DNA from: Kordiimonas marina
Lineage (GTDB): Bacteria; Pseudomonadota; Alphaproteobacteria; Sphingomonadales; Kordiimonadaceae
Length of the DNA stretch: 64,000 nt
Assembly (NCBI RefSeq): GCF_023006325.1
Contig: NZ_JAINDF010000001.1
Location: 240,863 to 304,862, forward strand
Direction: 5' to 3'
Shown here one piece after another: positions 1 to 64,000 of the stretch. The position numbers were made by a program, and so were the translations under genes. The stretch's first letter is position 1; every line of letters starts with the position of its first letter. The notes below the pieces were generated by a model. That model saw nothing but the letters and a program-made list of their open reading frames with translations, made no database searches and was not told the origin of the DNA.

Positions 1-1665
1 ACCTACAGCCTGACCCCGAGAAGCCCGGACGAAGCCGTCACCCGTGACGTGCTGATGGGCAATTATATCGGTGAGCGCAAACCCGCCGCCATCCTGTGCG
101 TGGTCGACGCCACCAACCTGGCCCAGCACCTGCGTTTCGTGCTGGAACTCAAGACCCTGGGCCTGCCGATGGTGCTGGCGCTCAACATGACCGACCTGGC
201 GGCGCGGGAGAAAATCACCATCGACAGCCGGGCGCTGAGCCAGAAACTGGTGATGCCGGTGATTGAGACCGTCGCCGTGCGCAAGAAGGGCCTCAGCGAG
301 CTCAAGGATGCCCTCAACGGCGTCCTCAGTGTGCCGATCGCCAACCCGGTTGAATATGCCACCGACGTGAGGAGCCTGCAGACCTTCGCGCGCCGGATTG
401 CCGCCAAGGTCACGCTTTCCGAAGGCATGGGTCACAAAACCACGCGGCTTCTGGACAAAGTGCTCCTCCACCCTGTTGCGGGACCCATCATCCTGTTCGG
501 ACTATTGTTCCTGATGTTCCAGGCCGTCTTCAGCTGGGCGGAAACGCCGATGGAATGGATCGATGCCGGTATCGGCTGGCTGCAGGCCCATATAGACGCC
601 TTCCTGCCCGGTGGCTGGGTCAAAAGCTTCATCGAGGACGGCATCCTCGCGGGCGTCGGTTCCGTGGTCGTGTTCCTGCCGCAGATCCTGATCCTGTTTG
701 CCTTCATCCTGCTTCTGGAATCGTCCGGTTATATGGCGCGGGCAGCCTTCCTGATGGACCGGCTGATGGCATCGGTGGGGCTCAACGGCCGTGCCTTCAT
801 TCCGCTTCTGTCCAGCTTCGCCTGCGCCGTACCCGGCATCATGTCGGCACGCACGATTTCGGACCAGAAGGACCGGCTGACCACGATCCTGATCGCGCCG
901 CTGATGACCTGCTCGGCACGCATTCCGGTCTATACCCTGATCATCTCTGCCTTCATTCCCAACAAGCCGGTGATTGGCGGCCTGTTCGGATTGCAGGGGC
1001 TGGTGATGTTCATCCTGTATCTTTCCGGTATCCTGTCGGCGCTTATCGTCGCCTTCGTGCTCAAGCGCACGGTGGTGAAAGGCAAGCCGCAGACCTTCAT
1101 GCTGGAGCTGCCGAAATATCAGGCGCCCAAGCTGAATTATGTGCTGATCGGGCTGATGGAACGCGCGCGCATTTTCCTGCGCCGCGCCGGCACCATCATC
1201 CTCACATCCACCATGGTCCTGTGGGTGCTTTCGAACTTCCCGGCCGCACCTGCGGATGCCAAGGGCCCGGCGATCCTGCACAGTTTCGTCGGCATCATCG
1301 GCGGCTGGCTGTCGGTCATTTTCGCGCCCATCGGCTTCAACTGGCAGATGTCCGCGGCCCTGGTGCCCGGCATGGCCGCCCGCGAAGTGGCGGTTGCGGC
1401 GCTGGGTACCGTCTACTCGCTGTCCGGCAATGAGGACGCGGTGCAGACCGGCCTTGTGCATATGCTGCAGGGCGCCTGGTCGCTGCCGACCGCGCTTAGC
1501 TTCCTCGCCTGGTATATTTTCGCGCCCCAGTGCCTGTCGACCATCGCCATCACGCGGCGTGAGACCGGCGGCTGGAAATGGACCGGTTTCATGATCGGCT
1601 ACCTGTTCGTGCTGGCGTATCTGGTCTCCTTCGCGACCTACCAGATCTCCTCCGCCCTGCTCTGA
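1..1665 (+). CDS. feoB: Ferrous iron transport protein FeoB, 3' part (5' end outside window)
   Basis: Inner-membrane Fe(II) transporter with an N-terminal GTPase domain. The reading frame is open from base 1, so the gene starts upstream and only about the last 554 residues are visible. The visible part opens late in the G domain (the DATN segment, then NMTD, the G4 guanine-specificity motif, near base 187). After a short helical region it becomes strongly hydrophobic with many membrane spans, including the cysteine-containing segments FACAVPG and MTCSARIPVY that are typical of FeoB gate regions, and ends in FAPQCLSTIAI plus a last span. There is no feoC downstream; the next gene on the strand is a dipeptidase 70 bases away. 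The internal GTG near base 49 is not the true start, because the homology runs through it. Family assignment is secure; regulation cannot be judged without the promoter. Confidence 0.95.
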   Translation, partial: TYSLTPRSPDEAVTRDVLMGNYIGERKPAAILCVVDATNLAQHLRFVLELKTLGLPMVLALNMTDLAAREKITIDSRALSQKLVMPVIETVAVRKKGLSELKDALNGVLSVPIANPVEYATDVRSLQTFARRIAAKVTLSEGMGHKTTRLLDKVLLHPVAGPIILFGLLFLMFQAVFSWAETPMEWIDAGIGWLQAHIDAFLPGGWVKSFIEDGILAGVGSVVVFLPQILILFAFILLLESSGYMARAAFLMDRLMASVGLNGRAFIPLLSSFACAVPGIMSARTISDQKDRLTTILIAPLMTCSARIPVYTLIISAFIPNKPVIGGLFGLQGLVMFILYLSGILSALIVAFVLKRTVVKGKPQTFMLELPKYQAPKLNYVLIGLMERARIFLRRAGTIILTSTMVLWVLSNFPAAPADAKGPAILHSFVGIIGGWLSVIFAPIGFNWQMSAALVPGMAAREVAVAALGTVYSLSGNEDAVQTGLVHMLQGAWSLPTALSFLAWYIFAPQCLSTIAITRRETGGWKWTGFMIGYLFVLAYLVSFATYQISSALL

Positions 1666-1735
1666 CGGCCTTGTCCCCGCCACAAATCTGGGTTAGCCAA
1701 GTAGGCAACCAGAAAAATGCGGGAGGACAGACCAG

Positions 1736-2932
1736 ATGAAAGCCCTGATTGCCGCGGTATCGCTGCTTGCGCTTGCCGGATGCTCGGACGCTGGCACCGA
1801 GAAAAAAGCCGAACAGATCGCCCATGACGACCTGATCGTCGACACCCATATCGACGTGCCCTACCGCCTGGCCGCCAAATGGGAAGATGTTGCATCGGCA
1901 ACAGAAACAGGCAATTTCGACTATCCCCGCGCGGTGAAGGGCGGGCTCAACGCCCCCTTCATGTCCATCTATACCCCGGCCCAGTATGACGGCACGCCCA
2001 AGGCCAAAGAGCACGCCGATGAGATGATCGCCATCGTCGAAAAGATCGCGGCCTCGGCGCCGGATAAGTTTCGCATCGCCAAGTCGGTCGACGATGTGGA
2101 GAAGGCCTTCAAGGACGGCGTGATCGCGCTGCCGATGGGGATGGAGAACGGCTCCCCCATCCTGCATGACCTCAAGAACCTGGACTATTTCTACGACAAG
2201 GGCATCCGCTACATCACGCTGGCGCATTCCAAGGCCAACGATATCGCGGATAGCTCCTACGACCCGACCCGCAAATGGCACGGCCTCAGCGACTTCGGCA
2301 AACAGGTGGTGGAGCGCATGAATGACCTGGGCATCATGGTCGATGTCAGCCATATCTCCGACGAAGCCTTCTGGGACGTGATGAAGACCAGCAAGACGCC
2401 GGTGATCGCCTCGCACTCCTCCGCGCGCGCCTTCACCCCGGATTTCGAGCGCAACATGTCCGATGACATGATCAAGGCGCTAGCCGAAAAGGGCGGCGTG
2501 ATCCAGATCAACTTCGGCTCCTCCTTCCTCACGGAAGAAGCCAACCAGTACCGCCCGCACATGGATGAAGCCTATGAGGCCTACCTGCGCAAAAGCGGCA
2601 CCAAGGCCAGCACCGAAGCCCACGAAGCCTTCGAAAAGAAATACCGCGCCGACAACCCCTACCCCTACGCCACGGTCGATGACGTCCTGGACCATATCGA
2701 CCATGTGGTGAAGCTGGTGGGTGTGGACCATGTCGGTATCGGCTCGGACTTTGACGGTGTCGGCGACAGCCTGCCGGAAGGCCTGAAGGACGTGTCCACC
2801 TATCCGCACATCATCGCCGGGCTCCTCAAACGCGGCTATTCGGAAGCGGACATCAAGAAGATCCTCGGCGGCAACCTCCTGCGCGTCTGGCGCGCGGTCG
2901 AAACCTATGCCGCCAACCACAAGGTTGCCTGA
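1736..2932 (+). CDS. Membrane dipeptidase (peptidase M19), lipoprotein
   Basis: Zinc-dependent renal-dipeptidase family enzyme of 398 residues that hydrolyses dipeptides, probably in the periplasm. The N-terminus is a lipoprotein signal with lipobox LAGC (lipidated Cys16). Metal ligands typical of M19 are visible: His38-x-Asp40 in DTHID, the Glu of GMENGSP, and the histidines in VDVSHIS and IASHSSARAF; GSDFDGV follows near the C-terminus. The ATG is preceded by GGGAGGACAG at a normal distance. It stands alone between feoB and a strong terminator. Together with the tricorn-like and S9 peptidases elsewhere in the window it points to peptide scavenging. Substrate specificity (L,L or L,D dipeptides, beta-lactams) cannot be read from sequence. 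Confidence 0.93.
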   Translation: MKALIAAVSLLALAGCSDAGTEKKAEQIAHDDLIVDTHIDVPYRLAAKWEDVASATETGNFDYPRAVKGGLNAPFMSIYTPAQYDGTPKAKEHADEMIAIVEKIAASAPDKFRIAKSVDDVEKAFKDGVIALPMGMENGSPILHDLKNLDYFYDKGIRYITLAHSKANDIADSSYDPTRKWHGLSDFGKQVVERMNDLGIMVDVSHISDEAFWDVMKTSKTPVIASHSSARAFTPDFERNMSDDMIKALAEKGGVIQINFGSSFLTEEANQYRPHMDEAYEAYLRKSGTKASTEAHEAFEKKYRADNPYPYATVDDVLDHIDHVVKLVGVDHVGIGSDFDGVGDSLPEGLKDVSTYPHIIAGLLKRGYSEADIKKILGGNLLRVWRAVETYAANHKVA

Positions 2933-2962
2933 CACCGCTTAGGCATCATAAACCAAAGTCAT

Positions 2963-2989
2963 AAAAGCCGCCGTTTTCGGCGGCTTTTT
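2963..2989 (+). terminator. Intrinsic terminator after the dipeptidase gene
   Basis: Perfect 11-bp stem (2963-2973 with 2978-2988), TTTT loop, and a T-run completing the 3' arm. It ends the dipeptidase transcript and separates it from the tricorn-like gene. Confidence 0.9.
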
Positions 2990-3084
2990 GCATGACATCG
3001 CCGTGAATGGGCCACCTTTGGGCTGGACGCGCGGAACGAAATTGCTACCGTATCCGTTCATCTAAATCCTGAGGGGGAATTGAA

Positions 3085-6000
3085 ATGAAAAAAACAATGC
3101 TGCGCCTTGTGGCGATCAGCTTGCTGTCCGGCACCAGCATCGGCGCCCATGCAGCACCCGATAGCGACTGGTTCACCGATGCGGCCATCTCACCCGATGG
3201 CAAAACCGTCCTGGTTGGTTACAAAGGCGATATCTACAAGGTGCCCGTGGGTGGCGGCAGCGCCACGCCGCTGACCATCAACGACGCCTGGGAAGGCCAC
3301 CCGGTCTGGTCCCATGACGGCAAATGGATCGCTTTCTCGTCCGACCGCAATGGCAACCTGGATGTCTATGTCATGCCCGCTAAAGGCGGCGATGCCAAAC
3401 GCCTCACCTACAATAGCGCCAACGACATCCCGACCGACTTCACCGCCGACAACAAGGCCGTGACCTTCACGTCACCGCGGGTGGATTCGGCGCAGAGCAG
3501 CCAGTTCCCGCGCCGCAGCCTGCCGGAACTTTACAATGTGGGCCTTTCGGGCGGCACGCCGGAAATGGTGCTGACGATCCCGGCCGAACAGGCCCGCTGG
3601 AACAAAAAGGGCGATGAGCTTCTCTACCGGGAGGAAAAGTCGCTAGAAAGCCCGCTGAGGAAGCATAACCGCTCCGCCTTCGCGCGCGATATCTGGCTCT
3701 ATAACGCCAAGACCAGCAGCTACAAGCAGCTGACCGACTTCCCCGGTGGCGACCATAACCCGGTCTGGGGCAATGGCAGCACAATCTATTATACCTCGGA
3801 AGAGCTGGACGATACCTTCAACGTCTGGAAGATGGACCTGTCGAGCGGCAAGAAACAGGCTGTCACCGACTTCAAGGAACACCCTGTCCGCTCACTGAGC
3901 CGCGCCGATAACGGCACGATGACCTTCATCCACCATGGTGACATTTATACCGTGAAGGACGGCGGCAAGCCGCAGAAACTGAAGATCTCGGTCCTCAACG
4001 ACGGCCATGGCCGCGATGTGCAGACCATCGATGTCTCCGGCGACGTCTCGGACTTTTCGGTCTCGCCGAGCGGCAAGGAAGTGGCCTTCGTCGCCCGTGG
4101 TGAGGTTTTCGTCACCTCGGCCGAATTCAAGACCACCAAACGCGTCACCGACACCCCGGCGCAGGAGCGCAGCGTCAACTTCAGCCCGGACGGCAAGAAG
4201 CTGGTTTATGCGGCCGAACGCGGCGGCAAGTGGGAACTGGTCGAAGCCTCGCTTCAGAACCCGGACGAGAAATATTTCTTCGCCAGCACGACCCTGAAGG
4301 AGCGCGTGCTCTATAGGGGCGACAAGGATTCCTTCCAGCCGAAATATTCACCGGACGGCAAGAAAGTCGCCTTCCTCTATGGCCGGGACGAGCTTCGGGT
4401 CGTCGATACGGAAACCGGCAAGGCGGTGACCGCGCTGCCCGCCAGCTATAACTACAGCTATGCCGACGGCGACATTCATTTCAACTGGTCGCCGGACAGC
4501 AAGTGGCTGACCGTCGATTTCGCGCCGCGTCAGCGTATCTTCATCACCAACATCGCCATCGTGCCTGCGGACGGTTCCAAGCCGCCGGTGGATATCACCA
4601 AGTCCGGCTATCTGAACTCCACGCCGCGCTGGCAGGCGGATGGGGGCGCCGTCCTGTGGTTCACCGCCCGCTACGGCATGCGCGACCATGGCAGCTGGGG
4701 CACCCAGCTTGATGTGGAAGCCGCCTTCCTCACGCAGGATTCCTACGACCGCTTCACCATGAGCAAAGAAGAATATGAGCTGAAGAAGGAGCTCGAGGAC
4801 GCCAAGAAGAAGGAAGAAGAGAAAAAGGCCAAGGATGACGCCAAGAAAGGCGACAAGGCCGCAGAGAAAGCCGAGGACAAAAAGGACGAGAAGAAGGAAG
4901 CCGAGGTCAAGCCGATCAAGATCGACTTCAACAATCTTGACGACCGCACCCTGCGCCTGACCGTCAACTCGTCCGACCTGGCCGATGCCGTGCTGACCAA
5001 GGACGGCAGCAAGCTCTATTATCTGTCGCGCTTTGAAGGCGGCTATAACCTGTGGCTGCACGATTTCCGCGAAAAGGCCACCAAGCTGATCGTCAAGTTT
5101 GACGCCAAGCAGGCGGCGATCCAGCTGGCGGCGGATGAAAAGTCGGCCTTCGTGCTGGCGGACGGCAGCATTTCCAAGCTGACGCTTTCGAAGGACAGCG
5201 CCAAGAAGAAGCCGGTGCAGCTGAAGGCCAGCATGGAGCTGAAGCCCTACGCCGAGCGCCAGTATTTCTTCGACCATATCTGGCGTCAGGTTGGCGACAA
5301 ATTCTATAACCCCAACATGCACGGCATCGACTGGAAGGCCATGCGTGCCGAGTATGAGCCCAAGCTCCCGTCCATCGGCAACGACCGCGATTTCGCCCGC
5401 ATGATGGAAGAAATGCTTGGGGAACTGAACGCGTCGCACACCGGGGCCTACTACCGCGGCAAGCACAAGAATGCCGACAACACCGCAGCCCTCGGCGTTA
5501 TCTTCGACATGAAGGACACCAAGGGCCCGCTGACCATTGCCGCCGTTCTGGAGAAAAGCCCGCTTGTGAAGGCTGGCAGTGAGGTGAAACCTGGCATGAA
5601 GCTCGCCGCCGTCGACGGTGTTGAGCTGTCAGCCACCACCAACCTCGCGGAGCTCCTCAACGGCAAGACCGGCGAACGCGTGCGCCTGACCTTCGAACGC
5701 AAGGACAAGAGCCGCTTCGATGAGGTGATCAAGCCGATCAGTATGCGCGCCGAGGACAACCTCCTTTATGAGCGCTGGGTCAAGAGCCGCCGGGCGCTTG
5801 TCGACAAGCTTTCGGGCGGACATCTGGCCTATGTCCATGTCCGGGCGATGAACGATGCCAGCTTCCGTGTGGTTTATAATGAACTGTTCGGGCGCGGCTT
5901 CGATAAGGACGGTGTCGTCGTCGATACCCGCTGGAATGGCGGTGGCTGGCTGCATAACGACCTGGCCAAGCTTCTGTCCGGCAAGGAATATACCCACATG

Positions 6001-6387
6001 AAGGTGCGCGGCCGCGTCTATCAGGGCGACCCGATGGACCAGTGGTACAAGCCGTCGATCGTGGTGATGGGCGAAGGCAACTATTCCGATGCCTCCGGCT
6101 TCCCTTATGCCTACAAGACGCTGAAGATCGGCCAGACCGTCGGCATGCCGGTCCCCGGCACCATGACCGCCGTCTGGTGGGAATGGCTGCATTCGGGCGA
6201 CATCGTCTTCGGCATCCCGCAGGTGGGTATGCTGGACACGCACGGCAACTATCTGGAAAACCATGAGCTTGAGCCGGATTACAAGGTCAAGAACATGCCG
6301 GGCGCTTCCTCACACGGGGAAGACCAGCAGATCGAAGAAGCTGTCAAAGTCCTCATGAAGACCGTTGAGGACGACAAGAAGAAATAG
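3085..6387 (+). CDS. Tricorn-like S41 peptidase with N-terminal beta-propeller
   Basis: Secreted serine peptidase of 1100 residues. A signal peptide (MKKTMLRLVAISLL, cut after AHA) is followed by WD40/TolB-like propeller repeats (many SPDGK-type turns) to about residue 540, a strongly charged Lys/Glu-rich linker at about 560-615, further beta repeats, a core domain, a PDZ domain at about 800-880 and an S41 catalytic domain at the C-terminus. By analogy with tricorn protease, catalytic residues are visible as Ser784-His785 (NASHTG), Ser1001-Asp1002 (NYSDASG) and a glutamate in NHELEPDY near 1061. Tricorn processes oligopeptides in the cytosol of archaea; bacterial homologues with signal peptides act outside the cytoplasm. 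GGGGGA precedes the ATG. The gene is monocistronic between two hairpins. Confidence 0.92.
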   Translation: MKKTMLRLVAISLLSGTSIGAHAAPDSDWFTDAAISPDGKTVLVGYKGDIYKVPVGGGSATPLTINDAWEGHPVWSHDGKWIAFSSDRNGNLDVYVMPAKGGDAKRLTYNSANDIPTDFTADNKAVTFTSPRVDSAQSSQFPRRSLPELYNVGLSGGTPEMVLTIPAEQARWNKKGDELLYREEKSLESPLRKHNRSAFARDIWLYNAKTSSYKQLTDFPGGDHNPVWGNGSTIYYTSEELDDTFNVWKMDLSSGKKQAVTDFKEHPVRSLSRADNGTMTFIHHGDIYTVKDGGKPQKLKISVLNDGHGRDVQTIDVSGDVSDFSVSPSGKEVAFVARGEVFVTSAEFKTTKRVTDTPAQERSVNFSPDGKKLVYAAERGGKWELVEASLQNPDEKYFFASTTLKERVLYRGDKDSFQPKYSPDGKKVAFLYGRDELRVVDTETGKAVTALPASYNYSYADGDIHFNWSPDSKWLTVDFAPRQRIFITNIAIVPADGSKPPVDITKSGYLNSTPRWQADGGAVLWFTARYGMRDHGSWGTQLDVEAAFLTQDSYDRFTMSKEEYELKKELEDAKKKEEEKKAKDDAKKGDKAAEKAEDKKDEKKEAEVKPIKIDFNNLDDRTLRLTVNSSDLADAVLTKDGSKLYYLSRFEGGYNLWLHDFREKATKLIVKFDAKQAAIQLAADEKSAFVLADGSISKLTLSKDSAKKKPVQLKASMELKPYAERQYFFDHIWRQVGDKFYNPNMHGIDWKAMRAEYEPKLPSIGNDRDFARMMEEMLGELNASHTGAYYRGKHKNADNTAALGVIFDMKDTKGPLTIAAVLEKSPLVKAGSEVKPGMKLAAVDGVELSATTNLAELLNGKTGERVRLTFERKDKSRFDEVIKPISMRAEDNLLYERWVKSRRALVDKLSGGHLAYVHVRAMNDASFRVVYNELFGRGFDKDGVVVDTRWNGGGWLHNDLAKLLSGKEYTHMKVRGRVYQGDPMDQWYKPSIVVMGEGNYSDASGFPYAYKTLKIGQTVGMPVPGTMTAVWWEWLHSGDIVFGIPQVGMLDTHGNYLENHELEPDYKVKNMPGASSHGEDQQIEEAVKVLMKTVEDDKKK

Positions 6388-6400
6388 GCTTTAAGCCCTT

Positions 6401-6434
6401 GCCGTAGCGTCAAACTTCACCCTGACGCTACGGC
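6401..6434 (+). terminator. Hairpin after the tricorn-like gene, probable terminator
   Basis: Perfect 12-bp inverted repeat (6401-6412 with 6423-6434) around a 10-base loop, 13 bases after the stop. The T tract behind it is weak (TTCCTATC), so termination may be partial. Confidence 0.6.
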
Positions 6435-6559
6435 TTCCTATCCCCGCGATAACGCCGATGTTATCGCTATTCCGCCCCGCCCGGCTTGCCCCACCCCGCA
6501 TCCGCCCTATCGTCAGACAAGACGTTTGGGGAAGCGTCACTATTTACCTGGGAGGGACC

Positions 6560-7855
6560 ATGACCGATCTATCGCGCGGCGGACCGGCATCAGAGATGAT
6601 GTCCAGCCGTATCCGGGCCTATACGCTTTTAATCCTGACGGCCGTCTATGCCTTCAATTTCATCGACCGGCAGATCCTGGTGATCCTGCAGCCCTTGATC
6701 AAGAAGGAGCTGATGCTCAGCGATACTCAGCTCGGCCTCCTGTCCGGCTTTTCCTTCGCGGTTTTCTATACCACGCTCGGCATCCCGATCGCCCGGCTGG
6801 CGGACCGCAGCAACCGCCGCAATATCATCGCGATCGCGCTCACGGTCTGGAGCGGCATGACCGCGCTTTCCGGCCTTGCGAACACCTATTGGCAGCTTCT
6901 TCTGGCCCGTATCGGGGTCGGCATCGGGGAGGCCGGCGGCAGCCCGCCCGCGCACTCGATGATCTCGGACATGTATGAGCCCAAAAGGCGTGCCAGCGCG
7001 CTGTCCATCTATTCCGCCGGGCTCTATCTCGGCGTGGTGCTTGGCTATGTCTTCGGCGGCTACCTGGGCCAACGCTTCGGCTGGCGCGCCACCTTCCTGA
7101 TGGTCGGTATTCCCGGCGTCCTGCTGGCGTTCCTCCTGCGCTTTACCGTGCGGGAACCCGCCCGCGGCCACCATGACGGCGGTGAGGTTGGTGAACAACC
7201 CAGCCTCAAGGACACGCTGACCTATGTCTGGCGGCTCAAGTCCTTCCCCTTCTTCGCCTTCGGCTGTGCCATGGCGGCGTTCGTCAGCTACGGCACCAGC
7301 AATTTCATGCCTAACTTCCTGGTGCGCTATCATGACATTCCCTTAAGCCAGATCGGGCTATTGCTCGGTATCACTGGCGGCGGCGGCGGGATGCTCGGGA
7401 CCTACCTCGGCGGCACCATTACCGACCGGATCGCCAAGAATGACCCGCGCTGGTACCTGTGGCTGCCCGGCCTTACCGGCGTCATCGCCATCCCGATCGG
7501 GCTTGTGCTGTACCTGACCGAAAACACCACGCTGATGCTGGTGCTTTATTTCTTCGCCGCGACCCTGGGCACCTTCTATCTCGCGCCGTCGATCGCCATG
7601 GCGCACCGGCTGGTGTCACCGCGGATGCGGGCGATGGCATCGGCGATCCTGTTCTTCGTCCTCAACCTGATTGGCCTTGGCCTTGGCCCGGTGGTCGTAG
7701 GCGCGATCAGCGATATCCTGCATCACATCACCGGCCAGGAAAGCCTGCGTTCGGCGCTGATTATCGGCTCCTCGCTCGCGCTCGTTAAAGGCTATCTCTT
7801 CTGGAAGGGCGGCAAGAATTTGCCTGCGGATTTGGCCGCCATGAAGAAAGGCTGA
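6560..7855 (+). CDS. MFS transporter, spinster-like family
   Basis: Inner-membrane secondary transporter of 431 residues with about 12 predicted spans. The first span ends in FNFIDRQIL, and the loop after span 2 reads RLADRSNRR, the usual MFS signature position; VGIGEAGGSPPAHSM and the LGQRFGWRATF region also fit the spinster-like subgroup seen in alphaproteobacteria. A longer frame opens at 6458, but the ATG at 6560 has GGGAGG directly upstream and gives a normal N-terminus, so I use it. Substrate is unknown: relatives have been linked to lipids, sugars or drugs. Only 65 bases separate it from the following sulfatase-fold gene, so the two may be co-transcribed. Confidence 0.88.
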   Translation: MTDLSRGGPASEMMSSRIRAYTLLILTAVYAFNFIDRQILVILQPLIKKELMLSDTQLGLLSGFSFAVFYTTLGIPIARLADRSNRRNIIAIALTVWSGMTALSGLANTYWQLLLARIGVGIGEAGGSPPAHSMISDMYEPKRRASALSIYSAGLYLGVVLGYVFGGYLGQRFGWRATFLMVGIPGVLLAFLLRFTVREPARGHHDGGEVGEQPSLKDTLTYVWRLKSFPFFAFGCAMAAFVSYGTSNFMPNFLVRYHDIPLSQIGLLLGITGGGGGMLGTYLGGTITDRIAKNDPRWYLWLPGLTGVIAIPIGLVLYLTENTTLMLVLYFFAATLGTFYLAPSIAMAHRLVSPRMRAMASAILFFVLNLIGLGLGPVVVGAISDILHHITGQESLRSALIIGSSLALVKGYLFWKGGKNLPADLAAMKKG

Positions 7856-7920
7856 AACCGGGCTGGTAAAAGCGGTCGAAGTTTGCGAGCATAGGGAGAA
7901 TTCTGAGATACCAGACCCTT

Positions 7921-9570
7921 ATGCCCGCAAACAAACATCGTTACAGCCTCACGGAAACAAGTTTTGTCCTGGTGCTGCTGCTGGTCGCGCTGACGCCGGT
8001 GGCGGGCTTGTCGGTCGCTGCCCTCACGCTTGCCTTCCTGCAGTATTTTGCCCTGGCTGGCCTCTACCTCCTGATGAGGCAGGCTGCGGACCGGCTGCAC
8101 CTCTTGGTGGGTCATGCCCTGTTCGGCCTTACCACCCTGGTCCTGATCGGCGAAATCACCGTGGAGACGCTGACCGGGCTCCATCTCAACCGGTTCGTCC
8201 TGTCGCTTCTGGCGCAGCCCGAGGCCATGACGCAGATCGGCCTTTCGCGCACCGGGTTTACCGTTGGCCTGATTGTCGCCGCCTGCATTCCCAGCCTGGT
8301 GCTGACCCGGTTCAGGCGTTATGTGCTGGGGCTTCACGCCCGCCTGCCGATCATCCTGACCGTCGGCGCTTTGCTGCTGACACAGTTCGTTTATGCGCTG
8401 TTTTACTTTTACGGGTCGACCGCGGCGGTGGAAGCCCGGCGCGAGATGCCGTTTTTCGCGGTCCTGCCCCCCTATTACAGCCAGAAAGTGCTGTCCGCCG
8501 TGCTGGGCCCGCGCGGCAGGAACCCGTTCGCGCTTGCCCATGTGGACAGCCCGATTGCGGATGCCCCCACAGCCCCCGTCAGCCTGCCGCCCCATGGCAA
8601 GAATGTCCTGATCGTGGTGGCAGACAGCCTGCGGGCGGAAGACATCCGCCAGACCCCGGCGCTCGCGCCTAACCTGATGCGCTGGGCCACGCGCGGCTGG
8701 CTGTCGCTCGACCATTACAGCACGTCCAACTGCACCCATTTCAGCTTCTTCAGTATGCTGACAGGCAAGCTGCCGACCGGCTTCGCCCGCGCGCGCGCCG
8801 GGCATCCGGTGCTGACCCTGCCCGCCCTTCTGGCCCAGAACGGCTACCGGCTATCCAGCGCGGAAAGCCAATCGCTGGACTGGTATGATACCGCGGCGAT
8901 CCTGCTCGATGGCGCCAAGCGGGATATTGCGACCGGCGACAGCCTGGAAGCGCGCGACGAAGCGGTGACCGACCTCACGCTCGCGCGGCTCAAGACCAAG
9001 AGCACCCTGCCCTTCTTCCACCTCGCCTATTATACCGGCACCCATTATCCCTATAATGGTCCGGTGAAAGACAGCGATTACGCCCGCTACAAAGCCGCGA
9101 TCAGCGCTTTCGACCGGGAATTCGGCCGCCTGATGGATGGATTGCAAGCCGAAGGCGCGCTCAAGAACACGCTGGTGATCGTCACCGCCGACCATGGCGA
9201 GGAGTTCCTGAAAAACGGTGAAATCGGGCACGCCAGCCAGCTGGATGCAGCCCAGACCGTGGTGCCCTTCCTTGTGATCGGTGCGAAAAAGGCCCCGGTC
9301 CTCAGCCACACAGACCTGATGCCCTATGTCGTCGAAAGCCTCAGGAACGCCCCGCCTGCCCTGGCGGCCCACACGCCGGTGATCCTGGCGAACTGCGACT
9401 ACGCCTATCCGAACGGCTTCGCGGTGCTGTGGCATGATGGCACCCGCGCCGACTTCGACTATGAAGACGGCAGCCTGACGCCCGTGCACGGCCCTGATGG
9501 TCGCCTCGCAAAAAAAGCGGCCCGATACCGGGCCGCCACATTGCTTCTGGATGCGCTTTCGGGCAAATGA
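7921..9570 (+). CDS. Membrane-anchored sulfatase / phosphoethanolamine-transferase-fold protein
   Basis: Protein of 549 residues with four to five N-terminal membrane spans (about residues 10-165) and a periplasmic alkaline-phosphatase-superfamily domain. Metal-binding landmarks are Asp235 in VVADSLRAED and Asp424-His425 in TADHGEE. The nucleophile position lies in SNCTHFS (Cys271-Thr272); a Thr there would resemble LtaS/EptA/YejM-type enzymes rather than Cys-type sulfatases, which carry CxPSR. It probably transfers or cleaves a head group on envelope lipid or glycan, but the substrate cannot be named. No strong ribosome-binding site is seen at this ATG (a GGGAG lies about 25 bases upstream), so the start is moderately sure. 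It ends 4 bases before the convergent TetR gene. Confidence 0.8.
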   Translation: MPANKHRYSLTETSFVLVLLLVALTPVAGLSVAALTLAFLQYFALAGLYLLMRQAADRLHLLVGHALFGLTTLVLIGEITVETLTGLHLNRFVLSLLAQPEAMTQIGLSRTGFTVGLIVAACIPSLVLTRFRRYVLGLHARLPIILTVGALLLTQFVYALFYFYGSTAAVEARREMPFFAVLPPYYSQKVLSAVLGPRGRNPFALAHVDSPIADAPTAPVSLPPHGKNVLIVVADSLRAEDIRQTPALAPNLMRWATRGWLSLDHYSTSNCTHFSFFSMLTGKLPTGFARARAGHPVLTLPALLAQNGYRLSSAESQSLDWYDTAAILLDGAKRDIATGDSLEARDEAVTDLTLARLKTKSTLPFFHLAYYTGTHYPYNGPVKDSDYARYKAAISAFDREFGRLMDGLQAEGALKNTLVIVTADHGEEFLKNGEIGHASQLDAAQTVVPFLVIGAKKAPVLSHTDLMPYVVESLRNAPPALAAHTPVILANCDYAYPNGFAVLWHDGTRADFDYEDGSLTPVHGPDGRLAKKAARYRAATLLLDALSGK

Positions 9571-9574
9571 AGCC

Positions 9575-10219
9575 CTAGAAATCCCCCAGGCCGACGCTGT
9601 TGAGCACCAGCTTGATCACTGTCTCCTTGGCGTCGTCATACTGTTCGTCATTCAGGGGTTTGCCCCCATTCATGACATTGATCTGGGCCTCGAAGTCGGC
9701 ATAGTGCTGGGTCGTCGCCCAGATCATATAGAACAGCACGCGGGCATTGACCGGCTTCAGGCGGCCTTCGGCCACCCAGCGTTCCAGAACCCGTTCACGG
9801 CTTTCAAGCCACGGCTTCACCGTGCCGACGAGATAGTCCTGCAGGAACGGCGCACCTGACGCCATTTCGATCGCCCACAGGCGGGAGCCATGCGGCCGCG
9901 CCCTTGCCAGGTCCATCTTGGCCCCGACATAGGTGGTGAAAGCGGTTTTGGGGTCGTCCGTTTCGTCGAATGTATCGGCCGCGTGCAGCCAGGTGGAGCA
10001 CACGCCCTCAATCACCCGGCGGTACAGGTCTTCCTTGGCACCGAAGTAATAATAAACATTGGGCTTGGGCACGCCTGCGCGTTCGGCGATCAGCCCGACG
10101 CTGGCACCTTTAAAGCCCTTTTCAGCAAATACAGTTTCGGCGGCTGCCAGAATTTTAGTGACATTTTCGCGCCGGATACCTGCCTTATGGCCGGTATCTT
10201 CATGATTTTCTTGTGTCAT
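9575..10219 (-). CDS. TetR-family regulator, RutR-like
   Basis: DNA-binding repressor of 214 residues. The N-terminal helix-turn-helix reads AERAGVPKPNVYYYFGAKEDLY, closely like the recognition helix of E. coli RutR as I remember it, and the C-terminal domain carries SGAPFLQDYL and FYMIWATTQHYADF, almost identical to the RutR ligand-domain signature (FMIWASTQHYADF). RutR senses uracil or thymine and controls pyrimidine and purine genes through a TTGACC-type palindrome. Here the same palindrome occurs at salvage promoters nearby (see operator entries). The start has GAGGGA upstream. It lies downstream of the TonB receptor on the same strand, beyond a terminator-like hairpin. Family is certain; the RutR-like role is inferred. 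Confidence 0.85.
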   Translation of the reverse strand: MTQENHEDTGHKAGIRRENVTKILAAAETVFAEKGFKGASVGLIAERAGVPKPNVYYYFGAKEDLYRRVIEGVCSTWLHAADTFDETDDPKTAFTTYVGAKMDLARARPHGSRLWAIEMASGAPFLQDYLVGTVKPWLESRERVLERWVAEGRLKPVNARVLFYMIWATTQHYADFEAQINVMNGGKPLNDEQYDDAKETVIKLVLNSVGLGDF

Positions 10220-10283
10220 CGTGTCCCTCTTGATGCCACGTGTTTAAGCATAAGAAACAAAAAAGGTCTATCTGAGAAATGGA

Positions 10284-10312
10284 GACGCCCGAGGCATATG
10301 GCCCCGGGCGTC
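10284..10312 (-). terminator. Hairpin after the TonB receptor gene
   Basis: GC-rich inverted repeat (10284-10291 with 10305-10312) lying between the receptor stop and the TetR start, read leftward. The T tract on the minus strand is weak (ATTTCTC), so some read-through into the regulator is possible. Confidence 0.55.
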
Positions 10313-10341
10313 CGATTTTCTAGATCACGTACACGCTCAAA

Positions 10342-13300
10342 TTAGAAGGTGTACTTGATGCCAACCTTGATCTTCCACAGCGACGGCAGCTGGTAGAAGC
10401 GGCTGTAAACCGAACCGTTAAAGTTGGTGTACACATACTGGCCTGCGTCGTTGATGGTCGCCCGGACAACGTTGCTGTTATACGGGAAGCTAACTTGTTC
10501 GAAGCGGCCCCAGTTGTTGTTCAAGAGGTTGGTCAGGTTGTCGATGTCCATGTGAAGGATAACCTTGTGGCCCTTCAGGGACGGAATCGGCAGTTCCTGG
10601 CTGATCCGCATATCGAGGCGGGTAACCCACGGGCTACGGCCCACGTTACGCGGTGCAACCTTACCCTTGTACTTGTCCAGACCCTGGTCGTGAACGAACT
10701 GCATCAGCGCGTTTGCGTCGATACCGCTCATATCCACGTTCGGATCGTCAGCACCGGTCGGGACGTAGAAGAGCTGGGTGTCGCGCTTCCAGTAGTCATA
10801 GCTACCACCGAAGATACCCTGCGAACGGCTGCCCGGATCGTCGAAGGTGTAGCTGAAGTTATGGCCCGAACGGCTCAGCATGAACAGGTTCACGCTGGTC
10901 GCGTTGTCACCCCAGAACTTCTTCTGCCAGTTAAAGTTGGCGGTAAAGTTATGCTTGATCTCGAAGTCCGAATGCGCCAGCGCGAGGTTGTTGCGGTCGG
11001 TCGTCGGAACCTTACCATAGTTGGAGTCAGCCGTGGAGCTCTGGCCCGGGTTGACATCCTTGGCATTGGTGTGGGTGTAACCGAAGCGAATGGCGAAGTC
11101 GCCAGCGTCGGATTGCCACTGCTTGTCGACATCGATCGAGTAGATCTGGCTCGAACCCTGATCCGTGTTGGTCAGGAGAAGGTCATGCCCGCTCGGGATA
11201 TCGTAGATCGGGCGACCATCCGGTGCCTGGCCAACGACCTGACGACGGAGTTCACGCCAGATTACAGCGTTCTTGACCTTGCTGAAGATAGCTTCGGCAG
11301 TTACGTGCCACTGGTCACCAAGACCGATGGACGACAGGTCGAAGTCATGATCGACAGCAATGTTGAACTTCCAGGTCGACGGGATCTTGAAGTTCGGGTC
11401 GGTGGCATTCACGTTACCGTTGCCCGGTACGAGAGCACCGGTTGCTGCTGCCGGCAGGTTGTAGCCGTCAACACCGGTCAGGCCGGTCAGGTAAACGCTG
11501 GAGATGATGGTACCGTCGTTCGAGTAGGCGTTCGACAGCCATACGTTCGGCGTACCGCCCGAGAACAGACCGAAACCACCACGAACCGTGGTGCGCTCAT
11601 CAGCAACATAGTTGAAGCCAAGGCGCGGCAGCAGGATGCTCTTGCCATCGAGGTTTTCGGTGTTGGCAAAGCCGTTACGATCAACGAAAGAGGTGTTGAG
11701 ACGCGGTGCCTGGCTCGTCTGGTAACGCTCATAGCGCACACCAGCGAAAACGGTCATCTTGTCGGTCGGCGTCCAGCGGTCCTGAGCATACAGGGTGTGG
11801 ACGTTGAACGTGAAGTTGGCCGCAGCATCGTTGGCATCGTTGGTGTAGGCGTTGCTGTAGTAAAGGCTGGCAGCGTTCTGGTTTTCGAAGTCGTCGATGC
11901 TGTTGAAGGTATATTCACCAGCCGAACCCGGTACGAACAGGTTGAAGACCTTCAGGTGCTCCAGCTCGTAACCCGCGGTGAACACATGGTCACCGGTCGA
12001 ATAGTCAACCTTAGCCTTAACCGTCAGGCTATCGTCCTTCAGGTCGTTTGCATGGCGATAGAAGTCCGGGCCGATGAAGATGTTACCACCATCAGCGGTT
12101 TGAATTTTCATCAGAGCGAAGTCAGTACCACCGATCGACTGCTGGATGGTGTGAACGTTCTTGATGCCAACTTTCAGTTCGCTCGACAGCTTGTCGGTCC
12201 AGTCAGAGAAGAGCTGGAAGCTGTAGGTCTGCATCTTGTCGTTCTTGTTGTACCAGTCACCCAGCATACCTGCGTTGTTATAGTAGGTGTTCTGCGGGTT
12301 GATGTTGTTACCGTCAACATTCTGGTACGTAGCCGAGAAACGCTGGCCGTCCGCGATGTTCCAGTCGATCTTGAACAGGATTTTGCGGTCGGTTTCCTTG
12401 AGGTTGTCAGCGCTGAAGCCTTGCGGGTCGTAGTTGTAAACCGACTTGGCAATGCTTTCGACACGGTCGAGGTCAGACTGGGTAACGCCGATGATCTTGT
12501 TCGGAGCGTTCGAGTCAGACGCACCGTATTCGAACGGCTTCGTGCTGTCGTACTTTTCATACGAACCGAAGAAGAACAGCTTGTCCTTGACGATCGGACC
12601 GCCGAGGTATGCGCCGTAGTTCTTTTCGGTGAAGTTGAACTGAAGGTCGGTGTCGTCCTTGCTGGAGCTGCCAACCATGCCGTCGTTCGAATAGTCGAGG
12701 AAGGCGCCACCGTGGAATTCGTTGGTACCAGACTTGGTCACGACGTTGATGTTACCGCCCTGGAAGTGGCCATAGGTTACATCGAACGGCGCGGTCTGAA
12801 CCGAAATCTGCTCAATCGCGTCAAGCGAGATCGGCGAACGCTGGGTCGGGTAGCCGTTGTTGTTGAGGCCGAAGTCGTCGCTCTGACGAACGCCGTCAAT
12901 GGTCAGGCTGTTGTAGCGGTTGTTGGTACCGGCAATCGACAGTGCGTCGGAGTTGGCCGGGTCGATCCAGACTTTCGAATCCATCCGCAGAACGCTTTTC
13001 AGGTCACGGTCGGTGGAGTTCATGTTGGAGATGTCGGCTTTGCCATATTCGCTCGCCGCACCGGTCTTGATCATGAAGCTGCCGCGCTGCGCGGTGACTT
13101 CGATTTCTTCCATGCCGGCGCTGTGGCTGGCGGCAACGAGCGTAACGTTGGCAGCCTGACCGAGAACCAGGTTCAGGTCGCTGATGCTGTTGGCTTTATA
13201 CTGCGTACCATCAGCAAGCTTCACGATGTAAGGGCCACCGACTTTCAGGCCGCGGGCGAAGAAGGTGCCGTCGGCGTTGGTGGTGAATTCCTTAACTGTA

Positions 13301-13476
13301 CCCGTGGGCACGTGAACGATTTGTACTTTGACACCGGCAAGGTGATCACCGGTTTGGCTGACCACGACGCCGCGGATCGCGGACGACGTTTCCTGTGCCG
13401 CTGCAGGCAGAGTGGTTGCTGCAAGTGCAGCAATAGCCACGCCGCCGAACAGGACAGCTTTAATTTGGCGTTTCAT
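10342..13476 (-). CDS. TonB-dependent receptor with carboxypeptidase-regulatory-like N-domain
   Basis: Outer-membrane active transporter of 1044 residues. A signal peptide (cut after AAAQ or just before) is followed by a CarboxypepD-reg-like beta-sandwich at about residues 32-115 (IRGVVVSQTGDHLAGV and following), a plug containing NSLTIDGVRQ and GGNINVVTKSGTN, and a large beta-barrel ending in the expected aromatic residue (KVGIKYTF). This Oar-like architecture is used for bulky substrates. Two copies of the TTGACC-type palindrome sit 124 and 205 bases upstream of the ATG, the RutR-like regulator gene lies directly downstream, and the nucleoside operon lies upstream. I infer import of nucleosides, nucleotides or nucleic-acid fragments, but substrate is unproven. 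GGAGCTTAGGGA precedes the start. Confidence 0.9.
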   Translation of the reverse strand: MKRQIKAVLFGGVAIAALAATTLPAAAQETSSAIRGVVVSQTGDHLAGVKVQIVHVPTGTVKEFTTNADGTFFARGLKVGGPYIVKLADGTQYKANSISDLNLVLGQAANVTLVAASHSAGMEEIEVTAQRGSFMIKTGAASEYGKADISNMNSTDRDLKSVLRMDSKVWIDPANSDALSIAGTNNRYNSLTIDGVRQSDDFGLNNNGYPTQRSPISLDAIEQISVQTAPFDVTYGHFQGGNINVVTKSGTNEFHGGAFLDYSNDGMVGSSSKDDTDLQFNFTEKNYGAYLGGPIVKDKLFFFGSYEKYDSTKPFEYGASDSNAPNKIIGVTQSDLDRVESIAKSVYNYDPQGFSADNLKETDRKILFKIDWNIADGQRFSATYQNVDGNNINPQNTYYNNAGMLGDWYNKNDKMQTYSFQLFSDWTDKLSSELKVGIKNVHTIQQSIGGTDFALMKIQTADGGNIFIGPDFYRHANDLKDDSLTVKAKVDYSTGDHVFTAGYELEHLKVFNLFVPGSAGEYTFNSIDDFENQNAASLYYSNAYTNDANDAAANFTFNVHTLYAQDRWTPTDKMTVFAGVRYERYQTSQAPRLNTSFVDRNGFANTENLDGKSILLPRLGFNYVADERTTVRGGFGLFSGGTPNVWLSNAYSNDGTIISSVYLTGLTGVDGYNLPAAATGALVPGNGNVNATDPNFKIPSTWKFNIAVDHDFDLSSIGLGDQWHVTAEAIFSKVKNAVIWRELRRQVVGQAPDGRPIYDIPSGHDLLLTNTDQGSSQIYSIDVDKQWQSDAGDFAIRFGYTHTNAKDVNPGQSSTADSNYGKVPTTDRNNLALAHSDFEIKHNFTANFNWQKKFWGDNATSVNLFMLSRSGHNFSYTFDDPGSRSQGIFGGSYDYWKRDTQLFYVPTGADDPNVDMSGIDANALMQFVHDQGLDKYKGKVAPRNVGRSPWVTRLDMRISQELPIPSLKGHKVILHMDIDNLTNLLNNNWGRFEQVSFPYNSNVVRATINDAGQYVYTNFNGSVYSRFYQLPSLWKIKVGIKYTF

Positions 13477-13599
13477 TCCCTAAGCTCCATTGAGTGCCGC
13501 ACACCCGCCCCCTGGGGAGGCACGAATATACGATTCCGACAACTATTCAGTTGTTCTAAAAAGTCCCCACACAAAACAAGGCCGCCAGTGGATCAAATC

Positions 13600-13615
13600 C
13601 TGACCAAAAGGTCAA
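13600..13615. promoter_or_regulatory. RutR-box-like operator A
   Basis: CTGACC-AAAA-GGTCAA, a near-perfect palindrome 124 bases upstream of the TonB receptor ATG. The flank CAAATC on its left is shared with operator D. It matches the E. coli RutR consensus TTGACCAnnTGGTCAA in both half-sites and spacing (consensus from memory). Confidence 0.72.
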
Positions 13616-13680
13616 GGCCTGGCCCGCGTCGCCCCCGCGCTGCGTGGAATGCCCTTTTATGCGGCTTTCTTTTCAGTTTT

Positions 13681-13696
13681 TTGACGAAAGTGTCAA
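13681..13696. promoter_or_regulatory. RutR-box-like operator B (weaker)
   Basis: TTGACG-AAAG-TGTCAA, palindrome of the same geometry 205 bases upstream of the TonB receptor ATG. On the minus strand it reads AATCTTGACA, sharing the AATCTTGAC flank with operators C and E. Confidence 0.6.
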
Positions 13697-13817
13697 GATT
13701 GGGTGAGCCCCCCTGAAACCCCTCACGAACTTTCGTTTGCAGGCCGTTGTTTAAAAAGCACAGTTCCCGTTTTTGCCCCCGAAAACCGTAGCGTCAGGAA
13801 AACGTCCCGGGTACGCA

Positions 13818-13845
13818 AAAGGCACCGCCCACAGGCGATGCCTTT
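13818..13845 (-). terminator. Intrinsic terminator after the nuclease gene
   Basis: Leftward-reading hairpin: AAAGGCA (13818-13824) pairs with TGCCTTT (13839-13845), with a further CGCC/GGCG stem inside and a CACA loop. On the minus strand it ends in TTTT. It closes the long BMP-to-nuclease operon. Confidence 0.75.
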
Positions 13846-13892
13846 CCCGCTTTGCGCCTTGATAAGCGCTTCAAGCGAATCACTATTTCAGG

Positions 13893-14675
13893 TTATTTGC
13901 CGTCGAAAATCTGGTTGAGATAACCCGCCAGGCGAATCCCCCCCTTCGAAAGCTGGCTCTTGATGACCGGCATATATTTATAGACATAGTCGTAGCTCAG
14001 GATCGCGCTGCCGACATTATAGATGCCGTCCCGCATCGCCATGTCTTCATGCACCCAATCGATCGGCTTGCTGTTCTGCCAGGTCTTGATCTCCTCAGGG
14101 GTGATCTTGGCATCGAGGAAACGGGTCCATTCGGTATAGGAAAGCCCGCGCTTCTGGATAAGGTCTACGTCCCAAACCTTATGCAGGTTGCTCATCACCC
14201 CGAACCAGACGACGGGGATGAGGTTGCCGCCATGGTCCTCCGGCCTGCCGGTATGCATCGGTTGGTGCAGGTCACCGACGATATGGATGATGAAGCGGAG
14301 CGCTTTCACCCGCTCGGCCTTCGGCGCGGACTTGTCCTTCAGCGTCTTGGTGAAGGCCTTGAGCGCCGTGAGCGCATCGCCCGCCGGGTTCTTCACGCTT
14401 TCTTCGTACGTCTGGCCTTGGGGCACGTTGATATAGTGCCAGGGCGACGCGGTCTTGCGCCAGAATTCGTCCGGGTCGGCACGCATGTCATCCGGCCAGG
14501 TGGCGGCTTCCGCCATGAATTCATTGCCGAGAAGGTCCTTCACCGCCTTAGCGGCCGTGGGTGTCAGGTGATGGCTGGCGATTTCGGCAATCACCCGGTG
14601 GCCGGTGGGGCCATAAGCATGGGCGGAAAGGCTGCCAAGCATCAGGCAGGCCACAAGTCCAATCAAACGACGCAT
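13893..14675 (-). CDS. S1/P1-type nuclease, periplasmic
   Basis: Zinc-dependent nuclease of 260 residues cleaving single-stranded RNA/DNA to 5'-nucleotides. A signal peptide ends SAHA, giving a mature N-terminus YGPTGH. The family's metal ligands are all recognisable: His of GPTGH, Asp in TWPDDMR, His in SPWHYINV, His/Asp/His in HIVGDLHQPMH, HGGN, and His/Asp in NLHKVWD. In P1 and S1 the mature protein starts with Trp, whose amino group binds zinc; here it is Tyr (Tyr21 of the precursor), an unusual replacement if cleavage is as predicted. The gene is last in the nucleoside uptake operon, 28 bases after deoB, which suggests it feeds the transporter with degraded nucleic acid. Confidence 0.9.
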   Translation of the reverse strand: MRRLIGLVACLMLGSLSAHAYGPTGHRVIAEIASHHLTPTAAKAVKDLLGNEFMAEAATWPDDMRADPDEFWRKTASPWHYINVPQGQTYEESVKNPAGDALTALKAFTKTLKDKSAPKAERVKALRFIIHIVGDLHQPMHTGRPEDHGGNLIPVVWFGVMSNLHKVWDVDLIQKRGLSYTEWTRFLDAKITPEEIKTWQNSKPIDWVHEDMAMRDGIYNVGSAILSYDYVYKYMPVIKSQLSKGGIRLAGYLNQIFDGK

Positions 14676-14703
14676 GAGTTCCCCCTATAAAGGAAAGGTC
14701 TTG

Positions 14704-15921
14704 TTAAAAGGCGCGCTCGCCCTCGCTGAGCGGCGCGATACCCAGATGTGCGGCCACAGTCTGGCCGATGTCTGCGAAACTTTTGCGAACCCCGCCGGTG
14801 CCCGGCTTGAGCGCAGGCCCAAAGGCGATGAAAGGCACATGCTCCCGCGTGTGGTCGGTGCCTTTCCAGGTCGGGTCGCAACCATGGTCTGCGGTCAGGA
14901 TGGCAATGTCGCCGTCCTTCATCGCCTCCATGAACTCCGGCAACCGGTCATCGAAATATTCGAGCGCGTTCGCATAGCCCGCCACATTGCGGCGGTGGCC
15001 GAAGCTCTGGTCGAAATCAACGAAATTGACGAAGGTGAGCGAGCCCTCGGGCGCTTCTGCCTGCATCTTCAGCGTGAGGTCAAAGAGACCATCGAGACCG
15101 TTGGCCTTGACCTTTTTGGTCAGGCCCTTGTGGGCGAAAATATCGGCGATCTTGCCAACCGAGATCACCTCATGCCCGACATCCGCCAGCTTTTCCAGCA
15201 GCGTCGGCATATGGGGCGGGGTCGCGAGATCACGGCGGTTCCCCGTCCGGGTAAAGACCCCATTTTCGCCGACGAACGGCCGTGCGATCACCCGGCCGAT
15301 ATTATAGTCATCCACCAGCTCGCGTGCGACCGCGCACACTTCGTAAAGCCGCTCCAGCCCGAAGGTGTCTTCGTGCGCCGCGATCTGGAACACGCTGTCG
15401 GCCGAGGTGTAGACGATCGGCTTGCCGGTCTTCATATGCTCATCGCCAAGCTCTTCGAGGATCACGGTACCCGACGCCGCCTTGTTGCCGAGCACACCCG
15501 GCAGGTCGCAGCGTTTGCACAGCTCATCGAGCAGGTCCTTCGGGAAGCTCGGGTATTCCTGCGCGAAATAGCCCCAGTCGAACCGCACCGGCGCGCCCGC
15601 CATCTCCCAGTGGCCGGACGGCGTGTCCTTGCCGAAAGACTGCTCAGCGCAGGCGGCATAGAAACCCTTCACGTCACCGCTGAACTCAAGCCCCTTGGGC
15701 TCATGCCCGGTCGCCAGTTCTGCGGCCTTGCCGAGGCCGAGCTCTGCCATGTGGGGAAGCGAAAGTGGGCCCGCGGCCGGGCGGTCAGCTGCCACATTCC
15801 CTTCAGCGCACCAGTCAGCAATATGGCCGAGCGTGTCTGCGCCCACATCGCCAAATTTGGCGGCGTCCGGCGCGGCGCCGATGCCGAAACTGTCCAAAAC
15901 AAGAATGAATGCGCGGGCCAT
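14704..15921 (-). CDS. deoB: Phosphopentomutase
   Basis: Interconverts (deoxy)ribose-1-phosphate and (deoxy)ribose-5-phosphate, linking nucleoside phosphorolysis to DeoC and the pentose pathway; cytosolic. The 405-residue protein has the alkaline-phosphatase-superfamily metal-binding pattern: [12 protein letters not shown] at the start, DTPSGHWEM with the phosphorylated Thr, [21 protein letters not shown] and [19 protein letters not shown]. Length and motifs match DeoB of E. coli and Bacillus. It follows deoA by 5 bases, inside one operon. Confidence 0.96.
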
Positions 15922-15926
15922 GGGCC

Positions 15927-17258
15927 TTATCCTTCAATAATCTCGGCGGTGATGGGCTTGAGCGCGGGCGCGGTATCCGAAAGCGTCACGGCTGCACGCA
16001 CGCGTTCAATCGCGGCATCCGCAGCGGCCTCATCCTGAGCATACACCATCAACGCGGGCTGATCCGCCGTGAGCTTGTCGCCGACCTGACAAAATTCCGT
16101 GAAGCCGACGCTGTGGTCGACCTTCTGGCTCGGGTCCGTGCGGCCACCGCCAAGCGCGACCACCGCCATGCCGATTGCACGGGCATCCATCGCGGACACA
16201 TAGCCTTCCCCGAGTGTCACCGGCTTCACCACCGGCGCGAGCGTGAGGTAGCTGTCTGCTTTCTCAAGGAAGTCCGCCGGGCCGCCCTGGGCCGAAACCA
16301 TCCGGCCGAAAATCTCTGTCGCCTTGCCGCTCGCAAGCGCTTCCTCAGCTGCCTTGCGCGCCGCGCTTGCATCAGCCTGCGCACCCGAAAGCGACAGCAT
16401 GTGGGCTGCCAGATCGAGCGTTATATCCATGAGGCGCTTATCGGCACCTGCCGGGTCCTTCAGGAACGCCAGCGTTTCCATGACCTCAACCGCGTTGCCG
16501 GCCGTGCGGCCCAGCACCTGGTTCATGTCGGTCATCAGCGCGGTCGTCGGTACGCCCGCCGCTGTGGCGACCCGGACGATATTTTCCGCCAGCACCCGCG
16601 CCTTGTCGGCGCTGTCCATGAAGGCCCCAGTGCCGAACTTCACGTCCATGACCAAGGCGTTCAGGCCCGCCGCCAGCTTCTTCGACAGGATCGAGGCGGT
16701 GATCAAGGGCACGCTTTCCACCGTCGCCGTCACGTCCCGGATGCCGTAGAAGCGCCGGTCCGCGGGGGCAAGGTCCCCGGTCTGGCCGATGATCGAACAG
16801 CCGACCGTCTTCACGATCTCGGCGAAGCGGTCGATGCTCGGGTACGGGTCATAGCCCGGAATGGCTTCGAACTTGTCGAGCGTGCCACCGGTGTGGCCGA
16901 GGCCCCTGCCCGAGATCATCGGCACAAGGCCACCGCAGGCCGCCACGATCGGCGCCAGCATCAGGCTGACCTTGTCGCCAACGCCGCCGGTCGAATGCTT
17001 GTCGACAATCGGCGCCTCCTTATCGAGGCCATATTTGGACCAGTCGATCACATCACCGCTGTCCCGCATGGCGAGCGTGAGCGCAGCACCCTCTTCCGGG
17101 CTCATGCCGTTGAAGAACACCGCCATGGCAAAAGCCGCGACCTGGCCGTCAGTCACGCTCATGTCGGTGATGCCGCGCACGAACGCCTGAATGTCGGCGC
17201 TTGAGACTGTGCCGCCATCCCGTTTGGTGCGGATCATTTCCTGGGGCAGGAATGTCAT
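15927..17258 (-). CDS. deoA: Thymidine phosphorylase
   Basis: Phosphorolysis of thymidine and deoxyuridine to base plus deoxyribose-1-phosphate; cytosolic homodimer. The 443-residue length is normal. Motifs include the glycine-rich phosphate region [31 protein letters not shown] in the signature region, and the C-terminal alpha/beta domain with [20 protein letters not shown]. Its start overlaps the cdd stop by four bases (ATGA), indicating translational coupling. The order cdd-deoA-deoB within the operon follows the catabolic sequence. Confidence 0.96.
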
Positions 17259-17686
17259 TTTGACTGGTCTTCCTTTTGCGCGTGAACATTTTCAGGTCCA
17301 AAGCTGTGGGGCAGCAGGGCCAAGCTGTCGGTCTCAATCAGCACCTCGCCGTCCTTGCTACACACGGTGACCTTGCAGCCTTCAGGCGGGCTGAATTCCC
17401 GGATTTTCTGACGGCAGCCCCCGCACGGTGTGCAGGGCGTATCCGAGGGGCCGATCACCACGACATGCGCGATGGCCGTATCCCCGCCCATGACCATGGC
17501 GCTGATGGCGCCACCTTCGGCGCAGGTGCCGAGCGGATAGGCCGCGTTTTCCACATTGCAGCCCGCATAGATCTTGCCGCCCCGGGTCAGGATCGCGGCG
17601 CCCACCGGGTGGTGGGAATAAGGCGCATAGGCGCGCGCGCGGGCATCAAGCGCCGCCTCGATCATCGCCTTCAGGGTGTCTGTCAT
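17255..17686 (-). CDS. cdd: Cytidine deaminase
   Basis: Small tetrameric-type cytidine/deoxycytidine deaminase of 143 residues. Zinc ligands and the catalytic Glu are visible as Cys55-Ala-Glu57 (TCAEGGA) and Cys88/Cys91 (PCGGC); YSHHPVGAAI and GCNVENAAYP are also conserved. It converts (deoxy)cytidine to (deoxy)uridine for phosphorolysis by DeoA. It sits 3 bases after the second permease gene and overlaps deoA by four bases, inside the uptake operon. Confidence 0.95.
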   Translation of the reverse strand: MTDTLKAMIEAALDARARAYAPYSHHPVGAAILTRGGKIYAGCNVENAAYPLGTCAEGGAISAMVMGGDTAIAHVVVIGPSDTPCTPCGGCRQKIREFSPPEGCKVTVCSKDGEVLIETDSLALLPHSFGPENVHAQKEDQSK

Positions 17687-17689
17687 GGC

Positions 17690-18664
17690 CTAGTGGTCCT
17701 TTTCATACGGAATACCGCTGGCTTTCGGCGCAACCATGCGCCCGGCAAAGCCCGCGAGAATAAGCACCGTCAGCACGTACGGCAGCATGATGGTGAACTG
17801 AACCGGTATCTCACCAATGAGCGGCAGCGCCACGCCCTGCAGCCGCCCCTGCAGCGCGTCGACAAAGCCGAACAACAGGCAGGCAAGCAGTGTCGGCACC
17901 GGTTTCCAGCGCCCGAAGATCATCGCCGCCAGCGCCAGATAGCCTTTACCCGCCGACATGTCCCGGATGAAGCCCGCGCCAAGCCCGGTCGACAGCACGA
18001 CCCCCGACAGCCCGCACAACAACCCGGCAATCGCCATCGCCTGATAGCGCAGCTTGGCCACCGAAATACCGGCGGTATCCACCGCTTCCGGGTTTTCGCC
18101 CACTGCGCGCAGGCGCAGGCCGAAGCGGGTGCGGTACAGCATCCACGCCACCAGCGGCACAATCGCCACCGTCATATAGGTGATGATATTATGGCCCGAA
18201 ATCACCTCGCTATAAAGCGGGCCGATCACCGGCACGGAGGCGAGGCTTTCCGCGAACGGCAGGTTGATTTCGGTGAAGCGCGCACCGCCGGAGAGAAGCG
18301 GCGTCTGCCCACCCTGATGGAACCAGGCGCCAGCGAGCGTGGGCGCGAGGCCCGCGATGACAATATTGATCGCCATGCCGGAGACGATCTGGTTGCCGCG
18401 CTGGGTGATCGAGACGTAGGCGTGTAGAAGCGCGAGGACCAACGACGTGGCCAGGCCAGCGCCTAGCCCGACCCAGGCCGAGCCGGTCACCGCCGCCGCT
18501 GTCGCGGCCGCAAAGGCTGCGCCCAGCATCTTGCCTTCAAGCCCGATGTCGACAACGCCCGCGCGTTCGGCGCACAGGCCCGCGAGACCCGCCAGCACCA
18601 GCGGCGTGGCGGTGCGGATGGTCGAGGCCACCAGAAGCAGCGTATCGGCGTAAAGGTCGATCAT
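17690..18664 (-). CDS. Nucleoside ABC transporter permease (second subunit)
   Basis: Inner-membrane permease of 324 residues, BPD-transp-2 (RbsC-like) family, with about eight to nine hydrophobic spans. LAGLCAERAGVVDIGLEGKM near the N-terminus and LRAVGENPEAVDTAGI in the middle are hallmarks of the NupQ/BmpC-type nucleoside permeases. It overlaps the preceding permease gene by four bases and is followed at once by cdd, so import and first catabolic step are coupled. It works with the other permease, the ATPase and the BMP-type binding protein of this operon. Confidence 0.92.
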   Translation of the reverse strand: MIDLYADTLLLVASTIRTATPLVLAGLAGLCAERAGVVDIGLEGKMLGAAFAAATAAAVTGSAWVGLGAGLATSLVLALLHAYVSITQRGNQIVSGMAINIVIAGLAPTLAGAWFHQGGQTPLLSGGARFTEINLPFAESLASVPVIGPLYSEVISGHNIITYMTVAIVPLVAWMLYRTRFGLRLRAVGENPEAVDTAGISVAKLRYQAMAIAGLLCGLSGVVLSTGLGAGFIRDMSAGKGYLALAAMIFGRWKPVPTLLACLLFGFVDALQGRLQGVALPLIGEIPVQFTIMLPYVLTVLILAGFAGRMVAPKASGIPYEKDH

Positions 18665-19767
18665 GCCGCCTTCCTTTCCGCAAAGCGCCAGAACAAGAGA
18701 CTGATCGGGTCACGGAACAGATGTTCCATCGCCCCCGCGAACAGGATGACGAGGCCCTGCACCATCACCACCGCATCGCGTGAGAAGTTCGGAATGTCGA
18801 ACGCCACCTCGGTGCCGCCCTGATAAAGCGCGCCGAAAAGAATGGCAGCGAGGATGATCCCCAGGGGTTTGTTCCGGCCCATGAAGGCGACTGCGATCCC
18901 GACGAAGCCGTAGCCAAGCGTAAAGTTGGCGAGGAGCCGGTGCTGCTCGCCCAGAAGCTCATTCAGCCCCATGAGCCCGGCCAGCGCGCCCGAAATCATC
19001 ATGGCGATGATGGTCATGCGCGAAACCGAAACCCCGGCGAACCGCGCCGCGCCTGCGCTTTTGCCAACGACCCGAAGCTCATAGCCGAAGCGCGTGCGCC
19101 ACAGCAGGAAGCCCATACCCCACGCGCACAATAGCGCGATCAGGAAGGAGATATTCATCGGGTTGTTGTCGTAAGAAATCCCCATCATGCCCAGCAGGTC
19201 ATGGATATGAATGAGCGCCGTGCCTGCAGGGAAGTCCGCGCTTTCCGGCATCTGGCCGCCCGGCCGGTGCAAGGGCCCCACCAGCAGGTAAGCCAGCAGC
19301 GCCGAGGCGATGAAGTTGAACATGATCGTGGTGATCACGATATGCGCGCCGCGCCTGGCCTGAAGCCACGCCGGGATGAAGGCCCAAATCGCGCCGAACA
19401 GAGCCGCGCCCACAATGCCTGCAAACACGCCCAGAAGCGGGGCATGAGGCCCGAAGGCGAACACGCCGAGCGTAAGGCCAACCCCGCCGACCATCGCCTG
19501 CCCTTCACCGCCGATATTGAAAAGCCCGGCATGGTAAGCGATGGAGACGGCAAGCCCGGTAAAGATGAAGTTGGTGGCGTAATAAAGCGTGTATCCGATG
19601 GCTTCCTGATAGCCGAACGCGCCCTGAACCAGAAGCGACAGCGCCTGGAACGGGTTATCACCCAGCGCCCAGATGACGATGCCTGAGACCACAAAGGCCG
19701 CCAGCAAGTTGAGCGCGGGCAGCAGGATATTGTCGGCCCAAAAGGGCAGCTTACGCGCGGCCGCCAT
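18661..19767 (-). CDS. Nucleoside ABC transporter permease (first subunit)
   Basis: Permease of 368 residues, paralogous in type to the downstream one. About eight to nine spans; INIGGEGQ-like segment FNIGGEGQAMVGG and LRVVGKSAGAARFAGV are typical of NupP/BmpB-type nucleoside permeases. Start overlaps the stop of the ATPase gene by one base and its end overlaps the next permease by four, showing a tightly coupled operon. Confidence 0.92.
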   Translation of the reverse strand: MAAARKLPFWADNILLPALNLLAAFVVSGIVIWALGDNPFQALSLLVQGAFGYQEAIGYTLYYATNFIFTGLAVSIAYHAGLFNIGGEGQAMVGGVGLTLGVFAFGPHAPLLGVFAGIVGAALFGAIWAFIPAWLQARRGAHIVITTIMFNFIASALLAYLLVGPLHRPGGQMPESADFPAGTALIHIHDLLGMMGISYDNNPMNISFLIALLCAWGMGFLLWRTRFGYELRVVGKSAGAARFAGVSVSRMTIIAMMISGALAGLMGLNELLGEQHRLLANFTLGYGFVGIAVAFMGRNKPLGIILAAILFGALYQGGTEVAFDIPNFSRDAVVMVQGLVILFAGAMEHLFRDPISLLFWRFAERKAA

Positions 19768-21305
19768 CAGCTTGCCCTCCTCTTCTCGCCCGCCATCATC
19801 AGGCCCAGCGTTTTCTCATCCGCGTCTTCAACCGCTACGATACCGACCAGCTCACCTTCGCACATGACGGCGATACGGTCGGAAATGGCGAGCAGTTCAT
19901 CGAGATCGGCGGAGACGACCAGAAGCGCCTTGCCGGCGTTCCGGAGCTCGGTGATCTGGTCATGGATTTTGGTGACGGCGCCGATGTCCACGCCCCGGGT
20001 CGGCTGGCCGATGATCATCAGCTGCGGGTCTCGGGCGATTTCCCGTGCGATCACCAGTTTCTGCTGGTTGCCGCCCGAAAAACTGCTGATCGCCAGCTTG
20101 GGGTTCCGGGGCCGTACGTCCTGGCTTTCGAAATAGCGCTTCGCGGTTTCGGCCAGCGCCTTCAGCTTCAGAATACCGCGGTGGGAGAAATCAGGCTCCC
20201 GCTGGTAGCCGAGCATGGCATTGTCCTCGGCCGAAAAGCTTTCGACTACGCCGGTTTTCAAACGGTCTTCGGCCACATGCGCCATGCCCATGCGTCGGAG
20301 CGTTATGGGGTTGGTTGCCACATCCGGGGACGCGATGACGACATTGTCGAACTCGACCGAGCCCGCCGCCACTTGCCTGAGGCCAGTGATGACTTCCATC
20401 AGCTCGGTCTGGCCGTTTCCGGCAACCCCGGCGACGCCCAGCACTTCACCGTCATGGACATCTAGCGACACGGCCTTGAGCGCCCGGACACCCTGGTCAT
20501 TATTGGCGGAGACATTTTTGAGGCTCAGCCGTATGACGCGCTCGCCATGCGCTTCCCGCGTCTTTTCCCGCGCGACCTTAGCACCGACCATCAGCTCAGC
20601 CAGCTCCCCCGTGGAGGTTTCCGCGGTTTTACGCTCAGCCACGATCTTGCCGGCGCGCATCACCGTCACGTCATCGGTGACGGCCATGATTTCATGAAGC
20701 TTGTGGGTGACGAACAGCACGGTCTTGCCTTCGGCCCTGAGTTGCCGGACGAGCGCGAAAAGCTGCTCGCTCTCCTGCGGGGTCAGGACGGCTGTCGGTT
20801 CATCGAGGACCAGGATTTCCGCGCCCCGGTAGAGCGCCTTCAAAATCTCCACCCGCTGCTTCACACCGACCGGCAGCTCCTCGACCACCGTGTCGAGCGG
20901 CAGGTTGAAGCCGAACTGGCGCTCAAGCGCCGCCAGCGCCCCGCGTGCCGTGGCCCGGGCGTCCTCCAGCTTGGCGCTGCCTTCCGCCCCGAGGATGATA
21001 TTGTCGAGCACCGTGAAAGGCTCCACGAGCATGAAATGCTGATGCACCATGCCGATGCCCGTCTTCATGGCCGCCGACGGGTCGGCAAACGTGTGCGCCG
21101 TGCGATCCACCACCACCTCGCCTTCATCCGGCTGGTAGAAGCCGAACAGCATTTTAAGGAGCGTGGACTTGCCCGCCCCGTTTTCACCTACGATGCCATG
21201 CACCGTGCCCGCACGCACCTTCAGGCAAACGCTGTCGTTTGCGACAACATCACCGAAGCGCTTCGTGAGCGCACGGGTTTCGATAGCAAATTCAGGGTTG
21301 GACAT
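19767..21305 (-). CDS. Nucleoside ABC transporter ATP-binding protein (two cassettes)
   Basis: Cytosolic ATPase of 512 residues made of two fused ABC domains, as in RbsA/NupO-type transporters. First cassette: Walker A GENGAGKST, signature-like LPVGVKQRVEIL, Walker B LVLDEPTAVL. Second cassette: degenerate Walker A GVAGNGQTE, intact signature SFSGGNQQKLVIAREI and a Walker B-like LMIIGQPTRGVD, the usual asymmetry in this family. It follows the binding-protein gene by 29 bases and drives uptake through the two permeases. Confidence 0.94.
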   Translation of the reverse strand: MSNPEFAIETRALTKRFGDVVANDSVCLKVRAGTVHGIVGENGAGKSTLLKMLFGFYQPDEGEVVVDRTAHTFADPSAAMKTGIGMVHQHFMLVEPFTVLDNIILGAEGSAKLEDARATARGALAALERQFGFNLPLDTVVEELPVGVKQRVEILKALYRGAEILVLDEPTAVLTPQESEQLFALVRQLRAEGKTVLFVTHKLHEIMAVTDDVTVMRAGKIVAERKTAETSTGELAELMVGAKVAREKTREAHGERVIRLSLKNVSANNDQGVRALKAVSLDVHDGEVLGVAGVAGNGQTELMEVITGLRQVAAGSVEFDNVVIASPDVATNPITLRRMGMAHVAEDRLKTGVVESFSAEDNAMLGYQREPDFSHRGILKLKALAETAKRYFESQDVRPRNPKLAISSFSGGNQQKLVIAREIARDPQLMIIGQPTRGVDIGAVTKIHDQITELRNAGKALLVVSADLDELLAISDRIAVMCEGELVGIVAVEDADEKTLGLMMAGEKRRAS

Positions 21306-21334
21306 GGTGGGTCCTGCGGGCTCTAGGGCGGTTG

Positions 21335-22336
21335 TTAACGTCCGGTGTTGCTACCGGCGACATCGCCGACGACGAGTTCACCACTGATGATCTTGGCGCG
21401 GGCCTCATCGAGCTTCGCCTTCATCTCCGGCGTGATCAGGCTGGCGTTATATTTGTCGAGCGCATAATCGACACCGCCGTCCTTGAGGTCCATGACCGTG
21501 TGGCCCGGCTTCCAGGTGCCATCCTTGGCCTGGGCAAGCGCCCGGTGAACGGCAAGGTCAACGCGCTTCATCATGCTGGTCAGCACGGTGCCCGGGGCGA
21601 CATAGTTCTGGTTGCTGTCAACGCCGATCGCGAACTTGCCCGCATCCTTCGCCGCCTGAATGACGCCAAGGCCGGACGGCCCGGCGGCGGAGAAGATGAT
21701 ATCCACCCCGCGTGCATACTGGGATTTGGCAAGCTCAGCCGCCTTGATCGGGTCATTCCAGGCGCTCGGCGTAGTGCCGACATAGTTTTCGGTGAACGTC
21801 AGGTCCTTGCGCACATAGTCCGCGCCCTGCTTATAGCCGCGTTCGAACCGGCGGATCAGCGGTATATCCATGCCGCCGATGAAGCCGATGCTGTTCGTCT
21901 TGGTTTTCATCGCCGCGATCATGCCCACAAGGAACGAGCCTTCGTTTTCCTTGAAGGTGATCGACTGCACGTTCGGCAGGTCGACAATGGCGTCGACGAC
22001 CGTGAATTTCACATTGGGGAATTCCTTCGCGACATTCCGGACCGCAACGGCATAGCCAACGCCCACCGCGACGATCAGGTCCGCGTGGCGGCGGGCGAAT
22101 CGCTTCAGCGCCTGCTCATACTGGGTTTCGCTGCGGGGTTCGAATTCGCGGTAGGCAATACCGGTTTCGGCCTTGAAGGCGTCAGCGCCCACGCGCGCCG
22201 CCTCGTTGAAGGACTTATCGAATTTGCCGCCGATATCATAAAGCACAACAGGCTTGAAGTCGGCCGCCATCGCCGTGACGCTCATCACTATGGACGCGGC
22301 AAGCGAAAGCACCGCGCGGCCAAAGGTCTTTTTCAT
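21335..22336 (-). CDS. BMP-family nucleoside-binding protein (PnrA-like)
   Basis: Periplasmic substrate-binding protein of 333 residues. Signal peptide ends AMAA; DIGGKFDKSFNEAARVG, DLIVAVGVGY, FIGGMDIPLIRRFERGY and IGVDSNQNY are conserved in the BMP/PnrA family, which binds purine (and other) nucleosides. No lipobox is seen, so it is probably free in the periplasm. First gene of the operon to ABC transporter, cdd, deoA, deoB and nuclease. GGGGAGTG precedes the ATG, and the palindromic operator C lies 105 bases upstream in the divergent promoter region shared with upp. Confidence 0.93.
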   Translation of the reverse strand: MKKTFGRAVLSLAASIVMSVTAMAADFKPVVLYDIGGKFDKSFNEAARVGADAFKAETGIAYREFEPRSETQYEQALKRFARRHADLIVAVGVGYAVAVRNVAKEFPNVKFTVVDAIVDLPNVQSITFKENEGSFLVGMIAAMKTKTNSIGFIGGMDIPLIRRFERGYKQGADYVRKDLTFTENYVGTTPSAWNDPIKAAELAKSQYARGVDIIFSAAGPSGLGVIQAAKDAGKFAIGVDSNQNYVAPGTVLTSMMKRVDLAVHRALAQAKDGTWKPGHTVMDLKDGGVDYALDKYNASLITPEMKAKLDEARAKIISGELVVGDVAGSNTGR

Positions 22337-22440
22337 GACTTTTCACTCCCCAGCAGCATATGTTTATCTATGCTTTGTTATGCCTTGATTTGACGGAAGG
22401 GCGCAAGGGAACCAGAGCATCACCCCGTGGTCAACCATTT

Positions 22441-22456
22441 TTGACATTTTGGTCAA
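22441..22456. promoter_or_regulatory. RutR-box-like operator C, divergent promoter region
   Basis: TTGACA-TTTT-GGTCAA between the divergent BMP operon (ATG 105 bases left) and upp operon (ATG 69 bases right). On the minus strand the site and flank read AATCTTGACCAAAATGTCAA, nearly the same as operator E. A further GGTCAA half-site lies at 22429-22434. Position suits joint control of both operons. Confidence 0.72.
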
Positions 22457-22524
22457 GATTCAGTCGACAATTGCATTTCCTGCCCCTATGAAAAGGCAAA
22501 TCCAGTTGCCGACGGAGCTACTCT

Positions 22525-23163
22525 ATGACTTCAAATGTTACAGTTGTGGATCATCCCCTTGTTCAGCATAAGCTGACGCTGATGCGCCGCAAGGAAGCGA
22601 GTACCGCAGAATTCCGCAAACTTTTGCGCGAAATCGGGCTGTTTCTCGGCTATGAAGCGCTCCGCGATCTGCCGCTCGGTAAACTGCATATCGACACGCC
22701 CATCTGCGGCATGGAAGCCCCGGTGATCGCGGGCAAGAAGCTGACCTTTATCTCGGTGTTGCGCGCAGGCGACGGCCTCCTCGGCCCGATGCTGGACCTG
22801 GTGCCCTCCGCCCGGATCGGCCAGATCGGCCTGTCCCGCGATGAGGAGACCCTGGAGGTCACCAAATATTTCTTCAAGGTGCCGCAGAACCTGGGCCAAC
22901 GCCTCAATGTGGTGCTGGACCCGATGTTGGCGACTGGCCATTCGGCGATCCGGGCTATACAGGAAATCAAGGACGCAGGCGCCAAGGATATTCGTTTTGT
23001 TTGCCTCCTGGCCGCGCCCGAGGGTATCAAGGCCTTCACGGAAGCGCATCCGGACGTGCCCGTTGTGACCGCCTCGATCGACGAAAAGCTCAATGAAAAA
23101 GCTTACATCGTCCCGGGGCTCGGCGACGCCGGTGACCGCTTGTTTGGAACCAAAGGGGCCTAA
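22525..23163 (+). CDS. upp: Uracil phosphoribosyltransferase
   Basis: Salvages uracil to UMP with PRPP; cytosolic. The 212-residue length is normal. PRPP-binding loop [11 protein letters not shown] and the uracil-binding C-terminal motif [12 protein letters not shown] are both present, as is LRAGDGLL. First gene of a three-gene salvage operon (upp, second phosphoribosyltransferase, pnp), transcribed away from the BMP operon with operator C in between. It recovers the uracil that DeoA and Cdd generate. Confidence 0.96.
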
Positions 23164-23169
23164 AGTAAA

Positions 23170-23724
23170 ATGACCGTCACGAAACACTATGTAACCGCTC
23201 AAGAGCTCTTGGACGATTCGTTCCAGCTCGGCGTCAAAATCCTGAAAAGCGGCTTCAAGCCGAAATTCATCGTCGGTGTCTGGCGTGGCGGCACCCCGAC
23301 CGGCATCGCCGTGCAGGAAATCATGGATTATTACGGTATCCATACCGACCATATCGCCATCCGCACCTCCAGCTACATCGGGATGCAGCAGCAGAAAGAG
23401 GTCAAGGTTCACGGCCTCGAATATATCGTCAACAACATCAACGCCGAGGACAGCCTCCTCATCGTCGATGACGTGTTCGACAGCGGCCGTTCGATCGCCG
23501 CGATCATCGAGCACCTGAAGGCGAAATGCCGCCGCAACACCCCGGAAATCATCAAGATCGCCACGGTCTTCTACAAGCCCGCGCGCAACGTCACCGACCT
23601 GGAGCCGGATTTCTACTGCCATGAAACCGACGACTGGCTGGTGTTCCCGCATGAGCTTTCGGACATGAGCCTCGCGGAGATCAAGGAACATAAGGGCCTC
23701 GACCTCCCGGACATGAAATTCTGA
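23170..23724 (+). CDS. Purine-type phosphoribosyltransferase (hypoxanthine/xanthine-guanine-like)
   Basis: Type I phosphoribosyltransferase of 184 residues. The PRPP loop VDDVFDSGRS is the clear family signature, and the VGVWRGGTPTG segment forms the pyrophosphate-binding region. It begins 6 bases after upp and is followed 20 bases later by pnp, so the likely role is converting hypoxanthine, guanine or xanthine released by Pnp into nucleotides. Which purine base is preferred cannot be read from sequence. Confidence 0.85.
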   Translation: MTVTKHYVTAQELLDDSFQLGVKILKSGFKPKFIVGVWRGGTPTGIAVQEIMDYYGIHTDHIAIRTSSYIGMQQQKEVKVHGLEYIVNNINAEDSLLIVDDVFDSGRSIAAIIEHLKAKCRRNTPEIIKIATVFYKPARNVTDLEPDFYCHETDDWLVFPHELSDMSLAEIKEHKGLDLPDMKF

Positions 23725-23744
23725 GGAACGGGAGCCGCGGCGCC

Positions 23745-24563
23745 ATGAATTACGACGACGTCCAGGCCTGTGCGGGCTTCATCCGCGAACGCTTCACCGG
23801 CGAGATGCCCAAGCTTGCCATGGTGCTCGGCAGCGGGCTCAACAGCCTGGCTGATGCCCTCGAAGACGCCACCGTCTTCTCCTACGCTGACCTGCCCGGT
23901 TTTCCGAAGCCGACGGTGGAGGGCCACGCCGGCCGGATGCTGATCGGCAAGCTTGGCGACAAGCCGGTCATCTGTATGCAGGGCCGCGCCCATGCCTATG
24001 AAGGCCACCCGGCGGAAAAGCTCGGCTACGCCACCCGCGTGCTGTGGGCCCTCGGCGTCGAGACGCTGGTGCTGACGAACGCGGCGGGCAGCCTGCGCGA
24101 AGAAGCCGGCCCCGGCAGCCTGATGGCGATCACCGACCATATCAATTTCTCGGGCGTCAACCCGCTTGTCGGCCCGAACGATGACCGTATCGGCCCGCGC
24201 TTCCCGGATGTCAGTGAAGCCTGGAACAAGGCCCTGACCAAGAAGCTGCTGGCGTGCGCGAACGCGCTCGGTATTCCGCTTCATAGCGGCGTCTACCTGA
24301 TGGCGAAGGGCCCGAACTTCGAGACCCCGGCAGAAATCCGTGCTTTCAAGGTTTGGGGCGCCGATGCCGTCGGCATGTCGACCGTGCCGGAATGCCTAGT
24401 CGCGCGTCACTGCGGCATGAAAGTGGTTGGCATCAGCTCGATCACCAACCTCGCCGCCGGGATGCAGGGTGAGCTCACGCACCATGAAACCATGGAATAT
24501 GGCGCCATCGCCGCCGTGAACCTGGAGAAGCTGCTGCGCGCCTTCGTCGCCGACGTGCTTTAG
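23745..24563 (+). CDS. Purine nucleoside phosphorylase, trimeric PunA type
   Basis: Phosphorolyses purine (deoxy)nucleosides to base and (deoxy)ribose-1-phosphate. The 272 residues contain the phosphate loop VLGSGLN, GRAHAYEGH, LTNAAGSL, the base-site motif GPNFETPAEIR, MSTVPE and ITNLAAG, as in the low-molecular-mass trimeric family (inosine/guanosine preferring, adenosine poorly used). That preference fits the exported adenosine deaminase encoded in this island, which would supply inosine. Last gene of the upp operon, ended by a strong shared terminator. Confidence 0.94.
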   Translation: MNYDDVQACAGFIRERFTGEMPKLAMVLGSGLNSLADALEDATVFSYADLPGFPKPTVEGHAGRMLIGKLGDKPVICMQGRAHAYEGHPAEKLGYATRVLWALGVETLVLTNAAGSLREEAGPGSLMAITDHINFSGVNPLVGPNDDRIGPRFPDVSEAWNKALTKKLLACANALGIPLHSGVYLMAKGPNFETPAEIRAFKVWGADAVGMSTVPECLVARHCGMKVVGISSITNLAAGMQGELTHHETMEYGAIAAVNLEKLLRAFVADVL

Positions 24564-24584
24564 GCTTCAAACCATTCAGACATG

Positions 24585-24616
24585 AAAAAGCCCGGCTGGT
24601 TTGGCCGGGCTTTTTT
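24585..24616. terminator. Bidirectional intrinsic terminator
   Basis: Perfect 12-bp stem (24585-24596 with 24604-24615), 7-base loop, A-run on the left and T-run on the right. It sits between the convergent pnp and aldehyde dehydrogenase genes and can stop both transcripts. Confidence 0.92.
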
Positions 24617-24640
24617 GTTTGGGCTTTAAAGGGGCAAGGC

Positions 24641-27049
24641 TCAGTAGCTCTTGCCGCCTTCGTTGGCATCGCCATACGGCACCCAGATGTTTTTGACTTC
24701 CGACGCGCGGTCCATCAGCACACGGGTCGCCATCTGCTTGGCGTCGAACCAGTCATAGGCCTTGCCGTAGCTGACCCACGTCCGTTTCATATTATCGGCC
24801 GCGGCCTTTTCAATGGCAGCCGAGCCTTCGCGGTCCCCGAAGTACCAGACGGCATCGATGCCGTAATGCTTGGCAAGCGGCATCGCCATGGCGTCACGCG
24901 CGCCGGTGACGATGTTGACCACCCCGCCCGGCAGGTCGGAAGTCTCGAGGATCTGGTAGAAGTCGGTCGCGAGGAGCGGATAGCGCTCGGACGGGATCAC
25001 CACTGCCGTGTTGCCCGCCGCAATCGCGAAGGCCGTCAGCGTGACGAACGCGAGGAGCGGTGCTTCATCCGGGCAGATGATACCGATGGTGCCGATGGCT
25101 TCATTCATTGCCAGCGCGACACCGCGGATCGGCGGCTGGTGCACGGCACCGTCATGCTTGTCGGCAATCGCCGCGGCAGAGAACAAGCGCTGGATCGACA
25201 GCTCGACCTCAGCCGTCGCAGCCTTGCCGCTCACGCCCGTGAGCTCGCTTAAGCGGTCCGCGAACTCGTCCGCGCGGGCGCTGAGGTTCTCGGCGACATA
25301 ATAGAGGATTTGCGCCTTCAGGTGCGCGGTCGTGCCCGCCCAGCCCTGTGCCTTGGTCGCGGCCTCAACCGCGTTGCGGATATCCTTATAGTTGCCGTCG
25401 CCTACGAGGCCCGCGAACGCGCCTTTATGGGTGGCAATGGCAACAGAATCACCGCCATCCGGCCGCGCCTGCTTGCCGCCGATATAATGCTTGGCGGTAC
25501 GGTCCACGCCCGGCATACCGCCGGACGCTTTCGGCTTGGCGACGTCGGCGGGCTTGGCGACCGGTTTCCACTCCTTCAGGCCCTTTTCGAACTTGGGCTT
25601 CAGGTAGGCGAGCATACCTTCGCGGCCGCCTTCACGCCCGAAGCCGCTTTCGCGGTAACCGCCGAAGCCTGCGGCGGCATCGAACATGTTAGTGCCGTTG
25701 ATCCAGACCACCCCGGCCTTGAGGGCGGGTGCGACTTCAAGCGCGCGCGACAGGCTTTCCGACCATACGGTGGCGGCGAGGCCATAGCGGGTGTTGTTGG
25801 CCAGCGCCACGGCTTCCGCCTGCGTGCGGAAGGTGATGGCGGTCAGCACCGGGCCGAACACTTCTTCCTTGAAGAGGATATTGTCGGTCCCGACATCGGT
25901 CACCAGCGTCGGCGGGTAGAAGACCCCGTGTTCCGGCATGTCACACGGCGCGTGCCATACGGTGGCGCCCGCGGCTTTGCCTGCGGTCACCATCTCATGG
26001 ATGCGGTCTTTCTGGACCTGATCGACCACCGCACCAATGTCGATGCATTTATCGAGGCTCGGGCCCACACGCAGGGTTTCCATCCGGCGCCGCAGCTTCT
26101 CGAGGAAGCGTTCAGCGATGCCTTCCTGAACGAGGAGGCGGGAGCCCGCGCAGCAGACCTGACCCTGGTTGAACCAGATGGCGTCCACAAGGCCTTCAAT
26201 GGCGCCGTCGATGTCGGCATCTTCGAAGACGATGTAAGGCGACTTGCCACCCAGCTCGAGCGTGAGCTTCTTGCCCGTGCCCGCGATAGCGCGGCGGATG
26301 ATCTTGCCGACCTCGGTCGAGCCGGTGAAAGCGACCTTGTCGACATTCGAATTCACCAGCATGGCGCCGGTGTCGCCCTCACCGGTGATGATATTGACGA
26401 CCCCCTTCGGCAGGCCTGCTTCCTCACACAGTTCCGCGAACTTGAGCGCAGTCAGCGAGGTGAATTCCGCGGGCTTGAGGACCACGGTGTTCCCGGCGGC
26501 GAGCGCGGGGGCCACTTTCCAGGCCAGCATCAGCATCGGGAAGTTCCACGGGATCACTTGGCCTGCGACACCGACGGCTTCATGGTCCGGGAATTCCTCA
26601 TCCATCAGCTGCGCCCAACCGGCGTGATGATAGAAATGCCGCGCGACCAGCGGGATGTCGATATCCCTGCTTTCGCGGATCGGCTTGCCGTTATCCAGGC
26701 TCTCGAGCACGGCAAGGATACGCGAATGCTTCTGCACTAAGCGCGCCAGCGCATAAAGATACCGCGCACGGCCATGCCCGCCGAGCGACGCCCATTTGCC
26801 TTGCGCCGAACGGGCGGCGGCAACGGCGGCATCCACTTCGGCCTGACCGGCGGCGGTCAGGTCCGCCAGCTTTTCGCCGCTTGAAGGCGCATAGGTCGCA
26901 AAGGTTTTCGCGTCCGCGGGCTGCACCCACTTGCCGTCAATAAACAGGCCGAAACGGCCGTCGTGCGCCTTCAGCCACGCGTCTGCGTTCGCCCTGCTTT
27001 CGGGCGCCGGGCTATAGTCCATGGTTTCGAACTTCTCTTTCACAGTCAT
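24641..27049 (-). CDS. Two-domain aldehyde dehydrogenase, ALDH16 type
   Basis: NAD(P)-dependent aldehyde oxidation. The 802-residue protein holds a complete ALDH domain (about 30-500) with catalytic Cys299 in GQVCCAG and Glu265 in LELGGKS, then a linker and a second, shorter ALDH-like domain (about 520-800) without GQxC or ELGG motifs. This two-domain layout and length match ALDH16; bacterial members keep the catalytic Cys while the animal ones have lost it. A longer frame exists, but the ATG at 27049 has GGGAGCAG in front and begins 10 bases after deoC. Since DeoC releases acetaldehyde, conversion to acetate is the natural role, though the substrate is inferred. Confidence 0.88.
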   Translation of the reverse strand: MTVKEKFETMDYSPAPESRANADAWLKAHDGRFGLFIDGKWVQPADAKTFATYAPSSGEKLADLTAAGQAEVDAAVAAARSAQGKWASLGGHGRARYLYALARLVQKHSRILAVLESLDNGKPIRESRDIDIPLVARHFYHHAGWAQLMDEEFPDHEAVGVAGQVIPWNFPMLMLAWKVAPALAAGNTVVLKPAEFTSLTALKFAELCEEAGLPKGVVNIITGEGDTGAMLVNSNVDKVAFTGSTEVGKIIRRAIAGTGKKLTLELGGKSPYIVFEDADIDGAIEGLVDAIWFNQGQVCCAGSRLLVQEGIAERFLEKLRRRMETLRVGPSLDKCIDIGAVVDQVQKDRIHEMVTAGKAAGATVWHAPCDMPEHGVFYPPTLVTDVGTDNILFKEEVFGPVLTAITFRTQAEAVALANNTRYGLAATVWSESLSRALEVAPALKAGVVWINGTNMFDAAAGFGGYRESGFGREGGREGMLAYLKPKFEKGLKEWKPVAKPADVAKPKASGGMPGVDRTAKHYIGGKQARPDGGDSVAIATHKGAFAGLVGDGNYKDIRNAVEAATKAQGWAGTTAHLKAQILYYVAENLSARADEFADRLSELTGVSGKAATAEVELSIQRLFSAAAIADKHDGAVHQPPIRGVALAMNEAIGTIGIICPDEAPLLAFVTLTAFAIAAGNTAVVIPSERYPLLATDFYQILETSDLPGGVVNIVTGARDAMAMPLAKHYGIDAVWYFGDREGSAAIEKAAADNMKRTWVSYGKAYDWFDAKQMATRVLMDRASEVKNIWVPYGDANEGGKSY

Positions 27050-27059
27050 CGTCTGCTCC

Positions 27060-28019
27060 CTAGCCCATCGGGTGGCGGTAAGCGGCGGAGTAGCCGCCGA
27101 AGGCATGATATTCCAGTTGGCGCTCAAGGTCACCGAGAAGGCTGGACGCGCCGAAGCGGAACAGCTCCGGCGTGAGCCAATCCCGGCCCAGCTCTTCCTT
27201 GATGAGCGTGAGGTAAGCCACAGCGTCCTTCGCGGTCTTGATACCACCCGCAGGCTTGTAGCCGACCTTCTGGCCGGTGCGCTGATAGAAATCACGGATC
27301 TGGCGGATCATCACCAGCGTGACCGGCAGCGTGGCGTTCACACCTTCCATGCCGGTCGAGGTCTTGATGAAATCGGCTCCCGCCATCATCGCGGTCATCG
27401 AGGCCTTGCCAACCTGCGTGAGGTTGCCGTGCTCGCCGGTCGCCAGGATGGCTTTCATCAGCGCCGGGCCACAGGCTTCCTTGAAGGCTTTCACTTCATC
27501 ATACAGCGCCTGCCAGTTGCCCGTGAGCACATGACCGCGCGTGATGACGATATCGATCTCGCCCGCGCCTGCAGCAACCGAACGGCGGATTTCCTCAAGC
27601 CGGGTTTCAAACGGCGCGAGACCTGCCGGGAAGCCGGTCGAAACCGCCGCCACCGGCACGCCGGTGCCCTCAAGCGCCTTCACCGCAGTCGGTACCATTT
27701 CATGATAGACACACACAGCCCCGGTGGTGAGCTGCATGTCACCCACGCCCAACGCGTCCATGATGTCTTGGCGGACAGGGTGCGCGGCCTTGCGGCACAG
27801 GCGCTCCACCCGGCCCGGCGTGTCATCCCCCGCGAGCGTGGTGAGGTCGATACAGCTGATCGCCTTCAGCATGAACGCAATCTGGCTGTCCTTCTTGACC
27901 GAGCGGCGGCCCATAAGCGAGCCGATACGGCGCTCAACCGCGCTTTTGTTGACACGGATACCATCCAGCCAGTCGGCATGGAAAGCGGTACCCCGATTGA
28001 TCGAACCTTCAGGTGTCAT
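27060..28019 (-). CDS. deoC: Deoxyribose-phosphate aldolase
   Basis: Class I aldolase splitting deoxyribose-5-phosphate to glyceraldehyde-3-phosphate and acetaldehyde. At 319 residues it is of the long, animal-like DERA type rather than the 220-260 residue bacterial form. Schiff-base Lys219 lies in GADFIKTSTG; Lys255 (GYKPAGGI) and Asp156 (EIDIVI) complete the proton relay, one number off human DERA. It is followed 10 bases later by the ALDH16-type gene. Operator D lies 49 bases upstream of the ATG, in the short gap after the permease gene, so deoC probably has its own regulated promoter besides read-through. Confidence 0.95.
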   Translation of the reverse strand: MTPEGSINRGTAFHADWLDGIRVNKSAVERRIGSLMGRRSVKKDSQIAFMLKAISCIDLTTLAGDDTPGRVERLCRKAAHPVRQDIMDALGVGDMQLTTGAVCVYHEMVPTAVKALEGTGVPVAAVSTGFPAGLAPFETRLEEIRRSVAAGAGEIDIVITRGHVLTGNWQALYDEVKAFKEACGPALMKAILATGEHGNLTQVGKASMTAMMAGADFIKTSTGMEGVNATLPVTLVMIRQIRDFYQRTGQKVGYKPAGGIKTAKDAVAYLTLIKEELGRDWLTPELFRFGASSLLGDLERQLEYHAFGGYSAAYRHPMG

Positions 28020-28067
28020 GACCTATCCCGATAAGAGTGCGAAAACTTCGCGACACAAAGCCAAATC

Positions 28068-28083
28068 CTGACCCTATGGTCAA
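28068..28083. promoter_or_regulatory. RutR-box-like operator D upstream of deoC
   Basis: CTGACC-CTAT-GGTCAA, palindrome in the 72-base gap between the permease stop and the deoC ATG. The CAAATC flank on its left equals that of operator A. Confidence 0.72.
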
Positions 28084-28091
28084 GAAATGAT

Positions 28092-29693
28092 TTAGGCGTC
28101 TTCTCCATTTTTCAGCCGACTGGCGATAAGGAGCAACACACCGCCGATGAAATAGCCGAGGGCCAGCCGGTGTGGCAAGGTTTCCATATTGCCGTCCAGG
28201 TGCGGCATCGCCCACGGCAGATACATGCCGGAGGACGGCAGAACCGAATGGATGATGCCGAATTCGGTGAACAGCGCCGCCGTGAAGGCAGCAATGGCCG
28301 CGCGGATAAGCTTGCGGTCGATGATCCAGACCACCAGCGCACCCCAGATGAGACTGGTGAGGATATAGCCCCGCGCCATCGCGCCCAGCACATAATAGTC
28401 CTTCATCCAGTCCGGGCTGAGCGTGTGGGCGGCCGACCCGATCCGGCCCATCAGGTCGGAGACTTTGGTGTAGGCGTAATTGAGGATGCCCGGCACGGTG
28501 GCGAACAGAAGCGCCGGCGCATGGCGGATATCGGCGCCCGAGAAAGCGAGGCGCAGGATGTCACAGGCGACGACGACGAAGATCGGCTTCAACACCGCTT
28601 CCGGCATCATTTGCGAGGCGAAGGCGATAACGCCGAGGAAGCCGAAGATGGTGGCAATACCGGCGGCCCCGAGCGCATAGCCCGTGCGTGCGCCCATGCG
28701 CTTGTAGGTGGCGTGGCCGAAGTAAGGCGTGGTCTGTACCACCCCGCCCATCAGCGCGCTGACGGCGGTCGCCGCCGCATCGAGCCGCACGACTTTACCC
28801 GCGTCAAAATCATCCCCGGTGATCTTCGCGCCCGCAACCACATTGACGCTGCTCGCGGCAATCAGAAGTGCGAAGGGTACGATGATGCCCAGCTTGTTGG
28901 TCACGTCACCAAAGACGGCCATATAGCCTTCGAGCGTCGGGGTCGGCAGCGCCGGGGACAGGGACGGCAAACTGTGGATGACATAGCCGTCACCCGCGCC
29001 CGCGAACGCCAGGATATAATAAAGCGCCGTGCCGCCGATGATGGCAAACACCGCACCCGGCAGGTTGAACGGCAGCTTGTGCCCGGCAATCAGCGCGAAC
29101 ATCATGATGACCAGCGACACGATACCCACTTCCGGCAGCGAGAAGACACCATAAAGCGCCTCAGCCCCCAGCCAGACGGTGGCGATACCGGCCATGGCGC
29201 CCACAAGCGCCATCTGCGGCAGTTCGCGCTGCATGGCGCGGCCGAAGAAGGACAGGCCGAACTTCACCGCCGCCATCCAGACCGTGCAGGCCATGCCGAG
29301 GACCCAGGCCTTATGCGCGGCGGCGTCCGGCCCGAGCGTGGCGACATTGGCGGCGAAGGTCGGGCCGAGGATGAAGAAGCACATGCCGAACTCGGTCGGC
29401 AGGTCCATGCCCACGGGGATGCTGGTCAGGCGCGGGTTGCCCGTGGCCTCGCGGGTTTTGCGGGTCAGCCAGTACATGGCGATGTTGCCGAACAGGATAC
29501 CGGCGACCGAGCCGGGGATGATACGCCCGAACACGACCTCGGTCGGAAAATGGAAGCCGCCGATCAGGATGCTCGCGATCACGAACAGGTTGACGGTGAC
29601 ATCCAGAAAGAAGGCCATCCCGGCATTGAGGTCCGCCGCGAATTGCGACGTGGGCGCGTCCATCTGAAACGCCGCCGTTTTAGTCTCTGACAT
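28092..29693 (-). CDS. NCS2-type (xanthine/uracil, AzgA-like) permease
   Basis: Inner-membrane protein of 533 residues with about 12 or more spans, resembling the nucleobase-cation symporter-2 superfamily: NPRLTSIPVGMDLPTEF early, and VQTTPYFGHATYKRMGARTGYA in the position of the NCS2 signature region. It is longer than typical uracil permeases and diverged, so nucleobase transport is a reasonable but unproven assignment. Context supports it: adenosine deaminase lies 49 bases upstream and deoC downstream, all on one strand. Confidence 0.75.
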   Translation of the reverse strand: MSETKTAAFQMDAPTSQFAADLNAGMAFFLDVTVNLFVIASILIGGFHFPTEVVFGRIIPGSVAGILFGNIAMYWLTRKTREATGNPRLTSIPVGMDLPTEFGMCFFILGPTFAANVATLGPDAAAHKAWVLGMACTVWMAAVKFGLSFFGRAMQRELPQMALVGAMAGIATVWLGAEALYGVFSLPEVGIVSLVIMMFALIAGHKLPFNLPGAVFAIIGGTALYYILAFAGAGDGYVIHSLPSLSPALPTPTLEGYMAVFGDVTNKLGIIVPFALLIAASSVNVVAGAKITGDDFDAGKVVRLDAAATAVSALMGGVVQTTPYFGHATYKRMGARTGYALGAAGIATIFGFLGVIAFASQMMPEAVLKPIFVVVACDILRLAFSGADIRHAPALLFATVPGILNYAYTKVSDLMGRIGSAAHTLSPDWMKDYYVLGAMARGYILTSLIWGALVVWIIDRKLIRAAIAAFTAALFTEFGIIHSVLPSSGMYLPWAMPHLDGNMETLPHRLALGYFIGGVLLLIASRLKNGEDA

Positions 29694-29742
29694 ACTGGTC
29701 CCCTGATCCCACTTTTAAGTTTCGTATGTTTCGTAACGTCTT

Positions 29743-31305
29743 TTAATTGAAGGATGTTTTCTTGCGCTTCGGTATGCGCTCCTCATCCTCGAACGTGCGG
29801 AAGCGTTCCTCCAGCTTCCACTGAAGCCGCGCCTTTTCGCTTGTCCTCAGGAAGGCTTTGCAGTCTGCCCCAGCTTTAAGCGCGCCTTCCACATCTTTTT
29901 CGCAGGCCCCATTCGTCCACAGGCTGGCGCCGGGAAGGAAGCTGTAGGTCAGCGAATTCCGCGACGCATGGCGCATCTCGAAATACGGGATGTGGTAGGT
30001 GGTATAGTAGCGCATATATTCGTGCGTCAGGTCGATCCGCGACACGCCTTCGTCATCGGTCGAGAGGGCATAGGGCACATCCTTGTCCCGGTAGAGGATC
30101 AGCGGATGGTTCTTGCCCTTCACGCCGAGGATGACATCGTTGCTGGTGAGGTTGATCTCCACCATGATGTGCTTTTTGGCCATTTCATCCAGAAGCTGGT
30201 CGGAATTGTCCTCATAGGCGATATCGACACCGTGGCCGATGCGCTTGGCGTGGCCGATCTCGATCGCCTGTCTTATATGGAAGCGCAGCTCATCCGGTCG
30301 CACCATGCCCGGCACCAGTTCCCCGGCATGCAGCGCAATATTGCGCGGGCCGAGGTGGCGGTAGAGATAATCGATCATGCGCATATGAAGCGTATAGTCC
30401 CGGAGCGCGATATAGCCGTCCTCCGGCGCCACAAGGTTGGCGCCGACGACCATCGGGTCTTCCTTCATGACTTCCCAGCCCAGGATGAACTGGCCGAACA
30501 CCATGGCCGGGTTGAATTCACGGATCACCTGATGGAGGAAGCGGATTTTCACATCGCAGCCGGGCTTGGCGTCCTTGGTGCCGCATTTCAGAAGCTCGTC
30601 CTTGCGCTTCATGGCAGCGCTGATCTGACTGCGGACAGACGCCACGAGGTCGGGCATCGCCTTGCCGAACTTGCCGTCCATCAGGGTTTTATAGTCCTGA
30701 TCCAGGTTGCCCGAGAGCTTGACGTCGGACAGAAGCGGGAACAGCTCCGGGAACACGATGGTTTCCATCAGCTCCAGATACAGCACATTCTGGTGCCCTG
30801 CCCGGTTCGCCACCATGGCAAGCTCGTCCCCCAGCCGTTTGGGGTCCACATTGATGCGGTTGAAGGTCTCGAAAAACTGGTCATGACCCGACCAGCCGTT
30901 TTCGGGCGCGTAGGAGCGCACGGACATGGCGTTGATCAACCGGCGGCGGTCATCGGCGTTATTCTGGGCCTCATCGGCGGTGATCCAGCCGCTGGCCGCA
31001 CAGGTTGCCGCTGCCTTGAACTTGATCGCGGGCTTCTTCATATCGACACAGAGGCCGTCCTCTGCCGCCCACTTGAGCCATGATTCGGCATAAACGGCAC
31101 CGCGCAGGTGGTTATGCAGGTCGCCGCCCTTCGGGAACGCCGCCATCACCTGGCGGAGGCGGCCATTATTTTCGGCCCAGCTGATGGTTGCTGCCGCCGC
31201 TCGCGCCTTTAAGGCCTGCGGGTTATCGGCGACGGCCCCTGTGGTCCCGGCGCTGATGACGGCCAGAAGGCCCAGAGCCGCTAGCCCGATCTTGCGTACC
31301 TGCAT
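29743..31305 (-). CDS. Exported adenosine deaminase (ADGF-like)
   Basis: Deaminates adenosine or deoxyadenosine to inosine outside the cytoplasm. The 520-residue protein has a signal peptide (cut near AVA/DN), metal ligands His64-x-His66 in GDLHNHLRG, His and Glu in NIALHAGE, the His of RIGHGVDI and the Asp pair in LSTDDEGVSR. The extra N-terminal region and export signal resemble the growth-factor-type (ADA2/CECR1) deaminases more than the cytosolic E. coli enzyme. It would let the trimeric Pnp, which handles inosine better than adenosine, use imported material. Divergent from tdk; first gene of the operon with the permease. Confidence 0.9.
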   Translation of the reverse strand: MQVRKIGLAALGLLAVISAGTTGAVADNPQALKARAAAATISWAENNGRLRQVMAAFPKGGDLHNHLRGAVYAESWLKWAAEDGLCVDMKKPAIKFKAAATCAASGWITADEAQNNADDRRRLINAMSVRSYAPENGWSGHDQFFETFNRINVDPKRLGDELAMVANRAGHQNVLYLELMETIVFPELFPLLSDVKLSGNLDQDYKTLMDGKFGKAMPDLVASVRSQISAAMKRKDELLKCGTKDAKPGCDVKIRFLHQVIREFNPAMVFGQFILGWEVMKEDPMVVGANLVAPEDGYIALRDYTLHMRMIDYLYRHLGPRNIALHAGELVPGMVRPDELRFHIRQAIEIGHAKRIGHGVDIAYEDNSDQLLDEMAKKHIMVEINLTSNDVILGVKGKNHPLILYRDKDVPYALSTDDEGVSRIDLTHEYMRYYTTYHIPYFEMRHASRNSLTYSFLPGASLWTNGACEKDVEGALKAGADCKAFLRTSEKARLQWKLEERFRTFEDEERIPKRKKTSFN

Positions 31306-31420
31306 ATTTTCCTCCCAGCCACTTGCCCGCGCGGTCCGATCCGCCTAGGCTCTCGCCCGCACCACCTATTTCGGCGGCGCATCATACTCTCTAAAGGCAA
31401 GACCATAGGGCGCCCAAGGC

Positions 31421-32011
31421 ATGGCCAAACTTTATTTCTATTATTCCGCAATGAATGCGGGCAAAACCACGACGCTTCTGCAATCCAGCTTCAATTATCA
31501 GGAACGCGGCATGAATACCATGTTGTTCACCGCCGCGCTGGATGACCGCTTTGGCGACCCGAAAATTTCCTCCCGCATCGGCCTGGATGCCAACGCGCAC
31601 CTATTCGATGCGGACGTTGACCTTTTTGTCAAGATTGCAGATGCGTTAAAGACGCGCCCGATCCACTGTATTCTGGTCGATGAGGCCCAATTCCTGAAAA
31701 AAGAGCAGGTTTTCCAGCTGGCCTCCGTGGCGGACAGCCTCAAGATTCCAGTACTGGCCTATGGCCTGAGGACCGACTTCCAGGCCAACCTGTTTGAAGG
31801 CAGCCAGTGGCTTCTCGCCGTCGCCGATGAACTGCATGAGCTGAAGACCATCTGTACCTGCGGGTCGAAGGCCACCATGAACCTGCGCATCGACAGCAAG
31901 GGCAACCCGGTCAGGGAAGGCCAGTCGATCGAGATCGGTGGCAACGACCGCTACATCGCGCTCTGCCGCAAGCATTTCATGGAAAAGCTCAGGGGGCCCG
32001 CCGGCGCTTGA
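31421..32011 (+). CDS. tdk: Thymidine kinase
   Basis: Type II thymidine kinase of 196 residues: P-loop [10 protein letters not shown], catalytic Glu in VDEAQFL, lasso region, and a zinc site formed by Cys pairs CTCGSK and CRKHF (a CxxH-like second half). It phosphorylates thymidine or deoxyuridine to the monophosphate and so competes with DeoA for imported thymidine. Divergent from the adenosine deaminase gene. Its last 23 bases overlap the 3' end of the oppositely oriented PepSY gene. Confidence 0.95.
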
Positions 32012-32696
32012 GGCCGAAATCCCGCCGGTGAAAACGGTGATAGATAAGCACAAAGCCCGATAGCGCGAACAGGACGGCGCTGAGGGCAGCGGCCATGACG
32101 AGCGGGTGGTTGAAATCCTCCCGGCCTTGATAATCCATGATGTGCAGCATCCAGAAAAAATCATAGACCCGCCAATAGGCGTTGCGGCGCGCGACGACCC
32201 TGCCTTCGGTGGGGGAGACATAAAGCCTCGTGTTGTCCGCATCCGCGAAGGCCACCTGCCACACCGGCAGCGGCCCGCGGTAATCAACAGGCTGAGCCTT
32301 GAGCAGCGTTGCCCCTGCAACATCCCCCTTGCCGCTGAAGTCCGCCTTGGCGACAGCGACTGCATGGTCCCGGCTAAGCGGTGACAGCGACTGCCCTGTT
32401 TCGGCGTCCAATAGGTGCAAGCCCCCTGGTGTACGGACTTCGGCCGCGAGATGACCGCCAAGCCTGCGGGCCTTCAGGGACTGGATGTCTCCATGCAAGG
32501 CAGCGAGGCGAGAAACCTGGTCCGTGCTCAGAACTGGCGCAGCTACTTCAGCCACATTGCCTTCCCCGCGCACAAGCCCGATCGGCAGCCAGGTCATCAC
32601 CAACCCGCCTGTGGTCCAGGCAAGAAATTGAAGCCCGACGATCAAAGCGATCCATTTATGGATTTTGCTCGCGAGCAGATGGACTTTCGACGCCAT
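31989..32696 (-). CDS. PepSY-domain membrane protein
   Basis: Protein of 235 residues with one span near the N-terminus (about 12-38), a periplasmic PepSY-like domain, and a second span near the C-terminus (about 200-225) followed by a basic tail. [14 protein letters not shown] and FWMLHIMDY resemble the PepSY_TM family often found next to TonB receptors for iron uptake; reductase-like partners occur in some systems. The nearest receptor gene is divergent, 363 bases away. Its 3' end overlaps tdk antisense. Function uncertain. Confidence 0.75.
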
Positions 32697-33059
32697 GTTT
32701 CCTCCTTGTCCCCATTGAGAACAAAAAAGACATCATAGATAAACATGAGACAACCCTGAAAAGCACTCTTCCCTCCAAAACCCCAGAATTCCGCCATTCC
32801 GGCAAAAATCAATGAAAACCATTATTTTCCAGTAAGTTACCCTTGATATTGTGCGTCAAATAAGTCACAGTATGACAGATTAGTTACGAACGTTACTTTC
32901 GTTTAGTCACTTTCCACTACGTCCTTCCCCACCATTTCGTGTCTACTTTTCGTTGCGATTTTCCCGATAGGGGAGAAATTGCCTGGGGAACACGGGGGTC
33001 GTTTCCTACAAAGCGGCGCCAGCCCCGGATAATCACAAAAACAAGTGGAGGAAGTGGCA
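32697..33059. promoter_or_regulatory. Divergent intergenic region between PepSY gene and TonB receptor
   Basis: A 363-base gap, AT-richer than its surroundings from about 32740 to 32960. No ORF is supported. It contains several AGTTAC/AGTCAC-like hexamers at 32835, 32863, 32882, 32891 (as CGTTAC) and 32905, which may be binding sites but have uneven spacing. The receptor's ribosome-binding site GGAGGAAG lies at its right end. Confidence 0.5.
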
Positions 33060-35969
33060 ATGAAAAATCATCTTGCCTCTAATAGAAAAGGTCAGCTGCT
33101 TGCAAGCTGCGCTCTGTTGAGCCTGAGCTTCGCGACGGCGGCTCACGCTCAGGACACCACGAGCGACAAAGCCAAAAAAGCTGATCAGCCCAAACAGATT
33201 GAAGAAGTGGTCGTAACGGGTTCCCGTATTCGCCAGAACCCGCTCGAAGCCAAAGCGCCCGTGCAGGTCATGTCCGCCGAGGACATCGACCAGTCCGGTG
33301 TTGTTGGCATCGCTGACTTCCTGCAGCGCCTGCCGATCGCCGGTTCAGCCATCAACCGCACCAACAACTCGTCCGGTAACCTCGGCTTCCCGCCGGATGG
33401 CTCCGGTATCGGTGCCGGTGCATCGGAAGTCGACCTTCGCTACCTGACCTCCAAGCGCGTTCTCGTGCTTGTCGATGGCAAGCGCTGGGTCCGCGGTTCG
33501 TCCGCATCGGGCGTTTCGGGGGCTGTTGACCTCAACACCATCCCGACCGGCGCCATCAAGTCGATCGAAGTCCTGCAGGACGGCGCCTCGACCATTTATG
33601 GGTCCGACGCCATCGCAGGCGTGGTCAACATCAAGACCAGCGACAATTACGACGGCATCCACGGCAGCGCCTACTATGGCCTTTACGGCCAGGGCGACGG
33701 CAAAACCCAGGAATATGACGTTTCCTTCGGTGCAAAAGCCGACAAGGCCCGGATGTTCCTGGATGTAAGCTATGCCAAGCAAGGCGGTATTTCCGCAGGC
33801 GACCGTGACATTTCGGCCTACCCGATCCCGGGTCAGACCTTCGGCGCTTCCTCGGGTACCCCGCAGGGCCGCTTCCTGTTCACCGACCCGCGTAACGGCG
33901 AGACGATGAACCTCACCATCAACGATGGTGTTGGCGGCGTTCCGTCCTACGACTATGCGGACCCGACCGGCGGCGATTTCCATAACTTCGCCCTGGCTGA
34001 CCGCTTCAACTACCAGCCTTATAACTATCTGAGCACGCCGAACGAGCGCGTAAATGTGTTCGCCAAGGCTGAGTATGACCTGACCGACACCATCACCTAC
34101 CGGGTGCTGGCTGCGTTCAACAACCGCCAGTCCACCAGCCGTGCAGCGCCTGAGCCGCTGTTCTTCGGCCCGGACGGTGGCGGTGGTCACTGGATGGAAA
34201 ACGTCTCCATCTCGGCCAACAACCCCTACAACCCGTTCGGCATTACGCTCGATAGCAGCAACCTGATCTTTATCGGACGCCGTCCGATCGAGGCTGGCCC
34301 GCGTGTCTTCGAGCAGAATGTCAACACCTGGTACATCGCCAACACCATTGACGGTTCGTTCAATGCTGGCGGCAAAGACTGGTACTGGGATGTGAACGCT
34401 GTCTGGTCGCAGAACAACGCAAGCCAGATCAAGCACGGCGCCTTCAACGCCCGCAAGCTGTTCGATGCCCTGGGCGACCCGGCAGCCTGCTCGGCCATTC
34501 CGGGCTGTGTACCGTTCAACCTGTTCGGTGGCCAGGGTGCTGACGGCAACGGCAGCATCACCAAAGCCATGCTGGACTATGTCACCTTCGCGCAGAAGGA
34601 CGTCAGCCAGCAGAAGCTTCTGGATTTGACCGCCAACCTGTCCGGTAGCGTTGCTGACCTGCCTGCAGGCCCGCTCGGCGTTGCTGTCGGTTGGGAATAC
34701 CGCGAAGAGCAAGGCTCCTTCACCCCGGATGCGATCGTATCTTCGGGTGAAACCGCGGGTGTTCCGGCCAGCCCCACCGCCGGTAAGATCCACAGCAAAG
34801 AAATCTACGGCGAGACCAACGTTCCGCTTCTCTCGGACGTGTCTGGTGCCAAACTGCTCGCCCTCGATGCAGCCTTCCGCTGGTCGGATTACAGCACCTC
34901 GGGCAGCAACACCGTCTTCAAGGTCGGTGGCGTTTGGCAGGTTAACGACGACCTGACCTTCCGCGGCAACTGGTCCGAAGGCTTCCGGGCACCGAATATC
35001 GGTGAACTGTTCAACAGCGGTTCGCGTTTCGATGCCGGCATCACCGACCCGTGCGACAGCTCGGACGGCGTTGTTCCGGATAACTGTGCGACCTTCGGTC
35101 TTCCGGCTGACTATAACCAGCCGAACCCGCAGATCAGCGTCACCACCGGTGGTAACCGCAACCTGAAACCGGAACAGGCGAAAACCTGGACCGCGGGCCT
35201 GACCTACAGCCCGAAAGGCCTGGCGGACAGCATGGGTGTCGACCTGATCACCTTTGAAGCCAACTACTATAACATCAAGATCAACGACGCCATCCAGGCG
35301 CCTGACGCTGCGGACGTTCTGAACCGCTGTGTTGATACGCTCGACCCGACCGCTTGTGGTGCGATCACCCGCTCCTCGACCGGTACGGTAACGCGGATCG
35401 ACGGTATCCTTCAGAATATCGCCAGCATCAAAACCAGTGGTCTTGACTGGTCCATCGCGCTGAATACCACGCCGGCGGACTGGGGCCAGATGCGCTTCAA
35501 GTGGGTGAACAGCCACCTGTTCAAGTATGAGCAGACGACCCCGACGGCGGACGGCTTCCAGGTGCAGGACCTGGCCGGTGAGGAACTCGGTTCGCCGACC
35601 CGCGCTTACGTCAAGTGGAAGTCGAGCCTCCTGGTTGACTGGACGCTGGACGAATGGTCGGCTGGTGCCACCTTCCGCTACATCGACACGGTCTGGGAAG
35701 ACTGCACGGGCACGGTTGCCGACTTCGGCTTCACCAACCAGTGTACGACCCCGACCCGCAACAAGCTGAAGGGCCGTCTCTATACCGACCTGCAGGTTAC
35801 GTACCGTCCGACAGACCTGAACGACAAGGTGGGCATCACCTTCGGTGTTCAGAACCTGCTCAAGACGGCAACGCCGATCTGCTACAGCTGTGACCTGAAC
35901 AGCATGGACGGCACCATCTATCCGGTACCGGGCCGCTTCTTCTACGGCCGGATTTCCTTCACGCTCTAA
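33060..35969 (+). CDS. TonB-dependent receptor
   Basis: Outer-membrane receptor of 969 residues. Signal peptide cut after AHAQ region, TonB-box-like [10 protein letters not shown], plug domain with [31 protein letters not shown] and [13 protein letters not shown], then a barrel ending YGRISFTL. The frame opens a little earlier at a GTG, but the ATG at 33060 follows GGAGGAAGTGG and begins a proper signal peptide. Cysteine pairs are present in extracellular loops (for example SAIPGC and [12 protein letters not shown]). Substrate is unknown; receptors of this subgroup often take up oligosaccharides or peptides. Monocistronic with a terminator behind it. Confidence 0.9.
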
Positions 35970-36001
35970 CGCGTCAGGAATTCATCCAAAACATAAAAAA
36001 G

Positions 36002-36030
36002 GGAGCGTCCCAACCGGGGCGCTCCTTCTT
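36002..36030. terminator. Bidirectional intrinsic terminator
   Basis: 10-bp stem with one G-T pair (36002-36011 with 36016-36025), AACC loop, A-run left and T-rich tail right. Shared by the convergent TonB receptor and aldehyde dehydrogenase genes. Confidence 0.88.
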
Positions 36031-36054
36031 TTTCAACCGACGTGTCGGTGAGGC

Positions 36055-37488
36055 TTAGCCAGCGTTGTAGCCCAGCACGGATTTGAGCTCGAGAAAGTCG
36101 GCGAAACCATGGTCGCCCCACTCCCGGCCGTTACCGGACTGCTTGTAGCCACCGAACGGCGCCGTCAGGTCGCCCTGGGCGCCATTGATGTAAACCATGC
36201 CGGTCCGCATCCGCGAGGCAACGCGCTGGGCACGGGCCAGGTCCTTGGACTGCACCGCACCCGACAGGCCGTAGACGCTGTCGTTGGCGATGCGGATGGC
36301 ATCTTCGTCATCCTCATACCCAATGATTGACAGGACCGGGCCGAAGATTTCCTCGCGCGCGATGGTCATGTCCGGGGTTACATTGGCGAAGACGGTCGGC
36401 TTCACATAGAAGCCACCTTCCGGGCACCCGGCGGGCAGGTCCGACCCGCCAACCACGAGCCGCGCGCCTTCCTTGACGCCGATCTCGATCATGTCCTTGA
36501 CCTTCTGGAACTGCGCCGAATGCGCAATCGGCCCCATGGTGGTGCCTTCCTTGTTCGGGTCACCCGGAACAACGGCACCGACAGCCTGGCCCGCGATCGC
36601 GGCGGCTTCGTCCATGCGGCCATGGGGCACCAGCATCCGCGTGAGCGCGGTACAGGTCTGGCCGGTGTTGCGCATCACGCCGACGGCACCGGCCGACACG
36701 GCCTTTTCGAAATCGGCATCGTCGAGGATGATATTGGCCGACTTGCCGCCCAGTTCCTGCGCCACGCGCTTGATGGTGGCGGCGGCGTTGGCCTGAACGG
36801 CCGCGCCCATGCGGGTGGAACCGGTGACGGACATCATGTCGATGCCCGGATGGCCGGACATGGCGTTGCCAACCGAATGGCCCTCGCCGTATACGACGTT
36901 ATAGACACCCGCGGGGACACCCGCCGCATCCATGATTTCGGTAAACAGCTGGCAGCTATAGGGCGCCACTTCAGACGGCTTCAGCACCATGGTGCAGCCG
37001 GTCGCCAGCGCAGGGGCCACCTTGCAGGCGATCTGGTTGATCGGCCAGTTCCACGGCGTGATCATGCCGACAACGCCGATCGGTTCCTTGCGGATGCGGG
37101 TGGTGCCGCGGTCTTCATGGAAGCTGTAGGTCTTCAAGGCTTCATAGGCGACCATCAGGTGGCCGAGGCCGGACGGCGCGTGCGCGCCCGAAGCCCAGGC
37201 TTTCGGAGCGCCCATTTCCTCGGTGATGGCCTCAGCCATATCACCCATGCGTTTTTTATATTCTTCGATCACCCGTTCCATCAGCGCCAGGCGCTCTTCC
37301 CGGGTGGTCTGGCCGAAGCTTTCGAAAGCCTCGCGCGCGGCGGCGACTGCCTTGTCGACGTCGGCCTCGGTGCCGAGCACCATGGTGCCGGATTTGGCGC
37401 CCGTGGCCGGGTTGACGATATCGCGCACATCCGTGCCCGCGGGCGCCACCCATTCACCGCCGATATAATGCTTATCAAGCTGCCGCAT
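36055..37488 (-). CDS. NAD(P)-dependent aldehyde dehydrogenase
   Basis: Single-domain ALDH of 477 residues. Conserved elements in order: ITPWNWPINQ, LKPSEVAP, SVTGSTRMG (nucleotide binding), catalytic Glu in AQELGGKSAN, catalytic Cys in NTGQTCTAL, and EIFGPVLSI. It oxidises an aldehyde to an acid; the exact substrate cannot be told, and the family has many broad-range members. It is a distinct subfamily from the ALDH16-type enzyme at 24.6-27 kb. Appears monocistronic: the upstream HupE gene is on the same strand and ends 115 bases away. Confidence 0.92.
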   Translation of the reverse strand: MRQLDKHYIGGEWVAPAGTDVRDIVNPATGAKSGTMVLGTEADVDKAVAAAREAFESFGQTTREERLALMERVIEEYKKRMGDMAEAITEEMGAPKAWASGAHAPSGLGHLMVAYEALKTYSFHEDRGTTRIRKEPIGVVGMITPWNWPINQIACKVAPALATGCTMVLKPSEVAPYSCQLFTEIMDAAGVPAGVYNVVYGEGHSVGNAMSGHPGIDMMSVTGSTRMGAAVQANAAATIKRVAQELGGKSANIILDDADFEKAVSAGAVGVMRNTGQTCTALTRMLVPHGRMDEAAAIAGQAVGAVVPGDPNKEGTTMGPIAHSAQFQKVKDMIEIGVKEGARLVVGGSDLPAGCPEGGFYVKPTVFANVTPDMTIAREEIFGPVLSIIGYEDDEDAIRIANDSVYGLSGAVQSKDLARAQRVASRMRTGMVYINGAQGDLTAPFGGYKQSGNGREWGDHGFADFLELKSVLGYNAG

Positions 37489-37603
37489 GATCTTTCTCCC
37501 TGAAAGCTGAAACTGAGAAGGTACTATGGAATTGACCTGTTAAATGGGGGTTACAGGCAGGCGGGGCAAGTCAGTTTTTCTTGAACAGCCTGTCCTTGAC
37601 AGC

Positions 37604-38755
37604 TCAGGTGAAGAAAACCCGCTCACTGAACCAGAACAGCCCCACCGCCAAAATCGCCATGGCGAACACGGGTTCCGCCACCGGGAGCAGCCGGGACGCA
37701 AAGCGCTTCAGGAGGGCAAAAGCCCCAAGGGCCGCACCGAGGAACAGCAACTGGCCGACCTCAACACCGAGGTTGAAACCGAAAAGCGCCAGCACCCGGC
37801 TTTCCACCGGCAGGCCAATGTCCGTCAGTACGCCCACAAACCCGAAGCCGTGGATCAGGCCGAAGCCGATGGTGACTAGCGGCAGGATACGCACCGCCTT
37901 TTCTTCGCCCTCAAGGCTGATGCCCCAGATGCCCGTGCTCATGAGCAGCAGGCCCGCCCAGACGACAGGCGGCAGGATGCCCGCCGTCAGTTGATCGGCG
38001 AGCGCGAGCCCCGCGACGGCGAGAAGGCCGATGGTCATCAGGCGCTTGGGCGCCGCCGAACGCGCGACCGCCCAGTCAGCAACCGTGAAGGCAATGGTGA
38101 AGGCAATGAGCGGCTCCACCACGGCGGAATTGGGCGCGACATGGCCAAGCGCCCCCAGGGCAAGCGTGATGCTATGCCCCAGCGTGAAGCCGGTGATACA
38201 CCAGATGAGCGGGCGCAAGGCGCGGACGGCCAGCATCAGCGCCAACAGAAAGGCCAGATGGTCGAAGCCTTCAAGGATATGGAAGATGCCGAGGTGCAGG
38301 TAGGGCCCGAACCCGCCGGTGGCTTCCGCGCCGAGGCTCACGTCCGGTTGCGCACGGGTCAGCAGATATTCGGTTTGGCCTGCCCCACGGGTCACGCGCA
38401 GCAGATGCACATGGGTAGGCGCGGCCTTAAAAAGCCCTTCAAAACTGATCCGGTCAGCGGCGCAAGGCGCGCTGATCGTCAGCACCATTTCCCCGTCCCG
38501 GTCCCGCGGTGGAACGGGGAGCGTGAGCGGACACGCCTGCCCGTCTGCCTCCAGATACAGAAAGGACTTCACCAGCGCGGCAGCATCCGCCCCCTGGCCG
38601 CCTGATAGGCTCTTCCACTCGCCGGACGCCATGACCCACTGGCCCTTGGTGGCGCCGTCCGCGACCGTCCAGTCGGACGACGACCGGCCGATGGTGTGCG
38701 CGTGGGCGCCCGTGGTGAACAGCAGCAACAGCAGGACGGACAGAAACCGCATCAT
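37604..38755 (-). CDS. HupE/UreJ-family membrane protein
   Basis: Protein of 383 residues: signal peptide (cut after AHA), an N-terminal extracytoplasmic domain of about 125 residues, then a HupE/UreJ-type membrane domain. Histidine-rich span motifs typical of the family are HLGIFHILEGFDHLAF, FTLGHSITLAL and GFGLIHGFGF. Small HupE proteins are nickel or cobalt permeases, but this long form has no proven role. Its start overlaps the stop of the peptidyl-prolyl isomerase gene (ATGA), so the two form a coupled pair. Confidence 0.85.
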   Translation of the reverse strand: MMRFLSVLLLLLFTTGAHAHTIGRSSSDWTVADGATKGQWVMASGEWKSLSGGQGADAAALVKSFLYLEADGQACPLTLPVPPRDRDGEMVLTISAPCAADRISFEGLFKAAPTHVHLLRVTRGAGQTEYLLTRAQPDVSLGAEATGGFGPYLHLGIFHILEGFDHLAFLLALMLAVRALRPLIWCITGFTLGHSITLALGALGHVAPNSAVVEPLIAFTIAFTVADWAVARSAAPKRLMTIGLLAVAGLALADQLTAGILPPVVWAGLLLMSTGIWGISLEGEEKAVRILPLVTIGFGLIHGFGFVGVLTDIGLPVESRVLALFGFNLGVEVGQLLFLGAALGAFALLKRFASRLLPVAEPVFAMAILAVGLFWFSERVFFT

Positions 38756-39606
38756 GGGGCTGTGCCCTCCCCGCCCTGCCGGTCGATCTCAGCCTTGGCG
38801 CGCAGCTTGGCGATATAGGCTTTCATCGCTTCGGCATTTTTGAGACGGCGCCAGTCTGCCAGCACCTGGGTGCGGGCGCTTTCAAACGCGGGCGCGGGCA
38901 AAGCTTTCACATCGGCGAGATGCAGATAATAAACACCGTGCCCGGCCTCAAACGGCCCCATGGTTTCCCCGACCTTCATGGTCGGGAGGGCGGCTGCCCC
39001 CGACGGACCAAGCTTGCGCACGAGCAGGCCTTCCGGCAGCGCCGCTTTGGGCGGCGTCCCGTCCCACGCCTGCCCTTCCTTGCTGGCAAGCTCCGCGAAC
39101 GAAACCCTGGCCTTGAGCCCCGCCTCAACACGGCCCAGGCGCACCCTGTCCCGGCTGTCAGCGATAAAAAGCGTGCGGACGGCATATTGTTTGGGCGGAG
39201 TGAATTCGGCCTGATGGGCCTGATAGAAGGCCCTCAGCGTTGCGTCATCAGGCTCCGGCACCTCGGCGACGATAAATTCCTGCATGGCCGACAGGATCGC
39301 CTGCCTGACCTTCGCGTCCCGTTCTGGCAGGCCAAGCGCAAAGGCCCTGTCAATCAGCAGGCGTTCGTTGATCAGCTTGTCCAGAACAGCCTTCCGGCCC
39401 TCAGCATCAAGCGCATCCGCCGCTGACCCTGCATACGCCTTAAGCGCCTGGTCATACTCGGCTTTGGTAATTTCATGGCCATTCACGCGGGCGACGCCAC
39501 CGGGCGTTTGCGTCTTCGCCGGGGCGACAATGCTGCCCGCCACCGCCAGCGCGATGCCGACGAAGGCCGAGGCCGCAAAAAGTTTGGTTTTTAAGGAAGA
39601 AGCCAC
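38752..39606 (-). CDS. PpiC/parvulin-like peptidyl-prolyl isomerase
   Basis: Membrane-anchored or secreted protein of 284 residues with an N-terminal hydrophobic segment (about 10-30), a SurA_N-like helical part (RVNGHEITKAEYDQAL, VLDKLINERLLID) and a degenerate rotamase-like segment in the middle (FTPPKQYAVRTLFI, FAELASKEG). It lacks a clean parvulin core, so chaperone activity may outweigh isomerase activity. Start codon is GTG. Translationally coupled to the HupE gene. A chaperone dedicated to the HupE extracytoplasmic domain is plausible. Confidence 0.78.
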   Translation of the reverse strand: MASSLKTKLFAASAFVGIALAVAGSIVAPAKTQTPGGVARVNGHEITKAEYDQALKAYAGSAADALDAEGRKAVLDKLINERLLIDRAFALGLPERDAKVRQAILSAMQEFIVAEVPEPDDATLRAFYQAHQAEFTPPKQYAVRTLFIADSRDRVRLGRVEAGLKARVSFAELASKEGQAWDGTPPKAALPEGLLVRKLGPSGAAALPTMKVGETMGPFEAGHGVYYLHLADVKALPAPAFESARTQVLADWRRLKNAEAMKAYIAKLRAKAEIDRQGGEGTAP

Positions 39607-39657
39607 ACCGCCCCCGGATTTCCCCTGCGTCCAAAGCCAAATAGAGCCTTGCTTTTA

Positions 39658-39674
39658 TTAATGTTTCTCATTAA
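39658..39674. promoter_or_regulatory. Candidate operator between PpiC gene and TetR gene
   Basis: TTAATG-TTTCT-CATTAA, perfect 6-bp inverted repeat within an AT-rich stretch in the divergent promoter region. Typical size for a TetR site; likely autoregulatory. Confidence 0.45.
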
Positions 39675-39717
39675 ATAAGAAGCAGGGACAGAATATAAAA
39701 ACTGTAGGAGACCAGGG

Positions 39718-40338
39718 GTGACAAGCCAGACAGACGGGAAGGCCAAACGGGCTGACGCGACCCGTGCTGCCCTTATCAAGGCCGCCGAACGCCTGATCGC
39801 ACATAAGGGCCTAGCCCAAGTGTCTACACGCGAGATACTACAGGAAGCGGGCCAACGCAACCAATCAGCGCTGCAGTATCATTTCGGCTCCAAAGCCGGG
39901 CTGATGCACGCCACCATCAGCGAGCGCACGGCGCAGATCGATGTGCGCCGGGTGGAGCTTGTCGAAGCCTGGAAAGGTGAGCCCAGCCTCAAGGAAGTTT
40001 TGACCGCACTGGTGTTGCCGCTGGCCGAGCTCGCCGAAACCGATGAAGCCGGGCGCAACTATGTCCTGTTCCTGAGCCAGGCGATCAGCCAGCCGGACTG
40101 GGACCTCCGCCGCGCGATCAAGGACTATACCCTTACCGGTCTCGGCCGCACATTCGAGCAGTATGACCGCTGCCTCAGCCACCTGCCGGATGACGAACGC
40201 CGCTTCAAACAGTCGATCGCCTATGACGCCGGTGTGCTCGCGCTCAAGCGCTGGTGCCTGCGGGAAGCGCCCAAGCAATCGGCGCAGGAAATCTCCGACC
40301 TCGTCATCCGCACGACCATGGCTATCCTCAAGTCCTGA
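39718..40338 (+). CDS. TetR-family transcriptional regulator
   Basis: Repressor of 206 residues starting at GTG (AGGAG 9 bases upstream). The N-terminal helix-turn-helix covers about residues 12-58 (STREILQEAGQRNQSALQYHFGSK); the C-terminal ligand domain is not assigned. It is divergent from the PpiC-HupE pair and followed by the GST-GST-oxidoreductase operon; inverted repeats lie in both flanking promoter regions. Control of the detoxification-like operon is the simplest reading. Confidence 0.85.
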   Translation: MTSQTDGKAKRADATRAALIKAAERLIAHKGLAQVSTREILQEAGQRNQSALQYHFGSKAGLMHATISERTAQIDVRRVELVEAWKGEPSLKEVLTALVLPLAELAETDEAGRNYVLFLSQAISQPDWDLRRAIKDYTLTGLGRTFEQYDRCLSHLPDDERRFKQSIAYDAGVLALKRWCLREAPKQSAQEISDLVIRTTMAILKS

Positions 40339-40371
40339 CGACCGGTTCACCGGCTTTTGATCGGTCCCCGG

Positions 40372-40415
40372 TTGGCAAAATGCCAAGACGCTCCATGTTA
40401 CACTCTGTACGAGTG
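40372..40415. promoter_or_regulatory. Inverted repeats in the GST operon promoter
   Basis: Two adjacent palindromes: TTGGCA-AAA-TGCCAA (40372-40386) and CACTC-TGTAC-GAGTG (40401-40415), upstream of the strong ribosome-binding site GGGGGAGG at 40428-40435. Candidates for the TetR operator, or the first may act as a terminator hairpin for tetR. Confidence 0.4.
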
Positions 40416-40441
40416 AGCCTGTAACCTGGGGGAGGAATTTG

Positions 40442-41134
40442 ATGGCCTTGACCGTCTGTGGCGTAAACCTGTCGCCCTTTGTCCGTAAAATCCGCGTTCA
40501 ACTGATCGAAAAAGGCGTGCCGCATGATGTGGAACCCCTGAACCCATTTCAGGCCGGTGACGATTTCACCGCCATCAACCCGCTGCGCCGTATTCCCCTT
40601 CTGAAGGATGCCGACGTAGGGCCGGATTTCACCCTGCCGGATTCAAGTGCCATCGCCCATTATATCGAGCGCAAGCACCCCGACAGCCCGATGATGCCGG
40701 AAAGCGTCGCCGACTATGGCCGCGCGCTGTGGCTTGAGGAATATGCCGACACGGAACTGGCTGGCAAAGTCGGTATCGGCGTGTTCCGGCCCATGGTGTT
40801 CCCGCAACTGGCTGGTGGCGCGCCGGATATGGCAAGCGCCGCTGAAGGCGCGCGCAAGCTCGCCCGGCTGTTCGACTATCTGGAAAGCCAGATCGAGGGA
40901 CGGGACTGGTTCGCGGGCGACCGCTTCAGCCTTGCGGACATTTCGGTCGCCACCCATTTCGTCAACCTTGGGCTGACGGGTGTGGCCCCCGCGTCCGACC
41001 GCTGGCCCGCGCTGGACGATTTCCTGAGCCGCGCTTTCGCCCGCGAAAGCTTCCGCACCGTCAACGCCGAGCACGCGGAAATGGATGCAGGGCTTGCCAA
41101 ACTGAATGTACCAGCTGAGGAGCTATGGTCATGA
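40442..41134 (+). CDS. Glutathione S-transferase family protein
   Basis: Cytosolic protein of 230 residues. The thioredoxin-like N-domain has [11 protein letters not shown] at the active-site position, RRIPLL with the cis-Pro, and [13 protein letters not shown] for glutathione binding; the helical C-domain contains [12 protein letters not shown]. Start chosen at the ATG behind GGGGGAGGAATTTG. It is first of three overlapping genes (GST, GST, saccharopine-dehydrogenase-like), suggesting a small detoxification or catabolic operon. Substrate unknown. Confidence 0.88.
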
Positions 41135-41814
41135 TCACGCTATATACATCGCCGACCCCGAACGGCTGGAAAGCCTCCATCGCGCTTGAGGAAATGGGCC
41201 TGCCCTATGAGGTTGAAGCCATCGACCTCGCCAAGGGCGACCAGAAAAAACCCGACTATCTCAAGATCAACCCCAACGGCCGCATCCCCGCCATCGTCGA
41301 CCATGATGAAGGCGACCTGGCGGTGTTTGAATCCGGCGCAATCCTGATTTACCTGGCCGAGAAAACCGGCAAACTGATGCCGACCGACGTGGCAGGCAGA
41401 AGCCGGGTTATCCAGTGGCTGATGTTCCAGATGGGCGGCATCGGCCCGATGATGGGCCAGGCCAATATCTTCTACCGTTATGCGGAGGAGAAAATCCCCT
41501 TCGCCATCAGCCGTTACCAGAATGAATCCCGCCGCCTGTTCGAAGTGCTGGATGGCCAACTGGCGAGCCATGAGTATCTCGCGGGCGATTATTCCATCGC
41601 CGATATCGCCAACTGGTCCTGGGTACGGACGCACAAATGGTCAGGCGTCTCAACCGAGGGCCTCGCGAACCTGGAACGCTGGCTCGCGGCCATCGCCGAC
41701 CGGCCCGCGGCCCAGAAAGGCATCGCCGTGCCTTATGATATTTCCGCCAAACTGAAAGAGGACGCCAAAGCGGACGACTTCGTCAAGCAAGCCCGCACTA
41801 TGGTGACACGCTGA
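41131..41814 (+). CDS. Glutathione S-transferase, YfcG/YghU-like
   Basis: Protein of 227 residues. [20 protein letters not shown] at the N-terminus (Thr/Asn active-site type), NGRIPAIVD, and [15 protein letters not shown] for glutathione binding; C-domain with [12 protein letters not shown]. This pattern matches the disulfide-reducing YfcG/YghU group. An ATG two codons earlier exists, but the one at 41131 has better spacing to GAGGAG and overlaps the previous stop as ATGA. It overlaps the next gene by one base. Confidence 0.88.
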
Positions 41815-42872
41815 TGGGTAGAAAATGGATGATATATGGCGCCACCGGCTACACCGGTAAGCTGATCGCCGCGGAAGCCGCCCGCCGGGGCCTCAAGCCG
41901 ACACTGGCTGGCCGGAACGCCGATAAGGTGCGGGCCGTCGCTGAGCCCTACGGCTTCGACTGGACCGCTTTCCAGGTGGATGACAGGGAGGCCGCTGAAG
42001 CTGCACTCAATGGTCATGATGCCGTGCTGTCGGTCGCGGGGCCCTTCTCGCACACGGCGAAACACATGATCGACGCCTGCCTCAAGTCCGGCTGCCACTA
42101 TCTGGATGTCACCGGTGAGTTTGCGGTGTTCGAGCACGCGGCAAGCCAAGACAATGCCGCCAAGAACGCCGGGATTGCGTTGATCCCCGGTGTTGGCTTC
42201 GATGTGGTGCCGAGCGACTGTTTGGCCGCCCACACTGCCGCCCGCGTCAAAAACCCCGTCGCGCTCCGGATTGCTATCGACGCACTCAGCAGCATGTCCC
42301 AGGGCACCGCCAAAACCGGGGTGGAAACGCTCGGCATCGGCTCCCTCACCCGGGAGGAAGGCGAATATATTGCCCGGCCGATGGGCGACCTGCGTCGGAC
42401 GTTTGATTTAGGGAACGGCCCCAAAGAGTTCTTCACCGTTTCCTGGGGCGACATCGCCACGGCATACTACAGCACCCATATCGGCAACATTGAGGTCTAT
42501 TTTCCCTATAGCGGGGAGATCAAATCCATGGCGCGCCTGGCACGGCTTCTGGCGCCGCTTCTGCGCAAACCCTGGTTCCAGAATTTCCTCAAGCGCCGGA
42601 TCGACAAACAGCCCGCCGGGCCGAGCGAGGAAGAACGAGCGCACACCCATTCGACGCTCATGGCCGAAGTGGACGGGGCTGATGGCCAGACAGTGCGCTC
42701 CCGACTTACGACCCCGAACGGCTATAGCCTGACGGCCGATAGCGCCGTCACCTGTGTCGAGAAGCTGCTGGCTGGGGATACGCTCAGGGGCTATCACACG
42801 CCGTCCACGGCGTTTGGGGCAGAGCTGATTAAGGATATCAAGGGCTGCACGCTCGAAGACCTTCCGGCCTAG
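41814..42872 (+). CDS. Saccharopine dehydrogenase-like oxidoreductase
   Basis: NAD(P)-binding protein of 352 residues. The Rossmann start is MIYGATGYTGKLIA, followed by LAGRNADKVRA, VLSVAGPFS and CHYLDVTGE, as in the saccharopine-dehydrogenase-like and trans-acting enoyl reductase family. Members reduce diverse substrates and most are uncharacterised. The start overlaps the GST stop by one base (TGATG). It ends 1 base before the convergent EAL gene. Confidence 0.82.
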   Translation: MGRKWMIYGATGYTGKLIAAEAARRGLKPTLAGRNADKVRAVAEPYGFDWTAFQVDDREAAEAALNGHDAVLSVAGPFSHTAKHMIDACLKSGCHYLDVTGEFAVFEHAASQDNAAKNAGIALIPGVGFDVVPSDCLAAHTAARVKNPVALRIAIDALSSMSQGTAKTGVETLGIGSLTREEGEYIARPMGDLRRTFDLGNGPKEFFTVSWGDIATAYYSTHIGNIEVYFPYSGEIKSMARLARLLAPLLRKPWFQNFLKRRIDKQPAGPSEEERAHTHSTLMAEVDGADGQTVRSRLTTPNGYSLTADSAVTCVEKLLAGDTLRGYHTPSTAFGAELIKDIKGCTLEDLPA

Positions 42873-42873
42873 C

Positions 42874-44457
42874 TCAACCCTCGTCAGATTTCTTGACCAG
42901 GAAATTCGCGCTGGGCTTACCGAAGAAATAGCCCTGACCGTAATCAACCCCCATGCCGGTCAACAGCTCGGCATGGGCGCGGGTTTCCACCCATTCCCCG
43001 ACCGTGACGATCCCAAGGTCCTTGCACAGCGTCACCATGGAGCGCAGGAAGGCGCGGTCCTCCCGGTCTTCAAGCGCGTTGCGGATATAGGCGCCGTCGA
43101 TCTTGAGGGCATCGACCTTCAGCTTCTTGAGATACTGGAAGCCCGCGGCGCCAGCGCCGAAGTCATCCAGATAGACCTTGAAGCCAATTTCCCGGATATC
43201 TTCCAGCACATGCCCTAGCGCATCGAGGTCATGAATTTTCGCCGATTCCGTGATTTCAAGCGACAGATAGCGCTTCAAATCCTCGTTGCCGCGCAAGACG
43301 CTCATCAACTCCAACAGGAACTCGGGGTTCGACAGGGAGCGGCCGGACAGGTTGACCGCGATACCCGGCGCGCCGCCCTTCCTGAGCAGTTCGCGGATCT
43401 TGCTGATCGCCCTGCCGACAACGGCATAATCGAAATCGTCAATGAGCCCGACATCCTCGGCAAAGCGGATCATCTCCCACTGGGTCTTGATCATCGGCGG
43501 CAGCTCGAACCGGGTCAGCGCTTCGAAATGATGTACGGTGCCACGCTTCAGGTGCACGATCGGCTGGAACACAAGCGAAAAGGCGCCGTCTTCCAGTACC
43601 TGACGGAAAGCTTTGACCCGCTCGGTTGTCTCCCCGATCATCGTCCGGCAATTGGTGGCAATTTCACCGACCCCAAAGCCTTCATTCTCCCGTGCGAAAT
43701 TCTGCAGGCTGAACACAAGTGCCCGCAGGCTGTCCTTCTGGCTGAGCGTAGCTTCGGCAGCATCAATGGTTGCCGCCTGGACAGACAGGCCCGTGACCTT
43801 CTCAAGCTCGCCCGCGAAATCGGCCACCGCGCCCTCGGGGCCCGGCTTTTCGTGCACAAAAGCAAACTTATCGTCCGCAAGCTGCGCCGCATGGTTGCCG
43901 CCAACGGAATAGGTCCGGAGGTATTTTTCAATTTCCTGCCGTTGTTCGCCGCTGAGCGCCTGCCCGGCACCCGCTTCCAGCACGGTGACCAGCATCTGGT
44001 CCTGCGCCTCCGGGTTGCCTTCGAACAAGGCCTCCAGGCGCTCATAGAATTCCTGTTTCTTCTCGTCCGTCTTCTTCTGGCTCGTCTCGGACTTGCCGGA
44101 CACACCCAGGCGGTACGGCCGGGAGAGGACGACATATATCCTGTCGGTCGCGGTCGGCAGTTTGGCCATGAAAATGGCGAATTGTTCCTTCGTTCCGCCC
44201 TGGCGCCCAATCGACACCGTAAACGGGCCAAGACGATTGGCCCCGGTCAGGGTTTTGGCGGCGCTTTCGATCAAGCTGCGGCCGCGGTCGGTCAGAAGGT
44301 CTAGAAAATTGATCGGCTCGGCCCCCGAGGTGTCGATACCCAGGGTGTTTTTGACGGCGCCATCGGCGTTTTGAATGAAAAAATCCGTATCCAGTTCAAG
44401 CAACAAATCCCCTACGCAAAAGGCGTAGCCCAAAAACCTATCTGGAACCTTCGTCAT
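42874..44457 (-). CDS. EAL-domain protein, probable c-di-GMP phosphodiesterase
   Basis: Protein of 527 residues: an N-terminal PAS-like region (about 1-110), a Lys/Glu-rich stretch, a middle part and a C-terminal EAL domain (about 285-520). Catalytic and metal-binding signatures look complete: EALTRF, NLSGRS, LEITES, LDDFGAG, DALKID, GEWVET and GQGYFFGKP, so phosphodiesterase activity is likely. No membrane span is seen, so it is cytosolic. Start chosen at ATG 44457, which has GAAGGA upstream, over the GTG one codon earlier. Confidence 0.88.
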   Translation of the reverse strand: MTKVPDRFLGYAFCVGDLLLELDTDFFIQNADGAVKNTLGIDTSGAEPINFLDLLTDRGRSLIESAAKTLTGANRLGPFTVSIGRQGGTKEQFAIFMAKLPTATDRIYVVLSRPYRLGVSGKSETSQKKTDEKKQEFYERLEALFEGNPEAQDQMLVTVLEAGAGQALSGEQRQEIEKYLRTYSVGGNHAAQLADDKFAFVHEKPGPEGAVADFAGELEKVTGLSVQAATIDAAEATLSQKDSLRALVFSLQNFARENEGFGVGEIATNCRTMIGETTERVKAFRQVLEDGAFSLVFQPIVHLKRGTVHHFEALTRFELPPMIKTQWEMIRFAEDVGLIDDFDYAVVGRAISKIRELLRKGGAPGIAVNLSGRSLSNPEFLLELMSVLRGNEDLKRYLSLEITESAKIHDLDALGHVLEDIREIGFKVYLDDFGAGAAGFQYLKKLKVDALKIDGAYIRNALEDREDRAFLRSMVTLCKDLGIVTVGEWVETRAHAELLTGMGVDYGQGYFFGKPSANFLVKKSDEG

Positions 44458-44918
44458 CACAATCCTTCAGTCGCCATGACCGGCAGCTTATTTTCCCGAT
44501 ATCAACACCGGTAAAATGCACAATGACCAGTTGGCGCCTAACCCCCATTAGTTTCTGGCACGGAGCCAGTTAGGAAACAGTAAACAATAAGCACCCTGAA
44601 AAGAAATCCATGGCCGCAAGGCCTGGCCTTTTGCCCATCCGCTTTCAAATCTGATGCTATCGATCCCCACCCCTTGGACAAGCCAAGAACATAGGCTCAT
44701 TTCAGACCGATACCTTGTTCCGTGTCAAATGGTTAGCGCCGAAGCGTTACTTCTTGTCTTCTTTTTTTGTGTCGCCCGCGTCGTGTGACCGATTGTGTCA
44801 TCCCGGACCGACCAAAGCATTATTGACTATTTACTCAACATTCAAACTTTGTCACGGTGCGGTAACCGTATCGGGGTTTAGTGGACCCCGATTGTTTCAT
44901 TTTCCGGGGAGCTAACCA
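44458..44918. other. Intergenic region between EAL gene and phoD
   Basis: A 461-base gap with no supported gene. Near its right end two short hairpins lie in the phoD leader: ACGGT/ACCGT (44854-44858 with 44865-44869) and CGGGGT/ACCCCG (44872-44877 with 44885-44890). A TTGACT at 44823 could be a -35 element but no good -10 follows. No clear Pho box. Confidence 0.5.
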
Positions 44919-46781
44919 ATGAAATCTGTAATGTCGATGGGCCCGAGCCGCCGTGCGGTTGTCAGCGGGATGGGGGCCACGCTTGGCCTGCTGGCGCTGC
45001 GTGGCCATAAAGTTCTGGCGGATGCGCCTGCGCACTTTACCCATGGCATTGCAAGCGGCGATCCTCTCGCCGACCGCGTTATCCTCTGGACCCGCGTTCT
45101 GCCCGGCAGCGGCAAACAGGAAGCCATCAGCGTCCGCTGGCAGGTGGCCCATGACACCGATTTCAACAAGATCATCTCCTCCGGCATGACCGACACGGGG
45201 CCGGGACGGGATTATACCGTCAAAGTGGATGCAGGCGGCCTGAAGCCCGGCCATACCTACTATTACCGCTTTAGCGCCGGAGGGGTGACAAGCCCCGTGG
45301 GTCGCACACGCACCCTGCCGAAGGACGGGATAGAACGGCTGAAGCTGGCCGTTATCTCCTGCTCCAACTATCCGCAGGGTTATTTCAACGTCTACAGGGA
45401 ACTGGCGGGCCGCGATGTCGAGGCCATCCTGCACCTTGGCGACTATATTTACGAATATCCGGTCGGATACTATGACAATAAGGAAGCGGTCGAGATGGGC
45501 CGTCACATCCAGCCGAAGACCGAGCTTCTGAAACTTGAAGACTACCGGATGCGCTACGGTCTTTACCGCACCGACCCGGACCTGCAGGCCGCCCATGCCG
45601 CCCACCCCTTCATCTGCGTGTGGGATGACCATGAGGTCGCCAACGACACCTGGAAGAATGGCGCCCAGAACCATAACCCGGGCGAAGGCGATTTTGCCGT
45701 CCGCAAGGCCGCGGCCATCAAGGCCTACCGCGAGTGGATTCCGGTCCGCGACAACGTCCCGGCCGAGCCTGAGAAAATCTACCGTACCTTCGATTATGGC
45801 GGGCTGGCGTCGCTGATCATGCTCGATACACGCTTGATCGCTCGGGACAAGCAGCTGAATTATGCCCACGACCTGCCGATGCAGACCATCGCCTTCGACA
45901 TGACCGATCCGGATGCGCCCAAGGCGGTGCTCGATGAAGCAGCGGTGAAGGCCCTGCCCGCCGATAAGGTCAAGCATGTCGCCGTTCCCTTCAACCTCGA
46001 CGGCAAAAAGCCTGAGCCGATGACCGACTGGAACACCATCAAATCGCTCGACCCCAAAAAACTGCCGAAGGGCTATAGCTACCTGCCGGATGCTGAAACC
46101 TTCAAAACCAAGCTGCTGGGGGACCCCAAGCGCACCATGATGGGCGAGGCGCAGGAAGCCTGGTTCGCGGATGAGCTTAAGCGCTCCACCCAAGCGGGCA
46201 CGCCCTGGCAGGTGATCGGCCAGCAGGTCATTATCGGCAAGATCGGCATCCCATCGATCCCCGAGGACAAGATCGACTTCTCAGAGGCCCACTATCTGAC
46301 GCGGGAAAAATACCGGGCCTATCAAATGCTCGCAGCGCTTGGCCTGCCGTTCAACCTGGACTCCTGGGACGGTTACCCCGCCTGCCGGAACCGGGTGTTG
46401 GACAGCGTCCAGAAATATAGCAAGAGCACGGTCTTCCTGTCGGGCGACAGCCACAATGCCTGGGCTTTCAACCTCGCCGACCGGCACGGCAAACCGGCAG
46501 CGGTCGAGTTCGCGACCTCCGCCGTCAGCTCACCCGGCCTGGAAGATTATCTGCGCGCTGATGCCAAGCTGACAGCAGACTCCTTCCTGAAGGCAAGCCC
46601 CGAGATGAAGTATGTAGACACCACGCACCGCGGTTGGCTGGAGCTGGATATCACGCCAACACGCATGAAGTGCCGCTATCTCTATGTCGATACGGTTCTC
46701 AGCAAGGACTATAAAGTGATTGAAGGCCCCATCGGTGTGACCGACGCGGGCAGCCAGACGCTCAGCGTGGGAGAGGCCTGA
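44919..46781 (+). CDS. phoD: Alkaline phosphatase D / PhoD-like phosphodiesterase
   Basis: Tat-exported calcium/iron-dependent phosphatase of 620 residues. The N-terminus carries the twin arginines Arg11-Arg12 (SRRAVVSGMG) and a hydrophobic segment. Family motifs: FTHGIASGDP, VISCSNYPQGYFNVY, ILHLGDYIYEY, VWDDHEVANDTW, MMGEAQEAWF and FLSGDSHNAW. PhoD cleaves phosphomonoesters and diesters outside the cytoplasm, so it could dephosphorylate nucleotides made by the S1/P1 nuclease. GGGGAGC precedes the ATG. The gap of 124 bases to the next gene suggests separate transcription. Confidence 0.93.
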   Translation: MKSVMSMGPSRRAVVSGMGATLGLLALRGHKVLADAPAHFTHGIASGDPLADRVILWTRVLPGSGKQEAISVRWQVAHDTDFNKIISSGMTDTGPGRDYTVKVDAGGLKPGHTYYYRFSAGGVTSPVGRTRTLPKDGIERLKLAVISCSNYPQGYFNVYRELAGRDVEAILHLGDYIYEYPVGYYDNKEAVEMGRHIQPKTELLKLEDYRMRYGLYRTDPDLQAAHAAHPFICVWDDHEVANDTWKNGAQNHNPGEGDFAVRKAAAIKAYREWIPVRDNVPAEPEKIYRTFDYGGLASLIMLDTRLIARDKQLNYAHDLPMQTIAFDMTDPDAPKAVLDEAAVKALPADKVKHVAVPFNLDGKKPEPMTDWNTIKSLDPKKLPKGYSYLPDAETFKTKLLGDPKRTMMGEAQEAWFADELKRSTQAGTPWQVIGQQVIIGKIGIPSIPEDKIDFSEAHYLTREKYRAYQMLAALGLPFNLDSWDGYPACRNRVLDSVQKYSKSTVFLSGDSHNAWAFNLADRHGKPAAVEFATSAVSSPGLEDYLRADAKLTADSFLKASPEMKYVDTTHRGWLELDITPTRMKCRYLYVDTVLSKDYKVIEGPIGVTDAGSQTLSVGEA

Positions 46782-46905
46782 CATTTTTTTCGATCGGCTC
46801 CCCGTGATATAACGTAAGTATGGTTGTAATTGGTTTCGGAATACGCATATCTGACAGCGTGCGGCGTTTAACCAAAACCAATAGAATAGTCGCGGAGAGA
46901 CAGCG

Positions 46906-47949
46906 ATGGGAGACAAGAGTCACCTTCTGAACCAATTGAAAATCGATCGTGAGCCGGAACCGGAGAAAAAAGGACTTTCTCCGGTATGGCTTGTTGCGGT
47001 TGCCCTCGTCGCCGGCGGTGGCGGAGCCTATATCGGCTTCGAATCCGCGGGGGACAGTACGGCCAGCGCCAAGCAAACGCCAGCCACGACCGAACCACAA
47101 AAAGCGGATACCGCATCCTCGGCCGCAATGGCCGATACACCAACGCCGCCCACGACGCCTGCTGTGGCCGACAACCGCATCCTGAATGCGTCCGGCTATA
47201 TCACGGCACGGCGCATCGCCACCGTGTCAGCCAAAGTGCTGGGCCTTCTGACCGACGTGAATGTCGAAGAAGGCATGGCGGTCAAGACCGGGCAAGTCCT
47301 CGCCCGGCTCGACGATTCCATCGCATCGGCGGACTATAAGCTCGCCGAAGCACAAGTCGTTGCCGCCAAGGCCCGCAAGACCAGCGCCGAAGCCAAACTT
47401 CAGGAAGCCGAACGCGTGCTAAAGCGCGCGACCGAGCTGAAGACCAATGACTTCTCGACCGAAGCCAGCGTCACCCGCGCAAGCGCCGACGTTGAAAGCC
47501 TGAAGGCCGAACTGAAAAGCGCGGCGGCTGATATCCAGGTCGCGGAATTCCAGGCCGAGCGCCAGAAAGAGGTGTTGGACGAACATACCATCCGCGCCCC
47601 GTTCGACGGCATCGTAACCGTGAAAGCGGCCCAGCCGGGTGAGATCGTCTCCCCCAGTTCGGCAGGCGGCGGTTTCACGCGGACCGGTATCTGCACCATT
47701 GTGGATATGGACAGCCTGGAGATCGAGGTGGATGTCAACGAAGCCTACATCCACAAAGTAAAAGCCGGCCAAAAAGTGGACGCCAACCTGGACGCCTACC
47801 CGGACTGGACCATTCCAGCCACGGTCATTGCGATCATCCCGACCGCTGACCGCGCCAAGGCAACCGTCCGGGTTCGTATCCGGATCGATGACAAGGACCC
47901 GCGCATCCTGCCCGACATGGGGGTGAAAGTCGCGTTCCTCAAAAGCTGA
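46906..47949 (+). CDS. HlyD/MacA-type periplasmic adaptor
   Basis: Membrane-fusion protein of 347 residues: one N-terminal span (about 25-45), an Ala/Thr/Pro-rich linker, a biotinyl-lipoyl-like half-motif (SAKVLGLLTDVNVEEGMAVKTGQVLARL), a coiled-coil hairpin at about 145-230, the second lipoyl half (IRAPFDGIVTVKAAQPGE) and a beta-barrel domain. First of four genes (adaptor, ATPase, two permeases) forming a MacAB-like efflux or envelope-transport machine. No TolC-type gene lies nearby. Confidence 0.88.
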   Translation: MGDKSHLLNQLKIDREPEPEKKGLSPVWLVAVALVAGGGGAYIGFESAGDSTASAKQTPATTEPQKADTASSAAMADTPTPPTTPAVADNRILNASGYITARRIATVSAKVLGLLTDVNVEEGMAVKTGQVLARLDDSIASADYKLAEAQVVAAKARKTSAEAKLQEAERVLKRATELKTNDFSTEASVTRASADVESLKAELKSAAADIQVAEFQAERQKEVLDEHTIRAPFDGIVTVKAAQPGEIVSPSSAGGGFTRTGICTIVDMDSLEIEVDVNEAYIHKVKAGQKVDANLDAYPDWTIPATVIAIIPTADRAKATVRVRIRIDDKDPRILPDMGVKVAFLKS

Positions 47950-47974
47950 AACCCAAATATAGGGGACTATAGTC

Positions 47975-48670
47975 ATGACAGACGATCATCTTTTTGACCT
48001 TAAAGGCGTTTCCAAGCGTTTCATAAAGGGCAAGGAGGCCATCAGCATTTTCGACGGCCTCGACATGACCATCAAGAAGGGAGACTTTCTCGCGATCATG
48101 GGGCCTTCGGGCTCCGGCAAGACTACGCTTCTCAACATGCTCGGCGGTGTCGACCAGCCGACGGGCGGCGAGGTCTGGTTCGACGGCAAGCGCATCGACA
48201 AATTGAGCGAAGGCCAGATGGCCAACTGGCGCGCGGGCAACATCGGCTTCATCTTCCAGTTCTATAACCTGATGCCGATGCTGAATGCGGCCCGGAACGT
48301 GGAACTGCCGCTTTTGCTGACCAACCTCTCGGCCGCCCAGCGCAAGAAAAGCGTGACGGCCGCCCTGGAGCTTGTCGGCCTTGCCGACCGTGCGAGCCAC
48401 CTGCCGAAGGAAATGTCAGGCGGCCAGATGCAGCGTGTGGCAATTGCCCGTGCAATCGTTTCGGACCCGAAACTTCTTCTCTGTGACGAACCGACCGGGG
48501 ACCTGGACCGCAACACGGCGGACGAAATCCTGGAGATGCTTCAGCTTCTCAACAAGGAATTCGGCAAGACCATCGTGATGGTCACGCACGACCCCTCGGC
48601 CGCCAAATATGCCACCCACACCCTGCATCTCGACAAGGGCCAGTTCGTTGAGAAGGATCTGGTGGCATGA
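47975..48670 (+). CDS. MacB/LolD-type ABC ATPase
   Basis: ATPase of 231 residues with Walker [11 protein letters not shown]-loop [10 protein letters not shown], signature [15 protein letters not shown], Walker [13 protein letters not shown] and the H-loop VMVTHDP. This is the LolD/MacB/FtsE subfamily that powers mechanotransmission-type transporters. It overlaps the first permease gene by four bases and follows the adaptor by 25. Confidence 0.93.
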
Positions 48671-49821
48671 CAGACTTCTACATTGTCTGGAAGAACCTGA
48701 CGCGGAAACCGCTCAGGCTCTTCCTCACGCTGTTCGCCACCTTCATCGCCTTCACGATCTACGGTACGATCACGGCGTTTCAGGTGGCCTGGGACAGCGG
48801 TGTGAACCTCGCGGCTGACGACCGGCTCGTCACGGTGAACAAGATCAACTTCACCCAGCCTTTGCCGGTCTCCTACGTCAACAAGGTGCGCGCGGTCAAA
48901 GGCGTCGCAGCCGTAACCCAGATGAACTGGTTCGGCGGCTATTTTCAGGACCCGCGCAAACAGTTGGTCATGATGGCCGTGGATGCCCCAAGCTTCCTGG
49001 AAGTCTATGACCAGGTCGTGCTAACGCCGAAGGAACAGGAAGCCTGGATCCAAGACCGCCAGGGCCTTATCGCCGGCGAAGCGGTGGCCCGCACTTATGG
49101 CTGGAAAGTGGGCGACCATATTCCGGTCAACTCCAACATCTTTTCGCAGAAGGATGGCCGGACGGCGTGGGACTTCACCATCGATGGCATCTTCAAGGGC
49201 AAGACCCCGCAGACCGACACCAACAGCGTCTATTTCCACTATAAATATTTCAATGAGACCAAATCGTTCGGGAAGGACTATATCGGCTTCCTCGGCATCC
49301 GCACCACGGACCCGAAGCTGAACGAGCAGGTGATCAAGACCGTCGATGACATGTTCGCCAACACGCCGTTTGAAACCCAGACGGTGCCGGAAAAGGTCTT
49401 CAACAAGGGCTTCATCGAGCAGATCGGCAATATCCGGTTGATCCTGACCTCGGTGGTGGGCGCTGCCTTCTTCATCATCCTGGTGATCGTCGGCAACTCC
49501 ATGGTGCTGGCGATCCGGGAACGCACGGGTGAGATCGCGGTGATGAAGACGCTGGGCTTCCAGTCCGGGCGCCTCTTCCGCATGATCCTGAGTGAATCGA
49601 TGATGCTGGCGCTTCTGGGGGGCGGGCTTGGCCTGTCGGCCGCCACGGGACTCACATGGCTGATCACCAGCAAGATGCCGCAGATGCCGCCGCTTTTGAT
49701 GACCCACAGCATTGTCCTGCAATCGCTTGGGTTCATGCTGGCGATGGGGCTTCTGACCGGAATCATCCCGGCCGTGAATGCCCTCAGGCTCAACATCATT
49801 ACCGCCTTCAGCCGGCAGTAG
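48667..49821 (+). CDS. FtsX/MacB-like permease, first
   Basis: Membrane protein of 384 residues with one N-terminal span (about 15-40), a large periplasmic MacB_PCD-like domain, and three C-terminal spans (about 265-375) with the IRERTGEIAVMKTLGF coupling helix typical of FtsX-type permeases. Overlaps the ATPase gene (ATGA). Confidence 0.88.
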   Translation: MTDFYIVWKNLTRKPLRLFLTLFATFIAFTIYGTITAFQVAWDSGVNLAADDRLVTVNKINFTQPLPVSYVNKVRAVKGVAAVTQMNWFGGYFQDPRKQLVMMAVDAPSFLEVYDQVVLTPKEQEAWIQDRQGLIAGEAVARTYGWKVGDHIPVNSNIFSQKDGRTAWDFTIDGIFKGKTPQTDTNSVYFHYKYFNETKSFGKDYIGFLGIRTTDPKLNEQVIKTVDDMFANTPFETQTVPEKVFNKGFIEQIGNIRLILTSVVGAAFFIILVIVGNSMVLAIRERTGEIAVMKTLGFQSGRLFRMILSESMMLALLGGGLGLSAATGLTWLITSKMPQMPPLLMTHSIVLQSLGFMLAMGLLTGIIPAVNALRLNIITAFSRQ

Positions 49822-49833
49822 GAGGACATAGCT

Positions 49834-51021
49834 ATGAAACTTCTATCGCAAATCTGGGTGGTGATCGTCATGAACATCCGCAGCCTGCCTCAGCGTCTGT
49901 GGATGTCCCTCGCCGCCATTCTCGCGGTTACCGTCGTCGTGGCGGTGCTTCTCTCGTTCCTGTCCATGGCCAATGGTTTCGCCAAAACCCTTGAAGGCAC
50001 GGGCAGCAACGATATCGCCATCGTCACCCGTGGCGGGTCGCAGTCCGAGCTGAACAGCGTGCTGTCGCGCCATGCAGTCAACGCCGTCTCGGTCGCGCCG
50101 GGTGTGGCCAAAACGGCGGATGGGCAGCCTTACTATTCGGCTGAGCTTTATGTGGTCGTGAACGCCATTAAAAAGTCCTCCGGGACCAAGGTGAATATAC
50201 CGCTTAGGGGCATTGACCCTATCGGCTTCACCCTGCGCGACCATGTGAAGATCACCGCTGGCCGCATGTTCCAGCCCGGCAAGAATGAGATCATCGTCGG
50301 CCAGAAAGTTCTGGGCCAGTTTAGCGGTTTCGAACTGGGCAAAGAGGTCAAGTTCGGCAAGTCACGCTGGACCGTGGTCGGCATCTTCTCGACCGGCGGC
50401 ACGGCCTTCGAAAGCGAGCTGTGGGCGGATGCACGCACTGTGCAATCTCAGTTCCGCCGGGGTGACAGCTACCAGACCATGCGCATCAAGCTGACCACGC
50501 CGGGGGATCTTTCGGGCATCGAGAAAGCGATCAAGGCCGACCCGACGCTCAACTTGGACGTCAAAACCGAGGCTCAGTATTTCGCTGAGCAAGGTCAGGC
50601 GCTCAAGAATATCGTTCGGGTAGGCTGGGCCATCAGTATCGTGATGTCGCTCGGTGCGCTCGCCGGCGCCCTCAATACCATGTTCACCTCCGTGGCATCG
50701 CGCTCGAAGGAGATCGCGACCTTGCGGGCCATCGGTTTCTCGAACGTGTCCGCCTTCTTCGGCACGCTCGCGGAATCGGTCGTGCTGTCGGTGCTTGGCG
50801 GCCTTGTCGGCGCGCTCATGTCCTACCTGTTCATGGACGGCATGACCACCTCGACCCTGGGGGCCAGCTTCACGCAGGTGATTTTCACCTTCGAGCTATC
50901 ACCCGCATTGTTCGAGAAAGGCATCATCCTCGCGCTGCTGATCGGCGTGATCGGCGGCTTCTTCCCGGCCTGGCGCGCCGCACGGTTGCCGGTGGTTGTC
51001 GCTTTCCGGAATGCGTCCTAA
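49834..51021 (+). CDS. FtsX/MacB-like permease, second
   Basis: Same architecture as the preceding gene: one N-terminal span, periplasmic domain with IPLRGIDPIGF and ITAGRMFQPGKNEIIVG (MacB_PCD pattern), and three C-terminal spans with SRSKEIATLRAIGF. Its 395 residues differ enough from the first permease to suggest a heterodimer rather than a recent duplication. Begins 12 bases after its neighbour. Confidence 0.88.
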   Translation: MKLLSQIWVVIVMNIRSLPQRLWMSLAAILAVTVVVAVLLSFLSMANGFAKTLEGTGSNDIAIVTRGGSQSELNSVLSRHAVNAVSVAPGVAKTADGQPYYSAELYVVVNAIKKSSGTKVNIPLRGIDPIGFTLRDHVKITAGRMFQPGKNEIIVGQKVLGQFSGFELGKEVKFGKSRWTVVGIFSTGGTAFESELWADARTVQSQFRRGDSYQTMRIKLTTPGDLSGIEKAIKADPTLNLDVKTEAQYFAEQGQALKNIVRVGWAISIVMSLGALAGALNTMFTSVASRSKEIATLRAIGFSNVSAFFGTLAESVVLSVLGGLVGALMSYLFMDGMTTSTLGASFTQVIFTFELSPALFEKGIILALLIGVIGGFFPAWRAARLPVVVAFRNAS

Positions 51022-51083
51022 ACTGAATGACGGAAGGGCTGCCCCGGCGGCCCTTCCTACCCCTGACAGGAGAAAGCGCCGTC

Positions 51084-51536
51084 ATGACCGCCACCCCCGC
51101 CGAGATCGAAGCCTATCTCTATGATCATATCCCGATCAGCAAAGCCTTCGGCGTGACGGTCAAACAGGCGGATACGGAGGTGGTGCTAGCCGCGCCCTTC
51201 GCGCCCAACATCAACCATAAAAGCACGGTTTTCGGCGGCAGCCTGCAGGCGGTAGCGACCCTGGCGGCCTGGAGCCTCGTCCATATCCACGCCCGCGCCT
51301 GGGCACCGCGCACGGAAGTGGTGATCACCCACAGCGATATCGATTACCTGAGGCCCGTGACCGGTGATTTCGAAGCCCGGGCGATCCTGCCTGACCTTGC
51401 CCAGTGGCAACGCTTCCACAAGGCCTTCAAACGCCATGGCAAGGCCCGCGTCACCATCGGCGTCACGATCCTGGACCAGGATGCGCTGGCCGTGGACTAT
51501 AGCGGCACCTTCGCGCTTTTGAGCCACCCTGCCTGA
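51084..51536 (+). CDS. Hotdog thioesterase, YiiD C-terminal type
   Basis: Small cytosolic protein of 150 residues with the hotdog-fold core NHKSTVFGGSLQAVATLAAW and DIDYLRPVTGDF, matching the putative thioesterase domain found at the C-terminus of E. coli YiiD. The frame is open from 51027, but the ATG at 51084 has AGGAGA upstream and gives the usual domain start. It follows the exporter operon by 62 bases and may be co-transcribed. Acyl substrate unknown. Confidence 0.8.
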   Translation: MTATPAEIEAYLYDHIPISKAFGVTVKQADTEVVLAAPFAPNINHKSTVFGGSLQAVATLAAWSLVHIHARAWAPRTEVVITHSDIDYLRPVTGDFEARAILPDLAQWQRFHKAFKRHGKARVTIGVTILDQDALAVDYSGTFALLSHPA

Positions 51537-51615
51537 GGAATACCACTTTTTCCTTGATCCTCTCCCCTTCCCTTATAAAAGATACAACTTTAGAGGAGTT
51601 TTCTAGGGGGACCTC

Positions 51616-53697
51616 ATGAAGTTATTTAAGCGCGCGGCGGTATGCGTTACCGCGGCTACCGGTTTGTTATTCTTTACTCTTTCACCTTCTGCGATGGCAC
51701 AGAATGCCGGCAAGATCGGCGGGGCACCCGATCTCAGCTATCCAAGCTTTGATTCGCCCAAGGATATTCCACCACACGCATTTGTATCCAGCGGCAGCAT
51801 CAACGCCGCGTCCCTGGCGCCGGATGGCAAACACTTCCTGACCGTTTCCTACGAAATGGGCAATGTGAAAATCCATGTCGAGCAGACCGAACCGGGCGAC
51901 ATGGAGAAGCACTATCTCGGTGTTGTCCCCACCAAATATTACGATTCGGTCTATTGGGCCAGCAAGGACCGCCTGCTTATCCAGTTGGCCTCCTGGCAGC
52001 TTGACCGCAATTGGCGGTGGCACCGCAATGTCAGCCTTGTGTCCGTCGACAAAACCGGCGCCAACCTGCAACGGCTGTTCAATGTCGATATCCGCAAAGA
52101 CGAAGCCTATGTCGACAGCCTGGTCGTCGACCTTCTGCCCAAAGAGCCCAATTATGTGCTGATTGAGGCCAGCAAGGACGGCAAACACGCCCCCTCGGTT
52201 TTCAAACTGGATATTTACACCGGGGAGACAACCCTGGTCATGGAAGGCCGGAGACATATCAGCCGCTGGCTGACAGACCATGACGGCAATGTCCGCCTGG
52301 GCCTCGGCTATAGCGACGACCATATCAACATGGTGGCACGCAAGGCCGGGTCGGACACCTGGCAGGAACTTCATGACAACGACCTGTTCAAAAGCGGGCG
52401 CTTCTTTCCGCTCGATTTCGATTTCGACGGCACGCACATGTTCGTGCGCTCGGCTGTCGCCAACGGCCGTTTCGCCATCTACCGCTTCGACCTGTCGACC
52501 GGCAAACTGAGCAACAAGATTTTCGAGGATTCCGATGTCGATGCCCTCGGGATCGAGCTGTCGCCATCCCGGAAACGGCTGCAGGCCGTGACCTATATCC
52601 GCGACAAGCTGCAGCGGAAATTCTTCGATCCGGTCTATAAGCATCTTTACGACATGATCGACAAGGCCTTGCCGGGGCGCAGCAATTATGTCCTGTCGCG
52701 CACACCGGATGACCATATGTTCCTCATCTATTCGGTCAGCGACCGGTACCCGGGGGCGCTTTATATCCTCGACACCACCAACGGCCATATGACCGTGCTT
52801 GGTGAAATGAACAACGCCCTCAACCCGGCGCAATTGGCCCCGACCGTCCGGGTCAATTATTTCTCCCGCGATGGCCTGGAGATCCCGGCCTATATGACCG
52901 CGCCTCTCGGTGTTGAGCCCAAGAACCTGCCGGTGGTCATCCTGCCCCACGGCGGCCCGCATGAACGCACCGACATCGAGTATGAAGAGGTGGTGCAATT
53001 TATCGCGAGCCGGGGCTATCTGGTTTTGCAGCCGAACTATCGCGGCTCCACCGGCTATAGCTACGAATACCAGTCCCTGGGGGATGGCCAGTGGGGGGGC
53101 ACCATGCAGAATGACCTGGAGGATGCCGCCGATTATCTGGTCCGCGAAGGCATCGCCGCCAAGGGGCGCGTCTGCATCATGGGGCGTTCCGCCTACAGCA
53201 GCTATGCCGCGCTTCTGGGGGTTATGAAATCGCCGGACAGGTTCGCCTGCGCGGTGGCAGTTTCGCCGGTCACCGACCTTAAAGCCTATGCCAAGGATGT
53301 CAAAAATGACGACGGCAAGGCCGCGGCAGAACGCATCACCGGGGACCGCAGCAGCCATATTCTCAAGAGCCTGTCGCCGATCAAGCTGACGGAGGATCTG
53401 ACCCGGCCCGTCCTGCTGTTCCATGGCGACAAGGACCGTGTCATCCCGCTCAAGCGCTTCGACAAATTCGAAAAGGCCCTCCAGAAATACGGCAAGAAGG
53501 TTACCACCATCCGCAGTAAGGATGAGGGCCACGGCCTTCATCTGCCCAAGGCCCGGACAAAATTCTACCGGGCGCTTGAAAAATTCCTGCAAGCCAACCT
53601 GGGGGACGGCGTGGTCAAGCCCACCGCCCCCAAAGACAAGACGACGGCAGACGCCGCAACGGCTGACAAAGCCGCCAAGGCGGAGAGCGGTAAATGA
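51616..53697 (+). CDS. S9-family peptidase with altered nucleophile motif
   Basis: Secreted prolyl-oligopeptidase-family protein of 693 residues: signal peptide (cut after AMAQ region), beta-propeller to about 420, and an alpha/beta-hydrolase domain. HGGPHERTDIEYEE, QPNYRGSTGYSYE, Asp607 (HGDKDRVIP) and His639 (DEGHG) are in place, but the nucleophile elbow reads GRSAYSSYAAL (residues 523-533) instead of GxSYGGYAAL. The segment carries one extra residue and lacks both glycines. It may therefore be inactive or use a shifted serine (Ser525 fits by position). Alanine/lysine-rich C-terminal tail. Overlaps the following paralogue by four bases. Confidence 0.88.
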   Translation: MKLFKRAAVCVTAATGLLFFTLSPSAMAQNAGKIGGAPDLSYPSFDSPKDIPPHAFVSSGSINAASLAPDGKHFLTVSYEMGNVKIHVEQTEPGDMEKHYLGVVPTKYYDSVYWASKDRLLIQLASWQLDRNWRWHRNVSLVSVDKTGANLQRLFNVDIRKDEAYVDSLVVDLLPKEPNYVLIEASKDGKHAPSVFKLDIYTGETTLVMEGRRHISRWLTDHDGNVRLGLGYSDDHINMVARKAGSDTWQELHDNDLFKSGRFFPLDFDFDGTHMFVRSAVANGRFAIYRFDLSTGKLSNKIFEDSDVDALGIELSPSRKRLQAVTYIRDKLQRKFFDPVYKHLYDMIDKALPGRSNYVLSRTPDDHMFLIYSVSDRYPGALYILDTTNGHMTVLGEMNNALNPAQLAPTVRVNYFSRDGLEIPAYMTAPLGVEPKNLPVVILPHGGPHERTDIEYEEVVQFIASRGYLVLQPNYRGSTGYSYEYQSLGDGQWGGTMQNDLEDAADYLVREGIAAKGRVCIMGRSAYSSYAALLGVMKSPDRFACAVAVSPVTDLKAYAKDVKNDDGKAAAERITGDRSSHILKSLSPIKLTEDLTRPVLLFHGDKDRVIPLKRFDKFEKALQKYGKKVTTIRSKDEGHGLHLPKARTKFYRALEKFLQANLGDGVVKPTAPKDKTTADAATADKAAKAESGK

Positions 53698-55715
53698 TGA
53701 GCCGCTTCCCTGCCCGCCTTGCCACCGCCCTTTTGGGGGCGGTGCTTCTGGCTGCCCCGGCTAGTTTCACGCTCGCGGCTTTCGGGCCAGCAGCCTATGG
53801 GGCCGAGAAAGCCGACCCGGTCGCGGCTTCCGTCGCCTACTATGGCCAGGCCGATACCTTCATGAGTTCCCACCTGGCCCCGTGCGGGTGCCAGTTCATC
53901 GCCTGGAGCATGGTCGGCAACCATCCCCAGCTGCAGCTTTATTCGGTCAGCGAAAAAGGCGCCGCGCTTTTGCACAAGGCCGACCTGCCGCCCGCCCAGT
54001 TTGACTGGCTTAACTGGGTGGATGAAAGCCATGTGCTTGTCAGCATCACGGTGATCGACGACAGCTCCCCCGCCCTGAAGTTTCCGGAACACATCCACCG
54101 GGCATCGGGGCCGGAGGCCGGGCTCACGCGCCATGTTTATACCTTCGATGCCAAGGGCGGCACCTTGCGGGAAATCCTTCAGTATCCGCTCAATGATCTG
54201 AGCGCCAACGGCTCGGACGACCTCCTGAGCAGGCTGCCGAAGGACAAGGAGAATGTGATCCTGGCCTACGCGCCGGACGGTGGCGAATATCCGGGCGTCT
54301 ACAAGCTCAACTATCTCACCGGCAAGACCGAGCAATTGGAGAAGGGCGAGAAGCCGTATCAGACCTGGACCGCCGATCTTGGGGGCCATATCCGGCTCGC
54401 CAGCGGCTGGGGCGACGACCATATGGAGGTCAAGATCAGGCCGACCGCCGACGGCCCGTGGGAAAGCCTCAGCGACAACCCGCTGTTCAAGGACGGCCGG
54501 TTCCAGATCGCCGGTTTCTCGGACGATGGCCTGAACCTTTATCTGCGCTCGTCGCTCGGCAAGGGCCGCAGTGTGATCTACCGCTTCGACCTCAAGAGCA
54601 AGGCGATCCGCGAGAAGGTTTTCGAACACCCGCGCTATGATGCGGGCGGGCTGATCACCAGCCCGGACGGTGAAAAAATCCTCGCGGCCACCTATATCGA
54701 CGACCGGCCGGAGCTGAAAATTTTCGATCCGAAATTCCAGAAGTTCTATGACGGGCTGAAGAAAAAACTGCCGGGACGGAATTTCTACGTCGGCGGTGCC
54801 AGCAAGGATGCCGGTGTCTGGCTGGTTTATGCCAGCGCGCCGACGGTGGAGCCCGAGCTTTATTTCTACCGCGCCAAGGATGACAGCCTCACCCCGCTTT
54901 TGAAGGAGAAGAAAGGCACGCCGCCGGTACCGTTCGTGCCGATGAAAGAGGTGCATTATTTCAGCCGCGACGGCATTGAAATCCCCGCCTATCTCACGCT
55001 GCCGAACGGCTACAAAAAGGGCACGCCGACCCCGATGGTGGTGATGCCGCACGGCGGCCCGTGGGTGCGGGACATGGTCCGGCATGATGACTGGGCGCAA
55101 TATTTTGCCAGCCTGGGCATCGGGGTTTTGCAGCCCAACTTCCGCGGCTCGACCGGGTACGGCACGAATTTCGAAGCCAGCGGCTACGGCGAATGGGGCA
55201 ACGCCATGCAGAATGACGTGGCCGACGGCGCCGCCTGGCTTGTCGACCAAGGCATTGCGATGAAAGGACATTTGTGCATCGTCGGCGCATCCTACGGCGG
55301 TTATGCCGCCCTGATGGCGACGATCAAGAACAAGGATAGTTTCCAGTGTGCCGTCGCCCTCGCCCCCGTCACCGACCTCCGGGAATGGGTGGACACGGTT
55401 TCCTCCTCCAAGGCGGACCGCAAGGGCCTGATGTTCCGCACCGTCGGGCGGGACAAGAACAGCCTCTTGAAAAAGGCATCTCCGGCCCGGCTCGCGCGGG
55501 ATGTCGGGATGCCTCTCTTGCTCGCCCACGGCACGCGTGACATCCGGGTCGCGCCGGAACACAGCCTCTACATGGAAGAACGCCTCCATAAATATCATAA
55601 GAATTTCAAGATGTTATGGCTGGAAGGCGGCTCACACTTCCTGCTTCAGGCCCCGCTGAGGACCCAGTTCCTGACCGAGGCCGGGCGTTTCGTCCTGGCG
55701 CATATCAAGCCCTGA
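53694..55715 (+). CDS. S9-family peptidase (prolyl oligopeptidase family)
   Basis: Secreted serine peptidase of 673 residues: signal peptide, beta-propeller to about 410, C-terminal hydrolase domain. The triad is intact: Ser533 in IVGASYGGYAAL, Asp616 in HGTRDIRV, His648 in EGGSHF. Paralogous in layout to the upstream gene (QPNFRGSTGYG, CAVALAPVTDL shared), with translational coupling through ATGA. The pair may act jointly on peptides in the periplasm, with the upstream member as a possible non-catalytic partner. Confidence 0.92.
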   Translation: MMSRFPARLATALLGAVLLAAPASFTLAAFGPAAYGAEKADPVAASVAYYGQADTFMSSHLAPCGCQFIAWSMVGNHPQLQLYSVSEKGAALLHKADLPPAQFDWLNWVDESHVLVSITVIDDSSPALKFPEHIHRASGPEAGLTRHVYTFDAKGGTLREILQYPLNDLSANGSDDLLSRLPKDKENVILAYAPDGGEYPGVYKLNYLTGKTEQLEKGEKPYQTWTADLGGHIRLASGWGDDHMEVKIRPTADGPWESLSDNPLFKDGRFQIAGFSDDGLNLYLRSSLGKGRSVIYRFDLKSKAIREKVFEHPRYDAGGLITSPDGEKILAATYIDDRPELKIFDPKFQKFYDGLKKKLPGRNFYVGGASKDAGVWLVYASAPTVEPELYFYRAKDDSLTPLLKEKKGTPPVPFVPMKEVHYFSRDGIEIPAYLTLPNGYKKGTPTPMVVMPHGGPWVRDMVRHDDWAQYFASLGIGVLQPNFRGSTGYGTNFEASGYGEWGNAMQNDVADGAAWLVDQGIAMKGHLCIVGASYGGYAALMATIKNKDSFQCAVALAPVTDLREWVDTVSSSKADRKGLMFRTVGRDKNSLLKKASPARLARDVGMPLLLAHGTRDIRVAPEHSLYMEERLHKYHKNFKMLWLEGGSHFLLQAPLRTQFLTEAGRFVLAHIKP

Positions 55716-55730
55716 TTTTCCATAAAAGAA

Positions 55731-55755
55731 GGGCCGACCCCATCGGGGTCGGCCC
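55731..55755 (-). terminator. Intrinsic terminator, leftward
   Basis: Perfect 11-bp stem (55731-55741 with 55745-55755) and 3-base loop. The T-rich tail TTCTTTT is on the minus strand only; on the plus strand it is followed by TGGAAGAG. It therefore best fits a leftward transcript from the intergenic region, and also lies 15 bases after the S9 gene. Confidence 0.75.
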
Positions 55756-56035
55756 TGGAAGAGAGAGGGCGGGCAGGAGGTTCGCAACCACACGTCCTGC
55801 CGCGCACCCGCCGTCTGCATGTCGCTTGCCGGTCCTCGCCAAAAGACCGGTGTTGCACGAACAACAGTTTGGCCCCTAAGGGCCGTATAGCTGTTGCCGC
55901 CGCAACAATTACCACTCCCGCAGGAGGCGCCCATCACCCAGAGATACGCAAGCGGTAATATCCATGCATCGGCGACCCGGGGTCCGGAGTTTTCACACGG
56001 ATCAGACCCTTGGATCAGAGTGAAACCTATCATTT
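55731..56035 (-). ncRNA. Candidate structured RNA 2 (leftward)
   Basis: Stretch between palindrome E and a leftward terminator. Nested three-level hairpin: TGTTGC/GCAACA (55851-55856 with 55902-55907), CAACAG/CTGTTG (55862-55867 with 55891-55896), GGCCC/GGGCC (55871-55875 with 55880-55884). Flanking stems: CCGGTC/GACCGG (55829-55834 with 55845-55850), GCAGGA/TCCTGC (55773-55778 with 55795-55800, enclosing GGTT/AACC) and CTCC/GGAG (55915-55918 with 55923-55926). No convincing ORF or known RNA family. The 5' end is unknown; strand is inferred from the terminator. Confidence 0.35.
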
Positions 56036-56051
56036 TTGACCCTTTGGTCAA
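56036..56051. promoter_or_regulatory. RutR-box-like operator E
   Basis: TTGACC-CTTT-GGTCAA, the most perfect of the five palindromes, in the structured gap. On the minus strand the flank reads AATCTTGACC as in operator C. The controlled transcript is unknown; the leftward candidate RNA 2 begins beside it. Confidence 0.6.
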
Positions 56052-56117
56052 GATTAAGTTTCAAGAAATTTTTATGACATCCATATTGGTCATAAAATCG
56101 CCTTTCGCGACCCCGAG

Positions 56118-56147
56118 AAAAAAATGACCAGCCGAAACCGGCCGGTC
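56118..56147 (-). terminator. Intrinsic terminator, leftward
   Basis: On the minus strand GACCGGCC pairs with GGCTGGTC (plus coordinates 56140-56147 with 56126-56133; one G-T pair), 6-base loop, then A and seven Ts (56124-56118). Strong terminator with no annotated gene in front of it. Confidence 0.78.
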
Positions 56148-56317
56148 CAGTCGTTTGGGAAACGTGTAAGTGCTGGTCTTTCGAACCAGCCCCCGTCTGC
56201 CATCCCCACCGGCCAGCCACCGGTAGTGCCCTAGACGGAAATCCCCGAAGGATTCCAGCGCGGCATACGAGGGTCACTGATGAGACCGCCAGCAGGGATG
56301 CCGGCATCAACCCCTTT
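56118..56317 (-). ncRNA. Candidate small RNA 1 under an ECF-type promoter
   Basis: About 200 nt between the promoter-like element at 56324-56358 and a strong leftward terminator. Hairpins: GATGCCGGCATC (56297-56308), GGAAATCC/GGATTCC (56237-56244 with 56250-56256, one bulge), CCGTCT/AGACGG (56193-56198 with 56233-56238) enclosing ACCGG/CCGGT (56208-56212 with 56220-56224), GCTGGT/ACCAGC (56172-56177 with 56185-56190) and CGTTT/AAACG (56152-56156 with 56160-56164). Some of these are alternatives to each other. I match it to no RNA family. The 5' end is guessed at about 7 bases after the -10 block. Confidence 0.45.
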
Positions 56318-56323
56318 CATATC

Positions 56324-56358
56324 TAAGACGACCGGGCAGCCCGGTTTGGGAATCCTCT
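56324..56358 (-). promoter_or_regulatory. ECF-type promoter-like element, copy 1
   Basis: On the minus strand: AGGATTCCCAAA (-35-like, 56356-56345), then GTCGTCTTA (-10-like, 56332-56324). Both blocks and their spacing recur at 62801-62835 in front of the ECF sigma gene. It could also be a plus-strand activator site for the Met/Gly-rich gene, whose ATG is 80 bases to the right. Confidence 0.55.
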
Positions 56359-56437
56359 CCTTTGACCGGTGTCAATGAACCGGGGAGCGGCAAGGCCTAT
56401 GTTGCTGGCAATCTCGAAGATATCAGGAGGAAGAGCC

Positions 56438-57160
56438 ATGATGAAATTGTCACCCCTTATGGCGGCGGTGCTGTTGAGCGCCCTGCCCTTATCCCCCGCA
56501 GCGCTGGCCCAGGACGAAAAGGCCCCGGCCGCACAGGAAGCCCAAGCCGAAAGCAATATGCAGGCCTTCGACCGCGACATGGGCACCGCCGAACAGGAAA
56601 TGCAGGCCATGCAGGCCCTGATGGCGAAAATGCAGGGCGCCAAGAGCCGTGCCGAACGCCACCAGATCATGCGCGACCACTGGCAGGCGATGCAAAAAGG
56701 CATGGGCGCCATGCGCGGCATGATGGGCAACAGCATGATGGGCTGCCGCATGGCCGGCGGGTCCGGCATGGGGATGGGCCCCGGTGGCGGCAAAGGCATG
56801 GGCCAAGGCAAAGGCGGCATGATGAATGGCCAAGGCATGGGCAAAGGCATGGGCGGCCAGGGCATGGGTCAAGGTAAAGCCATGGGCCCCGGCATGATGG
56901 GGCAGAACTGTCCTTACGGTCAGCAGGGCATGGGACCGGGTAAAGGCCAAGGCATGGGCCCCGGTAACGGCCAAGGAATGGGCATGGGCCGGGGCATGAT
57001 GTGGCAGGACTGGCAGAATATGACGCCGGAACAGCGCGAACAGCATCAGTTCATGATGGGCCGCATGATGGGCCTGCAACAGCAGATGATGGAACAGATG
57101 ATGCTGCGCCAGCAGTGGGCGGACCCCGAAGACACTGGCAAGGATGACGACAAGGACTGA
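56438..57160 (+). CDS. Secreted Met/Gly-rich low-complexity protein
   Basis: Protein of 240 residues: signal peptide (cut after ALAQ region), an acidic/Gln-rich helical part with many Met (MQAFDRDMGTAEQEMQAMQ), then a low-complexity stretch at about 90-190 built of GMG-Q/P/K-GKG-like units (KGMGQGKGG, QGMGPGKGQGMGPGNG), and a C-terminal helical part (TPEQREQHQFMMGRMMG) reminiscent of Spy/CpxP-type LTxxQ regions but without the exact motif. Two Cys are present (MGCRM, QNCPYG). AGGAGGAAG precedes the ATG. Met clusters suggest Cu(I) or other soft-metal binding in the periplasm; this is inference. Followed by its own terminator. Confidence 0.8.
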   Translation: MMKLSPLMAAVLLSALPLSPAALAQDEKAPAAQEAQAESNMQAFDRDMGTAEQEMQAMQALMAKMQGAKSRAERHQIMRDHWQAMQKGMGAMRGMMGNSMMGCRMAGGSGMGMGPGGGKGMGQGKGGMMNGQGMGKGMGGQGMGQGKAMGPGMMGQNCPYGQQGMGPGKGQGMGPGNGQGMGMGRGMMWQDWQNMTPEQREQHQFMMGRMMGLQQQMMEQMMLRQQWADPEDTGKDDDKD

Positions 57161-57185
57161 CCTCGTCAGCATAGCGGGTGAAAGC

Positions 57186-57206
57186 GGGGGCTTCGGCCCC
57201 CTTTTT
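57186..57206 (+). terminator. Intrinsic terminator with UUCG tetraloop
   Basis: GGGGGC (57186-57191), TTCG loop, GCCCCC (57196-57201) and five Ts. Ends the Met/Gly-rich gene. Confidence 0.92.
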
Positions 57207-57289
57207 CATGCCCCTTCCGCCCCGGAAGGGTGATCCACCTGCTTCCTCGGCGCGTATCAGACATAAGCCCAAGATGAGGAGATGGCGGC

Positions 57290-58090
57290 GTGGTCCATAA
57301 AAAGCTGATTTTAGGCCTGATTGCCTTCGGGTGCCCCCTGTCCCCTGCCGCCGCAAGCAATCAGTTGGACGGTATAGGCGGGCCACCGCCCGGCGCAGGG
57401 CAGGATAGCGGCTGGCGGTTAGGCGTGATGACCCTGGCAAGCCGATCCCCCTTTGCCGGGGACGGCACTTACATGCGCGTCCTGCCCGCCCTCAGCTATC
57501 GCAGCAAACACGTGTTCCTGGAGGGCCTGCAGGCCGGATACCGGCTGTTCCCATGGGAAGATGCGTCAACAAGGCCGCGCCTTACGCTCGATCTTATCGC
57601 TGCCCTTCGTCTGCAACCCGGCGCCGAAAGGAAGAAAGCCTCGCTCGATGCCGGTCTCAGGCTCAGCTACCGCCTGAAACCGGCAAGCCTGAGCGTGACG
57701 TTCCGGCAGGATGTCAGCGGGGTTCATGGCGGCGAGGAAGTCGGCGTCAAGCTCAGCAAACGATTCCGGACCGGAGACTTTACCTTTATCCCGGCGCTGG
57801 AAGCCGAGTGGCAAAGCCGCGCACTTGCCAACCATTTGTGGGGGACGACCGCCAGCCAGCATCAAAGCGCCCTAGAGGACGGCTACGGCGGGGCTTTGCC
57901 CGTTTATAAGCTGGATACCTCAGTCCTGAATTACGGCGCATCTTTGCTGAGCATATACCAGTTCGACAAGCGCTGGAGCCTGACCGGTCTTTTCAAAGCC
58001 CGCTATCTGGACCATTCCGTCATGGACAACCCAGGCATTGTCCACCGCCTCGACCTTAAGGCCGGGTTGGGGCTCAGCTATAGGTTCTAG
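57290..58090 (+). CDS. MipA/OmpV-family outer-membrane protein
   Basis: Protein of 266 residues starting at GTG behind GAGGAG. Signal peptide (cut after AAAS region), then repeated amphipathic strands, for example YMRVLPALSYRSKHVFLEG and LDAGLRLSYRLKP, ending in an aromatic LGLSYRF as expected for an outer-membrane barrel. The pattern matches the MipA/OmpV family (scaffold for murein enzymes in E. coli; porin-like or stress-linked elsewhere). Lies between the Met/Gly-rich gene and a convergent TonB receptor 11 bases away; possibly part of one envelope or metal response. Confidence 0.82.
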   Translation: MVHKKLILGLIAFGCPLSPAAASNQLDGIGGPPPGAGQDSGWRLGVMTLASRSPFAGDGTYMRVLPALSYRSKHVFLEGLQAGYRLFPWEDASTRPRLTLDLIAALRLQPGAERKKASLDAGLRLSYRLKPASLSVTFRQDVSGVHGGEEVGVKLSKRFRTGDFTFIPALEAEWQSRALANHLWGTTASQHQSALEDGYGGALPVYKLDTSVLNYGASLLSIYQFDKRWSLTGLFKARYLDHSVMDNPGIVHRLDLKAGLGLSYRF

Positions 58091-58101
58091 AGCCAGAAGG
58101 G

Positions 58102-60945
58102 TCAGAAGCTGACGGTCATGCGGGCATAATAATAGCCGCCGTCGATCCCCCAGGGCATGGACACCCACGGATAGATGAAATTGCCGAAAGCACCGGGCTT
58201 GCGGCCTTCCGAAATCCAGCGGGCGAGCGCATGGTCCGGCAGCTTGCGCGGGTAGGTATTGAACAGATTGTTGGCGCCAACCGCAAAGGAAACCCTGTCG
58301 GAAACGGCATAGGAGATTTCGGCGTCGGCGATAAGCGCTGTGCCGGAATGGATGGTCTTGTTCCGGTCAAGCCCCAGCGTGCTGTAGGCATAGTCGGCCG
58401 GAATGTTATTGCCGTAAGCGGTATAGAAGGCCGATTCACTATCGCCATAGAAATTCAGCCGCACCACGCTGCCCCAGCGGCCCTTGCTATAGTCGGCGCT
58501 CAGCGTGGCGCGGAAGCGCGGCTGGCCATGTTCCACATTCACGCGCTCCGCCGTCGGGAAAAAGACATCCGCCGTCACCCCGCGCGGCGCGTTGATGCCG
58601 GTAATTTCCGTCTTGTTCCAGCTGAAGGAGGCATTGAGCGACAGGGCGCCGGCCAGCGCCAGCGTGCGGTAATTGGCGACGAAATCGGCACCGGTCGTGC
58701 GCGTGTCCACCGCGTTCGAGAAGAAAGACCCGGCCTCGATCCCGCCGAGGGAAATCCCACCCGGCACCGGCAAGGTGGGGCCAAGCACGATCCGGTCATG
58801 GATCAGAATGCGGTAGGCATCGAGCGTGGCGGTGAAATTGTCGCCCACGCTCCAGACGAAGCCGAGCGACAGGTTGCGGCTGGTTTCATGGCGCAGGCTG
58901 TTGACCCCGTAGGCACGCGCAAAGGCATGGCCTTCAGGCGCGATCAGCGTCTGCGTAAGCCCGGAAGGGCCAGTGTTGGTGATGACCGAACTGAAAGCCC
59001 GCTGCGCCAGCGCAGGCGCCCGGAACCCGGTGGACGCCGCCGCCCGGAACGCCAACCGCCCGGTAATCGGCAACCTCAGGGACAGCTTGCCGGTCAGCTT
59101 TGAGCCCGTCCCCGGGTAATTTTCAAACCGGCTGGCGAAACCCAGCAGCGTACCTTCGGAAGGTTCCAGTTCCATGTCGGCATAAGCGGCATAGCTCGTC
59201 CGGCTCTTGTCGCCGGCCACCTCGGGGCTATAGCCCGGGAAGCCCTGGAAGCCGCAGATCGCCGTTTGGGCCGGGTCCAGGATGGTCGGTGCAAGCTGGC
59301 CGTTGACATAGCCGCAGGCGTAGGACGCCGTGTCACCGGCTTGAATCCGGTAGGTTTCATCCCTCAGTTCCAGGCCGTAGGCAAAATGGCCCGGCCAGGC
59401 GCCCAGGTTGATATCCCCGCCCGCGTCAAAGTTGGCCGTGAACTGTTCAAACCGCAAGGTGCCGGAATAGCCTTCGGTCGGGCTCGCCGTCGTCGGATCA
59501 CCGCCGGTATAATAAGCCGCCGACGCCAGCGAGACGTTGACGGTGTTCCGGGCCCCGAACGCAAAGCTTGAGCTGCCGAAATTGGCGCTGAGATCATAAT
59601 CCCAGCCGCTGTCCGTGTTGAGCTTGAAGCCCACCGCCTGGGAGAAATCCCGCACATTGGTGGTTTGAAGCGGCAGGAAACCATCCGGATACAGTTGTGG
59701 GACCGAGCGGGTCGCCTGGAAAGGATGACGGAAAAAGCCACCTGACAGGCCCTTGCGGTCCGCGTAGCTGCCGAAGAAATATAGCTCGCCACTGCCGCCT
59801 GCGTGAATCCCGCCGTTCCAGACCATGGAGAAGGCATCGATATCGGTATCGCCGATCTTCATGATGACATCGCCGGTCAGCGAACTGGGGCCGGCCCGGT
59901 TGGTAGCACCCTGCGCCCGATATTCGGTCGTCAGGTTCAGATAGCCGACATCCTTGCCAAGCGGCAGGCCGACGTTGGCCGACAGGTACCGGCTGTCTCC
60001 GTCGCCTTTGTAGGTCTGGCCCCAGCTTGCCGTGGCAGTCATGCCGTCGGCACTGTCATTCAGGATCAGGTTGACGACCCCGGCGATCGCGTCCGAGCCA
60101 TATTGCGCGGCGGCACCGTCCCGCAGGATTTCCACGCGCTTGATCGCCGAGACCGGAATGGTGCCCAGGTCGGTCCCGACCGAGCCCTTGCCCACCGTGT
60201 TCTGGACATTGACCCACGCCTGGCTGTGGCGGCGCTTGCCGTTGACCAGAATCAGCACCTGATCCGGCCCAAGGCCGCGGAGCGTTGCCGGGCGGACAAT
60301 ATCGGTGCCGTCCGAAATGGTGGTTTCGGTGAAGTTGAAGCTGGGGGCCAAGGCTTCGAGAAGCCGCCCGGTTTCCACATAGCCGTTCTGGTGCAGCGCT
60401 TCGGCGCCGAACACATCGACAGGCACGGCGGTATCGACCGGCGTCCGTCCCTGCGTCCGGGTGCCGACGGTGACGACCTCTTCGATCAGGGTCGGGTCCC
60501 GCCAAATGACGTGGGATGAGGGCTCGGACTTCTCTTTCCTGGCTGCGGTTTCGGCGCTGGCTGTTTGCTGGGCTTCTTTGCCTCCTGCATCTTCGGCAAG
60601 TGCCGCGGAACGGACGACAACGGTAATCGGGCCGGTGAAACGGAACTCCAGCCCGGTGCCTTCAATCAGGGTCGCCAGCGCTTCATGGGCGTCCATATCA
60701 CCCCGCACACCACGCCGCACCCGCAGCTTGGGGGTCCCCGGCGCCACGATCAACTGCACGCCAGCCTGTTCGGAAAAGGCCAGCAGCGCGTCCCTAAGGG
60801 GCTGCGGGCGAATATGGAAATGAATGAGACGGCTTTCAGCGGCGAAGGCGGGCACGGTGGGAAGCAAAACCGGCCCAAGCACAGACAGGGCAGCCCACAA
60901 GGGGACCGCCCTCCGCCACTTACCAGCGGATGCCCACAGCACCAT
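58102..60945 (-). CDS. TonB-dependent transducer/receptor with STN domain (FecA type)
   Basis: Outer-membrane receptor of 947 residues. After the signal peptide (cut near AFA/AE) comes an STN signalling domain at about 40-115 (FHIRPQPLRDALLAFSEQAG, TLIEGTGLEFRF), then an Ala/Glu/Lys linker, a TonB-box/plug region ([51 protein letters not shown]) and the barrel ending ARMTVSF. The STN domain normally touches FecR, encoded just upstream (74 bases), which in turn controls the sigma factor, so this is the sensor of a surface-signalling trio. The ligand is unknown; iron chelates are usual, other ligands occur. Confidence 0.92.
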   Translation of the reverse strand: MVLWASAGKWRRAVPLWAALSVLGPVLLPTVPAFAAESRLIHFHIRPQPLRDALLAFSEQAGVQLIVAPGTPKLRVRRGVRGDMDAHEALATLIEGTGLEFRFTGPITVVVRSAALAEDAGGKEAQQTASAETAARKEKSEPSSHVIWRDPTLIEEVVTVGTRTQGRTPVDTAVPVDVFGAEALHQNGYVETGRLLEALAPSFNFTETTISDGTDIVRPATLRGLGPDQVLILVNGKRRHSQAWVNVQNTVGKGSVGTDLGTIPVSAIKRVEILRDGAAAQYGSDAIAGVVNLILNDSADGMTATASWGQTYKGDGDSRYLSANVGLPLGKDVGYLNLTTEYRAQGATNRAGPSSLTGDVIMKIGDTDIDAFSMVWNGGIHAGGSGELYFFGSYADRKGLSGGFFRHPFQATRSVPQLYPDGFLPLQTTNVRDFSQAVGFKLNTDSGWDYDLSANFGSSSFAFGARNTVNVSLASAAYYTGGDPTTASPTEGYSGTLRFEQFTANFDAGGDINLGAWPGHFAYGLELRDETYRIQAGDTASYACGYVNGQLAPTILDPAQTAICGFQGFPGYSPEVAGDKSRTSYAAYADMELEPSEGTLLGFASRFENYPGTGSKLTGKLSLRLPITGRLAFRAAASTGFRAPALAQRAFSSVITNTGPSGLTQTLIAPEGHAFARAYGVNSLRHETSRNLSLGFVWSVGDNFTATLDAYRILIHDRIVLGPTLPVPGGISLGGIEAGSFFSNAVDTRTTGADFVANYRTLALAGALSLNASFSWNKTEITGINAPRGVTADVFFPTAERVNVEHGQPRFRATLSADYSKGRWGSVVRLNFYGDSESAFYTAYGNNIPADYAYSTLGLDRNKTIHSGTALIADAEISYAVSDRVSFAVGANNLFNTYPRKLPDHALARWISEGRKPGAFGNFIYPWVSMPWGIDGGYYYARMTVSF

Positions 60946-61019
60946 CCGTTTCCTCCCACCTCCAGTCCGGCCTTTGCGGCCGTCCCCCCGAGGTTCATCC
61001 GTTCATCAATAGCCGGATG

Positions 61020-62180
61020 TTATTTTTTTTCAGTCCCGGTGCGGGCGTCCCCCTGCCGCGCACCAGTTTTTCCGGCTTTCTTGTCAGCCATCATTAATAT
61101 CCGGCTTGTGCCCAAATGCACAACCTTTATCGGATAGCCTTCTTGCAAACCGTCAAGCCAGGCCTGAACCTGATCCGGATACACGGTGCCGGTGAAACGG
61201 AAATCCTTGACCTTCTGGTCACCGATGGTGATTTCGTGTTCAAGGTAGCGGTTCAGCTCATGGATCACGTCGCCGAGGCGCCAGTCCACCATGGTCAACA
61301 CACCGACACGCCAGGCCAGATCCCTGTGGACATCAGCCTTCACGACCGGGCGCATGGTGCCTTCGGGCGTATAGCCGGTAACATTGCCTGCGGTCACCAG
61401 TGCCACCTTGGACGATGCCTGAGCCGGGAAATCATGTTTCTCGTCCGGGGTGTCGACCGGACGGATCGCCACCGTGCCTTCAAGTACCCGGACCTCAACA
61501 TCCTTGCTGAGCTTGCGGACATTGAAAACCGTCCCGATGGCGGTGACGCTGCCGCCCCCCGCCTGCACGACAAACGGCCGGCGCGGGTTCTTGGCGACGG
61601 TGAAGACAGCCTGCCCTTTCTGAAGCGTCAGGTGACGTTCGGCGGCGGTATAGAAAACGGAAACGCTGCTTCTGGGACCCAATTCGACGATCGAGCCGTC
61701 CGCCAGTTTAACCACCCGCTGTTCCTGGCCCACGGTCGCGTAGCTGACGGGGGCCGGATCTGTGGTGTGATTGGTCGAGGCCAGGAACAGATAGCCCGCG
61801 AGGAAGACGGCCGCGACAGACGCCGCCATACCCATCATCCACCCTACGGTGCGGCGCTCACGTTCCTCAGCTTGCGCGCGCTTGCCCTTGGGCGCAATAA
61901 GGCTGAGAACGGACCCCCCTGAAGACTTTTCAGCCACGGGAGCGGCAGCTTCGGGGGCGGGAGCAGCCGTATCGAGCGCCTTCGCCGGAACAGCGGCCAG
62001 CACGCCCCACAGGGTTTCCATACGGCGGAAAGCGCGGCGGTGATTGTCCGAGCCCTGAAGCCAGGTCTGCCAAGCCTTGAGCTCAGCCGCCGTCATGCTG
62101 CCATCCTCCAGGCTCAGATAATAATCTGCCGCCTGATTGAGCACGCCCGGGTCTATCTTGTTGTTATCCGTCTCGGCCAT
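61020..62180 (-). CDS. FecR-family anti-sigma/sigma regulator
   Basis: Protein of 386 residues with a cytoplasmic N-domain of DUF4880 type (LNQAADYYLSLEDG, LKAWQTWLQGSDNHRRAFRRME), one span at about 140-160, a periplasmic FecR domain (QRVVKLADGSIVELGPRSSV, AVFTVAKNPRRPFVVQAG, GTVFNVRK, VLEGTVAI) and a C-terminal STN-interacting region (LGDVIHELNRYLEHEI). It relays receptor occupancy to the ECF sigma factor. The frame runs longer, but ATG 62180 lies 10 bases after the sigma stop and starts the expected domain. Confidence 0.92.
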   Translation of the reverse strand: MAETDNNKIDPGVLNQAADYYLSLEDGSMTAAELKAWQTWLQGSDNHRRAFRRMETLWGVLAAVPAKALDTAAPAPEAAAPVAEKSSGGSVLSLIAPKGKRAQAEERERRTVGWMMGMAASVAAVFLAGYLFLASTNHTTDPAPVSYATVGQEQRVVKLADGSIVELGPRSSVSVFYTAAERHLTLQKGQAVFTVAKNPRRPFVVQAGGGSVTAIGTVFNVRKLSKDVEVRVLEGTVAIRPVDTPDEKHDFPAQASSKVALVTAGNVTGYTPEGTMRPVVKADVHRDLAWRVGVLTMVDWRLGDVIHELNRYLEHEITIGDQKVKDFRFTGTVYPDQVQAWLDGLQEGYPIKVVHLGTSRILMMADKKAGKTGARQGDARTGTEKK

Positions 62181-62190
62181 CGTCTTTCTC

Positions 62191-62781
62191 TTATGCGCCC
62201 CAAACATCCAGCTCATCCCCCAGCACGTCGGCGCAGTGGACAAGGGCTTTCAGGACATATTTCCGCACCATGCTTGAGGTCAAACCCATGTCGGCGGCGA
62301 TATCCTCATAGGCGCGGTTTTTAAATTTATATTCGACAAAGGCGTAGCGGCATTTCTCCGGCAGCGCCTCGAGACACTTGACCACCTGGGCAATAACCTG
62401 GCGACCTGCGACCTCACGTTCCGGCGTGAAACCGAAAACGTCGTCGACTTGGGACGGGGCTTCTTCATCCAGCCATGCCTGCGCCCGGGTGCGTTGGCGC
62501 ACACGGTCGATGGCAATATTGGTGGCCGTCTTGAAGAGAAAGGCACGCAGGAACCCGATGGTGCTTGTGTCATCCAGCCTGAGCAGGCGCACATAGGCTT
62601 CCTGGGCGACCTCGACCGCCTCTTCCCGGGAGTTCAGACGGCTGGTCAGATACCGGACCAGTTCGTCATTATGGCTCTGGAACAGATCGCGGACGTCGGC
62701 GCGCGTGAGGGGTTTTGCCGCTGCCGCATCTGCGACATCGGTCTCTACCCTTCCCTTTTCGCGCTGCTTGTCAGCGGTCAT
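62191..62781 (-). CDS. ECF RNA polymerase sigma factor, FecI type
   Basis: Sigma-70-family extracytoplasmic-function factor of 196 residues. Region 2 reads DELVRYLTSRLNSREEAVEVAQEAYVRLL and ATNIAIDRVRQ; region 4 reads EALPEKCRYAFVEYKF followed by YEDIAADMGLTSSMVRKYVLKAL as the -35-recognising helix-turn-helix. With FecR and the STN receptor on the same strand downstream it forms a fecIRA-like operon. AGGGAG precedes the ATG. A promoter-like element (62801-62835), 20 bases upstream, is duplicated at 56.3 kb, suggesting autoregulation and at least one further target. Confidence 0.93.
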   Translation of the reverse strand: MTADKQREKGRVETDVADAAAAKPLTRADVRDLFQSHNDELVRYLTSRLNSREEAVEVAQEAYVRLLRLDDTSTIGFLRAFLFKTATNIAIDRVRQRTRAQAWLDEEAPSQVDDVFGFTPEREVAGRQVIAQVVKCLEALPEKCRYAFVEYKFKNRAYEDIAADMGLTSSMVRKYVLKALVHCADVLGDELDVWGA

Positions 62782-62800
62782 CCCAGTCTCCCTTATGAAT

Positions 62801-62835
62801 TAAGACGACGATCTTAACCGATTTGGGAATCCTAT
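62801..62835 (-). promoter_or_regulatory. ECF-type promoter-like element, copy 2, upstream of the sigma gene
   Basis: On the minus strand AGGATTCCCAAA (62833-62822) and GTCGTCTTA (62809-62801), same blocks and same distance as copy 1; 25 of 35 positions match without gaps. The -10-like block contains CGTC, common in ECF promoters, and ends 19 bases before the sigma ATG. Confidence 0.6.
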
Positions 62836-63006
62836 TCGAAATTTTTTGCACGTCATGAGTGATCTGACAGGAAATCGCTAACGTATTTTTAAATAGTACG
62901 CACTATAGTAGTAACTTAACTTCTGGATGTGCGTTTAAGTTTAATATTGCACGCACCCGACGAAGTTTCCGACGGGGGGTCGGTAGAAAATTGAGGGGAA
63001 TATCCC

Positions 63007-64000
63007 ATGCTAAAATTTTTCCGTGGCAACGGCGCCGATGGGGCCGTTCAGGCTGCCATATCCAAACAAGACCGAGAGACCACCGACCAGCATAATCTTG
63101 AGAAACTCCTTCTTGAAACGATGCCGGTCAATATCATCCTGTGTGAGCCGATCACCGGCATCATCTCCTACGCAAACGCCGCCAGTAAGCGGACACTACG
63201 TGACCTTGAACAATATCTGCCGATCAAGGCAGATGAGATCGTCGGCCAGACCATCGACATCTTCCACAAAAAGCCCACGCATCAGCGCCGCATGATTGCG
63301 GACCCAACCAACCTGCCGCATACCGCCGTTATCCAGCTCGGCCCGGAATTTCTGGAACTGAATGTCAATGCGGTTGTGGATGAGCATGGCGCCTACCGCA
63401 GGGCGCTCCTGTGCTGGACCCGCGTCACCGAACGTGAAAAATTCCGCAACCAAAGCGCCAGCCTCAAGCAAATGGTCGACAAAATGTCAATCAACGCCAT
63501 GATGTGCGACCCGGAAACGCTTGAAATCACCTATATGAACGACGCCAGCCGCGCGACGCTCAAACGCCTTCAGCAATACCTGCCGGTCGATGTCGACAAT
63601 ATCATGGGCCAGTGCATCGATGTGTTCCACAAGCACCCCGAGCACCAGCGCCGCATCCTCAGGGACCCGGCCAACCTGCCCTATCAGGCCAAAATCAAGC
63701 TTGGCCCGGAATCGCTGCGGCTGGATATTACCGCGATCATGGCGGATGACGGCAGCTATCTCGGTGCGCTTGCCACCTGGGATGTCGTCACCAACCAGGT
63801 CCATGTGGAAAATATGGTCTCCCAGTCCGCCATGGAGGTAACCGGGGAGACCCGCTCGCTCGCCGAGCAGGCCACAATGATGGCAACCGTAGCCGAACAG
63901 AATATCGGCATCGCCGCCAAGGTCGCCGAGGATTCCACCACCGCCACCGACCATGTGCAGGCTGTGGCGTCGGCGACCGAGGAGCTCTCAAGCTCGATCG
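63007..64000 (+). CDS. Methyl-accepting chemotaxis protein with two PAS domains, 5' part (runs off window)
   Basis: The frame is open to the window end; 331 residues are visible. No membrane span, so a cytosolic receptor. Two tandem PAS domains (about 30-145 and 155-265) are clear repeats: LPIKADEIVGQTIDIFHKKP aligns with LPVDVDNIMGQCIDVFHKHP, and HQRRMIADPTNLP with HQRRILRDPANLP. From about 270 the coiled signalling helix of an MCP begins (TRSLAEQATMMATVAEQ). GAGGGG precedes the ATG. It probably senses redox state, oxygen or a small ligand through the PAS pair and signals to CheA; no cofactor residue is obvious. Confidence 0.9.
   Translation, partial: MLKFFRGNGADGAVQAAISKQDRETTDQHNLEKLLLETMPVNIILCEPITGIISYANAASKRTLRDLEQYLPIKADEIVGQTIDIFHKKPTHQRRMIADPTNLPHTAVIQLGPEFLELNVNAVVDEHGAYRRALLCWTRVTEREKFRNQSASLKQMVDKMSINAMMCDPETLEITYMNDASRATLKRLQQYLPVDVDNIMGQCIDVFHKHPEHQRRILRDPANLPYQAKIKLGPESLRLDITAIMADDGSYLGALATWDVVTNQVHVENMVSQSAMEVTGETRSLAEQATMMATVAEQNIGIAAKVAEDSTTATDHVQAVASATEELSSSI

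Follow-up and report, generated by a model that had tools for sequence, protein, structure and literature searches.

A RutR-type TetR regulator and a conserved palindromic box predict a regulon for nucleoside uptake and salvage in Kordiimonas marina

Introduction

The box bound by the uracil-sensing regulator RutR of Escherichia coli reads TTGACCAnnTGGTCAA. The accessible text of PMC10891134 describes the RutR box as a palindrome of about 16 bp and gives the residues of RutR that contact DNA and uracil. By comparative genomics in Proteobacteria, regulons of TetR-family RutR were predicted in 68 genomes of 13 taxa, comprising 743 genes (10.9 per genome), with taxon-specific motif changes and with pyrimidine catabolism as the pathway named in the accessible text of PMC5343134; some nucleoside targets may already stand in its RutR gene lists.

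Here we analyzed a 64,000 nt window of the Kordiimonas marina genome (Kordiimonadaceae), which carries a nucleoside salvage island and a TetR-family regulator. Like E. coli RutR (3loc/4jyk/6z1b), this regulator belongs to the same TetR subfamily, has K52/K62 and W77/Y97/W167/Q171/Q179, and its predicted target promoters carry a palindromic box about 16 bp long. It differs in that Kordiimonadaceae have no rut operon, its scores fall below the RutR equivalog cut-offs, its predicted targets serve nucleoside uptake and salvage, and its box adds AATC/GATT flanks. The pyd-linked RutR homologues, such as those of Stappia, Paracoccaceae, Pelagibius, Sneathiella and Burkholderiaceae, are 41–54% identical to the window TetR, and TTGACC-N4-GGTCAA at ≤1 mismatch lies by tetR in 14 of 71 named homologue loci of all contexts; by contrast, a search of the window genome gave no dihydropyrimidinase over the cut-off, and the Burkholderiaceae lack this box. 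Based on sequence comparison, we consider it quite probable that the window TetR binds the boxes and controls one regulon, most likely as a uracil-released repressor.

Results

Table 1. Features of the salvage island and its boxes (window coordinates).
Feature	Position	Strand	Evidence
TetR-family regulator, RutR type; TetR_N and TetR_C_3/YcdC-like C-terminal domain	9575..10219	-	
TonB-dependent receptor, carboxypeptidase-regulatory-like N-terminal domain	10342..13476	-	
RutR-type box, proximal to TonB receptor gene	13600..13615	.	motif, orthologues, profile
RutR-type box, distal to TonB receptor gene	13681..13696	.	orthologues, profile
S1/P1 nuclease, last same-strand gene behind BMP	13893..14675	-	
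deoB, phosphopentomutase	14704..15921	-	
deoA, thymidine phosphorylase	15927..17258	-	
cdd, cytidine deaminase	17255..17686	-	
ABC permease (BPD_transp_2)	17690..18664	-	
ABC permease (BPD_transp_2)	18661..19767	-	
ABC transporter ATPase	19767..21305	-	
BMP/PnrA-like substrate-binding protein	21335..22336	-	
RutR-type box between divergent BMP and upp	22441..22456	.	orthologues, profile
upp, uracil phosphoribosyltransferase	22525..23163	+	
Phosphoribosyltransferase, all NCBIfam scores below cut-off	23170..23724	+	
Purine nucleoside phosphorylase	23745..24563	+	
Aldehyde dehydrogenase downstream of deoC	24641..27052	-	
deoC, deoxyribose-phosphate aldolase	27060..28019	-	
RutR-type box upstream of deoC	28068..28083	.	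orthologues, profile
tdk, thymidine kinase, divergent from adenosine deaminase-like gene (29743-31305)	31421..32011	+	
RutR-type box inside tdk, codons 66-71	31617..31632	.	profile, synonymous constraint
Candidate structured RNA, about 290 nt, ending in intrinsic terminator 55756-55730	55728..56022	-	
Perfect RutR-type box fronting RNA candidate	56036..56051	.	motif, profile

Flanked palindromes mark nucleoside and nucleobase loci

A sequence-only reading had described five palindromes of one geometry, TTGACC-N4-GGTCAA. All five positions were confirmed, and the flanking genes proved to be as named for the four lying before the TonB receptor, the divergent BMP/upp pair and deoC. The geometry is exact only at 56036, with one mismatch at 13600, 22441 and 28068 and two at 13681 (TTGACG AAAG TGTCAA); the core common to the boxes is TTGAC-N6-GTCAA, with the outermost base sometimes C/G and with an AATC/GATT flank. 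In the window, 58 palindrome matches at ≤3 mismatches were found against 22.3 expected, a number reached in none of 100 shuffles. The view that the boxes form one family with an AATC-type flank rather than chance palindromes was borne out, as AATCYTGACN6GTCA occurs exactly seven times in the 3.68-Mb genome while its reversed control does not occur at all (9+8 versus 1+0 at ≤1 mismatch). Six of the seven lie inside the window, namely the five boxes and a further one within tdk at 31617.

A profile was then built from 47 sites of relatives, excluding the own genome, and run over the latter. Among the 150 of 1738 first-look candidates that this search scored, seven places had E≤0.02, the next having E=1.7, and they comprised the five boxes, the tdk box and one box upstream of a guanine deaminase gene (guaD), that is, only nucleoside or nucleobase loci and the element at 56036. 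Matches at 61207 (FecR ORF) and 62378 (ECF sigma ORF) have ≤1 mismatch; they carry no flank, were not recovered by the profile and were rejected as boxes. A one-mismatch match inside carA (L233) was taken as a coding coincidence.

Three annotations within the island bear on the predicted function: the TonB receptor is a candidate transporter of nucleosides or nucleic-acid fragments, the BMP/PnrA-like protein is probably a nucleoside receptor, and the phosphoribosyltransferase following upp is likely of the purine type. The neighboring permease/deaminase pair (28092-31305) is not a sure target: the 60-bp stretches preceding its two genes contain no box, and the sole one in a position to act on the pair is that in tdk, 312 bp before the start of the deaminase gene. 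Family and structure searches on the permease (28092-29693) led nowhere.

Box conservation follows the presence of the regulator

Orthologous promoters in related genomes keep the box at the TonB receptor (≤1 mismatch in 17/22; 0.04 expected), BMP/upp (≤2 mismatches in 17/18; 0.16 expected) and deoC (≤1 mismatch in 12/14; 0.00 expected), while ten other upstream stretches of 20–120 bp from the same loci contained no box at ≤2 mismatches. In the 13 genomes with both TonB receptor boxes listed, the distal box lies 79–83 bp upstream of the proximal one.

Across the 29 family genomes, the upp box at ≤2 mismatches was found in 22 of the 24 TetR-bearing genomes versus none of the five TetR-less ones. 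Two of the latter (G004, G005) keep the deoB-deoA-cdd/upp-phosphoribosyltransferase-phosphorylase order, but the 10 kb read in them contain no box at ≤2 mismatches, and none was found at that threshold in the other three (G006, with 5.6 kb read, G027 and G028). Exact flanked motifs numbered 111 in TetR-bearing versus 4 in TetR-less genomes; by hand classification, 14 of the 111 had no core target.

The regulator keeps the RutR contact residues

The window TetR matches PF00440 (57.9 bits) and PF08362 (155 bits), both over gathering. Its two best NCBIfam matches are the RutR equivalogs TIGR03613 (175.6 bits; cut-off 368) and NF011584 (156.3; cut-off 230), and its best solved-structure matches are the RutR entries 3loc, 6z1b and 4x1e. 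A RutR-type recognition helix and ligand signature had previously been read from the sequence; 7/7 contact residues are retained: K52/K62 for DNA and W77/Y97/W167/Q171/Q179 for uracil are identical in the window TetR and in 24/24 family homologues. It is the only close homologue in its own genome, where the next match has 34% identity (E 9e-9) and eight further matches are weak. Since tetR lies on the same strand as the TonB receptor gene and downstream of it, it is possibly part of the receptor's transcript; in relatives, the TonB receptor also stands beside tetR.

The proposal that the regulon serves nucleosides rather than the rut pathway holds, with RutA over the cut-off in 0/29 family genomes compared with 2/14 of a control set. 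Nor did the own genome yield a dihydropyrimidinase over the cut-off (best TIGR02033 match 135 bits versus 393), which leaves the salvage branch. Reductive pyrimidine catabolism was found in 13 of the 29 genomes, and nine of these 13 regions were read. A box lies upstream of preT in 4/4 regions read without prior selection (two with three mismatches) and in four more relatives found through the motif; the boxed operon is preT-like/preA with the box on the preT side, and a further pyd operon with a box occurs in G007. Given the kept contact residues, the absence of rutA and the boxed pyd operon of relatives, a RutR-type regulon appears to have been widened to nucleoside salvage. Such a regulator could then be kept where its known catabolic enzymes are not found.

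An intragenic box in tdk is constrained at synonymous positions

In E. coli, RutR reportedly binds inside genes. Among 2815 windows in 15 genes, the tdk window of codons 65–71 was the most synonymously constrained, with the control windows taken from 8–10 of the same 10 genomes. Codon 66 encodes V, I or L yet always ends in TT, and the third base of the spacer codon varies. Codon-usage probabilities, which presuppose independent lineages, were left out of the argument. These genomes had been chosen for carrying the box, and the bias was checked with tdk of 29/29 genomes and with a non-carrier from the same tree region (G018), upon whose inclusion window 65–71 still ranked first in tdk. The box looks new and appears to be constrained at the DNA level. 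It is possible, though rather unlikely, that demands of the protein or the RNA account for its conservation, or that it has no effect, as is described for most E. coli PhoB sites within genes. The accessible text of PMC10294691 argues that intragenic sites are for the most part inert and show little conservation; 19/29 genomes (9/19 of the genus and 10/10 of other genera) lack the tdk box, and in the eight genomes of the other part of the tree another window of tdk attains 0.80 with no box present. Against this stand the first rank of window 65–71, its persistence with the non-carrier and the invariant TT ending of codon 66 beside a free spacer base. As a site under apparent DNA-level constraint, the tdk box offers a testable case for the debated matter of whether intragenic sites, reported for RutR among others, can be under selection.

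A boxed structured RNA candidate

The RNA candidate behind the box at 56036 has boxed homologues in four other genomes, and these elements of 229–292 nt share a junction-like fold and an invariant GGGCGCCUCC core, in which a CCUCC stretch might base-pair with ribosome binding sites. The genome of the cultivable K. gwangyangensis (G010) has boxes in the island and at guaD, tdk and the RNA. Rfam returned nothing at gathering, only matches below it, and a promoter consensus scan found none; by eye, the minus-strand TTGACC of the box could be the −35 of an RNA promoter. The boxed RNA looks new and previously undescribed, and offers a specific candidate for a small RNA under nucleobase control.

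The predicted regulon and its alternatives

The earlier prediction of a RutR-like regulon for nucleoside uptake and deoxynucleoside breakdown is supported by the genome-wide profile scan, the TetR residues and the structure matches; candidate additions are guaD, the tdk box, the structured RNA and, in relatives, reductive pyrimidine catabolism. In the proposed mechanism, the TetR dimer would bind TTGAC-N6-GTCAA boxes with AATC/GATT flanks and, in the absence of a free pyrimidine base, most likely repress uptake (TonB receptor, BMP-type ABC transporter), breakdown (S1/P1 nuclease, cdd, deoA, deoB, deoC, aldehyde dehydrogenase), base salvage (upp, phosphoribosyltransferase, purine nucleoside phosphorylase), guanine deaminase, thymidine kinase via its intragenic box, and the structured RNA. 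Uracil released from imported nucleosides would enter the W77/Y97/W167/Q171/Q179 pocket and free the boxes, derepressing uptake and salvage, and also tetR itself if it is co-transcribed with the TonB receptor. In this way, a catabolic repressor responsive to uracil could be widened to the whole nucleoside economy, with import across the outer membrane and the deamination of purine bases among its targets. That uracil is signaled at three levels, through promoters, a selected operator in tdk and a boxed RNA extending it to post-transcriptional control, is a tentative extension that we hold somewhat less probable than its opposite.

The same boxes and regulator might respond to another ligand (thymine, a nucleoside, deoxyribose phosphate or guanine/xanthine), the pocket being kept for the fold. 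This is unlikely: the lack of RutA and of a dihydropyrimidinase over the cut-off in the own genome, and the deoxynucleoside and purine genes in the regulon, would fit it, but the five uracil-contact residues are invariant also in the copy beside the dihydropyrimidine dehydrogenase PreA (L043/L081).

Similarly improbable is that the TetR activates some targets, such as BMP/upp, from a box upstream of both −35 elements. By eye, this box has a conserved GTCGACA motif on one side and a conserved GGTTGACC motif on the other within the BMP–upp intergenic region, and stands just upstream of −35-like motifs in both directions (the scan found no promoter), a position that would also suit an activator. 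Activation would also fit E. coli RutR being an indirect activator of carAB, as the accessible text of PMC10891134 states. Opposed to activation are the RNA element, whose −35 could, by eye, be part of the box, and the TonB receptor with its two spaced boxes, a paired operator layout being common for repression.

Outside the genus set, the 350 bp upstream of tetR contain a box at ≤1 mismatch in 14 of 71 named homologue loci, which favors the predicted regulon; the other 57, including 34/34 Burkholderiaceae, have none, which counts against it. That another transcription factor uses the boxes, with the TetR a bystander, is very improbable: binding by this TetR is a prediction, the genome holds eight further weak TetR-like matches and the related Burkholderiaceae loci lack the box, but box and TetR come and go together across the 29 family genomes, and the palindrome stands beside homologous tetR in the 14 loci of other groups, with the recognition lysines kept. 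In a tree of 48 named rows picked from 80 loci, with context labels set by hand, the Kordiimonadaceae clade nests among regulators labeled pyd-linked. The Burkholderiaceae regulators form a sister group (support 87) and, in 4/4 loci looked at, lie near a different palindrome, CCTGTCC-N4-GGACAGG.

Flanked boxes mark nucleoside loci and one further site in the genome

All five palindromes described in the sequence-only reading were found at their positions, and they share an AATC flank and a common core, TTGAC-N6-GTCAA, whose outermost base is sometimes C/G. The TTGACC-N4-GGTCAA geometry ascribed to all five is perfect at one site, and one or two mismatches occur at the others. The flanked motif AATCYTGACN6GTCA had exactly seven matches in the 3.68-Mb genome vs none for a reversed control, which indicates that the flank adds much specificity; the unflanked 16-mer at ≤1 mismatch was much noisier (43 sites vs 16 for the control). 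Six of the seven matches lie in the window, the five palindromes plus one inside tdk, and the seventh lies outside it, ~65 bp ahead of where a guanine deaminase gene (guaD, locus L228; 673.7 bits vs a cut-off of 351) is called to start. A profile of 47 sites, none from this genome, was searched against the whole genome and returned seven places at E≤0.02 (deoC, 56036, upp/BMP, TonB receptor distal, TonB receptor proximal, guaD and tdk), the next having E=1.7. The genome-wide matrix scan proposed earlier thus pointed only to nucleoside/nucleobase loci and the 56036 site; as 150 of 1738 first-look candidates were scored, weak further members could be missed.

Coordinates of boxes and neighbouring features in the window
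Feature	Position	Strand	Remark
TetR regulator gene	9575-10219	-	behind TonB receptor gene
TonB receptor gene	10342-13476	-	
Box, TonB receptor	13600-13615		1 mismatch
Box, TonB receptor	13681-13696		2 mismatches
GCGCAAGGGAACCAGAGCA	22401-22419		between BMP gene and box
Box, BMP/upp	22441-22456		1 mismatch
Box, deoC	28068-28083		1 mismatch
Membrane protein gene	28092-29693		
Box, tdk	31617-31632		inside gene
Two adjacent prolyl-oligopeptidase-family (S9) genes	51616-55715		adjoin RNA element
Candidate structured RNA	55728-56022	-	
Box, RNA element	56036-56051		perfect
Second terminator-like hairpin	56111-56160	-	just upstream of 56036 box
TonB receptor, FecR, ECF sigma factor genes	58102-62781		all on one strand

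The island comprises BMP-ATPase-permease-permease-cdd-deoA-deoB-S1/P1 nuclease genes, divergent from upp-phosphoribosyltransferase-purine nucleoside phosphorylase genes, and then deoC with an aldehyde dehydrogenase gene, a membrane protein gene with an adenosine deaminase-like gene, and tdk. Solved relatives of the BMP protein include TmpC (2fqw), the purine nucleoside receptor PnrA. Because the TonB receptor and TetR genes stand in tandem on the minus strand, TetR may share the receptor transcript. The polytopic membrane protein whose gene separates deoC from the adenosine deaminase-like gene is 65-88% identical in relatives; Pfam, NCBIfam and PDB sequence searches gave no match at the thresholds applied, and it may represent an unlisted family of nucleobase permeases. 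The GCGCAAGGGAACCAGAGCA stretch, nearly invariant in aligned relatives and outside the assigned promoter elements, is perhaps the site of a second regulator.

Boxes are kept in relatives and co-occur with the regulator

In a phylogenetic footprint, with upstream regions taken from the tetR surroundings of relatives and expected values from shuffles, boxes were kept at all three promoter regions. Upstream of the TonB receptor, 17/22 sequences had a box at ≤1 mismatch (0.04 expected) and 19/22 at ≤2; upstream of BMP/upp these were 9/18 and 17/18 (0.16 expected at ≤2), and upstream of deoC 12/14 (0.00 expected at ≤1) and 13/14. No box at ≤2 mismatches was seen in ten further upstream stretches of 20-120 bp, each represented by 12-22 sequences. 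The two TonB-receptor boxes are 79-83 bp apart in the 13 genomes listed with both; G018, G013 and G008 exceed two mismatches there, a 3-mismatch distal box remaining in G013 and G018. The deoC box of G003 was absent from the 130 bp read, and one lies further upstream (L078:15059).

Among the 29 genomes of the family, 24, including all 19 genus members, encode the TetR at E≤1e-30, G007 being counted with copies of 43% and 37% identity only. A box at ≤2 mismatches precedes upp in 22 of these 24, and G013 and G025 have a flanked TTGAC-N6-GTCAG there (3 mismatches). Around upp in the five genomes lacking a TetR at this threshold, 5.6-10 kb were read and contained no box at ≤2 mismatches; two of these genomes, G004 and G005, retain the neighbouring gene order despite the missing box. 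With the two 3-mismatch boxes counted, the contrast of 24/24 vs 0/5 gives Fisher's exact P = 8e-6, which assumes an independence that related genomes do not have; by genus code it is five with vs four without. Exact flanked motifs numbered 111 in the TetR-bearing genomes vs 4 in the TetR-less ones, and the reversed control 5 in all 29. Sorted by hand, with some sites counted on both strands and two placed by likeness alone, the 111 fell into 81 at TonB receptor, upp, deoC, guaD and pyd promoters, 12 in tdk, 4 at the RNA element and 14 without a core target.

Exact flanked motifs also lie upstream of other TonB receptor genes (L293, G007:C42:29150; L290, G009:C11:224060), which suggests that the receptors of the regulon have been exchanged between lineages. 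Others adjoin a LacI-family regulator and glucokinase gene (L269, G010:C7:165406; L276, G017:C22:37422), and single ones lie upstream of purF (L291, G009:C20:100944) and greA (L294, G008:C67:2901).

A box inside tdk is conserved against codon freedom

RutR has reportedly been found to bind inside genes in E. coli. The tdk gene was read in all 29 genomes, and the box occurs in 10 of the 19 genus members and in none of the 10 other genomes; on the TetR+Upp tree (23 genomes) this distribution requires three changes. In the 10 carriers, synonymous identity at codons 65-71 was 0.894 vs a gene mean of 0.49, ranking first among the 2815 seven-codon windows of 15 island genes; outside tdk the highest value was 0.737. 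Codon 66 encodes V, I or L, always with a TT ending; GAC, TTT, GTC and AAG are invariant, and the spacer codon is unconstrained at its third position. Adding the non-carrier G018 gave 0.883, still the top in tdk. Eight genomes of the other part of the tree lacked a peak at these codons; their best tdk window, 0.80 at codon 3, means that high values can also arise for other reasons. Because it begins 196 bases inside tdk, 312 bp ahead of the start of the divergent deaminase gene, the box may serve either gene. Intragenic PhoB sites are described in one study as mostly inert and unconserved (PMC10294691), from which the tdk box differs in its conservation.

The regulator is RutR-type and its family is older than the box

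The window TetR, the sole close homologue in its genome, matched RutR entries best among solved structures (139 bits; next other protein 41.5). RutR contacts DNA through K52 and K62 and uracil through W77, Y97, W167, Q171 and Q179' (PMC10891134), and all seven residues are identical in the window TetR and in 24/24 fetched family homologues. The RutR-type assignment made from the sequence is therefore sustained by contact residues and structures; the score is below the RutR equivalog cut-offs, so the protein is not filed as an equivalog, but it probably works like one. A TetR 85% identical to it is encoded in a genome named Kordiimonas gwangyangensis (L143). The window's genome and G010 belong to one genus group, and the former is accordingly taken as Kordiimonas sp.

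A 52-row tree with context labels set by hand places the Kordiimonadaceae TetRs in a single clade (99, starred) that is nested within regulators adjoining reductive pyrimidine catabolism genes and has a Burkholderiaceae group for its sister (87, not starred); the position of E. coli RutR, a long branch, is unsure. Of 71 named homologue loci (L151-L221), 14 had a box within 350 bp upstream of tetR at ≤1 mismatch and 17 at ≤2, and in Burkholderiaceae the count was 0/34. Given this mixed presence outside the family, the regulator family is older than the TTGACC-N4-GGTCAA box, which agrees with taxon-specific changes of the RutR motif noted in a comparative study (PMC5343134). In the four Burkholderiaceae loci looked at (L154, L156, L171, L176), a palindrome, CCTGTCC-N4-GGACAGG, ~260-275 bp upstream of tetR may be the box used in that group. 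Homologues linked to nucleoside genes are found in separate lineages; in Aliikangiella marina (L192), for example, deoA is preceded by two boxes, at 74 and 147 bp. The second RutR-type TetR of G007 (L080 2065-2706, 43% identity) adjoins a guanine deaminase gene, and guaD-like genes lie ≤10 kb from RutR homologues in several other records.

The regulon seems a widened catabolic one

RutA exceeded its cut-off in 0/29 genomes, which bears out the earlier claim that the regulon is not the E. coli rut pathway. Dihydropyrimidinase (TIGR02033) exceeded its cut-off in 13/29 genomes, the window's not among them. A box precedes a preT-like gene (before preA; PreA 666 bits vs a cut-off of 335) in G003, G014, G019 and G026, located through the motif, and in G013, G020, G021 and G024, whose regions were read without prior selection; in G021, G024 and G026 it keeps the TGAC-N6-GTCA core with three mismatches to the full palindrome. 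The different pyd operon of G007 is also boxed. This reading covered 9 of the 13 dihydropyrimidinase genomes, all but G008, G015, G018 and G022. Since relatives have boxed pyd operons and the window's genome has no dihydropyrimidinase over the cut-off, the regulon looks like the known catabolic regulon extended to salvage, and its catabolic branch was not found here by the dihydropyrimidinase search. In G014, a LacI-family gene adjoining the dihydropyrimidinase gene (L122 5260-6291) perhaps encodes a second regulator of the pyd operon.

In the mechanism proposed as most likely, free TetR dimers would hold the boxes, cytidine deaminase and pyrimidine phosphorylase would release uracil from imported nucleosides, and uracil would lift TetR off, so that uptake, breakdown and salvage would rise jointly from the predicted operons. 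At BMP/upp, TetR may instead activate, which is compatible with the box position there. RutR regulons are known and variable (PMC5343134).

A box precedes a candidate structured RNA

The stretch beside the 56036 box is explained by no protein family. About 290 nt of minus-strand sequence follow the box and close with an intrinsic terminator of 12 pairs. This layout recurs in four other genomes (G010, G014, G016, G017), where an invariant GTGRTGGGCGCCTCC core lies 114-118 nt downstream of the box and, by eye, a hairpin and T-run come after it. The box is perfect in G000 (the window's genome), G014 and G017, with one mismatch in G016 and two in G010. Searching the core at ≤1 mismatch gave 11 matches in 8/29 genomes vs 2 for the control, and the remaining six matches had no box within 200 bp upstream. 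Folding z was -5.3, -4.5, -4.1, -6.1 and -4.0 for stretches of 229-295 nt. A three-sequence alignment showed pair-keeping two-sided changes in 19/69 predicted pairs, with 24/69 broken or gapped in one sequence by our own count, and a two-sequence alignment showed two-sided changes in 11/64. No Rfam family reached gathering over the window, all matches being below it. By eye, all five genomes have a hexamer beginning with TA at 16-17 nt from the TTGACC that the box carries on its minus strand, so the operator would sit on the core promoter of the putatively expressed RNA; a promoter consensus scan found none at this box. Among the literature matches listed, whose coverage excludes most subscription journals, no title or abstract opening describes such a nucleoside regulon for Kordiimonas, an RNA under RutR control or selection acting on a RutR box within a gene.

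The second terminator-like hairpin beside the 56036 box weakly matches the suhB/mmgR sRNA family (21.2 bits vs gathering 41), and the TonB receptor, FecR and ECF sigma factor genes further on probably form a separate cell-surface signalling unit.
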